Source: Lepas anatifera (Eukaryota > Arthropoda > Thecostraca > Lepadidae). Taken from it: DNA of 64,000 bases. Shown one piece after another: positions 1 through 64,000 of this stretch. The notes below the pieces were generated by a model. The model did no database searches. It had not been told where the DNA came from and saw only the letters and a program-made list of their open reading frames with translations. Where the stretch lies: positions 636,001 through 700,000 of the forward strand of contig JAOTON010001078.1 in NCBI GenBank assembly GCA_034440635.1. The letters are read 5' to 3'. The position numbers and the translations under genes are program-made. Position 1 is the first letter of the stretch; the number at the start of each line of letters is the position of its first letter.

Positions 1-313
1 TGTAGGGTGAGTAAACACAACTGGTGTACCTCCGCACCGGGCCCCAGTTGCTGGTTTGAAGCCGGTGTACGTCTGTGTTATGACAGATTCCGGGCCGCTA
101 ACATCAATCACCGGATCGGTATCGGCGCCCCGCCGCGCCAAGGTCAGGCAGCCTGCAGACTGTTTATGGCGGAGGGCATGCGTTACCGGCCCCTGTGACC
201 GACCGTCTGGGACCGGCGCCCCACCCAACTGGCCAAAACATCCCTAGATAACTGGCCATACACCAAATCAGACACGCAGCCATACCGGTCAGATTGGCAA
301 ATGCACGTTTTCT

Positions 314-1342
314 TTAACCCTCGCCCCACCGGGGGCCATCGATGGCCCCCCTAAGGTTTTTCCGGGATAGCAGAAAAACGACGAGGCGCAGCACCGCGGT
401 TGAGGGCTCTACCTCTCACTGCATCATTTTCCCATCATCCCTGAAATTTTTACCCCGGGTCACCCAAGGTCAGGTCACCAGACGAGGTCAACCAAGGTCA
501 CCTCACTTCACCTTTAGAGCTCTGTAAGAGCTACATTTCAAAGTCGATCGATTTGAAACTTCCTACACTTCATGACCCCTCCAGGGTCTACAAGGTGTAT
601 ATCCGGGATTTTTCGATTTCGTGCCCTGAGGTCAGGTCAGAGGCGACCTCTCCCATTGGAAAAGCATGGGGAAAAGCTATTTCATGATATAAAAGCCACA
701 AAAATGATTGCAAATACTCAGACTGCTCAGAACAACGTTTTTGGACACCCTTTCACGGATCCCAGGGGTCATATTTGCCCTTTGACTTTTCCAAGGTCAT
801 CCAAGGTCACCAGAGGTCAAAAACAGTATTTTGACAATAACTTTTGACCTAATTAAGCTAAAGCGGTGAAACAAACACCATCGTGTTTGTCTTGTCACTG
901 GCTTTCATTTGATATACGGCAAGGTCACTTTTTGACCTTTCGTGACCTCAGGTCATATTAGGTCACGAGGTGACCTCTGGCGGTCAAACCACTGCCGGGA
1001 GGTCTTTACGTTGCACATAGCGGAAAAAGTACTGGCAATTTGCTATCAAATGTACTTTACCAGGCCTCAATAGCTCTAATGACATAAGAGTTATGCCCAG
1101 TTTACTTAATCATTGCATATTTGAGTGAAAATAGCCGATCTTGACCTAATTTGACCTCTGGAGGTCAAACCATTGACCTGAGCACTAAAACATGCGAAGT
1201 AATTTCTTACTGAATTCACGCGAGCTTTCTATTGCACTTTGCAGATTTGCGCTAACGCCCATATTTTCGAGTTAGAGGGGGGCCATCGATGGCCCCCGGT
1301 GGGGCGAAGGTGGCGCCGGACCCCCGGTGGGGCGCGGGTTAA
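314..1342. mobile_element. TTAA-flanked non-autonomous element rich in AGGTCA, copy 1
   Basis: Both ends carry TTAA followed by inverted repeats: TTAACCCTCGCCCCACCGGG at 314 and, as reverse complement, TTAACCCGCGCCCCACCGGG at 1342. A second palindrome GGGGGCCATCGATGGCCCCC lies just inside each end. The TTAA sites and CCC termini resemble piggyBac-type elements. No transposase is encoded. The interior contains about 20 AGGTCA/TGACCT hexamers in 1.03 kb. Confidence 0.8.
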
Positions 1343-1785
1343 AAAATCGCTATCTTTACTGCTTGGTTGTTCCCCAGTCAAGAAGCGCTTTCAGAGAAAT
1401 GACAGCATGACTTTTCATGACAAGTCATTTTCATTTGACCCACTGACTTAAAAATACGTCAATAAGAGGCAAGATAAACAATTTGAGCTGTGCCTCTACA
1501 ACACCTTAGCAGCAATCTCACATCGAAACTTTAGATGATAGCTTGTCTATCTCGTTAAGTACATCTGAAAGGGGAGGGACACCGCGCGCAAGAACATGCC
1601 TTTAAAAAGCACGGCCGCGTGCTTAAGACCCCCTCTCCAGGCAGGATCATCTCCTGTCCAACAAACCCCACCTCTAACCCCCGATCGGGACAGAGCTCAC
1701 TCGACAAGAAGTGGCCCCCACTCGCAGGCAGGATCACCTCTCGTCCTAGAAACATCCACTTTCCCGAGGTAGACACGGAGCTTAC
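1343..1785. other. CC2D1 intron, no gene seen
   Basis: Downstream of the last visible CC2D1 exon. Two diverged copies of a GATCCTGCCTGSRAG-type segment (minus strand, near 1640 and 1730) hint at another donor-side repeat. No C2-domain exon is visible. Confidence 0.4.
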
Positions 1786-2136
1786 TTGACGATCTGGAAC
1801 TCGCGCGTCTCGTAGTGGAACTTGGGCACGAAGTCGCCGCGGCGGTAGGCGTGGCGCAGAGCCTCCAGGTCGCGCAAGCTATTCTGTGCCAGTCTGTCGA
1901 ACCGGTTGGCCTGAGCCACGTCCCCCAGCGACTGGAAGTGCTCCTGGTTCCGCTGGCACATCTGCCGCAGTCACACTCACAGTCACTAGCAGTGCGAGCA
2001 CGCTGTAAAATCATGGTGGTGATGTCTGTACCGCACAAACACGGACAGCATTCCATTACAGAAACACAGAGTGATAAGTTGTGATGCTGATTGACTAAGC
2101 GGAGGTACCAAAGAGAGTCAACGGCTAAAAACTAGC

Positions 2137-2195
<59 letters not shown>

Positions 2196-5100
2196 ACCCA
2201 CCTTGGCCTGCCGCACCAGGTCCGCCTCCAGCGTCTGAAACAGTCGGGTCAGGTCGTCGTCCTTGCCCGCCTCCTGCGCCTCCTCACGCGACACCACCTC
2301 GAAGTCGGTGCTGGCCTTGCTGCGCTGCTGCGGCGGCACGGGCAGCTGCAGAGGACAGGGGCGTCAGACACCGAGCGTACCAGGGAGCCGCTGCAACCCT
2401 GGCACCGGTGCACCCATGCAGCAGGTGTGGGATCTACAGTGTAACGTAATACTCACGTTCTACCTGGTAATGCTTCCAGAATTGAGACAAAATCCGGTGT
2501 AATAGAATTTCACAAAACGGGCGTGAAATTACACACAAAGTTGTGAGAGCCGGGGAGGGGCAGGCCCTTACTTCGAAAGCAACTGGAGGCCGTTAAACTG
2601 TTCGATTTTACTCAAAAGCAAAATGCCTCTAATTTCCCATTGTTGCCACCCAATTCGTGCATAGTCCCGGTTACTTTTTAAATCGTTTCGAGTCTAAATA
2701 AGAATGGTTCCTTTCCGCATATGCGGCCAGCCTTATCCCTCTCAGCTGTCCACTTGTCCCTAACTCTCCTCTCTCACAGTCAAACCTCACTGGCGTCTGG
2801 TATCTCTGCTGGACCGCTGCTGCCGCGCCTACATCCCACCTATACACCTGCCAAACCCACCACCACACCGATCCCCACAGCAGAGGGCACCGCTTCCGGG
2901 CCTCACCGAGTCCATGTTGACCGGCAGGCCGTGCTGCGTGGCCTCCAGCAGCGGCTCGAACCCCTTGGCGGAGCGCAGGTACTCCTTGGCGGCCACCATA
3001 TCGCCAGCCTTCTTGGCTTGTAGAGCCGCCTGCATGAACATCCGCCGTCGCGACTCCAGCAGCGCCATCTGCTTCTGCTGGCGCGTCTGCTGTCCCGCCG
3101 CTGCAACAGAGGCGGGTCATGTCTGCTGTCCCGCCGCTGCAACAGAGGCGGGTCATGTCTGCTGTCCCGCGGCTGCAACAGAGGCGGGTCATGTCCTCTG
3201 TCTCACCGCTGCAACAGAGGCGGGTCACGTCTGCTGTCCCGCCGCTGCAACAGAGGCGGGTCATGTCTGCTGTCCCGCGGCTGCAACAGAGGCGGGTCAT
3301 GTCCTCTGTCTCACCGCTGCAACAGAGGCGGGTCATGTCTGCTGTCCCGCCGCTGCAACAGAGGCGGGTCATGTCTGCTGTCCCGCGGCTGCAACAGAGG
3401 CGGGTCATGTCTGCTGTCCCGCCGCTGCAACAGAGGCGGGTCATGTCTGCTGTCCCGCCGCTGCAACAGAGGCGGGTCGTGTCTGCTGTCCCGCGGCTGC
3501 AACAGAGGCGGGTCATGTCTGCTGTCCCGCCGCTGCAACAGAGGCGGGTCGCGTCTGCTGTCCCGAGGCTGCAACAGAGGCGGGTCATGTCTGCTGTCCC
3601 GCGGCTGCAACAGAGGCGGGTCATGTCTGCTGTCCCGCCGCTGCAACAGAGGCGGGTCACGTCTGCTGTCCCGCGGCTGCAACAGAGGCGGGTCATGTCT
3701 GCTGTCCCGCCGCTGCAACAGAGGCGGGTCACGTCTGCTGTCCCGCCGCTGCAACAGAGGCGGGTCACGTCTGCTGTCTCACCGCTGCAACAGAGGCGGG
3801 TCATGTCTGCTGTCCCGCCGCTGCAACAGAGGCGGGTCATGTCTGCTGTCCCGCCGCTGCAACAGAGGCGGGTCACGTCTGCTGTCCCTCGGCTGCAACA
3901 GAGGCGGGTCATGTCTGCTGTCCCGCGCTGCAACAGAGGCGGGTCATGTCTGCTGTCCCGCCGCTGCAACAGAGGCGGGTCACGTCTGCTGTCCCCCCGC
4001 TGCAACAGAGGCGGGTCACGTCTGCTGTCTCACCGCTGCAACAGAGGCGGGTCATGTCTGCTGTCCCGCCGCTGCAACAGAGGCGGGTCATGTCTGCTGT
4101 CCCGCCGCTGCAACAGAGGCGGGTCACGTCTGCTGTCCCGCCGCTGCAACAGAGGCGGGTCACGTCTGCTGTCCCGCCGCTGCAACAGAGGCGGGTCACG
4201 TCTGCTGTCCCGCCGCTGCAACAGAGGCGGGTCACGTCTGCTGTCTCACTGCTGCAACAGAGGCGGGTCATGTCTGCTGTCCCGCCGCTGCAACAGAGGC
4301 GGGTCACGTCTGCTGTCCCGCCGCTGCAACAGAGGCGGGTCACGTCTGCTGTCCCGCCGCTGCAACAGAGGCGGGTCATGTCTGCTGTCCCGCGGCTGCA
4401 ACAGAGGCGGGTCATGTCTGCTGTCCCGCCGCTGCAACAGAGGCGGGTCATGTCTGCTGTCCTACCACTGCAACAGAGGCGGGTCATGTCTGCTGTCCCG
4501 CCACTGCAACAGAGGCGGGTCATGTCTGCTGTCCCGCCGCTGCAACAGAGGCGGGTCATGTCTGCTGTCCCGCGGCTGCAACAGAGGCGGGTCACGTCTG
4601 CTGTCCCCGCTGCAACAGAGGCGGGTCATGTCTGCTGTCCACCGCTGCAACAGAGGCGGGTCACGTCTGCTGTCCCGCGCTGCAACAGAGGCGGGTCACG
4701 TCTGCTGTCCCGCCGCTGCAACAGAGGCGGGTCATGTCTGCTGTCCCGCCGCTGCAACAGAGGCGGGTCATGTCTGCTGTCCTACCACTGCAACAGAGGC
4801 GGGTCACGTCTGCTGTCCCCCGCTGCAACAGAGGCGGGTCACGTCTGCTGTCCCGCCGCTGCAACAGAGGCGGGTCACGTCTGCTGTCCCGCCGCTGCAA
4901 CAGAGGCGGGTCACGTCTGCTGTCCCGCCGCTGCAACAGAGGCGGGTCATGTCTGCTGTCCCGCCGCTGCAACAGAGGCGGGTCATGTCTGCTGTCCCGC
5001 CGCTGCAACAGAGGCGGGTCACGTCTGCTGTCCCGCCGCTGCAACAGAGGCGGGTCACGTCTGCTGTCTCACCGCTGCAACAGAGGCGGGTCACGTCTGC

Positions 5101-8100
5101 TGTCCCGCCGCTGCAACAGAGGCGGGTCATGTCTGCTGTCCTACCGCTGCAACAGAGGCGGGTCATGTCTGCTGTCCCGCCGCTGCAACAGAGGCAGGTC
5201 ACGTCTGCTGTCCCACCGCTGCAACAGAGGCGGGTCGCGTCTGCTGTCCCACGGCTGCAACAGAGGCGGGTCATGTCTGCTGTCCTACCACTGCAACAGA
5301 GGCGGGTCACGTCTGCTGTCCCCCCGCTGCAACAGAGGCGGGTCATGTCTGCTGTCCCGCCGCTGCATCAGAGGCGGGTCACGTCTGCTGTCCCACCGGC
5401 TGCAACAGAGGCGGGCCATGTCTGCTGTCTCGCCAGCTTTAACATAGGCGGGTCACGTCTGCTGTCCCGCCGCTGCAACAGAGGCGGGCCATGTCTGCTG
5501 TCCCGCCGCTGCAACAGAGGCGGGTCATGTCTGCTGTCCCGCCGCTGCAACAGAGGCGGGTCACGTCTGCTGTCCCCCGCTGCAACAGAGGCGGGTCACG
5601 TCTGCTGTCCCGCCGCTGCAACACAGGCGGGTCACGTCTGCTGTCCCACCGGTGCAACATAGGCGGGTCACGTCTGCTGTCCCGCCGCTGCAACAGAGGC
5701 GGGCCATGTCTGCTGTCTCACAGCTACAACAGAGGCGGGTTATGTCTGCTGTACCACCACTGCAACAGAGGTGGATCATGTCTGCTGTCCCGCCGCTGCA
5801 ACAGAGGCGGGTCATGTCCTCTGTCTCACCACTGCAACAGTCAGGTCATGTCTGCTGTCCTACCACTGCACGAGAAGGAAATAGTACCGGACTACCGGTC
5901 GTCCGCTGCTCATTCCATGTCTCCATGCGTTCGAACCCTGTCAAAGTAGAGAACAGTTAGGCTATAATAAGTGTTACCGCCTCCAATCCTCCTTGGCAAA
6001 AAAAACATGAGAACATGAGCAGGCTGGGATATAGTTCGCCCTTGCGTTCGACCCCGAACGGACAGTAAACAGCAAACGCAATACTACTGCACGTACTTCA
6101 TTGCCAACAACTAACCTCACTGAGTTACTTTAATCAATACCACGATATCGATTTCAACATCCCACGCCACATGGTACTATGTTCGGTGACTTATCCCTTC
6201 TGTCGTCTTGTAAGGCCTGGTCGTGGTCTCTGCCCACTTCAACATCTGACCAGGTTCTCTGTCTACTTACACATCTGGCTGTAGTCTTTTCTACTTCCAC
6301 ATCTGGCCGTTGTCCATCCACTTACACATCTTGCCCTGGTCTGTGTCCATGTACACATTTGACCGTGGTCTCGTGTCCATTTACACATCTGACCGTGGTC
6401 TGTATCCACTTACACATCTGACCGTGAGCTGTCGTCCACTCAGACATCGGACCGCGGTCTCTGTCCACTTACACATCTGACGCGTGATGCCGGGCTTGAC
6501 CGCCGGTGGCTCTGGCTCCGACTCCTCCTTAGTCTCGGCGGCGGCGGCAGGCGGGGCCGCCGCCCCCTCGGTCGGGATAGGACCGAACCCTGCACACCAC
6601 GCAACGGCTCAGCACGCAGTGTTCCCAACAGGTGAGGTGTACCATCATAAATTATGGCTGAAACGCTTGGCATTGTCATTGTAGCACAGCCTAAGGGCAA
6701 TCACTGCATTTACTTCAGCCAGCCTCGCCTAATTTTACGCTTAATATTATTGCTTTGCGATTGAGGTTATCCAGACGGCCTCGAATATACAGGACTACCG
6801 AACCTTCCACAACCCCTGCCCGCTCCACGTCCTATCCCCACTCCACAGGCACCAACGCCATGCCAGGGGTTCGCCACTGACCGGCGAGGCCCACCACTGA
6901 CCGGTAGGTCCTCAGGGCCCATCACTAGCGGGGGAGGTCTCGACACTGACCGGGAGGGGTCGGCAGCTCGTCGAAGGCGACAGACCGTCCGGCCTCATGC
7001 CGTTTGATGGCGTCCGTGTATTGTTTGCAGATGCGTCCGAACCGGCGCGCCTTGCTGCCGTTGCCCGCCTCTTTCGCCTCGTCTTCCTCTTGCTGCGGCG
7101 GCGACGGCGAAGTGCGTTAGTCCTTCACAGCAGGGTGCCGACACCGTGGAACCAACTTGATCTTAAGCACCAGCCACCACAGGTGTGACACAACAGCACA
7201 CTATCTGGCTGGATCTACCCGCACGTGTACCTGAGAGTCTTGGAGAGAAGGTAGCTAAGGCTGGACCAGATAGCAATCCCTTTTTGGAACACGTTCCCAC
7301 TCAAGGCAGGAAAAGACAATGCCGTGACAATAATACTGCTGATTGCTTCTTCTTTCCTTCACTTCCCCATCGTAACTTAAGCTGTCGATTTCCACTGAGC
7401 GCAGTGTCATTACAGGTCGGTGGCAACGACGAAGAATGGGTTCTGACAGTACTGACCCTGTATGACCGCAATGACCCTATATGACAGCACCGATCCTATA
7501 TGGTAGCAACGCCCCTAAATGACACCACTGACCCTGACTGGCACCACTGACCCTGTACCTTGTAGCGCTGCAGGCGCTGCTGCAGTGCCTGCAGCACGGT
7601 CTGCGGCGCTGGCGGCGCGCCGTACAGCGTGTTGTCCGAGGGTGGGATGCCGTCCGGCGGCACCTCCAGCGGGGTGTCCAGCGGCATCCCGCCGCGCGTG
7701 GAGCCGCCCCGCTGCAGCGGAGGCCGCGCCGCTCCCGACGACGATGACGACGGCGCCGACGGCGGCGGCGGCGGCATGTCGCTGAGGTCCACCGGCTCTC
7801 CAGCCGCCATCGCCGCCAGCACCTGCTCAAACGCCTGAGCGCGCACACAGGACGGCGTCAGACACACTGCTCCGGACACAGGACGGCGTCAGACATACAG
7901 CTCCATACACAGGACGGCGTCAGACACGCGGCACCGCACACAGGGCGGCGTCAGACACGCGGCTCCGCACACAGGACGGCGTCAGACACGCGGCACCGCA
8001 CACAGGGCGGCGTCAGACACGCGGCTCCGCACATAGGACGGCGTCAGACACGCGGCTCCGCACATAGGACGGCTTCAGACACGCGGCTCCGCACACAGGA

Positions 8101-11100
8101 CGGCGTCAGACACGCGGCTCCGCACACAGGACGGCGTCAGACACGCGGCTCCGCCACACACAGGACGGCGTCAGACACGCGCCTCCGCACACAGGACGGC
8201 GTCAGACACGCGGCTCCGCACATAGGACGGCGTCAGACACGCGGCTCCGCACATAGGACGGCGTCAGACACGCGGCTCCGCACACAGGACGGCGTCAGAC
8301 ACGCGGCTCCGCACACCGTCATACATCACTACTAACATAAAGTCTATTCCAAAGATATCAAACATCATCAGGTCAAGTGGCCTCATCTCCAAAAATGTTT
8401 CATGTGGCACTAGTGAAAACATGTTTAATCTATTGATCTAAAATTCACATGATACAATAGACCCACTGAGTAACACATGCTAAGGCAACGGGATTTTTTT
8501 ATATCGATGACCTAGGGTCAGGTACGGGTACCTCTCTATTGGAAATGCTTGCGGAAAAGATTGCAGAATTGGCCGAAAGATTGCTCTATTTTCTGCAGAG
8601 ACGGCTGAACATAACTTTTTTCCTTCAAAATCGTATAATTATAGGTCGCCCTCCAAGGCCATGTTGCAAGTTTGGACCAGTGACCTTTGAGAGGCCATTT
8701 GTGACTATTGAAACGGGTTTTTAGACTTGGATGTATGCTGTGCAGGAAATGGTGAAAACCTTTCGTTTTGATACAATTACGTTTCGATTATCATAGCAAG
8801 CCGATTGATACACATATCCACTATGCATGGTCAAATATTGACCTTGACCTGACCTTACACCAGGTAATTTATACATTTTGACCTAGTATGGACGTGACAC
8901 ATACCAACGAGAAGAATCGAATGACACAAACAGTTTGAATCTAACTCCATTCAGTCAGAGGCTGTGGAAAAATATTCAAACCTATCGTTTTCTTTGATCT
9001 TCCACAGCCTCAATACTGACCTGAGCCAAAAAGTGACCTTTATAGTTTCTTAATAATTAATTATGGGCTATCCATCTACCATCCATTGATGGTTTTCACT
9101 ACCTCGCCTGGGAGCCGAGATCGAAGGGGAGGGGTTCGAACCCCTCCCCCGTCGGGACGGAGGTGGACGGGAGGCCGTCCGAGGCGGGTGTTTATACTAG
9201 CTGGCATCCGGCTGCAATAGCACCACACCGTGCCGGCTGTCTCGGGAGACCAGCGCGGCCGTCTCACCTTGACAACGCGGACGTAGTGCAGCGCCGTCTG
9301 GCGGTCCCCAGCCTTCTTGGCCTGCACGGCGGCGTGTTTGTAAAGGTCACGCCGCCGCTCCACCTCGGCAACGCGCGGGTCGCCGGCGGCAGCAGAGGAA
9401 GACGGTCCGGGCTCCGGCTCCGGCGCTGCCGACGGCTCCGGCTCCGAGACCGCGGCCGGCTCCGGCGCTGAGGACGGCTCCGGAGGCTCGGCGGACGCTG
9501 AAACACGAGGGTTAGGGTCGGCACAGGCAGCGGAGCCGGACGCGGGGCAGGCGGCCAGAGACCGTAACACACGACACTGCGGTTCATCAGTGTCCCGGCA
9601 CGTACCATCTCAGAGCGACGTCAAAATCTGGGAAATAACATGCACACAAAATGCGAGGACTCATACCGTGGACATCATTCTAAAGTTGCAAGGCGATTTA
9701 ATAACAAGTCTCTAATGCGTGTATTAGCCATTAGTTTTGTCCCAAACGTCCACAATCAGGCATGCAAGTTACGGGGACTTGGATTTTTCTTAACAGTTAT
9801 CACGAACTAACAACACATTTAAAGCTCCTAAGTAGGAACATACCCGGCCCGACGCACACGACTGTGGACCCAATTGCCGATGACCGGGAGGGTAGATGGG
9901 AGGAAATTTTTATCATATTGACTGTTTTTGAAGATGCTAACGACGATTCAATTCACCAACACACATTTGTGTACGTGCACGCAAGTAATACGGAGTGAAT
10001 GGAAGACGAGTCTTTAACATTTTTTTTGGGGGGAGGAAAGGGACGTCACCATGAATTACGAGTTGAGGGAAGCGTACCTCCGTCCCCCCGCTTCGATGCC
10101 CAAGCCAGGAATGCTGTCAGCGGCAGTGCTATACGTACGCAATTGGACAAAAATGAAGTACTCAAAGGGATTACTATTCCCTGGAGGCCAGCGACTACTT
10201 TCCTTTAAAATCCAACCCGCAGGCTAGTAGTTTTAAGGTGCCGTCTATAGGAGGTACGTCACCGCAGCCCGCTCCTGCGACCCTGGTAAGAGAAGGCGCT
10301 GACCGTGCTCAGCAGCAGGAGCGGCGGGAGCCGCCGGTTTGTGCGCCGCTCCCGTATACACCGGCGGCGGGATGTCGTCCTCACTGACCACACGGCCGGC
10401 GCGCGCCTTCCTCAGCAGTCCCTCCAGCGTTTTCAGGCCCCGCCCGAACCTGCCGCATGCGGCACACTCAGAACCGAGAACCCGCCGCACACGACACACA
10501 CACTCAGAACCGAGGACCTGCAGCACGCAACACACTCAGAACCGAGGACCTGCAGCACACGACACACTCAGAACCAAGGACATGCAGCACACTCAGACCC
10601 GAGGACCTGCAGCACACTCAGAACCGAGGACCTGCAGCACACGACACACTCAGAACCAAGGACCTGCAGCACCACACTCAGACCCGAGAACTTGCAGCAC
10701 ACTCAGAACCGAGGACCTGCCGCACACGACGCACTCAGAACCGAGGACCTGCAGCACACTCAGACCCGAGGACCTGCGGCACGCAACACACTCGGGAATC
10801 TGCTGTGCACACCACATGCCTTTGACAATTTTTTCCCCAGCAAAAACACAGGCGATGCACTACAGCCCTTGCGCTCTTTCCTTGGCCCGCCCAGACGGGA
10901 GCCCACGTATACACGATTGTGTTAACTAATTATCATTCATCCGGCCATCAGCCAATTGAAACTAATTGGACCCAGCAGCTGCCTCGCGGTGGGCGGACCA
11001 GTCCCAGCACGACCCAAGTCTGAGCGTGCGGAGTGGCAGCCGCGGCGGTGACGGGCCTCTCACCTGCGCGCGCGGCTCGACTGGCCCGCCTCCTTAGCGT

Positions 11101-14100
11101 TGGCCTCAGCCACCCGGTACATCTCCAGCCGCTCCAGCAGCACCGCGCTCAGCTCACCACCCGAGGCGGCAGCGGAAGGGGCGGGGGCGGCAGGGGAAGC
11201 GGCGGGAGCCGGTGCGGGTGGAGCAGCGCGCGCCGGGGCCGGCGGTGGCGCCGCCTCCTCTGTCACCTCTTCCAGCTCAGCCTGAGGGCAACAGAGAAAA
11301 GATTAGGTGATCTCTGAGCGTGCATTAGCACACTTTGATGTCTATACAACATGGAAAATAGCATCTGGGAAACGGCGCGGAAGGAAACGTCTCGCCTTCA
11401 CATGGTTGATCAGCATCCTTTTTTTATTGTACTCACAGTCACATATATACCAGAATCTATCATATTCAAACCACAAAACCATCGTACCGTAGCTCCAGTC
11501 CTTCACTTCCAAGAGACAGGAAACGAGCGATACAGGGTACTAACATCGTCCCGCCTGCACTTTAACACTACAACACAGGTCGGGCTCAGCAGACAGATTG
11601 CAGCGGCATCCGAGCCCTCAGGTGGACGCTCATTACCAGCAGGTCGGGGTCGTTCAGGTCGGCGTCCGACACTTCCACGTCGTCGCCGTCGTCACGGAGT
11701 CCCTCTGCCGCCATGGCGTCGATATCCGCCATCGGCACGCGCGCTCCTGCCGGCGGTTACGAGTCATTTCACCCATAGAGAAGCCGACCAATACGGTGAT
11801 ACCTTGAGAGAAATCATTCGCAACGATTTCCCTAAGCTATGCACTTCAAATTTGTTCATCCCCAAATGGCCTGACACCTACCCTGACAAAACTAAAGGCA
11901 TGCCGAAAACAACCGACCAGAACAGTGAGAACATCACAAAGTGATATATAATTGAATTCCAGGCCTTGGAGGGATGTAGAAAATTACACTAATCTCATCT
12001 CGACCAGTCAGACAGGAGTAAAACAGCATTTCCAACAGGACGGCGCGGGCGGCGGAGTGTTCTGTACACTGACTGCGGTTGGGACGCTCCGACTGGACCG
12101 AGGAGCCGGCCAGCAGTGCCGCCAGCTCATCCTCCAGCGCCGCGTCCGACGCATCCACCTCCATCTCCCCGGAGGCCGCCATCCCGGCCATGTCCGCTCC
12201 CCCGACACTCATCAGACCGTACTGCCGGACACGCGGGCACTCATCAGACCGTACTCCCGGACACGGGAAACCTCATCAGAACCGCACCGCCGGACGGTTG
12301 AAAAATAATAAAACCAAACTGCGAAACAAAGAAAAAAAAAAAAAAAAACCTGCGGAAAAGAGGAAAAAAAAACATCAGACCGTACTGCCGGACAGTTGGA
12401 AACTCATCAGACCGTACTGCCGGACAGTTGGAAACTCATCAGACCGTACTGCCGGACAGTGGGTAAACTCATCATGCCGCACTGCCGGACAGTTGGAAAC
12501 TCATCAGACCGTCTGCCGGACAGTTGGAAACTCATCAAACCGTCTGCCGGACAGTTGCGAAACTCATCAAACCGTACTGCCGGACAGTGGGTAAACTCAT
12601 CAGACCGTACTGCCGGACAGTTGGAAACTCATCCGACCTTACTGCCGGACAGTGGGGAAACTCATCAGACCGTACTGCCGGACACGCAGACACTCATCAG
12701 CCCATACAGGCGGACACACAGGCACTCATCAGACCGTACTTCACAGGCACTCATTACAGTACTTCCGGACACACAGGCACTCATTACAATACTTCCGGAC
12801 ACACAGGCACTCATTACAATACTGTCGCACACACGGGCACTATCACAATACTTCCGGATACACAGGCACTCATCACACCGTACTTCACAGGCACTCATTA
12901 CAGTACTTCCGGACACACAGGCACTCATTACAATACTTCCGGACACACAGGCACTCATTACAATACTGTCGCACACACGGGCACTATCACAATACTTCCG
13001 GATACACAGGCACTCATCACACCGTACTTCACAGGCACTCATTACGGTACTTCCGGACACACAGGCAGTCATCAGACCTTCATACGTGACAAACGGGCAC
13101 TTTTAGCAATGTGCAGCACTGCCTCAAAGTTGACATGCTGTGACTGGCAGCCTAGCGGTCAGCCTTGTAATTACACGCGATGCTTGGGCTAAGCAAAGTG
13201 AGCCGCATTCTCTTTTGATGAGATCAGAAATTGCAGAAAAAGGCTACACTTTTATTCTGAGCGATTGCAGATGGCAGCAGAATGCTGTATCCAGATTTCC
13301 AGATTTATGCTATTCATAAAAATTATCTTTTTATTTCGGCAAGATGGTCCATTCCCTTTAACCCTTGCCCCGGTGGCGGGTAAGAGCCACCTTCGCCCTG
13401 GTGGGGGAGGGGCTAAAAGACCCCCACGATCTCAAAAACTAAGAGAGCTAGAAAAAAGCGCAAAACGGCAATCGAAAGCTCTTCAAAAATGATATCGAAA
13501 ATATTTCAGTCATTTTTCTTGTCAGGTCAATACCCAGGTCACCAGAGGTCAAAATAGGTCAAAATCGCTAAGATGAGGTGTACTAAGAAAACCTCATATA
13601 TCTCAGAAACTATGATAGCTAGAAACATTTTTCCAACGCCATTCAAAAGCTCTTGAGTTTCTCTTTCATTACAGTGGCATTCATTTTCGTGTCAGGTCAA
13701 AGCCTAGGGAGCTACAGGTCACTGAATATTGGGCATATTCTTGGGAATGTCCATAGCCACCCATGCATAAGGGCGTTTCCTTTTTCGCTAATAACTTCCA
13801 AACCAAACAAGATACAGCCATAGTTGATACACCATTGCAATCTTCTCGTCAATACGAATCGAATGATATATAATATTGTTATCCCAGATCAAATTTAAGA
13901 ATTCGACCTGACCCAGGTCAACAGTCTGACCCAACTTGACCTGGTATAGTCATGATGTACATTATTTTTCTTGCAGTGACTATACAAACGCTTTGGTGAC
14001 AAAATAAGTTATATCTTAGTTTATTCAAAATTTATTGAGTAAAACACCAAAAAATGCTTATTTGACCTAAGGTGGCCTTTTAAAGGTCACAAGTAAAAAT

Positions 14101-16067
14101 TTGTGGCATCAACATCAGAAATGGACTAAGAGCAAGTCGTAACCGATGTTTGAAGTTGATTCCATCCATACTTACTGAGAAAAGCTCATTTAGTGATTTT
14201 CTCCATGTATTAACAATGAGGAGGTCATGCTCTGCACATGACCTTAGGTCACCAATATCAAGAATCCCGGAACAAATGTTGTAGCTCCTGGTGGGCCCAA
14301 TATGTGGTATGAGTTTCAACTTCATCAATTAACCCTTCTTTTAGTTGTGCGGTCCTAAGCATTTTTAGGCGAGGTTACTTCACCTGGCCTGGTGACCTGA
14401 CCTGATATGACATTGAACTAAAATTTTCAGAAAAGATGTAAAAATGATGAAGGAACAGCTAGACCAAGTTTGGCGGCGCTGCGCGCCGCCGTTTTTGGTC
14501 CCTTCGGAAAAACCCGAGGGGGTGTCTAAAAAGACACCCCCGGGCGAGGGTTAAACGAAACCTATATAATGAAGCACCGGATTCGAATCCACTCAACGAG
14601 AGAAATAAATTGTTTGTCTTGTTACCCTCTGGTTTATATCATTCTTGTTACACTACGGTTTAAATTTAAATTACACATGACAACATCCATGCCCCACAGT
14701 GCAAATGTCGGCTTTTACTGGAATTAACTTAGCGAACAGGCCAAATCCTCCCCGTTTCCGGCTGCACTCAGCCAGCTTTTGTCATCAGGGCCTCGATTGA
14801 CAGGAAATATTTATTCTTATCCTAAAATTATACGTGGGTGGCCCAGTAAGTTTAAACTTATTAGACATTCGATATTTGATTTTGAACTGATGGCGGGCCT
14901 GATGAATAAGGGCAGGTCTCCATGAATAAGGTGTGTATGTTTATAATCCCTCCAAACCGGGCGGCCGCAAGTTGATTGCCAAAACTGGGCAGAGGCGTAA
15001 TAAAGGAGATGTCACGCCATTCTGGGCCATAAACTGAGCTATCAGGCGCATAAAACAGACCGGAAAATCCCCGGTGGTATATTTCTTTTGTCTTAAATCT
15101 CACACCTTACGGAGAATCAGCGATTCATGAACGTACTTATCTTTAATGAGCAGCTCCTACACTTCTCCGCCCCCTACCCCTCCGAGCCCAACTACCACCG
15201 CCAGTTCGTTGGCAACTGCGGCCGGCGCAGGGCCGGTGGGAACGAAGTCCGTTTTCAACATCCTATTTCTCCACAGATGGTGGGTTCTAGGGCGAATGAA
15301 ATTCTAAGCCAGGTTTTTTTTCAGTATGCTGTATCACCTAGCTATTCAGTTCAAATCATATTATACAGACCTATGCCACACTGCATTTAAGGTTTACTTC
15401 AGAAGACAAACCCGGTGTACATGCTCTTTCCTGCCCTCTTCGGATAATCAACTTGTTTTTTTACGACCGAAAATCACCCCCTCCTTTATTGGTCACGCAT
15501 CTCTGGCATCTCTAATAATGCTATCAAGTCTTAAATGCATTGCTTCGCTATGTATCTAAACAAATAACACCCCTCAAAACAATTAAAAAAAAGGGCGTCA
15601 CGAGAGCGCACCATAATTCCGGCATCGGGAGAGTACCCTCATAATTCGGAGTCAAGAGAGTGCCCTCCTAATTCGGAGTCAAGAGAGGCCCTTCATAATT
15701 CGGCGTTGACAGAGAGCCCTCAAAATTCGACCTCAAGAGAGAATACTCATAATTTATCGTCAAGAAAGACCACCAGTCATAATTCACAGAAGGTCCTCCA
15801 GGTATCTTACTGGTGCCCAGCTCCCCCGATGTCTCAACCCCTTGCAAACCGAATTCCTTTACCTACCCCTAACGCCCCTAACGCCCCTAACCAGGGCTAT
15901 ACTTCACGTGCGCACGATGTCACCATCCTCTGCATGATGCAAATTCACAACTTGTGTTACGATGTATAAGTGCACTGAGCCGTCACAAGTGAAAACCACA
16001 GCAAATATCATTTCCATACCTCCGACAGGTCTCCTTTCCCTGCCTTTGGTCGTCTTCTACCCGCCAT
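1786..16067 (-). CDS. CC2D1A: CC2D1 / lethal(2)giant discs protein, 5' and central part (C-terminal C2 domain outside window)
   Basis: CC2D1/Lgd proteins bind the ESCRT-III subunit CHMP4/Shrub through DM14 domains and control endosomal sorting and Notch signalling (family knowledge). Exons on the minus strand, in transcript order: 16067-16020, 12221-12074, 11746-11637, 11281-11064, 10449-10304, 9497-9268, 7834-7559, 7092-6951, 6589-6473, 3100-2907, 2345-2202, 1961-1786. All have AG/GT borders and matching phases, giving about 650 residues. DM14-1 spans exons 4-5 (about residues 146-205), DM14-2 exons 6-7 (268-325), DM14-3 exons 7-8 (380-440), DM14-4 exon 10 (490-543). Linkers are Ala/Pro/Glu rich. 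Exon 1 encodes MAGRRRPKAGKGDLSE, joined to YGLMSVGG, like the LSQ-FGL start of insect Lgd. The last exon ends FQIVK, just before the C2 domain in relatives, so the gene runs off the left edge. Most introns hold minisatellites anchored at splice sites. Exon 2 and exon 10 acceptors are the least certain because the repeats offer many copies. Confidence 0.92.
2141..2196. repeat. (CT)n microsatellite at the donor of CC2D1 exon 11
   Basis: On the minus strand the donor AAG/GTGGGTGAGAGAGAGAG runs directly into about 26 GA dinucleotides. The repeat begins within 6 nt of the splice site. Confidence 0.93.
3093..5875. repeat. 36-nt minisatellite, about 77 units, anchored at the acceptor of CC2D1 exon 10
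   Basis: The unit on the minus strand is TGTTGCAG/CGGCGGGACAGC followed by AGACRTGACCCGCCTC. Each unit carries the exon-10 acceptor (cctctgttgcag) and the first bases of that exon. Because 36 is a multiple of 3 and units lack stops, very long ORFs exist in several frames on both strands; these are not genes. Variants (one or two base changes, occasional 1-3 nt deletions) are spread unevenly, with runs of identical units showing recent local duplication. Confidence 0.95.
6185..6475. repeat. About 30-nt minisatellite anchored at the donor of CC2D1 exon 9
   Basis: On the minus strand the exon ends CGTCAGATGT/GTAAGTGGAC, and the following units repeat GGTCAGATGTGTAAGTGGA with small changes about 8-9 times. 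Exon end plus GTAAGT donor is thus copied in most units. Confidence 0.88.
6840..6955. repeat. Short repeat of the exon-8 donor
   Basis: On the minus strand CCCG/GTCAGTG of the exon-8 donor recurs as CCGGTCAGTGGTGGGCC and CCGGTCAGTGGCGAACC, with a decayed copy between them. About four units of uneven length. Confidence 0.65.
7435..7560. repeat. About 20-nt repeat anchored at the donor of CC2D1 exon 7
   Basis: Minus strand: AAG/GTACAGGGTCAGTGG followed by GTCAGGGTCAGTGGTGTCA, TATAGGATCGGTGCTGTCA, TATAGGGTCATTGCGGTCA and TACAGGGTCAGTACTGTC. Six diverged units starting at the donor. Confidence 0.75.
7845..8320. repeat. 31-nt minisatellite next to the acceptor of CC2D1 exon 7
   Basis: Unit ACACAGGACGGCGTCAGACA plus CGCGGCTCCGC, about 15 copies. 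The last unit merges into the intron end gtgtgcgcgctcag. The units do not hold a clean acceptor copy, but the array starts within about 10 nt of it. Exon 7 is therefore flanked by arrays on both sides. Confidence 0.9.
8375..9060. mobile_element. AGGTCA-rich element fragment, copy 4
   Basis: Lies in the CC2D1 intron between exons 6 and 7. It shares CTCTCTATTGGAAATGCTTG-type sequence with copy 1 (630-670 there) and AGGTCA/TGACCT motifs (GACCTAGGGTCAGGTACGGG, TTGACCTTGACCTGACCTTA). No TTAA inverted ends are seen, so it is probably a truncated relative. Confidence 0.5.
10455..10800. repeat. Minisatellite anchored at the acceptor of CC2D1 exon 5
   Basis: Minus-strand units read GTGTGCTGCAG/GTCCTCGG TTCTGAGT, copying the acceptor gtgtgccgcatgcggcag/GTTCGGGC. 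About 13 units of two lengths (about 22 and 32 nt). Confidence 0.85.
12205..12715. repeat. 32-nt minisatellite anchored at the acceptor of CC2D1 exon 2
   Basis: Minus-strand unit AACTGTCCGGCAG/TACGGT then CTGATGAGTTTCC; the exon itself starts tgtccggcag/TACGGTCTGATGAGT. About 13 units, with an A-rich interruption at 12300-12372. Each unit holds the acceptor and 15 bases of exon 2. Confidence 0.9.
12715..13080. repeat. Related 30-nt repeats in a higher-order pattern
   Basis: Units such as GTACTTCCGGACACACAGGC, then ACTCATTACA, continue the 32-nt array in diverged form. A block of about 149 nt (about 12740-12888) recurs almost unchanged at 12889-13037, so several units were duplicated together. 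Confidence 0.85.
13368..14554. mobile_element. TTAA-flanked AGGTCA-rich element, copy 2
   Basis: Ends TTAACCCTTGCCCCGGTGGC (13368) and, reverse complement, TTAACCCTCGCCCGGGGGTG (14554). The interior has about 15 AGGTCA/TGACCT motifs and no coding capacity. It lies in intron 1 of the CC2D1 gene. The ends match copy 1, but the interior is only partly similar. Confidence 0.78.
15595..15790. repeat. About 27-nt repeat, seven decayed units
   Basis: Units like CATAATTCGGAGTCAAGAGA plus GTGCCCT, in CC2D1 intron 1, about 230 nt downstream of the exon-1 donor; no splice-site copy is seen in the unit. Confidence 0.8.
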
Positions 16068-16735
16068 TTCCTGGAAGAGAGAAACATTTTTCAGTTCACA
16101 AAGAGTAAGTAGTATAGCTGCATACTGGGACCCGAAGTACATAAATGGTATTGCTACGAGGTATTGCTTGATAGTGCCTATCAAGCAATGCATGCAACAT
16201 CTGCAAGCAAAGATATCTATCAGACCATTTTTCTTATCCGGACATGTACCTAGCAAATGTAAATAATTATACATCATTTTAAAGAAAAGACCTGGAACAT
16301 ATAGCTATATTACCAGCCAGCATAGGTTGAAGCATTAAGAAAAAAACTGCCATAAAATTACTGGTGATCCACCAAGTGCTGTAAACCAGGTGAGCAGGCC
16401 ACCCAGCCAGCTGGTTGAATACCCAGGCTCTGCTAGTTTCCTGTCCGAAACCAGCACCTCAGACATCATGACTGCAGAGTTTGCCATAGTGTTTGCAAAG
16501 CAAATGCTGTCGGATCCTTTGGCTGATCATAAGAGGGCCGTTCAAAATCACACAGAAACAGGCAGCATTAGTGGAGTGGGGAAGGCAAGGGCATTATCTA
16601 ATGGCTAGGATAGTGCAAACAACTACTAAAATTCTGTTAACATATATATGAAGAAAAAAATCATATGTGGATCATAATTATCAAAATGAATGACAAAATC
16701 TGCATTCAGCACCAGACTTGTTGAGCCACAATTCA

Positions 16736-16905
16736 GAGACAAGGTCGACTCCTAGTTGACTCAATTTTAGTTTGGGTCAGAGTCAAGTCAACTCACTTCA
16801 AGATTTGGTTTGAGTCAGAGTCAACCCAATAGCTCAAGCATATGAGCTGAGCCAGAATCAGAGTCAGTCTCCGAGCCATGAATCAAAGTCGAGTCAACTC
16901 AACAT
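16736..16905. repeat. GAGTCA-rich low-complexity block
   Basis: Many copies of GAGTCA and its complement (GTCAAGTCAACTC, GTTTGAGTCAGAGTC, GAGTCGAGTCAACTC). A similar block lies at 23640-23805, just left of element copy 3. Function unknown; probably an old repeat. Confidence 0.5.
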
Positions 16906-17869
16906 ACACATTTTTAGACACCTGTGCTCAAATGAAATTTAGGGTGATCCACCCAGTCAGTAAACCGGTTGTGTAGGGAAATATCTTTGGAGGAAAACTG
17001 GATAACACTTTCCAGTAAAGTACTTTATATTGTAATTATGTGATAACAAATGCTTTAAGGTGTGACGAGGCTCAGTGAGTAGTGCAGATTGACAAACAAT
17101 ACCTCCCTAAATGGGAAGGGAAGGTCAGCAATGCCATTAACCACAGGTGAAGTAAACTTCTCACGACTCTTCTGTTACTTCTGTTAGGCACCTGGTATGT
17201 AGCCCATTTGTTTGCTCATACTGTGGCAGATTCAAAGAGAGTTCAACAAGCTTAGGGATGCCAGATCACCACAAATCCTAAACATTCTGAATGCGAAAAT
17301 TGGAAGGAACAGATCTGAAACTGTCAACAGGTACCTGAGCCAATGTAAAGGAAATGTGGCAGCTTGGTGCCATTCCAGACTGCGGTGGATTTAGAGGCAA
17401 TCTGTGTTGAAAATAATGGATTTGGCCTCATTTTGGCAGAAAAATGCTCATTTGATGATGACCTTGGGCATGTGAGTACCTTGTGAAAAACTATATAAGC
17501 TAGGTTTTAAACTAATATCAACTGCATATTGAGATAGCACCTTAATGGATTGAGGGCTCAGAAATGTGTTGCTGTATGGATATGCATGTTTATCGTCCAA
17601 AAATAATTCAATAGCTAATAAGCCTAATAATTATTTTTCCTTCAGTTAGCAATAAACGTTTCCAAATTACAAACTGGCATATGAACTTGTAATATTTTGT
17701 GCCAGACTGAACCAGTTTGATTTGCACCAAAATTTAAAACAAATAAAAAATGAAAGGTCTTTTTAGCTCTAGCTTTTTTTAGTTAAAAGAAGTTATCATT
17801 AGTAATATACCATATTTATAAAAGGAAAAATTTTCAATTATTTATGCTTTTCTTCATCTGTTAAAACAT

Positions 17870-18450
17870 ATCTCCTGGCGTCGCCGATCTGCAGAGCCTG
17901 ACGTTCCTCCTGCGGTGGGGGTGCGGCGCCGGGCTTTCTCGGATGCGGCGATCATCTGTCTGTCATTTGTAATCACCATCTGTCATCTGTCGGCGTGGGA
18001 TTGGTTCTTCGCCTCCGGCTGGACATCGGGGTGGCGGTGCCTTCTGACCGGGCGGCTCCGCGGGGTCCGGAGAGGGAGGGTCAAAGAATCCGGCTCCTCG
18101 AGTCTGACGGTATGTCCTCTGGGCGGCGGGGCCAGAGGCGATGATTCTTCGGAGGTCTCCGCCGCCGCGGTGCTTCCCGGAGCGGGGTCGGGGAAGTTCT
18201 TCGGCTGCCCAGCCAGTGAGTCGCTCGGCTGCTGATCGGTCGGGATGGCATCCCGGGGCAGGAGTCCGCTGCGGGACGGGGAGCCCAGCTTCTGCTGTCC
18301 GGGTAGACGAGGCGTCGCGCGTTCCGCCGGAGGCGGCGTGGTGGATGGATGGATTGTCAGTCGTCCGGGTCTGCGTTGCTGGTGGGGCCCTGCTCCCCTG
18401 AGCGGTGTCTGTGCACTGTGAGGCCACCTCCGTGTTTTATTGGTTTCGCT
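17870..18450. other. GC-rich island of unknown nature
   Basis: A sharply bounded GC-rich block in AT-rich surroundings, with open frames on both strands (for example a Pro/Ser-rich minus frame of 156 codons). It may be a piece of a retroelement gag-like ORF or an unlinked exon. I see no domain. Confidence 0.3.
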
Positions 18451-19071
18451 CACGTTTTAGATGTGTATTGTTTGTCCCACTCAGGCGTTCTTCATCATCC
18501 TGATTTATTTTTCCATGCACCTGGCCAGTGGGCGTCTGCTGGGCTCAGAGCCTGTGCCCGTCTGGGCGTAATTTAAAGCGCTCACGCCGTCGGCGGTCAC
18601 AGGTTCGGGGCTCAGCGCCTCCAAGTGAAATTTTTCTTTGTCCACCTCAGTCAGCCAGGGCTTGTTTTAGGGTCCCTGTATGTATCATGCATCGCCTGTA
18701 GTGTGAATATATGTGTATGGTTGTAAGAGTTAAAATAGCCAGTAAAGCAAGTTATACACATTTATAATTAACAATACCAAGTCATGTTTAGCTTGTTCGT
18801 TTTTAAGATGTCCCAACATACATACATACATACATACATACGTTTATTTCAACAGGAGCAACATGTACACAAGTGAAGAACAATTTGCTCTCCCAATTGG
18901 CGCAAAAGCGCTAGCGCGCTTGAATCGAGGCACCTCTCGGGTAACAACCTTGAGTAACGCGGTGGCGCCGCCCGTCACCGCACCCCGCCCGACCCCCGCA
19001 CGAGCCCCACACCGCAGCCGAGCGCCAGTAGATCACAGCCGTCACTTGATGATTTTGTCTTGCACTCTCGT

Positions 19072-19410
19072 TTAGTTATCAAATCTTTGGCTAGTTTTTA
19101 CAAACCGAAAGACCTCCTGAGCCACCGCTCGACCAATTTGGGGGTGGAGAGTGCCACCACAAAGCAGTATGTCAGTTTTTAACTTACGGTGGAGATTTTC
19201 AAATTGACCGTCCAGAAGATCGCTGATGTTGTTCATCATAATTTGTCTCTGCAAATCAAACCTTGGGCACTGCAATAGAAAATGTTCGGAGCTCTCGCAG
19301 TAGTATCCGCAAGCGCAGCGGGGAGTTTCAACGCCTTGGATTTTGTATAGATGGCCATTTAGATGCGACATGCCTACTCTCAAGCGAGTCAGGAGAGAGT
19401 TTTCTTTTTT
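19072..19410 (-). CDS. LINE C-terminal zinc-knuckle domain in -1 frame
   Basis: About 110 residues reading ENSLLTRLRVGMSHLNGHL..., with CACGYYCESSEHFLLQCPRF and ending FVKTSQRFDN. Related LINEs carry this Cys/His domain as the C-terminal end of the RT protein. Here it is reached only by a -1 shift from the RT frame at the A AAA AAG heptamer 19404-19410, phased as required for tandem slippage. It is either a programmed frameshift or an indel in an A run. Confidence 0.75.
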   Translation of the reverse strand, partial: KKENSLLTRLRVGMSHLNGHLYKIQGVETPRCACGYYCESSEHFLLQCPRFDLQRQIMMNNISDLLDGQFENLHRKLKTDILLCGGTLHPQIGRAVAQEVFRFVKTSQRFDN

Positions 19411-22400
19411 GTTCCGAAAGAAAAATATTCTGGGGGTTCGCTTTGATGGTATCGTTCGTTCATATGTTTTTTAAAGCTTTTGTGTGATTCAATTTCTGTT
19501 ATATGAGTTGGAAGCTTGTTTATTAATTTGATAGTACTTGGGAGAAATGAGGAGCTGAAATTAGAAGTTCTGAAGGGCATTTCGTTCCTATTCCGGGCGT
19601 TTCGCAACAGCCGATTCACAGTGTTATCCCGAGTAGCTGGTAGAATTCTCCTAATGTAATTGGGCGTTGTCCCTTGGTATAGTCTATGACAGAAACATAT
19701 TTTGTGCAATTCGCGTCTTGTTTTTAATGACGACCATCCTAGCTCTCGTCTCAGATTTTCCGTGGACGTTCTCGGTAAAGTCGAGGTAACTAGTCTGGCT
19801 GCCCTATTCTGAAGTCTTTCGAGGCGTTGGGTGTCATCCACTGTCAAGAGTCCATCGTAAATTACGTCTCCATAGTCAAAGTGGGGTAGTACGTAGGTTT
19901 TGTAAATTTGTGTAAGAATTTCTCTGGGTAAATACGGAGCTATAGGATAAAGTGGGCTGAGAGTCATTATCACTTTTCGAACAATATAGTTAACGTGGTG
20001 GTGAAACCTAAGATCGGTTGATAGGGTTATGCCGAGATGTTTGTGTTTGCTTTCTACCGGGATTGGGTTGGCGTCAAAGTTGAGATTTGGTACTTCACTT
20101 TCATTCCGAAAAGAGAAAGACTGCTGGATAGTTTTAGAGGCATTGAATTTGATGAGCCAGTCGTGTCCATAAGTTTGAATCTGGGTGATGTCATTTTGGA
20201 GCAATTGTTGCATATTTTGGATGTTTTCAGGATTGTGGCTACTTATTAAGCATGCGTCGTCTGCGAAGAACAACATTTCGTTTTGGGTTTTCCCTGAGAG
20301 CGCATTTAGGTACAATAAGGCGAGTAATGGGCCAGTTACAGATCCCTGCGGATAGCCCGCGTTTAAAGGAAGCAAGGATGATTTGGTCTCGTTGATTTGG
20401 ACCGCTTGTCGTCTGTCTGTTAAATACGAGCGTAACCAGGGTAAAATGTTTGTCAGTCCAAATTCATGTTCGCATTTATGCAGAAGTCCTTTGTGCCAGA
20501 TTTTCTCGAAGTAGCGAGATATATCGAAGTAAAGTATAGTCACGTCTTGGCCGTTATCGAGTAGTTCGTAAAGACTGTGGGTGATGTAAAATAGTTGAAG
20601 GTGTGTCCCGTGGCCAGGTCTATAGCCACTTTGTCTCTCTGTCAGTAGGTCGTTTTCAATAAGATGCTGATATATTCGTCGAAACATGATTTTTTCAAAT
20701 ATCTTTGATATACTGCATAATAGGCTAATGGGTCTATAACTTGAAACATCAGCTGCACTTCCCTTGTTTTTGAATATTGGTTTAACGGTTGCTATTTTCC
20801 AGACCTCAGGAAATTTTCCTTCTTGAACTGATTTATTAAAGAGCAGCGAGAGAGGTTCAGCTATTATAATAGCGATTAGCTTTATAAATCTTACTGGAAT
20901 CCCGTCTGGACCTGTGGATTTGTTCTGGTTTAGTCCATTTATTGTTTTCAAAACTTCCATTTCAGTTATTCTAGTCATGTTTAACGGTGGTACGTTCTCT
21001 CTGTTGATGTTAGGGAGATCATGGTTGTTGCTGTTAGGTAATTGTGTTTGGGCCGCAAAGTACTGGTTAAGAAGCTCAGCTTTGGCTTTGTCGTCGATCA
21101 CCAAGTCCCCATTGTCGTTTTGAAGAGGTGGGATCTCAATAGTTTTAGATCGGCCAGTCATTCGTCTTAATATTGAGTGGTATTTGTGAGGTTCGTGCTT
21201 TTTCTCCAAAAGAAGCCGTGCGTCTTTAGATATACTCTCGCTCTTTAATTGTCTTGCCAGTTTAGTTACCTCATTTCTGGAGCGCCTCCATCTGTCCCAA
21301 TCGTAATGGTTATGTTCGTCTTTACCCAATTTTTCTTGTTTTGTTTTAGCAATTCTGAACAGTCTGTTACGTTTCCTGATGAGCTTCTTTAATTCACCCG
21401 TTACCCAACTTTTATCGCGAGAGATGGCTGGTACAGTTTTCCTTGGGATACAGTCTTCTGCGGCCTTGCTCAGGGTTGATGTGAATAAAGAAGTCGCGGT
21501 GTCTGTGTCGTTGTCGAGGATTTCATTCCAGTTTGTTGTCATTAGTTGATGTGTTAGTCTTTGAGGGTCGAGCTTGGAATAGTCCCAGATGGTTTTTTGT
21601 TGTCTACGAGGGTTAGTAGCTTGTCCTTCTATTGCTAAGTAGATTGGAAAGTGGTCTATGGTAGAAAATGAGGAGAGTAATCCACTTTCCGCCACAAGGC
21701 TTATATCTGAAATGAAAATTAGGTCACGCAGGTTATGTGTACTGCCCTCCATTCTTGTTGGATCTTTGATGAGCTGGGACAGGGATAATGATTCGGCTAA
21801 GGATTTTAACTTCCACTCGAATGTCGATATAGGGGAATGTTTTAGAAGGGTGTTTGTCAAAAAACAATTTCCAGCGTTAAAGTCCCCCAGGATAATCACT
21901 GCGGTTGGGTTATACCTCTGCGCGTTACCTAAACTTTCAGCGAAATTTAGTAAAAACTCTTCATGACGGTCAGATGTGAGATTTGGTGGTATATAAATAC
22001 TACAAACCACTAGGCTTATTTTTCCAAACCTGACTTTCGCCCAAATCCACTCTTCATCTCCAATTTCGAGGTCTGGAAGACGCGTTGCTGCCAGGGATGT
22101 ATGAAAATAAATGGCCACTCCTCCTCCAGAACGATTTCTGTGCCGTACCAAAGGACTTTGAAAATTATTTATAGCGAAGCGACTGGGGTGAATAGTTTCA
22201 TCAAGCTTAGTTTCGGAAAGGGCCAGGACTTTAATACCGTTAGACTCTGCAAAAAGTTCCAGCTCGTCACGTTTTTGGCCAGCCGTGATAGAATTGATGT
22301 TTACATGTGCTAATTTGAAATGCCTTGTAGCTTCCTCTGGGCCCGGATTGGTTTCTACTCCTGCCTTAATCAAGTTATTTGCAGTATCTGGGTACATTCC

Positions 22401-22580
22401 TGATGCGGCCGGTAGCTCAGTTTTGGTCCCCAAAAACGAGTGTTGATCGGTGACGGCCGAATCAAAGGCGCTACAGGTCCGCCGGCGAAGAGGTCCGCCA
22501 GGGTCGGCCGAATGCCGGACGGAGCGGGGCACCCACCGTACGGCTCTGGCACACACAGCGGCACTGGTGAAAAGGTACAC
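19389..22580 (-). CDS. LINE endonuclease / reverse transcriptase polyprotein
   Basis: This is the open reading frame of the retrotransposon described at 18816-22640: 1063 residues without internal stops. Endonuclease lies at about residues 88-310, reverse transcriptase about 560-850 with the FADD box, then a C-terminal region with HFDYGDVIYDG and a typical TSNFSSSFLPSTIKLINKLP tail. It makes a cDNA of its own RNA at a nicked target site. An NPGP motif at residues 78-81 may separate the N-terminal 80 residues during translation. The frame closes at TLS-stop; homologous sequence continues in the -1 frame. Confidence 0.9.
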   Translation of the reverse strand: MYLFTSAAVCARAVRWVPRSVRHSADPGGPLRRRTCSAFDSAVTDQHSFLGTKTELPAASGMYPDTANNLIKAGVETNPGPEEATRHFKLAHVNINSITAGQKRDELELFAESNGIKVLALSETKLDETIHPSRFAINNFQSPLVRHRNRSGGGVAIYFHTSLAATRLPDLEIGDEEWIWAKVRFGKISLVVCSIYIPPNLTSDRHEEFLLNFAESLGNAQRYNPTAVIILGDFNAGNCFLTNTLLKHSPISTFEWKLKSLAESLSLSQLIKDPTRMEGSTHNLRDLIFISDISLVAESGLLSSFSTIDHFPIYLAIEGQATNPRRQQKTIWDYSKLDPQRLTHQLMTTNWNEILDNDTDTATSLFTSTLSKAAEDCIPRKTVPAISRDKSWVTGELKKLIRKRNRLFRIAKTKQEKLGKDEHNHYDWDRWRRSRNEVTKLARQLKSESISKDARLLLEKKHEPHKYHSILRRMTGRSKTIEIPPLQNDNGDLVIDDKAKAELLNQYFAAQTQLPNSNNHDLPNINRENVPPLNMTRITEMEVLKTINGLNQNKSTGPDGIPVRFIKLIAIIIAEPLSLLFNKSVQEGKFPEVWKIATVKPIFKNKGSAADVSSYRPISLLCSISKIFEKIMFRRIYQHLIENDLLTERQSGYRPGHGTHLQLFYITHSLYELLDNGQDVTILYFDISRYFEKIWHKGLLHKCEHEFGLTNILPWLRSYLTDRRQAVQINETKSSLLPLNAGYPQGSVTGPLLALLYLNALSGKTQNEMLFFADDACLISSHNPENIQNMQQLLQNDITQIQTYGHDWLIKFNASKTIQQSFSFRNESEVPNLNFDANPIPVESKHKHLGITLSTDLRFHHHVNYIVRKVIMTLSPLYPIAPYLPREILTQIYKTYVLPHFDYGDVIYDGLLTVDDTQRLERLQNRAARLVTSTLPRTSTENLRRELGWSSLKTRRELHKICFCHRLYQGTTPNYIRRILPATRDNTVNRLLRNARNRNEMPFRTSNFSSSFLPSTIKLINKLPTHITEIESHKSFKKHMNERYHQSEPPEYFSFGTKKKTLS

Positions 22581-22649
22581 AAAGGTGAAAAACTTAAAAA
22601 GACATCCTCGTTGTCAGTGAGATCTCTGCAAAATACATAGGCAGCAATG

Positions 22650-23640
22650 ACTAAAAATCAAAATTATCCTTTATCTCAATCATAACACTGTGCATCAAAA
22701 GGAGGCTCTGCCTCACTTTACGCTCGTACTGGAAAAGACAAACTTAATATGAGGCATTATATGCTCGGAAAATCTAAATTAAACAAAAACAAGATGCCGT
22801 CAAGGAAAGCATCCACAAGGCGAGTGAGGAAACAAAGACACTGAATCCATTAGCACTATTGCATCCTAGCACTATTTTACTAGCGTCATTTGGTGTTGTC
22901 CTGTGCTTATGGCCAGGAAAATTTTACTAAAATTTTTACGTGCGCCGACGAGAACTACCTCACGTCTTAGGAAATTTCGTCATATTCGAAGGAAACTCTG
23001 AGATTCAAATGAGCACACAAACAAACAGCTACTTGAAATTGGACCTACGTGAAGACAGACCATTGTGTAACAAAGTGTTTGGCGCAGCGTTACTTCCTTC
23101 CGCCCCTCTCGCTGCCGCGGCCGCGGCGTGACTGGTGCGCTCCGTGCGCTCCATCAGCTGGCGGACGGCCGTCGGGCTGGGAGTTTAATGAACAAATAAG
23201 ATCTTGTATGTAATTTTAGGAAATCTGATGTTATCTCTGACTTGAGCTTTTACTGGGGACAAACCCCTGTTGCTCATATGAGATGAATAAATAAATAAAT
23301 GAAAAAGTTGTCTGCGCCACACATGCAGCAGGGCTTCAGCCTGATTTCACTTTCCTTAGATCACCCAATAGCATGTCAACTTGACCAGGGAGGAGGGGGA
23401 TGTTAAAGGGCGAATTTAACCTTCTTTATCAGTGAAAAGAAAATATAGAATTCAACCTCCTGATTCCTGTGATGCAATATTTTCTATAAAAATATTGCTT
23501 TTCCACACCTAGCAGAATACCTTAGCCCAGTACTGGGCCAGCATTGCTTTGATTATTATATCATATCACAAGACCACTTGGTATCAATTTTCAAACAAAA
23601 TTGAAGCTAAATTTTATTTCATCAGAAAAGTTCATAACTT
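22650..23640. other. No gene seen
   Basis: Sequence between the LINE 5' end and the GAGTCA-rich block; an AATAAATAAATAAATG run lies at 23285-23300. No coding signal. Confidence 0.4.
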
Positions 23641-23994
23641 ATCCACTTGCGACTCAAATTCAGTATGAAATTTGAGTTGAATCAACTTTTTCTTGGGAGA
23701 GAGAGTTGTGTCAACTCACTTCTGGATATCATTTGAGCGTCAAACCACTGGTTCAATGTGTTGAGTGGAGTCAGAAGTCAGCCATTAAGCCATGAGTTGA
23801 GTTAACACGCGCCCCCGCTGGGGGGAGCGAAATTCACCCCCCCTCCTGGTTTTCCCCAGATAGCTAAAAAACGAAGAAACGCAGAACAACGAAACTTACA
23901 GTACCTTATCCCTGATCAATTTTACATATCTTACCAAAATTTTGAGTTACAGGTCAAGAAGCTATTCAAGGTCAAGTGACCCAACCTCAAAACG

Positions 23995-25725
23995 GCGCCC
24001 GGGCGGTCTCCAGCCTGCAGGACCATATGCCGTGGCACCCGCTGGTCGACTGACCGTCCTTCGAGTCGCTAGCCAAACAGCGCGGCCTCACCGACGACCT
24101 CAACCAGCTCAAACAGCTACTCGAGGAGCGGCCGTCGATGTCCCGCTCCTTCATCTACTACCGGCTGGGGGGCTGAGGGACCGGTTCAAGTACCTGCTGG
24201 CGTTCAAGATGGCGTTGACGCGAGCGCTGAGTGTGGTGCCTTACCGCTCGATTAACGACTCCTAGTATAAGCTCTCCTCCATCAACACCAAGCACCTGGA
24301 TGGCGGCTCCAGGGTAGGGGAGGTGTCTCACGATGGCGTGGACTTCGCTTTTGGGCCGGGAATGATCCCGAGTGCGCGGCAGATCTTCTACCAGTAATGA
24401 AATTATAATCTGCCGGAAGTAAGCCGACTGGCTACCGAGGTTCCGACTGAGGCCTACCTGGCCGACCACGGCTGGATCCAGCCCGGTGCCGAGGACAGGG
24501 TGCTCGCGCTCATTACGCAGCACGTAGACGCCTAGGGTGTGTTCCAGCGCCTCCTCTAACTTCCTCCAACCTCCTCCCAGAAGAGTAGAATACCCTGATC
24601 TAGTTTTCTATTGGATGGTAGAGTTTAGCAGAGACTTCTACCTCTTCTGGATCAGTTTGGAAGAGGTTAGAGGAGGCGCTGGAACAAGCCCCTAGTCAGG
24701 GGCACCAACACCGAGACCGGCGCGTCCGGAGACATCTCCGACGTCTCAGACGTCGGGGCGGTTGGCGAGAAGCCGGACTTCACCGAGGACCGGGAGACTG
24801 GGGACAGTGAGGAGGCTGACGTCACTAGTGCCAGCGGGGAGGTGGCTGACGTCACTGGTGCCAGCGGGGAGGTGGCTGACGTCATTGGTGCGGACGTCGG
24901 GACAACTTGTCCGTGGTGCCTGTCTGGGCCTCACGGGCCCAGACATAAAATGGAGACTCAAGTGTTGCCCACTTCAGCTGTCCAGCCGTCTGTGGCCAGC
25001 GGCGTATGCGCCTGGAGTGTGTCTTGTTTCGCCTCTCCCCTTCATGAACTGGGTGCGGCTTTGCTGAAGTGTTGTCACCCATGCGTCGCGTCGTTCATGG
25101 TATCGGATCTGCACTGAAACAATCTGTGTATTGATGTTGAGCCGTCCCTGATGATGTGTGCCGAGATGGATTGTCCTCTCCACCCAGCCCTCGGACGCCA
25201 GAATGCTCCCCGTTATCCGGTCTCGTGCGCCATAGAACGAAGCTAAATGATGTGCCATCCGCCCCCGGCGTCGAGCTTCCTCCGCCGCTGCGCCGCGCTC
25301 CCTCCGCCGCTGCGTCGCGCTCCCTTTGCCGCTACGTCTCTTCGCCGCTGTGTCGCGTTCCCTCTACCGATGGGTTGGGCGCGCTCTGCTGCGCCCCTGG
25401 CCCCGTCACCGTCCCGATTCTGGTGTCCCTGTCCACATCGTCCTCCCTTAGGAATGTCGCCACCTTGCAGCTCTGCCCAGGTTTTTTTCTGGCTCTAACA
25501 GCCCGTGGAAAATGGTGACTGGTTTCCGAGATGACAGCTAGCGGGCTGCCCTGGGCAGTCCGTGGGTTCACCGGAGCGCGGGCCACTTGTTTCCTCTCAT
25601 GTTTTTGCATTTAAAGATTTGTAGCGGGGAAACGTTGTTTGGATTCTTCGCATATCGATGTGTACGTGTGTGTAATAAACGTCTACGGTATCAAACCTAA
25701 AATCACGAGTTTGAAGCGGCGCCCA
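23995..25725 (+). pseudogene. Insertion inside element copy 3 with a broken coding-like segment
   Basis: Between two GGCGCCC copies. The plus-strand frames around 24060-24535 read like protein interrupted by stops: LAKQRGLTDDLNQLKQLLEE, RPSMSRSFIYYRLGG, LRDRFKYLLAFKMALTRALS, and ending LADHGWIQPGAEDRVLALIT. Codon use is GC-rich, unlike the host element. I do not recognise the family; it could be a processed pseudogene or a retroelement protein. Further right are three 30-nt repeats (24826-24900) and sequence ending near AATAAA (25675), consistent with a retrocopied transcript. Confidence 0.4.
24826..24900. repeat. 30-nt repeat, three units
   Basis: GCTGACGTCACTGGTGCCAG plus CGGGGAGGTG repeated, each with a TGACGTCA (CRE-like) palindrome. 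Confidence 0.8.
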
Positions 25726-27277
25726 GGGAACATCAGCGAATCGATCAGTTTGAAACTTCCACAATATGATGAGGTCATTAGGGTCTACAAATCTGCTACG
25801 TCGAATTTTGATATTGTTGACCTAGGGTGGGGTCAATTTTTTTGGTCAACCCATTATAAGTCTATGGTGAAAAATAGAATGGGCTTGTTTTCAGTAAATA
25901 CTGGATAGATAAAGCTGAAAATCCTCAAACCATCTATTCTTGTGACGATCTTGCCCATCAAGTTGAGTTTTTGAGCATCTGACCTCTCAAAGATCATATC
26001 AGGTCATGGGAGCATAGAGTGATTGTTTTGCTAATAACTTCTCACTGAATTGAGATAAAGATCCCATTTTGCTTGCATTGTGCTTGTATTGTCACCAGGG
26101 GTCTATTGATATGAAACATGACCATACCTGGTCACTCTGTGACCCTGACCTAGCTCGAGGTTAGGCCATTTTTGCTATTTGACCTAGAAAGGTCATATTG
26201 TACATCATTCAATTCACTGCGATGAGAGGAACCCAATGATGCATAAATTTTTTTCTAGCTCCCCTGAGGGCAGATCTAGAGAGAGAAATGTACACTGCTC
26301 TGTTGTAAGCCTATGGAACCTTCTTTGACTTATGCTGACCTCAATATTGACCTGACATAAAAATTATTCCCATAAAATCTCTTTGTCTTGTCAAGAGCTT
26401 TCGAACGCCGCCCGTAATTTTCCTTGAGCTTTCATGGGGAATAAGATACGGAGGGGGGCGAAAAACGCCCCCAGCGGAGCACGCCATGCCAGGGACCCCA
26501 GCAGGGCGCATGTTAAGAAGACTAAAAGATTTTTTATTCATCAACAAGCCTGTCCAACACTTGAGCTTTTTGAATTACATCCAAAGAAGGCACACTTTTT
26601 TCCAGGCAAATGTGTGCCTGCCTAACCACTGAAAGAAGAGATATGTGACAAATAAAAGCAGACAAATTTAGGAATTCAGAGTTACCACAAGGTTGAGGTC
26701 CTCTAATACCCTGAGCACAAGTAGGTAGCCATCCATAACCATTAATTTACCTTAGCATCAGCAACACACGGTCCATTACCATCCTTACCGTATGAATCCT
26801 TCCACCAATATGATTGATGATCAGCAGCAGCAACAACAACAAACAAATACCAACCTACACATCGATGATTCTTTTTATAACGAAGGGCATAAGCATTGCA
26901 GACGTTTTGGGGGCAAAGTATAACTTGATCTGGCAAAACAAATAATTGCAGTGAATCCAATAAAGCTTTAAAAGGGAAATAAGAATGTTGACTAACAAAT
27001 AAAAAGCCTAATTTGTGGTCCTTTCCAACCCTGGTCCTTTCAACCTAAACAAATAATTTTCATTCTAAACGGGAAAAATATTTTTATTTCGCTTTTAAAA
27101 TTTTCAGGGTCAGCAGGTTTGGAGTCATGAATCTTCTTTTGAGGGTATTCTAGAGAGTTTTTGTAGACGGTCTGACTGATTAAATCTGGCACTTCGGTTA
27201 GGGAGGGAAACAACAAACAAACAAACGAAAGAAGAAAGAAGGGTGGGGCGTCACGTGGTAATAACTAATAACGCCCG

Positions 27278-27278
<1 letters not shown>

Positions 27279-27331
<53 letters not shown>
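27279..27331. repeat. (TA)n microsatellite
   Basis: About 26 uninterrupted TA dinucleotides, 45 bp left of the telomere-like tract. Confidence 0.95.
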
Positions 27332-27333
<2 letters not shown>

Positions 27334-27375
27334 TGGGTGGCATCAAGGATGGGTGGTGGTCTCTCCGTAGGCAGA

Positions 27376-27513
27376 ACCCAACCTACCCTAACCTAACCTA
27401 ACCTAACCTAACCTAACCTAACCTAACCTAACCTAACCTAACCTAACCTAACCTAACCTAACCTAACCTAACCTAACCTAACCTAACCTAACCTAACCCA
27501 ACCTAACCTAACC
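27376..27513. repeat. Interstitial telomere-like repeat (CCTAA)n
   Basis: About 27 tandem copies of CCTAA, i.e. TTAGG on the other strand, with few changes at the borders. This is the standard arthropod telomere unit. It lies 45 bp from a (TA)n tract and next to a LINE tail. Confidence 0.93.
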
Positions 27514-27689
27514 CTCATAGCCTCCTATTATCAGGTGCCTTAGCACGCCTCTGCGTTATCATGGACCCCACTCTCATGAATCTGAGCACGCCTCTTTGGA
27601 CCTTTTGAATGTTTGACTTTTTTAAGTTAGACATTTTGAGCGGTAGAACATATGAACTGTGGACCTTCTGATGTGATCCTTTTCTATCT

Positions 27690-28080
27690 ATCTATCTATC
27701 TATAGTTATCGGAATTTTCGAGGCCACATCGGCCTGCTGGATCCGGTCTTCGACGGGCTCAGTTTCGATGAGTCTACACTCAGTCTTACTCAGGCCATAA
27801 TGCCTGAGGGGTTAATTAGATGGTGAGAGCGGTTGAAAAGAATGTAAGGGACCTTACTCTGAGCATTCAGGGACAAGGTACATCAGGGATGACCAATGAG
27901 AGTCGAGCTTGTTCTTAAACTCATTGACCGTGGTGGCTTCTACTACTGATGTAGGCAACGCATTCCAGTCATTCACCACGCGCACTGAAAATGATGAACG
28001 ACGCACCCTAGATGTGGCACTGGGTTTCGCTTTTGAACCGCGAGATGTGATCCACATACTGCGATAATACCCAGTGTCTC
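27690..28080 (-). mobile_element. LINE 3' remnant with (ATAG)n tail
   Basis: The minus-strand frame 28057-27854 reads SSFSVRVVNDWNALPTSVVE and EFKNKLDSHW, the characteristic last residues of CR1-like reverse transcriptase ORFs. It is followed by about 150 nt of 3' UTR and ends in a (TATC)4 microsatellite at 27690-27703 (plus strand). Only the extreme 3' end is present. Confidence 0.8.
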
Positions 28081-28999
28081 ATTGTATACAATTTGATATT
28101 GCGTCTCTGCTAATTCATTTCAATTTCATTGATTTGTGACGGACGGACGAAGCTGGTGGGTTTGCAGTGAAATTATTTTGGGGTGTCCCGTTTTTGGTGG
28201 ATTATAGGAACTGCTGCATAATCTTGGACCTGCCAAACTGCAAAAATGCATAAACTCACAGATAAGGTGGTCCATACTTAACTGAAGAGTGTTCCTTCAT
28301 GTTTTCACTATGAAATAAGACTGAAATCAAAGTCTAACACACACTTCCACGAGCTTAATTCACATGTAAACATTGCATACCAAAAGCGCACTTCTGTCGG
28401 CTGGCGCCATTAACTGTAAAGGAAGTTGCAAAATTTTGGTATAACTGAAGGAAGCCAAATTAATGCATTACAGACTCATAAAGCGTGGTTTCCTATGTAA
28501 TCAGACATGCTAAGCTCAAATATGAGATTCACTTCCTGCGCTGATTTTATTTTACAATATAATTTGGCACGAAATCCATCATATATTGTAGTAAAAACAT
28601 GATTTGCCTATTCAATGTATTAGGCTTTATCTAACTCATTTCGACAGCATCTGAAACAGACGGTGCAGCAACATTACTCTCATGCAAGCGTGGCGTACAA
28701 CACAATAGCGCTCCCAACATGCATCAATGCCACATGCGAAGTGCAAGCCTAACAAGCAAGCCGTGCATCATGCACACCACAATATATGCAAGGAATACAA
28801 AGCCACACAGATCACCACATATACCTCACAACTACCGATGCACCACTAGAAGAATCGTGTAGTAATAAACAAACATGACATTAATTCACTATGCCCGATT
28901 GGATTCCAGAATAATCATTAAATACAAGAATAATACTCTAGATCTCTGATGGCCCAGGCCAGGCCTAGCCAAGCGTAACATAATGTAGCCTAATCATGT

Positions 29000-29284
29000 C
29001 TCGATTTAGCGAGCCGGCCGGCATCGCACCAAGCCTCTGGCTCTGTATTAACCTAGCCTGCGTCGCCGACAATCGCCTTTGTCGCCAAATATTGCTTATT
29101 TACAGCGATGGACGGCACGCCATTACGATGTTCAGGTGAAGTAAGTGTTGAAAATCGGGGTTTGAGTGTGAGTGGTGCTACGGGACCTCGCTGAATAGAA
29201 AGAGGGTGTCTTGCTGATTCCGAAAATGTATCATTTTGATAGAAAATCTTTCAGGAAAGTGGACATCTTATTTAAGATTAGCCT
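29000..29284 (+). repeat. Interspersed repeat, copy A
   Basis: Starts TCGATTTAGCGAGCCGGCCG and ends GTGGACATCTTATTTAAGAT. The reverse complement of 51406-51765 matches it over most of its length, including GAAAATCTTTCAGGAAAGTG and AATAGAAAGAGGGTGTCTTG. No ORF and no clear terminal repeats; the class is unknown. Confidence 0.7.
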
Positions 29285-29479
29285 GATTTTGCCATAAGCG
29301 CTCATTTTGGGAAATTTCGAGTCCCCAATGATGGCCACCTATGTTCCCTCTAATGGGAACAATGACCATTAATTCCCGCTCTGTACTTTTGTTGGAAAAC
29401 GACATAGGCTCATGTCCTCTCAGGGCTCATAAGCTCATGGCTCCTCTCATAGGCTCATGTCCTCTGTTACATAAGCTCA

Positions 29480-29730
29480 TGTCCTCTCAGGAAACCATGC
29501 AGTGGTAGTGCACCAGTGAAAGCTTGGGGTCGGTTCCCCAGAGATGCTTAATTTAGCCCTCATTATTTATCTGATGTGTGTTGGCTGGCAACTGGCTGGT
29601 GAGAGGTCAAACTGAGCTAGCCTTTGCATTTTTGGGACATTGAACTTTGGTTTCTAATCAAGTTAGTCATTGGTTGTTCAGATTGTGGGATCAGAGTCTG
29701 TTAAAAGTCCTGTGATGGCTTTATTTGGGT
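29480..29730 (+). mobile_element. Old SINE copy of the same family
   Basis: Matches the family from CATGCAGTGGTAGTGCACCA through GGTCGGTTCCCCAGAGATGC, GGCTGGCAACTGGCTGGTGA and GGACATTGAACTTTGGTTTC to the 3' domain GTGGGATCAGAGTCTG. The tRNA-like start is missing or too changed to see. Divergence is clearly higher than between the two copies near 32 kb. Confidence 0.7.
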
Positions 29731-31609
29731 GGATATCCAGGGGGTTGGGGGGTCTGACCCCCTGAATTTTGGGTCTCCCTTAGACTTTGTATAGGGCGTG
29801 CATTGCCTTGCCAGCATAAACCCCTCAGAACCCCCTGGATTGGGAAGAGATCTCCAGCCCTCGCTTTAGTGAGAGATAGATCACAGGTGCCAAACCTGCA
29901 ATAACAAACAATATTTATAAAATATTGAAAACCCTCCTAATAAATGGAAACCCATGTGGTAGCACTTCTGTGACATTGTAATGCTTTGGTATTGCTGTAT
30001 ATCCTAGAGTTTGAATGAGATAAGAACAGTATGTTCTGCCAAGACTGGTCAATTTACAATAATGCATCATACTTTTCAAAATATAAGGCTAGAAAATTAT
30101 GCTGCATTTGTTACATTATTTTATCATTCTTCTTGGGTATTTTTTGACCAAATATTTGGCACTAAAAAATATCATGTTTTCAAAAGGGGGCCTGAAATAG
30201 CCCCAATAACTTATGCCCTGTTAGCTGAAATTATGGCCATAAGAACATGTACCTTTCTTATGAATGAACAGGTACAGTGCACACATTTTAGGGACCTTTT
30301 TATTATTTTTAAGTAATTCGTTTTTATCTTCAAAAACAAATTTGTGACATTGAAATGGATTGAGGAAGTTACACTGCAAAGAAGTAGAAACGTAAAATGT
30401 ATCTAAGAAACGAAAAAACGCAGTTAAAAATTGAGTAAGCATCTTCAGCATCTTCAAAAGGTGAAAATAAAACAACAAGTGAGATTGCATATTTGAATAC
30501 CTATTGTTTCGTTTTTGTTTTTGCTTCTCATGACCGACAAAACGGTTGTTATTATTGTTGCAGTGATGAGCAGCGGTGAAGGTTGGTTTTGGTTTAGTAT
30601 TGAAACCATTTTGATATGTATTTTGTGCACCAGCAAGACCTAATAGTGATATTTGTCAAGCACACATGTGTGGGAGCTAAGAGTAAAGGTAACAGGAGCA
30701 GATTTTGTCCTCACATGACAGCTATGATATGGTGATACTGGCCAGGTGATCACATCGCAGGTGCTGGGACTCTTGCACCCAGGGGGGATACCATCTTAAG
30801 ATCAAGGGGCGCCAGAAGCATGTCGTGGGGAGCTGAACATGGACAGGTCCAGGCTGTGCGATCAGGGAAGGGAGAATAGTCAGATGGAGTGCATAAGCAG
30901 ATCCAGGATCTTCGATCAGAGGAGGAAATTGGTCGGAAGGGGGTGCCATTTAGACCAGTGGGTCTAAAACCCATCAGGTGGGCGTCAAGTCCTGTCGCGG
31001 GGGCGCTGAACCCACATCCTGTGTGGTTGGCGGGTTGGACTTTCAGGGGGCGCCGTGACTGTTTCAGGTGCGATCGGGAGGACAAGTGCCTTCCTTTGAC
31101 TCCCCTGGATCTGCCTATGATGGAGCGGGGTGCCATTTGGATCAATCAGGAAGTCGCCTTTCAGTTACTACCAGCTGATGGGTTCATGGAGCGCACAACA
31201 CCGACGGATCCAGGGGCAAGAGTGGGCATCGGTGAGCTGTGAAATGGTCGCGGCTCGCCCGTGAAAAGTGAAATTAGAGCGTTGACGCCCCACAATAATA
31301 TTTGGCGCTCCCAGCTGATGGGTTTTTCCGTCCGGAAACTAGCGCCCGTGGTCTGGATGGCGCCCCCGACCATGTTCCCCCATCAGAAGTCGCGGATCCG
31401 CCCATGCCAGGGGGAGCGCATTACGATGGGGCACCAGGTTGGATCGGGGCAGGGGGAAGGTGGGAGGTGAGATGAAAGTAAGGCACCTGCCCCTTGTTCC
31501 GCCCATGGTCCACGAACGACCTCATCCCGCTGCCACGCTGCTTTTGCTATTCATATAGCTCTATTTTTTATTATAAATGTTGTCTAAGTTGTTGCAAGTT
31601 TGGTTATTG
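29731..31609. other. No gene seen; transposon-like debris
   Basis: 29731-29860 is a C/G-run sequence with inverted CCAGGGGGTT / AACCCCCTGG parts, MITE-like. 30740-31470 has several GATCCAGG/GATCAG motifs and GGGGGTGCCATTTAGA-type segments like small DNA elements. No coding exon is recognised. Confidence 0.35.
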
Positions 31610-31901
31610 GCATCGTAGTCTCAATAAAGTCATCAATGGACTTTTCACGGAGACCCCGACCCAGCCATCCGAACGAGCAACTCCTGCGATTGAGGGTCAA
31701 TTTAATAGCCAACGTTTAACGTCCTACAAAGCACAGGGACGGCTGCCCCGCTCAGGTCACCCTCTCACCTACGTCGGGTAAACAAAGAGCGCCGAAGCGC
31801 CTCTGGGGGACCGATCCCAAGCCTGTATATGCACCGCCACTGCATGTTTTGAGCAGCGGGCCGGAGCCCAACGCTCTACCATCTGAGATACCGGGGTGGC
31901 C
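31610..31901 (-). mobile_element. tRNA-derived SINE, same family, reverse orientation
   Basis: The reverse complement begins GCCACCCCGGTATCTCAGAT and follows the copy at 32.5 kb through the GGGCTCCGG anticodon-arm region, the GATCGGTCCCCCAGAG box and the TTTGTAGGACGTTAAACGTT body to the 3' domain. It lies 0.6 kb from the other copy, in the opposite orientation. Confidence 0.82.
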
Positions 31902-31987
31902 AATTAACAACTTAGCCCATTTAAAACAAACTTAATTTGGCATTAACATTCGTGAAACGGGCCCAGAAAAAGACGTGACGAGAAATT

Positions 31988-32262
31988 CAGGGGCGTAGCC
32001 AAGGGGGGCAGGTACAGCCGCCCCCCCACCCCTGAGGGCCAATGGGCCTTCCTGAGGACACGGGCCGCGCGAAGCGCGGCTCTCCCGCACTATGCTCTGT
32101 GGCGAAATTAGAAATTTCATACCAGACAGGGCCCTCTTAAGCCCTCTTCAGCACTCTATTCTGTAGCAAGCAGGGCCCTTTCACCCATCAGGGCCCTTTT
32201 GGCGCTGTCGCAGGACGCCGCCCCCACGCTCCCCCCTGAGCGAAATCCTGGCTACGCCCCTG
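31988..32262. mobile_element. MITE with CAGGGGCGTAGCC ends
   Basis: The left end CAGGGGCGTAGCCAAGGGGG and right end CCTGGCTACGCCCCTG are inverted copies. The 275-bp element has no ORF and internal GGGCCCT-rich repeats. Such ends are typical of small non-autonomous DNA transposons. Confidence 0.7.
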
Positions 32263-32423
32263 AAGAAAGTTAGCAATAAACGAAACGCAAAAACGGAAAA
32301 GTCTAAAAGCAAAAACAAAACGTAGTTAAGAATTTAGTTTCTAATGAAATAGTTAAAAATTGAGAATCGTCCTTAAAAAGGGAAACAGGAAAAAGAAAAA
32401 CAATCAATGTAGCTTCACATATA

Positions 32424-33741
32424 CGAGGTGTGACCAAAAGAAACGGGACTCAGCCAATACAGCATTATTTTACAAGATTACAGGTAACTAATGACTAGAT
32501 GACAGGAAAGCCGCCCCGGTAGCTCAGTTGGTAGAGCGTTGGGCTCCGGCCCGCCGCTCAGAAGCATGCAGTGGCAGTGCATGTCCAGGCTTGGGATCGG
32601 TTCCCCTGAGACGCTCCGGCGCTCAATAGTTTGCCCGACGTAGATCGGCTGGCAACCGACTGGTGAGAGGGTGACTTGAGCGGGGCGGCCGTCCCTGTGC
32701 TTTGTGGGACGTTAAACTTTGGCTTCTAAATTATCCCTTCATTGTGGGAGTTGCTCGTTCGGGTGGTGGGGTCGGGGTCTCCGTGACAAGTCCATTGAGG
32801 ACTTTAGTGAGACTCCGACCCCAGCAGCCATACTGGGAACAAGTTGGACAAAATTTATAAAAAAACTAATTGTTCTCCCTCTCGATGTGTTCCACCTCGA
32901 AGTCGATGCACTTCTGGAATCTCCTCTTCCACGCCTTGAAGTACCCCTCAAACTCCTCTTTCTCGATGGTTCTCAGGGTCCTTGTCACATGCTCTTTGAT
33001 GTGCTCAACCCCTTCGAAATTTGATCCCTTGAGGATGCCCTTGATCTTTGGGAATAACCAGTAGCCGCACGGTGTTAAATCTGGTGAGTACTGGAGACGT
33101 TCCAGGGCTGCAACCTGTCTGTCGGCCAGGAACTGTCAGATGCTGATGGCGCTGTGCGCGGGAGCACTGTCGTGGTGCAGGAACCACCGCTTGTTCTCCC
33201 ACATGTCACGGCTGGATCGTCGGATTCGTGCAATCAGGTGCCTGAGCACCTCTTTGTGGAAGTGTTGTTTCACAGTTTACCCTTGTGGTACGAATTCGTG
33301 ATGAACCAATCATTGATGACTAAAGAAGGCAATGAGTATCACCTTGATTTTGGACTTTGACATGCGGGCCTTTTTTGGTCTGGAAGACCCCTCCGTCTTC
33401 CATTGGAGGTTCAGCTCCTTTGTCTCGGGGCAATACTGGAAGACCCAGGTCTCGTCTGCAGTGATGACATCGTCCAGGAACTCAGGGCTGCCCTCCAGAT
33501 TCCCCCAGTTTAACCAAAAACTTGATGTTGATCCTTTGTTCAAAGCTCATGTTATGACACGGGGCATTGCATGGGAGTTAGAGACACAGCTGTGGAAAGA
33601 AAGATAATGGGTTAGCTAAAGCGGGACTTTGCTTATATTGTGTTGAAATGTTTTGCATCACTATGACATAGTTTATCGGCATGTGTCTGATGAGTCCTAT
33701 CGCCAGCAGCCAATGTCCCGTCTCTTTTTGGTCACACCTCG
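32424..33741 (-). mobile_element. Mariner DNA transposon, internally deleted and carrying a SINE
   Basis: Inverted ends CGAGGTGTGACCAAAAGAAA (32424 on) and its partner ending at 33741 are flanked by TA duplications (32422-32423, 33742-33743). The minus strand keeps pieces of a DD34D transposase: MSFEQRINIKFLVKLG, then a jump to PEFLDDVITADETWVFQY, PKKARMSKSKIKVILIAFF, VKQHFHKEVLRHLIARIRRS, LHHDSAPAH, YSPDLTPCGYWLFPKIK and a C-terminal WKRRFQKCIDFEVEHIE. The DNA-binding region is deleted (about 130 codons), there are several stops, and the third catalytic Asp is Gly. A SINE lies inside, downstream of the transposase end. Confidence 0.93.
32510..32831 (+). mobile_element. tRNA-derived SINE nested in mariner
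   Basis: Starts GCCGCCCCGGTAGCTCAGTT, a tRNA-like 5' part with a clear A box (TAGCTCAGTTGGTAGAGCG) and a B-box-like GGGATCGGTTCCCC. It continues with a body (GATCGGCTGGCAACCGACTG, GTGCTTTGTGGGACGTTAAA) and a 3' domain (GTGGTGGGGTCGGGGTCTCC). The same order is found in copies at 31.6, 29.5 and 48.9 kb. It interrupts the mariner between its transposase stop and its terminal repeat, so it is younger than the mariner. Confidence 0.85.
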
Positions 33742-33743
33742 TA

Positions 33744-34741
33744 TGACACTAACCAATCCAGGAAGTGGCGCACTGTTCTTGCTTAATTCACGGTAAGAGA
33801 ACACACCGATTGAGGAGTGTGATAGAGTGAAGGGTGTAATTGAACAGTGTGATAGTAATTGAGGTTTATTTGGTGCCTAGTAACGTAAGACAATTAAAAA
33901 AGCTGACTAATTACTACTTTTAAGCATTACCTGAGCTGATAATCAACAGAACCGAAAAATTGCAAATTATGCATTAGCCCCCACTGACCGCATTCCTGGG
34001 CGTCATACGTTTGACGGTCGAGGCATGTACTCCATTTACCAGTGTATATTAGATAGCTGATGGGCAAGCGAAGATGAAGCGGTGACGAAAGCGGGAAGTG
34101 ACTACCCGTCTATATGACTGCCACTGGTGCACTCATTGAGACCCGCCGTGATCTTGGACGCAGTTTGATAAGTAAGCCTACCAGGTGGGTAGACTCGGCT
34201 ATCAAAGGGATCCGGCTAGTAACAGTGGGACACCAGTGTTTTTGTGATCTAGTCGCCTCAGGGGCTCCATTTGTCATGCTCTCAGTATCATCGCTTCACA
34301 GAAACCGCTCCCGCGTCAACACCCACTCGCCGTGGTAAAGCATCAAGTGCAGTCTGGCTGTGAAATGGATGTTCTTCCCTTCTGAAATGCACTTTATTGT
34401 CCTAAAGTTTATTTGTTTGAACGAAATCTCATTTAAATATGTTGCAGATCAGGGTGATTGGGCTGAAGGTCAAATTCCCGGTGCCCAAAAAAGACAGGAA
34501 GAAAAACGAATTGAGCTCGGACTAAGCGCCTTTATTTACGTCGTAATCGGGACGTAGGAACCGGGGGTGGGGGGGGCGCGCCACTTGATCTTAACCATTA
34601 CCTTTGACGTTGACTGAAAAAAGACGAATTCCCCTTGAATGTCAGTAATAATGACCTTTCATCTTTCTAGCTCGATTTGGCAGAAGCCTCGAAAATGGAA
34701 GCGTATGTTTTTCCGCGATATTTTCAGACCGCTGATCTTTT
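33744..34741. other. Region upstream of glyoxalase I
   Basis: No ORF of interest. It should hold the GLO1 promoter and perhaps a 5' UTR exon whose intron ends at 34751. I see no convincing TATA or initiator. Confidence 0.35.
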
Positions 34742-34799
34742 TTCGTTTCAGTCCGGTTGCGCCTGCTTTAGCAGAAGGTGCTGAACACTGATCGCTACC

Positions 34800-35336
34800 A
34801 TGCCTCTGACCGAGTCAGAAGTGGCGACTGCCTGCACACGGCCGGATGCCGCCACCGCCCACTTCTCTGTTAATCACACCATGTACCGGGTTCGAAACCC
34901 GGCCGTGTCGCTCGACTTTTACACTCGCGTGCTGGGCATGCGCCTGCTGCAGCGTGTAGACCTCGCCTCCGTGAAGCTATCTCTCTATCTGATGGGATAC
35001 GAGCTGTCTGACGACTTCCCGCCAGAGGGCAGAGCGCGTGCTGAGTGGGCGTTCAGCCGGCGCGCGGTGATAGAGCTCACTCACGCCTGGGGCACTGAAA
35101 CCGACACCGACTTTGCCGGCTACAGCAGTGGCAACGGCGAGCCCGGAAAAGGGTTCGGCCACATTGCCATACAGGTGCCGAACTTGGAAGCGGCTTGCGC
35201 CCGGTTTGAGTCACTAGGTGTCAAGTTCCTGGTAAAGCCTAATCTGGGACCAGTGAAAGGCATGGCATTCATTGCAGATCCCGACGGATACTGGATCGAA
35301 ATCCTGCAGGCGGACAAGATTGCGGGCTCCGTATAG
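34800..35336 (+). CDS. GLO1: Glyoxalase I (lactoylglutathione lyase), intronless coding region
   Basis: A 178-residue protein of the VOC superfamily. It isomerises the hemithioacetal of methylglyoxal and glutathione to S-lactoylglutathione in the cytosol. Visible family motifs: SLDFYTRVLGM, IELTHAWGTE, GFGHIAIQVP and DPDGYWIEIL. By alignment with human GLO1 from memory, the metal ligands would be His26, Glu92, His121 and Glu167. Position 26 is Gln in human and fly but His in bacterial GloA, so this protein has a bacterial-type first ligand. The ORF is unbroken, although animal GLO1 genes normally have introns. A polypyrimidine tract and AG at 34742-34751 could be the acceptor of a 5' UTR intron, and the start lies in a good context (gctaccATGc). 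An AATAAA near 36127 could end an approximately 0.8 kb 3' UTR. It could be an old retrocopy, a gene that lost its introns, or a transferred gene; the open frame argues for a working gene. Confidence 0.93.
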   Translation: MPLTESEVATACTRPDAATAHFSVNHTMYRVRNPAVSLDFYTRVLGMRLLQRVDLASVKLSLYLMGYELSDDFPPEGRARAEWAFSRRAVIELTHAWGTETDTDFAGYSSGNGEPGKGFGHIAIQVPNLEAACARFESLGVKFLVKPNLGPVKGMAFIADPDGYWIEILQADKIAGSV

Positions 35337-36145
35337 GCCGGGGGCACTCTCCTTGAACAGTGAGCTGTGATGGGGTTGTCTCATTGGTGGAGATCGGAGG
35401 TAAACCGCTCGAGGGTATGTATATGTGAAGCGGCCTCAAAACGGCTCCGTTTAGGTGTATGGTATTATTCTAAACAGGGTGCATACGGCTGTGTTGGCGT
35501 CTGTTTTAGACGCTACAACCAGGGGTGTTTAATCGCAATAAGCTTTGTGCCGCCTTTCTTGGCTTACGGGCTGAAATTTTGTTGAATGAGGAACAAGGGG
35601 ATGAGGGTTTTTCTCATCCGATGGATGCTTGACAACATGGGTATGGGCTTTTCTGTCTTTTTCTTCTACATGTGCTTTGTTGTCGCGCCGGCAGGCGTTG
35701 TTTTACCATGTCGACCACTCTGGTGGTTATTCTACCTGGAAGTAGCGCGCGTCAGGCTGTTGGGCGATTTTTGAGCGCGCTGTTGCAAGTGAGTGTTCCA
35801 GAACGTTGCCTTGATATTCCAAAGAACTTTGCTCTGTCTGTTTATTCTGTTCTCTGATTGTGAAGATTAATTGGCCAGAGATCACATGGCGCCCCTACCA
35901 CTGCACTTTTGTGTGTTGATATCTTGGAGCTATGGTATTTATGTGAAACTTTTATCTTGGTTTCAAATAATACGAGGTCTGTTGACTCAACTGGAGCCAG
36001 TGCCTCCACATCCTCATTATCTATCCATGTACCTTCTTATGTCTACTCAGGATTGGTCTTTATTATCTATGTATGTCTACCCAAGATGGATGAATTCCTG
36101 CTGTCACCTCGCATTGTGAGATTATTCAATAAACTGATCACCATT
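35337..36145 (+). other. Probable 3' UTR of glyoxalase I
   Basis: No coding signal; ends with AATAAA near 36127. The extent is inferred only from this signal. Confidence 0.4.
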
Positions 36146-36649
36146 TTATCATCTTCTTTTGTTTTCATATTGCATATCGAGAATTCTTGTATAGAAAACT
36201 CCACAGAATTGCCGGAGTGTTGAGGAAGCGACATCAATGAAGACAGAAATACGCCGTGCAATATCTTTAATTAAAACACGTTTTTGGAAAAAAGTTAGCT
36301 AGCCGCTCTGGGCACTGCTGCGTTAAAGTGCTCCTCTTGCTTGTCGTAAGTGTTGGAAAAAGGCAAGCCGTTTATCACGATCTGGTAGCAGATGGTTCCA
36401 GATTTTCCTGTCGTTTCATGGGGTAGTCATTAAATTCTTATCCCGTAGAATAAAGATAAAATATAACGTTAACGGATGGGTTTCACAGTTGCTACATTTT
36501 CGCCACCGCTAGCTGTGCGGATGAAAAGTGCGGACAATGTTGGTCATACCTGCCACACCCATGTAGTTCTGGCAGGACGAACTGGTATGCGTGAAGGTAA
36601 TTTTTTATATTTTATATAGTTTTATATAATTAAGTTTATATAGTATTAA

Positions 36650-36656
36650 GTTAATA

Positions 36657-36690
<34 letters not shown>

Positions 36691-36692
36691 TT
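36650..36692. repeat. (AT)n microsatellite
   Basis: Simple TA/AT tract in an AT-rich stretch (36600-36700). Confidence 0.85.
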
Positions 36693-37220
36693 TCACTTAA
36701 AACACGCATATTCATACATAGACACATGTCCGCATCCTTAGTCCATTGAGGCGATATTCGTCTATGCAATTGTTTAAAACCCAATTTACATAGTTTTCCG
36801 ACACAGCGGGTCCTCACGCGCCCAAGGTCATCGTCCAATGCCCACTTTATCGCACAAGACGGTCGGCGTCCTCCAAACTCAAAGCTGTAGTTTAAATCCC
36901 AGCATCACAATACAGCATATCGTTACAACATATCGGTCGATATCAGTGAAGTTCACCAAAATCGACACCAACCAGTGCACCACGAATTTTTCACCATTCT
37001 AACGCTATCACTTTGTCACCAAGCGACCAGTCATACTACTGACCCATTCACTAGCTCACCAATCCACGCCAAATGTTACTTATCTGCCACTGAAAAGCTT
37101 CCTGGGCCATAGCTATGGTGAAGCTGGCTTAAACCTGTGTACACTGGACCGGCAGATGGCATGTTCGTTTGCGCCGAGGCTGATAAACATTGCTTCTTCG
37201 TAGCGGAGATACAGCCCCGA

Positions 37221-37619
37221 TCAGACGCGTGGTTTGCGAGCCTGGCGTCGGCGATTCCGTGCTGACCGTTTCGAAGGCAAACGCAGCCGCCGCCTCCTGT
37301 AATGATTCCCATCAACACTCAAATACGACAAGTAGGAGCTGTAGTCCCCGTCACCAGCATATCCGTCCAAGTAGTCCTCGTAGTCACCCGGCAGATAACC
37401 AGGGTAGTCGTAGTCGAGATGGGGGTAGTACCCGTGCTCCATGTAGAAGAAGTCTTGTTCGGTGTAGAGGCTGGCGTAGGTGACGAACAGGACGATAAGG
37501 AGGATGAGAAGGGTTGCTGGTACGAGAACGGAGAGTGAGAAGGCGGTGGCCGGGCGCGGCGCCAGAGGTGAGACCCCGGCCACCGCCAGCAAAGCCGCTG
37601 TTGCCGCTGGCTGCATCAC
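37221..37619 (-). CDS. Possible exon: membrane segment plus Tyr/Asp-rich tail
   Basis: A 132-codon ORF starting MMQPAATAALLAVAGVSPLA, with a clear hydrophobic segment (about residues 28-49, LSVLVPATLLILLIVLFVTY) followed by a Tyr/Asp/Gly-rich part (HGYYPHLDYDYPGYLPGDYE) and an Arg-rich end that may be intron. Composition and order are protein-like, but there is no recognised domain and no confirmed splice partner. It resembles the ORF at 41.2-41.6 kb in having a Tyr-containing tail after a membrane segment. Confidence 0.35.
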   Translation of the reverse strand: MMQPAATAALLAVAGVSPLAPRPATAFSLSVLVPATLLILLIVLFVTYASLYTEQDFFYMEHGYYPHLDYDYPGYLPGDYEDYLDGYAGDGDYSSYLSYLSVDGNHYRRRRLRLPSKRSARNRRRQARKPRV

Positions 37620-38859
37620 CGACGCTGCCGTCGCTGGGGAAGCAACTGCGGCTGGTGGCCACCAAAGTAGAAGAGTATGGTAATGCTCCGAAACGAGATG
37701 TCAGAACTGGAGTCTTCCAGTCAGGCGCGGTGGTCTTCCCTCATTGCTACTGGGTGGTCAGTGCCGTGGTGGAGAGGCGCGTCTTATTTGTTACTTGTGA
37801 AATCGTCCGGCCTGGTCTGGTTGGTTTCCACAGGACTATAGCCCGCGCTTCGGAGCGGTGCTGCTGCCAGAGGGGTGGTACTAGCGCTGCTCCAGCTGCG
37901 GCGAGCGGCTTCCTGCCGCGGCGGCCCGGAAGACTGCGTCCTGCGAGACTGCGTCCTGCGAGACTGGGTCCGGGAGACTGTGTCCGGGAGATTGGGTCTG
38001 GAAGACTGGTCTGGGAGACTGGGTCCTGCGGATGGACCGGCCTCGGTACGGCGCCACTGAATTTGTCCCTGAATTATCGCTGGGAGGAGATCACGTCAAC
38101 CAAGAACATCTCTAGAACACGATAAACACCACACAGTTGCTGGTACACTGTAAATCAGTGTTCGGATTCCGACTCTGCGCCTCTGGTGTCCGCACCAGTG
38201 ATGCAGCGCTGATGTCGGGACGGCACTGTATGATGTAGGAGATTCAGAGCCGAGGTGAGCGGAGGTCGTGACCCACTATCGGGACCGGCTCCGCAGGGTG
38301 CAGGACTCCGCGCCTCCCGCACGTGACCCGCTCACCCTGTTTTTGGCGACGGCGCCGACCGGTCAGGCCGGGGCTGTACGAGTTCGTGCCGCACCGGTAA
38401 CCGCTGTGTAGGCCGGAGACATGCGGATTTACTCTACCGGAAAAGGTAAGGCAGTGTCAGGCAAGCTTATCGGTGTATCAGGCGGGCCAAAAGTGTCCGG
38501 CATAGGCTTATAGGTTAACAAGCAATGGCCCCGGATGCTTTGCCTCCAGCGAGCAAACCTACTTACCGTGTGATTCATCCGACCTCTCGTTTTTCCTTCC
38601 GAGTTTTCTGCGCCGTTTCTCCACCGTCTCATTTCTCGGCACGGTAACTGTTCGTAGAATTTTCTGGTAACGAGCCGTGCATTGTAACGGCCCATGTGCA
38701 ATTGTCCTTAGGTACTAGATGTTTTTCTCAAAATAATGATCACCCGGAAGACTATTGATGCTGGATTTGGAAGCTTTGGCAGCGATCCCAGCGGCAATGG
38801 CTATGTGCAAGCTCGAGACATCTCAGACTGGTTTTCAACATCTAATTAGCCGACTGACC

Positions 38860-39515
38860 CGCGCGGTGGAGAGGAAGTGCTGTAGCTGACCCGCGGTGGT
38901 TAGGAAGTGCTGTAGCTGACCCGCGGTGGATGGGAAGTGCTGTAGCTGACCCGCGGTGGATATGAAATACTGTAGCTGACCCGCGTGGTTAGGAAGTGCT
39001 GTAGCTGACCCGCGGTGGATGGAAGTGCTGTAGCTGACCCGCGGTGGATATGAAATACTGTAGCTGACCCGCGGTGTTGAAGTGCTGTACTGACCCGCGG
39101 TGGATAGAAGTGCTGTAGCTAACTCGCGTGGAGAGAAGTGGTAGCTGACCTGCGGTAGAGGAATGCTGGAGCTGACCCGCGTGAGAGGAAGTGCTGACTG
39201 ACCCGCGTAGAGAAGTGCTTACTGACCCGCGGTGGGAGAAGTGCTTAGCTAACTCGCAGTGAGAGGAAGTGGTGTAGCTGACCCGCTGGATAGAAGTGTG
39301 AGCTGACCCGCGGTGAGAGGAAGTGCTGAGCTGACCCGCGGTGGATGGGAAGTGCTGTGGCTGACCCGCGGTGGAGAGGAAGTGCTGTAGCTGACCCGCG
39401 GTGGATGGGAAGTGCTGTAGCTGACCCGCGGTGGATGGGAAGTGCTGTAGCTGACCCGCGGTGGAGGGGAAGTGATGTAGTGACCCGCGGTGGATAGGAA
39501 ATGCTGCAGCTGGCA
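38860..39515. repeat. 30-nt minisatellite
   Basis: Unit AGCTGACCCGCGGTGGATAG plus GAAGTGCTGT, about 23 copies, with many small deletions in the middle third (39060-39330) and clean copies at both ends. Confidence 0.93.
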
Positions 39516-40069
39516 GCCAGATGAATCATGCTGCCGCTTTCATTTCCATTGCTGAACACGCGCGATCAAATACCGAATGGTTGAATTCGTTGATCTGGTA
39601 TATTTCTTTATCTTGGCTTTTCACATTTGGCTGCGCTCATTTCATACTGCAAGATGTAATAGTCCTAAGGTGCATACTGTGATTACTAAAGCTCCACCCT
39701 CAAATGGAGCTGAAACGCTGAAAAACAGGGCTAAAATGTTGTAACGTTCGAAAAGTACATTGATGACGCAATTGAAAGAGCATGGGTACCTCTTGCCCCG
39801 GACATTTATGGTTCCCTTAACACGTATGAACACGGAACGTTAAAACCGTGCTGGCCAATGCTTACAGATAACTTAATTGCATCATCCCCCACTCACTGTA
39901 ATAATTTATTTACCTTTTCTGGAATGCTCCATATAGCTCCCACAGACACCAAGATGTCGCGGGAAGCAATAAATAACTGGTGCAGTCAACTCTGCGCCAG
40001 CTACCAGTTCGTCCTTGTTCTCACAGCTCCAACAACCTGTCCTGCCGACCCCACACTGTCGTGTTGCCT

Positions 40070-41185
40070 CAGTCACAACAGTCCACACCAGCAGTCCTCA
40101 GTCACAACGCTCCCCACCAGCAGTCCTCAGTCACAACAGTCCACACCAGCAGTCCTCAGTCACAACAGGCCCCACCAGTAGTCCTCAGTCACAACAGTCC
40201 ACACCAGCATTCTTCAGTCACAACAGTCCACACCAGCAGTCCTCAGTCACAACAGTCCACACCAGCATTCTTCAGTCACAACAGTCCACACCAGCAGTCC
40301 TCAGTCACAACAGTCCATACCAGTAGTCCTCAGTCACAACAGTCCATACCAGTAGTCCTCAGTCACAACAGTCCACACCATTGGTCCTCAGTCACAACAG
40401 TCCACACCAGCAGTCTTCAGTCACAACAGTCCACACCAGCAGTCCTCAGTCACAACAGTCCATACCAGTAGTCCTCAGTCACAACAGTCCACACCAGCAT
40501 TCTTCAGTCACAACAGTCCACACCATTGGTCCTCAGTCACAACAGTCCACACCAGCAGTTTTCAGTCACAACAGTCCACACCATTGGTCCTCAGTCACAA
40601 CAGTCCACACCAGCAGTCTTCAGTCACAACAGTCCACACCAGCAGTCCTCAGTCACAACAGTCCACACCAGCAGTCCTCAGTCACAACAGTCCACACCAG
40701 CATTCTTCAGTCACAACAGTCCACACCAGCAGTCCTCAGTCACAACAGTCCACACCAGCAGTCTTCAGTCACAACAGTCCACACCAGCATTCTTCAGTCA
40801 CAACAGTCCACACCAATATTCTTCAGTCACAACGGTTCACACAAATAGTCCTCAGTCACAACAGTCCACACCACCAGTCCTCAGGTACAACAGTAACGTG
40901 CTTACTGGATGCATGTTTTCACTTCGACGATAAAATAAATAAATAAGAAATGGTCCACACCAGCGGTCCTCAGTCACAACGGTCCACAGCAGTAGTACTC
41001 AATCACAACGGTCCATTCCAGTGGTGCGCAGTCCCGCCGGTCCACTCCAGCGGCCCTCAGTTATAACGGCTCACCCCGGTGGTCTGCAGTCACGACGATT
41101 CACTCCACTGCTGGTACGCAGACGCAAAGTCCACCCCGGTGTTCCGCAGTGACGACCGTCCACTCCGGTGGTCCTCAGGAGACGC
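40070..41185. repeat. 29-nt minisatellite with decaying right end
   Basis: Unit CAGTCCTCAGTCACAACAGT plus CCACACCAG, about 28 clean copies to 40895, then, after a short AATAAATAAATAA-containing gap, increasingly different copies to about 41185. ORFs running through it are by-products of the repeat. Confidence 0.93.
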
Positions 41186-41227
41186 GTCCGGCCGGAGACC
41201 TGTCGTCGGTGGCCGATTCTCCGTTAC

Positions 41228-41633
41228 CTTCGCCTGTCCTCTGGGCCGTGTGTGGTTGTGTCCTGCGGGCCGCGGCGGGCGGTACAGCGCCAGTCTCCTG
41301 AGCCGTCTGCCCGGCGGCGGCGTCCCGATAGTGCTCCGGCGGGTACTGCTGGTGCCCCGGCGGCAGGGTCTCCCAGACAGGCCCCGACGCCGGCGGTACC
41401 CTGTCGTCGGCCGCAGACCACCGCCGGCGCGCCGGGTACCCCCCGGGCGGGTGTGGCGGCACTCCCGGCGGTACGTAACCCGCTGCCGCCGGGTGCTGCT
41501 GGTACCCGCTGCTGCTGGCGGGGTCGTCAGAGAACCAGTAGACGCTGGAGAAGAAGAGCGCGCTCACCATGAGCGTGGTGAGGGCGGTGAGGCCCGGCGG
41601 GACGACGGCGGCGGCGGCCGTCAGCACGTCCAT
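41228..41633 (-). CDS. Possible exon: membrane segment plus Pro/Tyr-rich tail
   Basis: Starting MDVLTAAAAVVPPGLTALTT, with a hydrophobic stretch (LTALTTLMVSALFFSSVYWF) followed by a Pro/Gly/Tyr-rich region (GYVPPGVPPHPPGGYPARR). A GTAACG donor at 41227-41226 would end the exon. The layout is like the ORF at 37.2-37.6 kb, so the two may be diverged neighbours of one family. Without a second exon this remains weak. Confidence 0.3.
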
Positions 41634-41999
41634 CGGCGCAGCTGTCTCTCGCACCAGTGGTCGGTGGTAGTCCCCTCCTGCTCACGCGCTGGTCCTGGCA
41701 AAACCGCACTTCTGCACCGTGTATAAGCAGCTGCGGCAGCGCGCACAGGACCCCGGCTGCGTGAGCAGAACCTTCTGCCGTCCGTCCGTGCCGCGAACTC
41801 CGGCGCCGGCCCAACCGCCGTTACTGCAGTCGCCCCGGTCCCCCCACCACCAACCCACTGACCCAGTCAGACGCCGCCCAGCCGCCATCACACGGCTTCC
41901 CGCGCGGCGGCAGGCGCGTGTAACGGGACTGCTCCCGCTGCAATCTCCCCAGGTCATCACGGGGCGCAACCGCTGCAGCTCTGACAGCCATTCGGGGTG

Positions 42000-43227
42000 T
42001 ATGCTACGACTAGAACAAAAATTCGCTTTTGCGTTAGTTATGAAGTGAAATTGCAGCGTCAATTTCACGTTTTCGTTTACCAGAAAACATACATTGAGAT
42101 ACGTGATGGCTAGCTTGACAAGGAGCTCTGAAATAGCCGTCGGAATTCCCGAATTCCTTCCCTGCACAATCGACCAACGTAGCCGCTGTACGAAGTGTTT
42201 CATCTACGCACTTTATTCATTATCCAATCAATAAAATACACGCGCATACAAATTCATATAAAGAACCACCCCGGGCAGCACTCATCTACTATTTCCACAC
42301 AGAGGTTGCCATGGATTGGCCACCTATTCTCCTCGTCACTTGGCATGATTGTTGGTACTTGCGGGACACCTGGCAGTCATACACCATTGCACCACAAATA
42401 CCAGTAACGCACGATGGCAGGCATCAGAGCCGCAGACAAACCCCGCACACCCCGTCACTCGCTAACACTGCGTGGTCGCGGCGACTCGGGTCGGAGCAAG
42501 CTGCGCCACACGCGGGGGCCTACACTGAGGAGTCCAACACAGCAGGCTCCTGCTCCCTAACTGTGGCAAAGCGGAGCAGGTGCTCGGGGAGACTGGACTC
42601 GGTGAAGCTGGTCCTACCGAAGTGCCCGGAGGTGCCAGAGACAGCGGCGATAACCAACGCGTGGGATCCTAGCGGCAGGGCTTCCAATATCACAAAGTGA
42701 CATCGGTACCAGACGACAGGATAATGTGCCATATTTAGGCGAATTAAAACGGAGCAGCAATTTCATATCTTGGCCACTTTTCTACAACTGCTATGAAATT
42801 GGGCCCTGGGCACTAAAATCGAGACGGTTTTTGCCCAGAAATGACACGAACTTGGCTGTCATGCCGTGATTGACACGCAAATGCCACAGCCAAGATTCCA
42901 GAAATAAGAAGGCATGCCTAGAAGAGAAAGAATATCACGGCCATGGGCTCGACAGATAACCAGCACAAATTTTCAGGCGAAGAGGACTAGCTTTTTCACT
43001 GGTGCGAAACTAGAAATGAGCTTCCGAAACATGTGCCGCAAGCCAAACCCGGTTCTATCACTGAGACACACTTCCACGGGTTTACATCACAATGGGCAGC
43101 GTGGGAGTCGGCCTGGCCTGGTTAAGCCATCTGTACAGCACACTACACCTCCACCCCCCAGCCCACCGCTGACAGGCTAACGGCACGCACGCCAGCGACC
43201 TGCCAGCCGGGCCGGGGGGTCGCTACT
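42000..43227 (-). other. Probable 3' region of MCEE
   Basis: No exon is recognised. AATAAA occurs on the minus strand near 42205 (plus TTTATT), followed by A-rich sequence. Part may be 3' UTR. Confidence 0.3.
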
Positions 43228-46134
43228 CTAGGCCTCCTCCAGTTCCACCAGCACGCCGGCGCAGTCCTTGGGGTGCAGGAAGACCACCGGCTTGCCGTGC
43301 GCGCCCGTCTTGGGCCGCTCGTTGAGACAGCGGATTTGCTGTGTTTGCAGGGACGCCATCGCCTCCTCAATGTTGTCCACCTCGATACAGATGTGGTGCA
43401 TTCCGCCCGACGGATTCTTCTTCAGAAAATTCTGCCCAGCCGCACAGGTACCATCATTATCACTGTTGGGGTTTAAAAGGGCGCGCCTTCTAGTCATAGG
43501 GCGCTCCTGCAAGGAAGTGTAAATGAAAAGAGATAGCGTGTGAGATCCATGGCCCTCTTCCCATTGAGCCTTCCTTCAATCCGCAACAAATAGGCGATAG
43601 AAGAAACACCACGTTTTGTATGCAAAAAAAAACAGGAAAGGAAAGATGAAAAGTAAGAATTGAAATCAGACACATACCGGGTACCAAAATAGGAAAACAA
43701 AACATTTCGAAGCCTCTACTGAATAGCATGTTAAACATGCATATTGCATATTGCCTCATTTCGCCCACTTTTCAACTAGCGCCGTGAAAATATTTACGGT
43801 GAAATCAACAACTCAGTCCTCAGGGTACCGAAACTCCAGATCAATTCAAGCCGGGCAGCGGAGCTCACATTGATGGGGCTGTCGTTTCCCAGAGGGTGCA
43901 GCAGCTCCAGTTTGGTGTTTCCCAGATTGACAAACACCGTGCGGACGCCGTGGTCAGGCAGCGACTGCACCTCGCTGACCTCCGCTCCCAGCACGTCCCT
44001 GCCAGAGGTCACTCCAGGTCAAAGGCCACAGAGGCGAACAAACCACACGGTCGCCGCCAAACAGTGTTCTGTTTCAAACGCATCAGTGCTATTATAGCCC
44101 AAAACTGTATGAAACTTTTCGGCTACTTTATACTTGTTTTATACTTAACAATATTCCAAAATATGTAACGCAAACGAGAAAATAATTGCATCGAGGAAGG
44201 CTGGTAAGAACTGACCTCGATGCAAAAATCAGGTTCAGCTTAAAACCGTGGCCGTGACCTGCAGCCCACCCTGCCATTATTCAATCGATCACACTATGAA
44301 AGCCAAGGCTACCGAAAAATCTCATCCGAGTATTGACCCCGGTCACGCTCACCAGCGGCGCTAGTGTGCCCTCCAAGATGGCCGCGAAAGAGGGACTCCA
44401 AAGGTAACAACGTTAGTGGGTCCGTGATAGCATGGTAAGCGGTGAATTATACGTGTTTTATGTTTGGTATGTGGCAGCGGCTTATAAACAGCCACTGCGG
44501 AAGACAGAGAAGAATGCAAATTGAAGTTTTTGGTCCCAAGGAGCAAGCTTGTAGTAGCATAGGTTGAAGTTTGCTGCCCCCTACTTCGTGCCGGTGGCGA
44601 CGCTTGTGTTTGGAACGCATTTTCCATCGTACATTCAAACTGGAATTTCAGACGGCTTAAAACAAATAAAGGTGTATATCTACCGAATTATTTCAGATGT
44701 AGTTTTCCGGGCTAAAAGGGAATGCAGCTACAGGCGGATACAGGGGGACGGCAAAGTGGGCACATGCCCCTAGGCAGATCCAGGGGGCAAGGGGGTTGTC
44801 CCCCCCCCTCGGCGTCCCTGGCCCGCCCCTATTCCTCCCCCCCTCCCCTCCGGATAGTCGCCCCCCTGTTCCGTTTGGTGCCCCCGGGTGCCCCTGTGGC
44901 ACTGTGCCTTGTGGGCCGTTGGCTTCCGGTGGGGGGCCGGCCGTGCCCCCTCCGGCCCGGCTCCATGGGGCCGGCCGGTTGGCGCCGTGTGTGCCGTTGC
45001 CCGTGCTTTATTGGGGCCCCTTTCGGTGGGGCTGTGCCCCCGCTGCCGCGTGCGGCCTCTGTCCTCTGGCTTCGCCCCCCTTCCCCGGGGTTTTGCTCCT
45101 GTTCTGGGGGCTTGGCTGATACCGGAACCCCAGTAGACCACGTGGAAACCCTGCCGGGAGCGTCTAACCTGTAGAGAGCGGTCGACTTGCCGAGATCAGG
45201 CGTGGCGATGGCGATATGGTTCAGACGCCCCAGCTTCCACAGAGCCTTCGGAACGCCCGCGGCGCCCTGCGAAGAGGGGAAGTGCAGGTTCAAGCTGTGA
45301 TGATATCACAGACAGGGGTATAAACATGTAGCGTGCCCCAGACGCCTCGATATTCGCGACGCATCCGTGTCCAAACTGCCCGTACTCACTATTCTGCGAA
45401 AGTACAAACGCGCGACCCAGCCAGATCACATACACGTATAGCAATCAGGGTGTTATACCGACAACACATCAAACTTCAAGTAATGGGTGTCTTCGTCACT
45501 ACATTCCAGATTGGAATAGCATCGCTTTTGCTTGAGGCAGTTAATCTCTACATCGGTGTGGTTCGCATCCGCACATCTGCACATTGGCGTGATGCCATAT
45601 TATGACGCCGGTCATCATTTGGTAACAGGGTATGCTGGATATATACCTAATAAACTTTGCTGCTTGGCTGCGAGATAAAATAGTGCAAATATTAATCGAG
45701 CTCTTTTAGCTAAAACGGGACATGATGAGTCCCTAAAATGACACTTGGGGTGACACTTAGTGGGACTTAATGACATATGAATCCTTTTTCAATACAAGAG
45801 GAAATATTGCTTCGTTTCTGTAAAAATAAAGTTAAAATGTGCTATTTGCGCTGCTTCTTTGTGTTCTACTGGTGTCGGGTCAGCTCCTTCTGCTGCTGCA
45901 AAAAAACTGGGAAGCACAGCTGTTTTCCTCATGCAAATACTTTAGAGTCAATGGATGATACATTCCAGTTATTCTGGTTAGATATCGCAGCAGTCGGTAG
46001 TCAGCAGAAGCTGCCCACGCCAGGTATCTACCTCCCATCCCCGACTCGGTGCTCACCGCCTCGCCGTGCAGGAGGCGCCGGCTGGTGGCGGCGGCCGAAC
46101 TCAGACCTCTGGCGGCGGCCTGGCGCAGCGCCAT
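43228..46134 (-). CDS. MCEE: Methylmalonyl-CoA epimerase, mitochondrial, complete
   Basis: Converts (2S)- to (2R)-methylmalonyl-CoA between propionyl-CoA carboxylase and methylmalonyl-CoA mutase in the mitochondrial matrix. Four coding exons: 46134-46057, 45266-45169, 43998-43869, 43431-43228. All borders are AG/GT with phases 0, 2, 0, giving 169 residues (human 176). Exon 1 encodes a typical mitochondrial presequence, rich in Ala, Arg and Ser (MALRQAAARGLSSAAATSRR). Exon 2 has LNHIAIATPDLGKS, joined to LYRDVLGAEVSEVQ in exon 3. Exon 4 has GGMHHICIEVDNIEEAM and ends GVLVELEEA. His43, one of His114/115, and Glu165 fall at the usual VOC metal-ligand positions. The start ATG lies in the same exon as the end of an upstream ORF and only 3 nt after its stop. 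A possible poly(A) signal on the minus strand lies near 42205. Confidence 0.95.
44740..45160. other. C-rich block within MCEE intron 2
   Basis: Very C/G-rich, starting ACAGGCGGATACAGGGGGAC and CCTAGGCAGATCCAGGGGGC, resembling the ends of small DNA elements; a comparable GGATCCATGGGGAGGGGGCA block occurs at 53265-53460. No gene is seen in it. It extends to within a few bases of the MCEE exon-2 donor. Confidence 0.4.
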
Positions 46135-46137
46135 TGC

Positions 46138-47553
46138 TCAGTACTGAACCCGCGGCTTGCCCTGCTCCAGCTCCTGCTCCAGCGGCGCTCCCTCCAGCAG
46201 CAGCTGCTGCTGGCGCTCCTGCAGCAGCCGGTCCCGCTGCGGCTTCACCTTGGTCAGGAAGGTGTAGGCGTGCCAGCCACAGTACACCAGGCACACCTGC
46301 CGGCAGCGGCGCCACGACTGGATGAGCTGCGCAGGAAGGCCCGGTACATTACAGTGGTTAAACATATAACATGTCACAAACACGAGGAAGCGATCTTTGA
46401 GTGTTACCAGGGATATCTTGCCAGGATGTATGCTCGCATGCGGTAACCCAGCCTTCAGCCCGCCCCCTTCCGGGGAGTTTCCCACTGGAAGTGTCTCCAC
46501 GTCGAACAAGAAGGATGCGAGATCGCATACCACATGTTACGCGGCCTCGCTTTGACCCCGCTAAGGAAGATACATTTATAAATAACATATTTGATATTTA
46601 GTAAACCAGTCACGTCAGGTTTCAGGGAGGCCAATTCATTCTACATAATATCTGCAAGTTTTCAATCCATATTCTGTAAGCAAAACTGTCAAACATATGA
46701 CACACGTTTGATAAGACACATCATGGATCAGAGCTAACGTCGCATATAATTTGACAAACTGGCTGTATCAGATAGACCAGATATAGTCAGAAGTATTCAC
46801 AGATCTTTCACTGTTCACTGGGTGTTTCTAGGCACCATGCAGACCCCAGTGTATCCCGTTTTACCCCAGATAATCCCAAGCTTACCCTAGTACACACAAG
46901 CTTAAAGGGAATGTGGCACCTTGGTCGAATCCTGGAATTTAGTGTAATTAGGCGTACTTTTAGCCGAAAATAATGAAACCACTCATGATTTCTCTGAAAA
47001 ATGTACAATAAGCTAAATATTTTAATTTTTAAAATACTCCTCTAGGGAAAGAAATAAATATCTGCCTGTGGATGATATCACGATCTGGCAACCACTACCA
47101 TACTCGAAACGCTTCAAGCGCTTCGATTGGCTGATGCTCACCGTGACGTCAGCATATGTCGTCACACCAACAGCCATTACAACTGTGGCCTGCTGCTAAG
47201 GGTACATGAGGGGTACACTGCAGGCAGGTTTTAGCTTTTTCTACAGAAATCTCGAGTTCCAAGACAAATGATAAATTGAAAACCGGGTTTTCCTACCTGC
47301 TTTCCAACTTGGCTATCTCAGTCAAAATCACGTTATGAAGGTGCCACATTTCCTTTAAGCTGGCAGAGTCTGGCTACCCCAGTGACTACCAAGTCTACCC
47401 GTGCCCCAGTCTTACCCCAGTGACTCCCAAACTTACAACAGTGACGCCCACGCTTACCCCAGTGACTCCCAGGCACGTGTAGACGCCCGCTCGGTGCAGC
47501 GAGTCCGCTAACGTCTTTGACGGAGACTTTCTCATGCTACTGTTTGCAAGCTC
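46138..47553 (-). CDS. Small unidentified gene upstream of and sharing an exon with MCEE (partial, 5' end not found)
   Basis: Two phase-compatible exons: 47553-47458 (32 codons) and 46326-46138 (62 codons plus stop). The first follows a strong acceptor (tttacacctgcgtttcag) and ends at a GTAAGC donor; the second follows gcgcag. The joined product reads ELANSSMRKSPSKTLADS..., HRAGVYTCLG, SWRRCRQVCLVYCGWHAY, then a Gln/Glu/Leu-rich basic helix and the C-terminus GKPRVQY. One short hydrophobic Cys/Tyr segment may be membrane-linked. I do not recognise the family. The TGA stop is followed by gca and then the MCEE ATG, so both ORFs sit on one exon (46326-46057) and could be on one dicistronic mRNA. 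The donor of the first exon is followed by about 21-nt repeats copying that donor, as in other introns here. The first coding exon is not identified. Confidence 0.55.
46902..47358. mobile_element. MITE with TTAAAGGRAATGTGGCACCTT ends
   Basis: TTAAAGGGAATGTGGCACCT at 46902 and the inverted AGGTGCCACATTTCCTTTAA ending at 47358 frame a 457-bp non-coding sequence; flanks allow a TTAA or TA duplication. It splits a minisatellite (46815-46900 and 47360-47460) in the intron of the small gene. A partial relative of its end lies at 17345-17370 (AAAGGAAATGTGGCAGCTTG). Confidence 0.75.
47360..47470. repeat. About 21-nt repeat anchored at the donor of the small gene's exon
   Basis: Minus-strand units GGGAGTCACTGGGGTAAGCG, GGGCGTCACTGTTGTAAGTT, GGGAGTCACTGGGGTAAGAC, GGTAGTCACTGGGGTAGCC; the real donor is ACTGGG/GTAAGC. 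Further decayed units at 46815-46900 were once continuous with these, before the MITE insertion. Confidence 0.8.
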
Positions 47554-48874
47554 CTGAAACGCAGGTGTAAATGGGGTTATGTGTGCAATTCCCTCTGCCT
47601 CTGTCAAATACCAGAGGTCAAGTGATTGTGCAAAACAATAACACCGACAAATACCATACCAAACCACAGTCACTACGGTTTAAAAAATTACAGTTTTTTA
47701 AACAATAATAATGATAATAGAGGTGTGAAAGTCTGCCAGATACTTCCATACACGTTTATTGCAGATATGTACAGGTGAAGCACAATTACACGAGCCATCG
47801 CGAAACTGGTGGCGAGAAGAGGGAGCAAAGCCAAGAGTGAACGAGAAATGAGGCAGAAAATAAGAGTGCCGAGTTAATTCCATGGGGATGAGCGAAGTAT
47901 CGATCTGTGGTTGAGTGCCTGCCGGTCGTGTCCGATATACACGACTTGTGGGTGGGCGGGAGCAGCCTACTGGGCGTCTCGCATGCTGCACGGGAAATGC
48001 AGTGTGTGTAGCCTGAGCGCCCAGGTGGCGCCACCCAGCAGTTCGCAGTGTGACCAACAGAGGGGGGATACCTGCCCCGCCGTCAGCCAAATGCCAGGTA
48101 GCGCCAGTGTACATACCGTGTGCGTGTTTCCGCAGCTTAAAATAATCGCAACCACATGCAGGCTGGAATTAGATGGGGGAAGATGGATAGGTTTAAATGG
48201 GGGGGGAATTAACTGAAGAGTAATTATTACTGTTTTTGAGACCGGCCGCACGATTAGACCCAATAAGTTACGACCATCTCCAAACAAGGCATCAACGTCA
48301 GGTCTGCAGAACACTAACAGTTAGGCTGGCAAGATTCGAGAAAAAATGGGCCCACGTCCCTAAAAAGAAGAGGCCACGGTGATTTCGTCGAAACTCCACG
48401 CTGGGTCCATGTGGAGACCGCTAGCTCCAGAAACTTGGTCGATGCCATTAGTGATGACTTACTTATTTGATCTAAGTGCCCCTCAGATGCGCTAAAGCAC
48501 CATAAAAGGGAACTTTCCAGTTTCTCTGTCTTAAAGCCAATGTTAACTATCTCACTCGAATCCACTTCCCGTTTCTGATTTCAGACTGTGGAGAAAAAGA
48601 AACGAACACGGTCTACCCCACCCACAAAAAGCTTCTCTGCTGCAGTATTCTCACTAATGGTGACTGGGGATTCAGTCAAAAGTCTCAGTCCCCCCACTCA
48701 TCACACCAAGTTGCACGTGCAACCAATTACCTCACCGGACCCTCCAACACAACTAACGGGTAACACAGGGTCGGACATGTGCCCACAGAGGCATAGTCAG
48801 TGGAACTTTTTTTGAAATATAAAAAGAGAGCCAAATCAACCAAAAATTACCGCACTTCTCAACTTGTCTCAAAT
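47554..48874. other. No gene seen upstream of the small gene
   Basis: The missing first exon of the small gene (minus strand) may lie here, but no convincing start and donor pair in frame was found. Confidence 0.3.
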
Positions 48875-49080
48875 AATGGCTGCCTTGTTGGCTCACTTGA
48901 CAGAGCATTGAGACATTCTGGCGCTCTATGTTTAAGCGGCATAGGCTGGCTAGACCAGTGAAAGTGTAACCTGAGTAAGGAGGCTGTTCCTTTGCTTTGG
49001 AAAATGTGAAGCATTTGGTTCAATAGGGGAAAAGCTTGTTTGAGTGATGGGATCAGGGTCTGACAGACCAATTCAACCAC
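48875..49080 (+). mobile_element. Old, internally shortened SINE copy of the same family
   Basis: The head GTTGGCTCACTTGACAGAGC corresponds to the tRNA-like A box. CTTTGCTTTGGAAAATGTGA corresponds to the body, and GTGATGGGATCAGGGTCTGA to the conserved 3' domain. The part between head and body is shortened. It lies directly upstream of the LINE RNase H fragment. Confidence 0.6.
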
Positions 49081-49099
49081 CAAAGTCAAACCACCAAGG

Positions 49100-50503
49100 C
49101 CGCTGCATGGCTGCCCGCCGCGTCGGAGTCTCACGTGGAGCTCCTGGAGCGCGAACTCAGGGCCGCCGCCCGAGCCATCACCGGATGCCCTGTCAGCACC
49201 CCCCGTGACCCACTGCTGGCAGAAGTGGGCTTCACGACTATCAGGGTGCGTCGTCAGGTGCTGGCAGCAAGACTGGCAGGTTCGGCCCGAGCCCTACGAG
49301 AGGACGACCCACTCCGCGTGACGGCGGAGTCTACCGCCCCTCAGCGCCTGATCACCACCACCGGCTGGCGGGCTGTTGGTGGAATGGCGGTGGAGAGAGC
49401 GGGTGCGTCCGACGTTCCCAATGAAGCGAGGCTGTACATCACCATCCACCCTCGGGTGGACAGGACTCGCGTCCACATCCACCTGGATGTTGGCCCGGAC
49501 GCCCTGCGAGGGGTGCCGGATGCGCGGCGCCGTGCCGCCGCGGAGGAGCACCTGTCCACCCTGCCAGACCAGGCCACCTGGGTCTGGAGAGACGGCTCTG
49601 CGGAAGGGGGAGTGAGTGCCGGCGGAGGAGGGCCCTCATTGTGCTCCCCTCTGGGGAGGAGCACCTGGTCACCGCCCCGGCCAGGAGACTGTGCAGCAGC
49701 ACACGCGCCGAGCTCGTCGCCATGAGGGCGGCGCTGGAGAAGCTTCTGGAGCTGGGGAGCGCCCCAGCTGAGTGCACCATCGTCCTCTGCACGGACTCCC
49801 AGGCTGCCCTGTCGACTCTTGCGAACGGCGCCGGCGCCCAGCAGACCACGTTGGGCGCGTCGGTGTGGCGCCTTCTCCTCCAAGCTGTGGCCAGGAGGGG
49901 ACAAGAGACTTTCCTACAGTGGGTCCCGGACCAATGTGGGCTCCTGGGAAATGAATGTGCGGACGTGTTGGCGAAGGAGGCCTCCAACCACCCACAGAAA
50001 ACTACGCCCGTGGACGTCCGCAGCCTTACCTGAGCTGTCGACCGCGCCGCCTCCAGGGCCTGGCGATGCTACTGGTCGGACAGCCTGTTCAGGCGCATCA
50101 TGGGGGAGCGGATGCCGACGCCGGTCCTCACCGAGAGCCGGAAAGACGCCGTCAATGTGCACCAGCTGAGGGCAAGACACTGGGGACTCTCCAGACAATA
50201 CCTGCACCGCATCGGCCATCTTCCCTCCCGCCAATGTCAGCAGTGTGCGGACCAGGCATGCCTTGCGGCGTGCTACCTCGTCTGCCGTGAAGGCCTGGAG
50301 ACACCCAAGCACGTCTCTGGTGCCCGTGCCTGGCAGGATTGCGGCTCCGCCTCTTCGGCACCATCCATCCGGACCCAGTGCAGCTCCAGGACGGCGGGGC
50401 CGTGGTGGCCTTGGCCCGCAACTACCTTCGTCACCGAGAGCCTCTCGACTACAGCCAGTCGTAGGCCGGCCTGAAGGACTACAACAACAACAACAACAAC
50501 CAC
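49100..50503 (+). mobile_element. Decayed LINE 3' fragment with RNase H domain
   Basis: The first frame (49135-49630) resembles the end of an RT protein (HVELLERELRAAARAITGCP, AEVGFTTIRVRRQVLAARL) and enters RNase H at WVWRDGSAEGG. A frameshift near 49630 moves the rest to the frame 49641-50033, with STRAELVAMRAALEKLLE, TDSQAALSTL and WVPDQCGLLGNECADVLAKEA. The usual His of the last motif is Gln, so catalysis is probably lost. The fragment ends with a (CAA)n tail at 50479-50503, typical of I/R1/Jockey-like elements. It is a 5'-truncated dead copy of a family different from the 19-22 kb LINE. Confidence 0.85.
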
Positions 50504-51032
50504 CAAAGTGGAATGATGCTCTTACTATTCCTGTGTTTATATGGCTTCCTCAGGATTGGATTAGTGTTGCCAACTCCTGAATCCATCCATGTATATTTGA
50601 TGATGGGGGTGATGATAGCCACAGAATCCCGGCAGTTGTTCATATACTGGCAGAGATAATGAAAAAAGTAAGCAAGTTGCATGAAAAGCAGGTCTGCAGC
50701 AGCCATCTCCTGCCTAGCACTTGTTGTGGGCAGGATCTCTGACTTACAATCTTTGGACTAATTTAAAAAGTGCCCAAAAATTCAGGTTGATCATTGGCAC
50801 TGCAGCCAAACACATCCTGTCTACCTCCCCCGGGGAGTGTCCAGGCTCTAGTGAACCTATACCTGTTGTAGCCCCAACTCTTGGGTGTACAATAACATCT
50901 GTGGATCAATGCAATGATGGAAATTGACTGGTTCATGTGAAAAACGCATACATGCTTCCAGTGCCACTGATTTTGGTATACTCTGTGATGCATTTTGGTG
51001 GGAGATCAAGGAAGTACAGTGACAAAGAGCAG

Positions 51033-51190
51033 CAGCTAGGGGGAAACATAAAAATTGCGGTTGCACATGGAACATCACAAAGACCAGAGGCTCTGGGGAA
51101 ACATTGTGAAGATTGCAGTTGCACATGGAATGCTACAAAGAGCACAGGCTTGGGGGAATATTAAAAAGATCACAGTTGCACATGAAACAT
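51033..51190. repeat. About 59-nt repeat, three units
   Basis: Units contain GGGAAACATTGTGAAGATTG and CAGTTGCACATGGAAC followed by ACAAAGA-rich sequence; the second and third copies are at about 51095 and 51150. Confidence 0.75.
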
Positions 51191-51405
51191 GTATCACAAT
51201 AAGAACATCACTGTGCAGCCAGAGTGCTGCACTGGGACATTTGCACATACACAATCAATGCACCTGATTGCTTGTCTGCTAATAATCCAATGACCACTGT
51301 CTAAAAGGCAGACACAAAAAGTGCTGTAAACTGTTGCCTGAGGCAGCATTTTTGGGCATATGAGCGGTATGAAATATCAATCGATTTTAGAGTCAGACAT
51401 CTGTC

Positions 51406-51797
51406 GGCTAATCTTCAATAAGACGTCCACTTTCCCGAAAGATTTTCTATAGAAATGATACATTTTCAGGATCAGCAAGACACCCTCTTTCCATTCAGTG
51501 AGGCCCCGTAGCGCCATTCCCACTTAAACCCCGATTTTCAGCACTTATTTAACCTGAACGTCGTAATCGCGCACCGTCCATCGCACATAAATAAACAAAA
51601 CACCGAAGACAATGGCAGTTGATCATCAGTCAGCTTATGGAAACCATCAGCTGACTGATCATCAACCAACTGACGATTGGTACCTTTGTACCAGAGGTAA
51701 ACACCGATGTGAAAGCGTACCAACTCTTGGCTTGGTGCGCCGCAGGCCGGCTCGCTAAATCGAGGCACGGTTAGGTTAGGTTAGGTTAGGTTAGGTT
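51406..51797 (-). repeat. Interspersed repeat, copy B, bordered by (TTAGG)n
   Basis: Reverse-complement relative of 29000-29284 with about 80-120 extra bases in the middle (51600-51720, containing inverted GTTGATCATCAGTCAGC-type sequence). Its outer end at 51765 is followed at once by five copies of GGTTA/TTAGG (51770-51797), the arthropod telomere repeat. Confidence 0.65.
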
Positions 51798-51799
51798 CT

Positions 51800-54700
51800 G
51801 TTGGTTGTACTTATCTAACGGTACTGTCAGCGGACAGCTGCGAGAAAGTATTGCCACTTCTTTCCATGGCATTCTCACCACATAAACTCATCCAAATAAG
51901 AAGACAAAAATTTTGGGTCGCCCATGCATTTTCGTTCATTTCCGGTTTCCAGGGGTGCCGCCACGGAATTTTTGCTGGGGGACGGACCCGGGCTATTCGG
52001 TACCTGACAGCATTAATGACGATTTAACAAAAAATTTGGGGCAACGTCCCCCTGGTTGGGCAACGGGGATGCGTTCGCCCGCCCCGCTTCGTGCCCATGC
52101 CGGTTTCAAGCACAAATCAACCACGGTTTGTAGACACTGAAACGACTGAAACCGACTAACTCTATCACCGCAAACACAGAATGGCAGCACTTTCTACTGC
52201 TTTATATTTAAATATTCTTAATATAATTTATTAAATTTATAGTGGTTGAAAAATGTTATCTCGTCTTTTCTTACTCTTCAAAATAAGTTTATTGTAAAAA
52301 TATTGTTAAAACGTGTGATTTTCTTTTTTATTTCAAACCATATTTTTTACACATAACATTGCGCAATTTCCTTTTGAATTACTGGTTCGTAGCGCACGGA
52401 CGCCTTAATGCGGTAGTTATTGTTTACGTTTTGATTAAGGTCGTGGAAGTGCGTGTTATACTTCGATTTCTGTCTTATTTCATAGCTAAAACATGAAGGA
52501 ACACTCTACAGTTAAGTATGAACCACCTTCTTTGTTATTTTACGCATTTTTTGCAGTTGGACGGGTATATGTAGGTGCGCCCATCTGTCACATGCTAGTA
52601 GATAAATCATCAATTACAGAAGTTGAAGCCCTTGCAGCTACAGTAGCATTGTGGCTCGACTAGCAGTAACTGTTGTGGAAGAAATCATTCCAAATATGCA
52701 CCTCATCATCATAATGAATTTACGACAACATTCAATTTGAAAAACGCACTTCTTTCCAAATCGTATACAAATCCAGGCCCTCTTCTACGCAGAGTTGTAT
52801 TACCAAGACCAATATTCGTTGTAATTTTATTTTAGGGCCTTGGTTGTGTAATCAATGACATTCACATTGTATTTTTAGCAGCGTGGTATTTACATTCTCT
52901 TGATATGGAAAGGACTTTTTACACAAAACTACATGATCAAAGTGGCATCTGTCTAGTTCTAAAGTGTCTTTAAAACCTCTTAAAACAGGGATACACTAAC
53001 GCCCCAACAAAGTCCGGACACGCTAGTGAATTTGTTCGTTGTGCATGTGTTCAACATTTATTCGTAGTCAGTTAGCCACTAATGTTCGCACGGGCCAATG
53101 TTGGTAAATTTTCCTGAAGGCCGTCACGGACCCTAGCTGGGTTTTCTGTGCGAGGCAGGAACCAAAACTGCACGACAAAGGTCTGGCTTTGATTTTATTC
53201 AACTACTTTCAAAAATATTCCACCAATCGACGCGCTCACGAATTCTCAAATATAGCCAAGCATTTACGGATCCATGGGGAGGGGGCAAAGAGAGGCACGT
53301 GCCCCCATACACCCTCGATGCCCCCCGAAATTTCGCTTCCCCCCAGGATGCCAAAATCGGCGCCTACCTGACAGGGTTTGGCGGTCAAACGTGTCGCCCC
53401 CTGGTCCGAATGCCGGCCCCCCTCGATCGGCAATCCTGAATCCGCCTATGAAGTGCCGGCAGCAAGCGCTTCTTCGGCCACCTCAGAAAAATAGTCGGGG
53501 AGGACATTTGGAGACTCCTCCACGTATTAAAATAATGGCGTACTGTAGCCCCTTAACAATAACAAATTGTTCCGCTGTAGCATAGGTTCCATCTGAATCG
53601 AATAGTAGCACTTAGCATAATTCCATAACGCGGCCTTATCGAAGGCCACCTCTACCTCAACACCCAGATCATCAGTGCCAATCTCCCTCTAATTGCTGAT
53701 TGCCACCGCCAGATCATTGGTGCCGCCTGATGCTTCATTGCCTCTCCCAGCGAGTGTTAGAGATGTCCCAGACCATCGGTGCCGCCGCTGAGCTGTTGGT
53801 GTGGCCCCGGATCACAGCCGCGGTCCTGGGAAACCTGGCGACGCCGTGGGATCAGCATCCGGATAGTTATGGCTGCCCAAGATAAATCATCGGGAGCGGA
53901 CGAATGGCGGAGTGCGGGGGAGTAGAATTTGACACCACAACCTTACTGTCTCTTGATCGTATCCTCCTCCTCGCGCATCATGGCTGCACGTAGAAATGCC
54001 CCATGTTTCCGGCCTGAGTTCAGCTGTGCTTTGCGCGACAATTTCCACATTTTGTTTTCCAATACCGGTCGCTGGCCCGGCTGCAGGACACCAATGCCGC
54101 CCCACTGCCTGTACCGCCCCTGTATCTGGCAGCGCGCCCCTGCACCTTCAGCACCGCATTCCAGCCGATGGCGGTCTCTGGTTTACATGCCATTGCCTGG
54201 TTCACACATGCCACAGGAACACCAATACTGTCCCCTGGCTCATTGTTGTCGCTCCAGATTATCAGCACGGTCCCTAGACCGTCCGGGCAATTACAGGTGA
54301 TGGCTGCCAGCCCCAGCTTACCAATATTCCCCTCTCCAGGTGGTTCTTTTGTCACTCTCAGCGTATCGGAGCTGCCTCGAACTTTTTTTTACTACTCCAC
54401 TTCATTCCGGCTCCAGCTTACCGTTGCCACACTAGCATCGTGGGTGTCGCAACCCTTCGTTTGTTCACTGCCAACCTTGCTGTGGACTTGATTTCAGTGC
54501 CCTGACCAGCACTGGTATCGATGCCGCCCGCGACGCGGCCGTTCTGTCGCGGTGGGCCGTGCACTGCCTCACGACTTGGCTCGTATTCCCACAACACTCT
54601 GATCAGTATCAGAGGCCTGGCCAAGCTGGCTTCGAAGGTTCTGGTGATCATCGCAAGCTTCTAGCAAGACAAATGGCGCCTAACCCTAAGCTCCTCCGAG

Positions 54701-55520
54701 GTCAGTCTTGTTCACAGTGGCCACGGCGAGCATGGACCCAAACACCCTTGTTCCAACAAAAAGGCGGAAAATGTACCTCTGCTGTAATATTGTATCTCAC
54801 ATCTTTCTCTACGAATTTGTAATCTATAATCACGGAGTACACAATACGCGAAATAAAACTGAAACCCGAACCTGTTAAATGATGACGCTCGGAATTCCCG
54901 TTCCCCACTCCCTGGACAACATATTACAATATACACGTGTACGTAAGCAGTGCCAGCACAAAAACCTTACGCATTCTCTTATTGCACTTACCTACGTAGC
55001 GTAAATGCATACGGTATAAACAACTCCAGAGTTCACCTAATCAGGACCAATCAATGAATAACAAACTATAATGTCGGATACAAAAACACAGCGCACGCCA
55101 TGCGAACCAGACTACGCCAAAAAATCTGTGTCCAAACAGTTGTCTAAATCGAACTCAATCAATGTAATCAATGTATCAATGAATCAATGTACATCTGGGA
55201 TCGGAGCCTGCAAACGACGGGTACCACCACCGTTTCCACGGATTACAAAACAACATTATCTCCTTCCTGGCAGTGACCTCACAAATGTTACCAGCCCGAG
55301 CAGACATGCACATTTATACCCAGGGGTGGAGATCTCGGGGGAGGGGGTGGAGGTCGTCAGGACCCTGTGGATCTTGGGTCTACCATGGAGTTTGCATTAT
55401 TGTGTTAGTCAGCCGCCTCCCCTAGGTGGAGAAGAGATCTCTAGCCCACGTTATACTCCCTGATGCATAGTCAGTGTCGCAATACCTTCCAACAGCTACC
55501 TCGAACAACCCGATGCTATA
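51800..55520. other. AT-rich then mixed intergenic region, no gene seen
   Basis: 51800-53200 is AT-rich without long frames. 53255-53460 is a C-rich, element-like block. 53640-54700 contains repeated phrases such as GGTGCCGCC and ATGGCTGCC with short broken frames, perhaps old repeats. Left of 55524 may be the HIBCH 3' UTR. Confidence 0.35.
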
Positions 55521-55523
55521 TTT

Positions 55524-58500
55524 TCAAAGCTGAAGCTCCCTGTCCGCCGGTAGATGGGAGAAGTAACGCTCCACGGTAGCAGCAGTCACATCACTGATCG
55601 ATGCTGGGCTCCATTTTGGGGCATTGTCCTTATCGACTAGTACTGACCGTACTCCTGGAAAAAACAAATGTTACAATTAAATATCATAATTTTTTCTTGC
55701 AAAGGGTTCCACGAGAAATCAGTACTTGTACGTAGTACAAAATGGGACCGTTCAAACCGTATCTGAGCTGAGACAACCTAAGAGAGGATTTGAGAAAATC
55801 CTGGTTTCATATTTCTTCATTCCCGAAACTTGGTTTCCGGAGAATCAAACATTTCGGAGCAAGCTCTCCACCACTCGGCCCCAATCTGGGGCCAGCGAGA
55901 GCGCCCAGACACGTCACGCAATGGAAGGCGAGAGAGGCGGCGAAAAGTAGTTCCTTAAGGGAACACATTCCTCAGCAAACATCAGCTTTGGTACCAATCA
56001 AAGATGCAGTTTTTTTCGTTACGCACTACAAGTCATATATCTCAGCGTTGAAATCACATAGATGTGGAACATTTCTGACGATGAATTTTCCGGTACACCA
56101 CGAGACGACAAATAGAATGACTATTTGAATTGCCGAAACCAAGGAGGCAGGGGCGCTTTCTCCGGCCTCAGTTCGGGGCTCACCCTCTCTGAAGTCGTGG
56201 TCCTCGTGGAAGCGATCGGCCAGCCGCACCTCCATCCGGAGGCAGTCGGGGAGGGAGAGCGTGGCGCCGCGCCGCAGCTGCTCGGTAGTGACCACCATCG
56301 AGGTGGGCGACATCTTCAGCAGAGTGCTGTGGACCTGTCGGCGGGTGATGCGGTCATGGACGAGTCGAAGCCGCAGCCGCCGCACGCTAGGAACGGAGTC
56401 ACCGGCACTCGGTAATCTACGGGGTGTTTTATACCAGTTTCGGTCCAGAGCATCCCGTTACTGCGATGGTTGTTTGAATTTTCATTCAAACTTAAGATTC
56501 AATTTCCATTTTCTAAAGACAGATGCATACTTGATCCAAACGAACTGATATTCAAGTCTAGTGATTAATTTTACCCTGTGCGTGCATGAAAAGGCTACTT
56601 GAATAAAAAACGCCCAGGTCGAAGCATTTTGTGCATTGCGATTCTGCAGGTCAAAAGTGAAGGAGAATTTGACCACCAACGTAGTCAGAGAAGAAGTGAG
56701 GCCAGTTCCACAACACTTCCTGCTTTCGAGCGAAGGTCGTGCCCGCGCAGAACATGGACTGACGTACTTTGGCAGCGAACTCGGAAGGGTCAGCCTTGAG
56801 GGCCGCCATAATCTCCGGCACGGAATCGCTGGCGAAACACTTGTTGATCGTCTCCAGCTCCTTAGCCAGCGAGAACGGAGCGTCCAGCCCTGCCGGAACC
56901 ACGCTGCGTCAGAGCCGGACTCATTCATACACGACCCCAAATGATTCCAGAGCATCAGACACAACGGTAACTTGCCGGCATGACCGACATTCGTTTGAAT
57001 TCATACAGGAGCTTACGTCATACATCGGTGCTTAAAAATAAGCAGAGCAGGATGATGAGGAAGGGAAAGCCATGCCTATCCAGTAGCGACCTATGTCGCT
57101 TTCCTCCCCGAACAGAGAATAATCGGTACACAGGCTTCTCCTGAACGTCGGAATCAGCTGTGCTACAGCCTCTTTTTATGTTATTTAGACAAAAATATGC
57201 CGTACAATTTAGTTACAGATGTGTAGGGGCCGCGATAGGAGACGGATGGGAGATTGGATGCGCAAGGAAAACGGCAGGTTTTGCCCAAGGCATGTGTTCG
57301 GGCTGTGCCCAGTCAAAGTCCAACATAAGTCGGGCTGCGCCCAGTCAAACTACTGACAGACCGGCGAGTTCACATCAGACATGCCGATGCCAAATTAGAT
57401 AGTGGTTTTTCGTTTAGCCAACACCGATATCAAGAGAAGCTCATGGCAGGGTGGGAGGGAGCACGCAAAACGACAGCCTGTAACTGCACACGCACAGTGG
57501 AGGGGTCCTAAAGTGCCCCCTAACCTATTTTCCGATATGGCCAAAAAACTACTCGCAGTCGGAAAACACTACTGGATATTTGAGAAAATCCATGAGGGCG
57601 TCGATTGCTGAAATTATTTGCAAATTCAGTGGATTTTTTTAACTTCTAGGCTTTCAAAGTCAGACCTATCTTTGCAAATCGCCACCATCATGCGGTCGCA
57701 CCAACTCGCCTGCACTGTAGGCCGAGTGGTGTCGCAATAACGCCGTATAATCGGGCTATGTCAAGGTGACCTTACATGAAGGCCAAAGTCAAGGTCAAAG
57801 GTCACAGCTTAAGACTCAAAACTCACAGGCCAAGGCTAAAGGTCATCGATCAAGGTTAAACCCTCATTTCTCACCCAACGGTTGCCATAGTGCCAGTATC
57901 AGTGCATATTATTAGAAAAACTATTATGTTATGAAGTCATAGGTCAATGTCCTACAAAGACTTTGACCCTTAAATTTCAGAGAAAACTGTGTGGGACCTT
58001 CCCTCCATGACCTTGTGGCTTTGTTATGTGCTCACAGCTTTTCCCAATAGGTCCCCAGCACAGCCCCAAATTTGACTATGGCCTCATTTGACCTTCAATA
58101 TATTGACTTAGATGAATACAAATAAGCTATAACATAATTACCATGGCCCTCAAAACACCCCTATCGGGTTTTTTTATAACTCTCCAGGTTTTCAAGATTT
58201 GAGGGTAGGGGGGCACAAAAGCCACCCTGCCAAGGCACTAGAACCTCTCCACCGCAAGTTGAAGCCAGACACCTCTCCATTGCGCGTGTTTAAATTAACC
58301 GATAAGGAAATGAGCAAGGACAAATTGCCTTTCCCTGGGCCTTTATATACAAGATCATTCATCTGGTGATTAAGTAGTCATATATTTGTATTTATGAAAT
58401 CATCGATGTTTGTATCCACCACTAGAACATTGTGGTCCGTGTTCTAGGTTCCAGACAATCAGAGTGGAACCCGTCGGCACGTCAGAACCGGCAGACAAAG

Positions 58501-61500
58501 CGTCCAGAACTCACCCCGAGCCGGGGAGCTCCGGCCGACCCCCTGCTCACCTGCCCTCTGAGTGTAGCTGTTCAGAACGTCCTCCAGGCGGGAGGCGCCG
58601 GCGTCCGCCAGCTCTCCCACTAGATCGTCCAGCGACGACGAGTCGCAGGCATGAGTAGATATGCCGGCATGCAGAAGGTCTGCGCCCTGTCGGTACACGG
58701 GAGACATGTGAAAGCTGCCCCAGAAATGATCAGACCGTTTCAATTTCAACTTTTTTCAATCCAAGTTCAACCAAAGTTTTGTTTTGGTTGGATTCTTTGT
58801 GCGTACACAGGACCTAAACCTAAACAACGCGACGTGGTGGAAACTCCATGGCCTGAGGGAAGTCCGTGTCAGAATCAGATGTTTTCCGTCAAGGGTCCAC
58901 ACTCACGTGGCTTTTCACGATGATACGTCGCGTTGTACAACTCTAAGTGTGTTCAAAATGGGCCGGGGATCAGGACACAGCAAGATATAAATATCATACT
59001 AAAACACAGCAGCCGTGACCATAGAAGTAACAATACATTGCACTAGATATCTTGTCCTGTCAAAGCATAACTCGTTAAAAAGTTTGACACCACGATAACA
59101 TAGCCGTCGTCTGTCCGCTTCTGTCCTGATGCGGGGTAGAGTCAGTTGGTTTGATCATAGTGTGTTCTCCAATTCCGAAAGTATTAGCAATGGACGGCGG
59201 CTGCCCCATCTCTATAGCCTGGTACACCGCACATAGAGTGTGATATTGCACATCAAATACACATGCACTGGGAACAGAGCCTATATAAGAAGAATAACGC
59301 ACCCTTAGTATGGGATTTAAACGCAAATAGGTGACTGAGCATACCAAACAAAACCCAGTTTTAGCCATTCACTCCAGAGCACACCATTTGCAAAAACAAC
59401 AAAATGCTTTAAGAGCGGCACCCGTTCCCACCAGCTGCGGGCACGCACCCGTCACCACCGAAGAGCCGACGCCGGCCGCTATACCCCTGCTGGTCCTCCA
59501 CTACCCTGGCTATACCCCTGCTGGTCCTCCACTACCCTGGCTATACCCCCTGCTGGTCCTCTACTACCCCGGCTATACCCCCTGCTGGTCCTCCACTACC
59601 CTGGCTATACCCCTGCTGGTCCTCTACTACCCTGGCTATACCCCTGCTGGTCCTTCACTACCCTGGCTATACCCCTGCTGGTCCTCCACTACCCTGGCTA
59701 TACCCCTGCTGGTCCTCCACTACCCTGGCTATACCCCTGCTGGTCCTCCACTACCCTGGCTATACCCCCTGCTGGTCCTCCACTACCCTGGCTATACCCC
59801 TGCTGGTCATCCACTACCCTGGCTATACCCCCTGCTGGTCCTCTACTACCCCGGCTAAACCCCTGCTGGTCCTTCACTACCCTGGCTATACCCCTGCTGG
59901 TCCTCCACTACCCTGGCTATACCCCTGCTGGTCATCCACTACCCTGGCTATACCCCTGCTGGTCCTCTACTACCCCGGCTATACCCCTGCTGGTCCTCCA
60001 CTACCCTGGCTGTACCCCTGCTGGTCCTCTACTACCCTGGCTATACCCCTGCTGGTCCTTCACTACCCTGGCTATACCCCTGCTGGTCCTCCACTACCCT
60101 GGCTATACCCCTGCTGGTCCTCCACTACCCTGGCTATACCCCTGCTGGTCATCCACTACCCTGGCTATACCCCTGCTGGTCCTCTACTACCCCGGCTATA
60201 CCCTTGCTGGTCCTTCACTACCCTGGCTATACCCCCTGCTGGTCCTCCACTACCCTGGCTATACCCCTGCTGGTCCTCCACTACCCTGGCTATACCCCTG
60301 CTGGTCATCCACCACCCTGGCTATACCCCTGCTGGTCCTCCACTACCCTGGCTATACCCCTGCTGGTCCTCCACTACCCTGGCTATACCCCTGCTGGTCA
60401 TCCACCACCCTGGCTATACCCCTGCTGGTCCTCCACTACCCTGGGTATACCTTGAGTCGGTGTCCGGTGAGCGCCAGAAACAGGCCCAGCCGGCCCTTCA
60501 GCCGCGGCAGGAAGTGGGAGCCGCCCACGTCCGGGAACAGCCCGATCGCCGTCTCCGGCATCGCGAACATACTCCTCTCCGTGCACACCCGGTACGGACC
60601 TGGCGCGGGAGAGTCCAACTCAGGGCGGGAGGGGGAGTCCGACTCAGAGCGGGAGGGGGAGTCCGGCTCAGAGCGGGAGGGGAGTCCGGCTCAGAGCGGG
60701 AGGGGCAGACGAATCAGAGTGGAAGGGAGTCCGACTCAGAGCGGGAGAGAGTCCGACTCAGGGCGGGAGGGGGAGACGAATCAGAGCGGGAGGGGGAGTC
60801 CGACTCAGGGCGGGAGGGGGAGACGAACCAGAGCGGGAGGGTGTCAGACTCAGAGCGGGAGGGGGAGACGAATCAGAGCGGGAGGGAGCGCCCAGCCACA
60901 GCGTGACGGCAACACTTATGGGATACACTTTCCGGGACTGATTGGGACAGAAAGGAATCAAGTAAGCTAAAACACTGACCCGCCAGAGGAAAACTGAGAA
61001 TAGACCTTAATCCAGATTTCCACTAGTGACAAAATATTCTAAGTAGACCGCATTTTCGATAATAATTCTTATTTACATTACCATAGATTCTTTTCGATAG
61101 AATACATTTCCCACGGACTCATCAAGCCCAGGTGGTTATTAATAATTTTGCTCCCTGAAAGCACGCAAGATAGACTATCAAAAATATGTTAAAAGCCTCA
61201 TTCCTCATGATCATGCACACTTCCACAGACATAATTCTATACAAAAATCCAATCACCAGAGAACACAATAAGGCATACTGCCGCATGCCCCACTAAAGCA
61301 GTCGCAATATGACCTGGGGAGACGGCAGCGGGCAAGTGGTGTTCGGGAAAATTTAACTGACCGTAAACTGAGAGCCCCCCCCCACCATTGACAGGCAGTT
61401 GGTGTTCGGGAGACTGTTCCACTGACCGTGCACAGAGAGGCCGCAGCCGCCGCCCATGACGATGCCGTGCTGCAGAGCCACGTACGGCACCTTCAGACTC

Positions 61501-62411
61501 CCGGTCAGGTTGTTGAGCGTGTACTCGGCGCGGAAGAAGCGGTTGGCGAGCGTGCGGTCGGGCCCGTGCGTCAGCTCCACCACGTCGCCGCCGGCGCAGA
61601 ACGCCTTACCGCCGGCCCCTGCCAGCGGAGACAGTACGTGTGGAACCGACTGGACGCCGGCTCTGGCCTCAGCAGTGGACACACCCGACACGTCCCGCGG
61701 ACAGGGCAGCCCAATGTATCCACATGGTGAAATAAAGAGGTCTAAGCAAATACAATATACAGAGGTAGGGAAAATTGTTCCCAAAATCAGAAAGATGAAG
61801 AAAAGCGAACACCAATAGCCGGCCGTTATCAGCTTCAAATTACACACAAAACACCACCGTACCGGGCGCGCATCGTTCGGACGCACTTGATGCTTCTCAA
61901 AATCCAGTTGTTACAGAATCAACGTTGAAAGGAACTTTCCACAGCAATATGACAGTGAAATAGGCACGCATGAGTTAAGCTGTAAGATGAGAACAAAAAT
62001 AGGTAGTCGGAAGGGTTGAAAGGCTCGGAAAATCCGTGCTCCAGTTAGATACATAAGATCTGCTCAACTAGCTTAATTGATTCTTATCTTTCAGACAAAG
62101 CCTTAACACACATTTTTAACTATCATCTACTCCTAGAACGGTCCACAAGTCCAAAAGAAGAGAATATATAAGTAAATAGACCTACCTCTGATGATGACCA
62201 TTTCCACTTTTGATTCCCATTCCTTCAGCTTAGGGTACATCATCTGTACCATGTTCAGTGAGAGTGCGTTGAGCTGCTTCGTTCTGTTCATGGTCATGAT
62301 TCCCACCTTGTTTCTCACTTCGAATAATACCTCGTCTGATGACGAAGACATCGACCTCCCCGCGAGGGGAAGCCTTGGAAGCGCACCATTGAATGCCGCA
62401 CGCAGAGCCAT
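55524..62411 (-). CDS. HIBCH: 3-hydroxyisobutyryl-CoA hydrolase, mitochondrial, complete
   Basis: Hydrolyses 3-hydroxyisobutyryl-CoA in valine breakdown in mitochondria; crotonase superfamily. Seven coding exons: 62411-62186, 61618-61427, 60599-60451, 58686-58551, 56889-56768, 56334-56184, 55654-55524. All are AG/GT with consistent phases, total 1107 nt, 368 residues (human 386). The N-terminus ([20 protein letters not shown]) looks like a presequence. Hallmarks: [63 protein letters not shown] and the C-terminal [11 protein letters not shown] block. Glu107, Gly132, Glu155 and Asp163 match the substrate-binding residues 121, 146, 169 and 177 of the human enzyme, with a constant offset of 14. 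A strong acceptor ends immediately before the ATG, so a 5' UTR intron is likely; a start 7 codons upstream (62432) is less likely. Exon 3 is flanked on both sides by minisatellites that touch its splice sites. Confidence 0.96.
57500..58240. mobile_element. Possible MITE rich in AGGTCA
   Basis: GGGTCCTAAAGTGCCCCCTA near 57505 is inverted relative to GTAGGGGGGCACAAAAGCCA near 58206, suggesting imperfect terminal inverted repeats. The interior (57765-57860) has runs such as GTCAAGGTCAAAGGTCACAG. It has no ORF. It lies in HIBCH intron 4. The ends do not match the TTAA family, so it is a separate type sharing the same motif. Confidence 0.45.
59480..60455. repeat. 31-nt minisatellite anchored at the donor of HIBCH exon 3
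   Basis: On the minus strand the exon ends CTCAAG/GTATACCCAGGGTAGTGG, and about 31 units repeat GGGTATAGCCAGGGTAGTGG then AGGACCAGCAG. Each unit keeps a G/GTATA donor-like site with one change (C to G). Confidence 0.93.
60600..60900. repeat. 24-nt minisatellite at the acceptor of HIBCH exon 3
   Basis: Minus-strand unit CTCCCCCTCCCGCTCTGAGT plus CGGA, about 12 units with some shortened. The last one merges into the intron end gactctcccgcgccag. The unit supplies a pyrimidine tract followed by AG. Confidence 0.85.
61320..61440. repeat. Two-copy duplication of the HIBCH exon 2 donor
   Basis: Minus strand: CTCTCTGTGCACG/GTCAGTG...CCCGAACACCAACTGCC is followed about 75 nt later by CTCTCAGTTTACG/GTCAGTT...CCCGAACACCACTTGCC. 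Exon end, donor and downstream intron are all in the copy. Confidence 0.8.
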
Positions 62412-63719
62412 CTGGGAGGGACAGGCCAACAATTATTCGTTGGCAGACATACTGATTCAGCTTCTAATAACAACTTTCCATAGGAGATTAAGAATAAAAA
62501 CAAATTGGAAAACAACTTCCACTATCCAATCCTCGGGAAAGGTTTCTCGTGCACGTTTTCTTCACATTCTGGCCCAATACATGGATTTTTTCCTCAACAT
62601 AACATTTATTTCCTCCACACCATACAAGACGTTGCATGCAACAGAACATTACAATAAAATACAATGACTGTGGCATCTGCACCTACATATTGATATGGTA
62701 CACTAACAGACCCCCGAAAGTGCGACCCCCACCCACCCCCTCCCAAAGTTTGACCAACCACTGCGGTAATTTTTTCAGTCTGTCAACATTATAATATCAC
62801 CGCTCATAACTTCGGGCAGCCTCCCAGCGCCGCCACAACAGAGGTCACGCATACAATGAGAGCTCCTCCAGCATTAGCATATAAAGACGAGGAACCGCGA
62901 TCAAACGAATAAATAGCACTGAGTCGACGCAAGCCCAGAAATAATAACAACAAATGTGCTCATTCTCCTGCACAACAAATGACAAACTTCCCCTGCATAG
63001 CTCGCAGATCGCTATTCAACAAACTTTTTTTCTGAAGAATGAAATCAGCATTTCCAGGTTGCTAGTGGCTGGGAATGAAGAGGACACCTGTGGAGTGTGG
63101 ACGCATTCCTGACCATGGTGCTCAAATCCTCTTGCACCTGCAGGGTAGCCGTGCGTCGTCCGCACAATGCAAAGGCGCATATTAAAACCGGTGGCAGGTA
63201 AAAACGCTAGTGGGGAACAACAAAACAGGTGCGGGGAATTACTCCACAATGACATTTTTCCAGGAAGGTGGTGTTGGAAAAGCGTCTACACATGAAAAAC
63301 GAACTTAAAAGACACGGAAACAGAAAAAAACGTCAGACTGGGTGACGTCCGACTCGAGATCTGTGGATGTTGAGCCTACCAGTTGGTGGCGCATTGTAGT
63401 CGAATGTGGTGTATGGAGTTTCGCCCGTCGTGCATGGGTGAGCTGGCTGGCATCCGAGGGCGATCTGGCATATTATGCTTGTGCTAAATAAAAAGACCCA
63501 CTCATATTATGGTGTTTTTTAAAATAAATATTTTCGTGTTCCCAACCCGGAAACACTTTACAGCTTTGCACCACACACACACGCAGACACAATATGTACA
63601 CGGCAGGGATTTCCACTTATCGGCATCCTTGCGGGACAGTCATGTCCACACGCTCCCTGTTACACGCCCCACCGTACCAGGCGGTGGGGCTATCCAGACT
63701 TCTCGGGCCCGGTGGAACA
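62412..63719. other. Region upstream of HIBCH, no gene seen
   Basis: An AG acceptor ends exactly before the HIBCH ATG (62411), so a 5' UTR exon may lie here. No other coding signal is seen. Confidence 0.35.
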
Positions 63720-64000
63720 GAGGACTGCTCCAGTGACACATGATGAGGCCGTGCCCTCAGGCTGTGCCACCAGACCAGTGGATCCGTTTAAAGGCGGATC
63801 AAGCCTGTGCTCTCAATAACAAAAGCGCTGATTAATCAGCGTAAGTCCCTAGTCAAGGTGGGCACTACCCAGTGTACTGCCATCTCCTGGGTAGGAGGCG
63901 GTCGAGGAAAAGACTGCCAGAGCCCCAGAGGTCAGCTTTGAACCAAGGACCTCCCATGCTGTTCCAAGGCGCCTTAACCAACTGCGCCATGGCAGTGGTC
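63720..64000 (-). mobile_element. Second tRNA-derived SINE type at right edge
   Basis: The reverse complement from 64000 reads GACCACTGCCATGGCGCAGT, an A box (TGGCGCAGTTGG), then GGTCCTTGGTTCAAAGCTGA, a B box. The body follows (GTCTTTTCCTCGACCGCC). The head differs from the SINE at 32 kb, so it is another family. The element may extend past the right edge or begin exactly there. A true tRNA gene is unlikely because the spacing and the arms do not fold as a full cloverleaf. Confidence 0.6.

Follow-up and report, generated by a model that had tools for sequence, protein, structure and literature searches.

Minisatellite-like duplications of exon/intron boundaries, called mirages, have been described in amphioxus in globin genes and in the genes for Adh3, troponin C, and PGBD5 (PMC3087553, PMC3902484). 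According to the available portions of these reports, the units were 10 to 160 bp long, many of the copies carried an AG or a GT, and the genes were intact; RT-PCR suggested that splicing was regular (PMC3087553). One or two boundaries were affected per gene, with 3 and 6 units in the haplotypes of BflGb6 and 2 to 7 units in PGBD5. The preliminary description of the DNA analyzed here, a window of 64,000 nucleotides, proposed that intronic minisatellites copy the adjacent splice site and knew of no account of such a process, which the amphioxus mirages already provide. As in BflGb6, BflGb9, Adh3, troponin C, and PGBD5, to the extent that these are covered by the available text, tandem copies spanned the boundary on the donor or the acceptor side, but here 11 boundaries in two of three genes of one window were affected, there were up to about 76 copies, some of the arrays adjoined the junction without containing it, and the phylum is perhaps a different one. 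New are the density, the roughly 76 copies of an acceptor within a single intron, and perhaps the lineage. We consider it probable that the arrays are mirages, that is, tandem duplications at exon borders that have been sorted by selection.

The minisatellite in intron 7 of the human factor VII gene starts at the exon and is built from units that carry the donor site. It resembles the arrays examined here in its donor-bearing repeats, and differs from them in being a single locus. Intron gain by tandem genomic duplication, reviewed in PMC3443670, also involves a splice-like sequence that is duplicated in tandem while the coding message is kept, but as outlined in the accessible part of the review it makes a new intron inside an exon, whereas here, as read from one sequence, an existing intron would grow. 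Repeat expansion likewise alters the exon-intron structure in Cryptococcus (PMC2395259) and in human segmental duplications (PMC2812944), but the available sections concern whole introns or exonic repeats that were multiplied rather than a junction copied into an intron. Intron repeats of earthworm metallothionein (PMC12783039) and a paper on the dopamine transporter (PMC2883569) were considered as parallels and rejected, since no junction copies are described in the excerpts at hand.

The analysis covered one window of a single sequence and three genes, modeled as CC2D1 (exons E2 to E12), HIBCH (E1 to E7), and MCEE (E2 to E4), with 39 junctions in total; the thresholds for calling copies were of our own choice, and the exons, junction arrays, and other gene features located below are on the minus strand. 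The reading frames of the models were open over 633, 368, and 143 codons, and the genes therefore look functional. Exon 1 of CC2D1 was searched for between positions 12300 and 19390 by a start and a pattern of basic residues and was not found, so that E2 (modeled at 12074..12221) may be the first exon. Searches of the whole window with Rfam (gathering threshold) and ARAGORN gave no matches.

TRF detected tandem repeats near the exon borders, as had been claimed. The set examined comprised the 9 arrays with a period of at least 10 and a score of at least 50 within modeled introns or open flanks, 8 of which began or ended no more than 25 nt from a junction, at offsets of -16, -15, 23, 7, -4, -18, -1, and 7 nt (a negative value means that the array extends into the exon). 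When arrays were placed at random in these introns, a mean of only 0.71 came to a border (p <= 5e-5), in line with the proposal that array edges are not randomly placed. The ninth array was upstream of MCEE E2, at a distance of 898 nt, and the gene model is open-ended there. A scan independent of TRF identified 15 zones of duplication, 3 exonic and 12 non-exonic, and 10 of the latter were at a junction or no more than 25 nt away from one, whereas the null gave a mean of 1.3 (p = 2e-4); only 2 were in mid-intron. It had also been stated that the units differ and that no single satellite is spreading, and indeed only 3 of 120 unit pairs were similar at p <= 0.01, one of which consisted of two parts of a single array region; one dispersed satellite was rejected as a source since the arrays share no common unit. 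A concentration of tandem duplication at exon borders, each with an unrelated unit, is thus supported in these genes.

The junctions were also compared with the introns. For 11 of the 39 junctions, against 2.0 expected, the alignment with the own intron was the best in comparison with all other junctions of the same type, namely the acceptors of CC2D1 E2, E5, E7, and E10 and of HIBCH E3, and the donors of CC2D1 E7, E8, E9, and E11 and of HIBCH E2 and E3. Within the window, this agrees with the expectation that units resemble their own junction more than others, and all of the intron ends named beforehand in CC2D1 and HIBCH are among the 11. None of the MCEE junctions had its best match in its own intron. 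The repeats of 29 nt previously assigned to the donor side of a small gene near MCEE (40952..41177; detected by TRF up to 41107 and by eye beyond it) come immediately after the TGA of an uninterrupted open reading frame (41178-41633), so that a donor at this place is unsupported. The statement that every array derives from the junction beside it was not confirmed: at least 7 exon bases were included in the match at only 5 of the 11 junctions.

Repeats that span the boundary were found at the acceptors of CC2D1 E2 and E10 and at the donors of CC2D1 E8 and E9 and HIBCH E2. The array at the CC2D1 E2 acceptor (12204..13078; TRF, junction alignment, and duplication scan) consisted mainly of units of 30 to 32 nt containing CCGGCAG/TACGGTCTGATGAGT (the slash marks the exon border), that is, the acceptor, which was set by signal strength, and up to 18 nt of the exon, all 18 of which were in the alignment. 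At the acceptor of CC2D1 E10 (modeled at 2907..3100), the 36-nt unit CCGCCTCTGTTGCAG/CGGCGGGACAGCAGAC was present in about 76 copies (3084..5870; TRF, junction alignment, and scan); under the adopted model the unit includes 16 to 17 exon bases, 17 in the alignment. An array of 29 nt extended over the CC2D1 E9 donor (GTCAGATGT/GTAAGTGG; 6222..6487; TRF and junction alignment), with 15 exon bases and several candidate donor copies, 5 of 8 with GT. The E9 and E10 junctions were placed by frame and signal, not by homology, and the spanning of both depends on the adopted model; an alternative pair, with the E9 donor at +50 (local PWM 8.8) and the E10 acceptor at +26 (PWM 5.1), likewise keeps the phase and an open frame, and would strip all exon bases from the E10 unit.

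The other two cases were small duplications, not arrays. The CC2D1 E8 donor CCG/GTCAGTG (6870..6957; junction alignment) had two more copies at intron positions +49 and +69, 3 in total, with 7 exon bases, and the HIBCH E2 donor ACG/GTCAGT (61331..61442; junction alignment and scan) had a diverged second copy 65 nt on, in a gapped alignment of 43 nt that includes 16 exonic positions. Both depend on the gapped alignment, and the ungapped register test gave no support for either. In register, the exon identity over 10 nt was 0.65 and 0.87 at the CC2D1 E2 and E10 acceptors and 0.82 at the E9 donor, each with p = 0.0005, the floor of the test. A match of exon sequence only over whole introns was not significant across the 39 junctions (Fisher p = 0.15, 0.33, and 0.88 for 12, 16, and 20 nt), with p <= 0.01 at 2 of them, the CC2D1 E2 and E10 acceptors; this test is low-powered, and the register-anchored and gapped junction tests were also run. 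A duplication 85 nt on from the CC2D1 E12 donor matched no better than other junctions.

Spanning was marginal at two junctions. At the CC2D1 E5 acceptor (10446..10793; TRF and junction alignment), placed via homology to CC2D1A, units with TGCAG/GTCC contained 2 to 4 nt of exon, 2 in the alignment, and the AG was retained at the aligned place in 5 of 10; from the HIBCH E3 donor, 31 copies of a 31-nt unit (59478..60451; TRF) extended with 1 exon base aligned. At the remaining 4 of the 11 the gapped alignment included no exon base. A 31-nt array with units lacking AG stopped 7 nt short of the CC2D1 E7 acceptor (7842..8316; TRF), a 19-nt array in which GT was not retained in register started from the E7 donor (7444..7557; TRF and duplication scan), a pyrimidine-rich 23-nt array ended 3 to 7 nt before the HIBCH E3 acceptor (60603..60909; TRF and scan), and a (GA)n microsatellite without a junction copy was located 6 nt inside the CC2D1 E11 donor (2140..2195; TRF).

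Minisatellites might arise anywhere in introns and end where purifying selection on the exon sets their limit, in which case edges would pile up at junctions without any copying. This fits the CC2D1 E7 acceptor and donor arrays and both HIBCH E3 arrays, which have an edge within 8 nt of the junction and units with zero or one exon base. We nevertheless find it unlikely for the arrays as a whole, since random placement does not put 8 of 9 at a border, the copied stretch holds 7 to 18 nt of exon at 5 junctions, and mid-intron, where arrays should be freest, holds only the 2 zones mentioned. It is less probable still that minisatellites form because exons, and introns over their first 50 nt, are rich in GC, irrespective of the junction. 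The GC content was 0.67 in exons, 0.54 to 0.63 within 50 nt of junctions, and 0.42 to 0.52 deeper, and reached 0.60 to 0.69 in 5 of the 8 junction arrays; however, the other 3 had only 0.50 to 0.51, and the 10 of 12 zones at junctions had P <= 2.5e-3 with nulls confined to GC-rich intron windows, P being 2.5e-3 even for windows with a GC of at least 0.7 and one unit restored per zone.

The assertion that most units keep a usable site was accurate for seven junction sets, which together retained GT or AG in 118 of 128 copies, but not for three others (1 of 25): in register, AG was found in 0 of 13 copies at the CC2D1 E7 acceptor and GT in 0 of 4 at the E7 donor, and AG was present in 1 of 8 copies at the HIBCH E3 acceptor, that copy being outside the array. 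At the HIBCH E3 donor GT was retained in 30 of 30 further copies, all scoring below the real donor, and at CC2D1 E10 AG was kept in 66 of 67 copies, 58 of which equaled or exceeded the real site in score. The suggestion that inner copies are neutral because they give the same mRNA has to be abandoned, as the use of any inner copy would lengthen the message by 31 nt or more. With the adopted models, use of the 118 copies would result in 66 frameshifts and 52 in-frame stops, and none would leave the message unchanged or insert an open stretch in frame; a junction copy would be tolerable as long as the exon-proximal site stays in use.

In the CC2D1 E10 array the AG columns changed by 0.7% and other non-CpG columns by a mean of 3.0%, and in the HIBCH E3 donor array the GT columns changed by 0% versus 3.1%, while in the CC2D1 E9 array the splice columns changed as much as the remainder. 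In a gapped alignment of the E10 unit, change was 0.9% in the tract plus AG, 4.7% in the exon-derived part, and 7.2% upstream; part of the difference in the ungapped count was due to units with indels. Nothing is inferred from the lower rate of change in the tract and AG, since the remaining difference between the blocks is due for the most part to CpG columns and to a single two-state column. That the repeats are retained because repeated branch points, pyrimidine tracts, splice signals, or G-rich tracts aid exon recognition is very improbable: it would suit the E10 unit, with its pyrimidine tract and well-kept, high-scoring AG, and the low change in the AG and GT columns and the tract-plus-AG block, but it is opposed by the origin of the block differences, by the E9 columns, by signals that were lost or never present in several arrays, and by the broken protein that inner copies would yield.

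If the arrays are mirages, short tandem duplications would be frequent in and beside the exons of this genome and would be sorted by selection, so that within an exon only in-frame ones would persist. The best periods of the 3 exonic zones were 21, 42, and 12, all multiples of three, and in-frame tandem repeats of 24 nt and 21 nt were located by TRF and the duplication scan within CC2D1 exon 6 (9410..9483) and exon 4 (11165..11209), whereas the main unit in 7 of the 8 junction arrays was not a multiple of three. This contrast is weak, because 6 of 8 units outside the gene models and some longer TRF periods in the junction arrays (30, 57, and 144) are also multiples of three. A duplication starting at or spanning a junction would persist while the exon-proximal copy is the site used, as the remainder then counts as intron, and in some of them unequal exchange or slippage might later raise the copy number, to about 76 at most, and so lengthen the intron. 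The HIBCH E2 and CC2D1 E8 donor duplications, with two and three copies, look like early stages. Weighing against mirages are the 4 of 11 matches without an exon base and the two with only 1 to 2 nt, the globally non-significant exon-only test, the failure of the CC2D1 E8 and HIBCH E2 donors in the register test, the alternative E9/E10 pair, and the possibility that CC2D1 E2 is the first exon.

A broader reading, which we regard as tentative, is that beyond cephalochordates junctions are hot spots of tandem duplication, which would make border duplication the main route of intron growth in this genome; rows of near-identical splice sites, such as the acceptors of the E10 array, would be tolerated because the choice of the exon-proximal site would be almost perfect. 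Should the excess at borders be genome-wide, a neglected route of intron growth would become measurable, and dozens of equal acceptors, of which only the last leads to an intact protein, would serve as a natural test of splice-site choice. Mirages could then extend beyond lancelets. TRF also identified two TTAGG-type arrays in the window (27375-27513 and 51769-51797), which fit an arthropod, TTAGG being given as the arthropod motif in the available text of PMC8977481.

Tandem repeats in the three modelled genes of the window were concentrated at exon borders. TRF identified 24 arrays with a period of at least 10 and a score of at least 50, of which 9 were located in the modelled introns or open flanks, 2 were exonic, and 13 were outside the gene models. 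An array edge was located within 25 nt of a junction in 8 of the 9 intronic arrays (within 20 nt in 7 and within 10 nt in 4), as compared to 0.71 arrays expected by random placement in the same introns (p ≤ 5e-5). A TRF-independent scan of the three gene regions for ungapped diagonal self-matches at offsets of 12 to 150, at a threshold for which 3 passes over shuffled sequence yielded 0.67 false matches each on average, identified 3 exonic and 12 non-exonic tandem-duplicated zones. Ten of the 12 reached a junction or came to no more than 25 nt from one, versus 1.33 expected (p 2e-4). The intron DNA close to exons is GC-rich, and a null model restricted to GC-rich windows still left an excess of zones at the borders, with a P value of 2.5e-3 in the least favourable setting; GC-rich windows by themselves do not account for the excess.

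The CC2D1, HIBCH, and MCEE exons of this animal DNA were mapped to the minus strand with human CC2D1A, HIBCH, and MCEE probe sequences, and the gene models were built on homology, GT/AG signals, and phase. The models covered exons E2 to E12 of CC2D1 (exons without a gene name below), E1 to E7 of HIBCH, and E2 to E4 of MCEE, in total 21 exons, 39 junctions, and 18 closed introns. No internal stop codon interrupted the reading frames of the three models, which span 633, 368, and 143 codons, respectively. The DM14 domains of CC2D1 were present in a Pfam scan of two frames, the exon numbering agreed with the preliminary description, and a search upstream of E2 found no exon 1. Homology set the junctions of E5, E7, E8, HIBCH E2, and HIBCH E3, nearly gap-free as judged by eye, and the E2 acceptor was the strongest AG in its neighbourhood, although E2 may be the first exon. 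The E9 and E10 junctions were set by the agreement of phase and signal in the adopted model rather than by homology, and a further E9 donor of the same phase was located 9 nt upstream.

The preliminary description had proposed that each array derives from its own junction, to be tested by comparison with other junctions. Using 30 exon and 30 intron bases per junction as the query and junctions of the same type as rivals, we found that 11 of the 39 junctions in the window outscored every rival, with 2.0 expected. The copied stretch reached 18, 17, 16, 15, and 7 nt into the exon at five of the 11 junctions. At two more it included 2 and 1 exon bases, respectively, and at the remaining four none. 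In a register test anchored on the intron side, with the exon side read ungapped, the p value was 0.0005 over 10 nt at the E2 acceptor, E10 acceptor, and E9 donor. The E5 acceptor gave 0.007 over 4 nt and 0.067 when 10 nt were compared, the E7 acceptor 0.0075 over 8 nt, and the E8 donor 0.074 over 8 nt. This ungapped test gave no signal at the E7, E11, HIBCH E2, and HIBCH E3 donors or the HIBCH E3 acceptor. The second copy of the HIBCH E2 donor requires gaps and was therefore seen in the gapped junction test only (score 35 versus 29 for the best other junction). An exon-only search over all junctions, which is a blunt test, gave no overall significance. Thus, genuine copies of a junction occur side by side with arrays that do no more than begin at one. 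A weak duplication of 85 to 87 nt at 1638-1786 (-), starting at or near the E12 donor, did not score above other junctions.

The GT or AG was kept in 118 of 128 copies, pooled over seven junctions at thresholds that we set; a looser threshold gave 76 E10 and 15 E2 copies. The AG was retained in 9/10 copies of the E2 acceptor, 5/10 of the E5 acceptor, and 66/67 of the E10 acceptor, and the GT in 5/8 copies of the E9 donor, 2/2 of the E8 donor, 1/1 of the HIBCH E2 donor, and 30/30 of the HIBCH E3 donor, where a 31st match was the junction itself. According to a weight matrix derived from the junctions of the locus, 58 of the 67 E10 copies match the real acceptor in strength, and all 30 copies of the HIBCH E3 donor are weaker than the genuine donor. 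The signal was absent from three other sets, namely the E7 acceptor (0/13), the E7 donor (0/4), and the HIBCH E3 acceptor (1/8, with the single signal-bearing copy outside the array). Splice columns in the two large arrays tend to vary somewhat less than others, mainly because of CpG and a few variable columns.

It had also been argued that the copies are neutral, since splicing from an inner site would give the same mRNA. This argument fails because each of the 118 signal-bearing copies, if used, would break the message in the adopted models: 66 would cause a frameshift and 52 an in-frame stop, and none would leave the message unchanged or add an open in-frame insert. Under an alternative pairing, in which E9 ends at copies 50 or 59 nt downstream and is joined to weaker phase-matched E10 acceptors, the extended E9 stays open. 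Tolerance of the copies requires the exon-proximal site to win.

A single duplication process might operate under different filters, with the reading frame constraining copies within exons and exon-proximal splicing those at borders. The best periods of the three exonic zones (21, 42, and 12) are all multiples of three, whereas the main unit is not in 7 of 8 junction arrays. This contrast fits such a process and is weak evidence for it, because 6 of 8 units outside the gene models, some of which may be coding, are also multiples of three. Only 2 of the 12 non-exonic zones were in mid-intron. Selection does not account for this scarcity, which suggests that mutation favours exon borders.

Structures of this kind are already known as mirages, a name given to minisatellite-like tandem duplications of the exon/intron borders of two globin genes in amphioxus, in a paper that also cites Adh3 and other loci, reports RT-PCR suggesting regular splicing and copy numbers that differ between haplotypes, and proposes mirages as a route to new introns (PMC3087553). 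A second paper extends the list to PGBD5 and cites troponin C (PMC3902484). A literature search, with most subscription journals outside its reach, found no genome-wide account. New here are the density of border arrays and the acceptor array of about 76 copies, and possibly also the lineage.

Other repeats in the window include (AACCT)n and (GGTTA)n arrays of the arthropod telomere motif TTAGG at 27375-27513 and 51769-51797, beside or between genes. They suggest an arthropod as the source of the DNA; the lancelet telomere motif differs from TTAGG. Large minisatellites with 30- and 29-nt units were located outside the gene models at 38862-39512 and 40067-40894. At 40952-41633 (-), a 29-nt minisatellite starts immediately at the stop codon of a small proline/tyrosine-rich ORF with an ATG at 41633, a TGA at 41177-41175, and a membrane segment identified by eye. 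A second ORF at 37224-37700 (-), with a tyrosine-rich tail and a membrane segment by eye, had no Pfam match at E 0.1 and is perhaps related to this small ORF. A LINE-type ORF of 1074 uninterrupted codons at 19392-22613 (-) contained endonuclease and reverse transcriptase domains. The intronless GLO1 ORF at 34800-35333 (+), which may be either a retrocopy or a gene poor in introns, matched solved lactoylglutathione lyases over almost the full length of the ORF.
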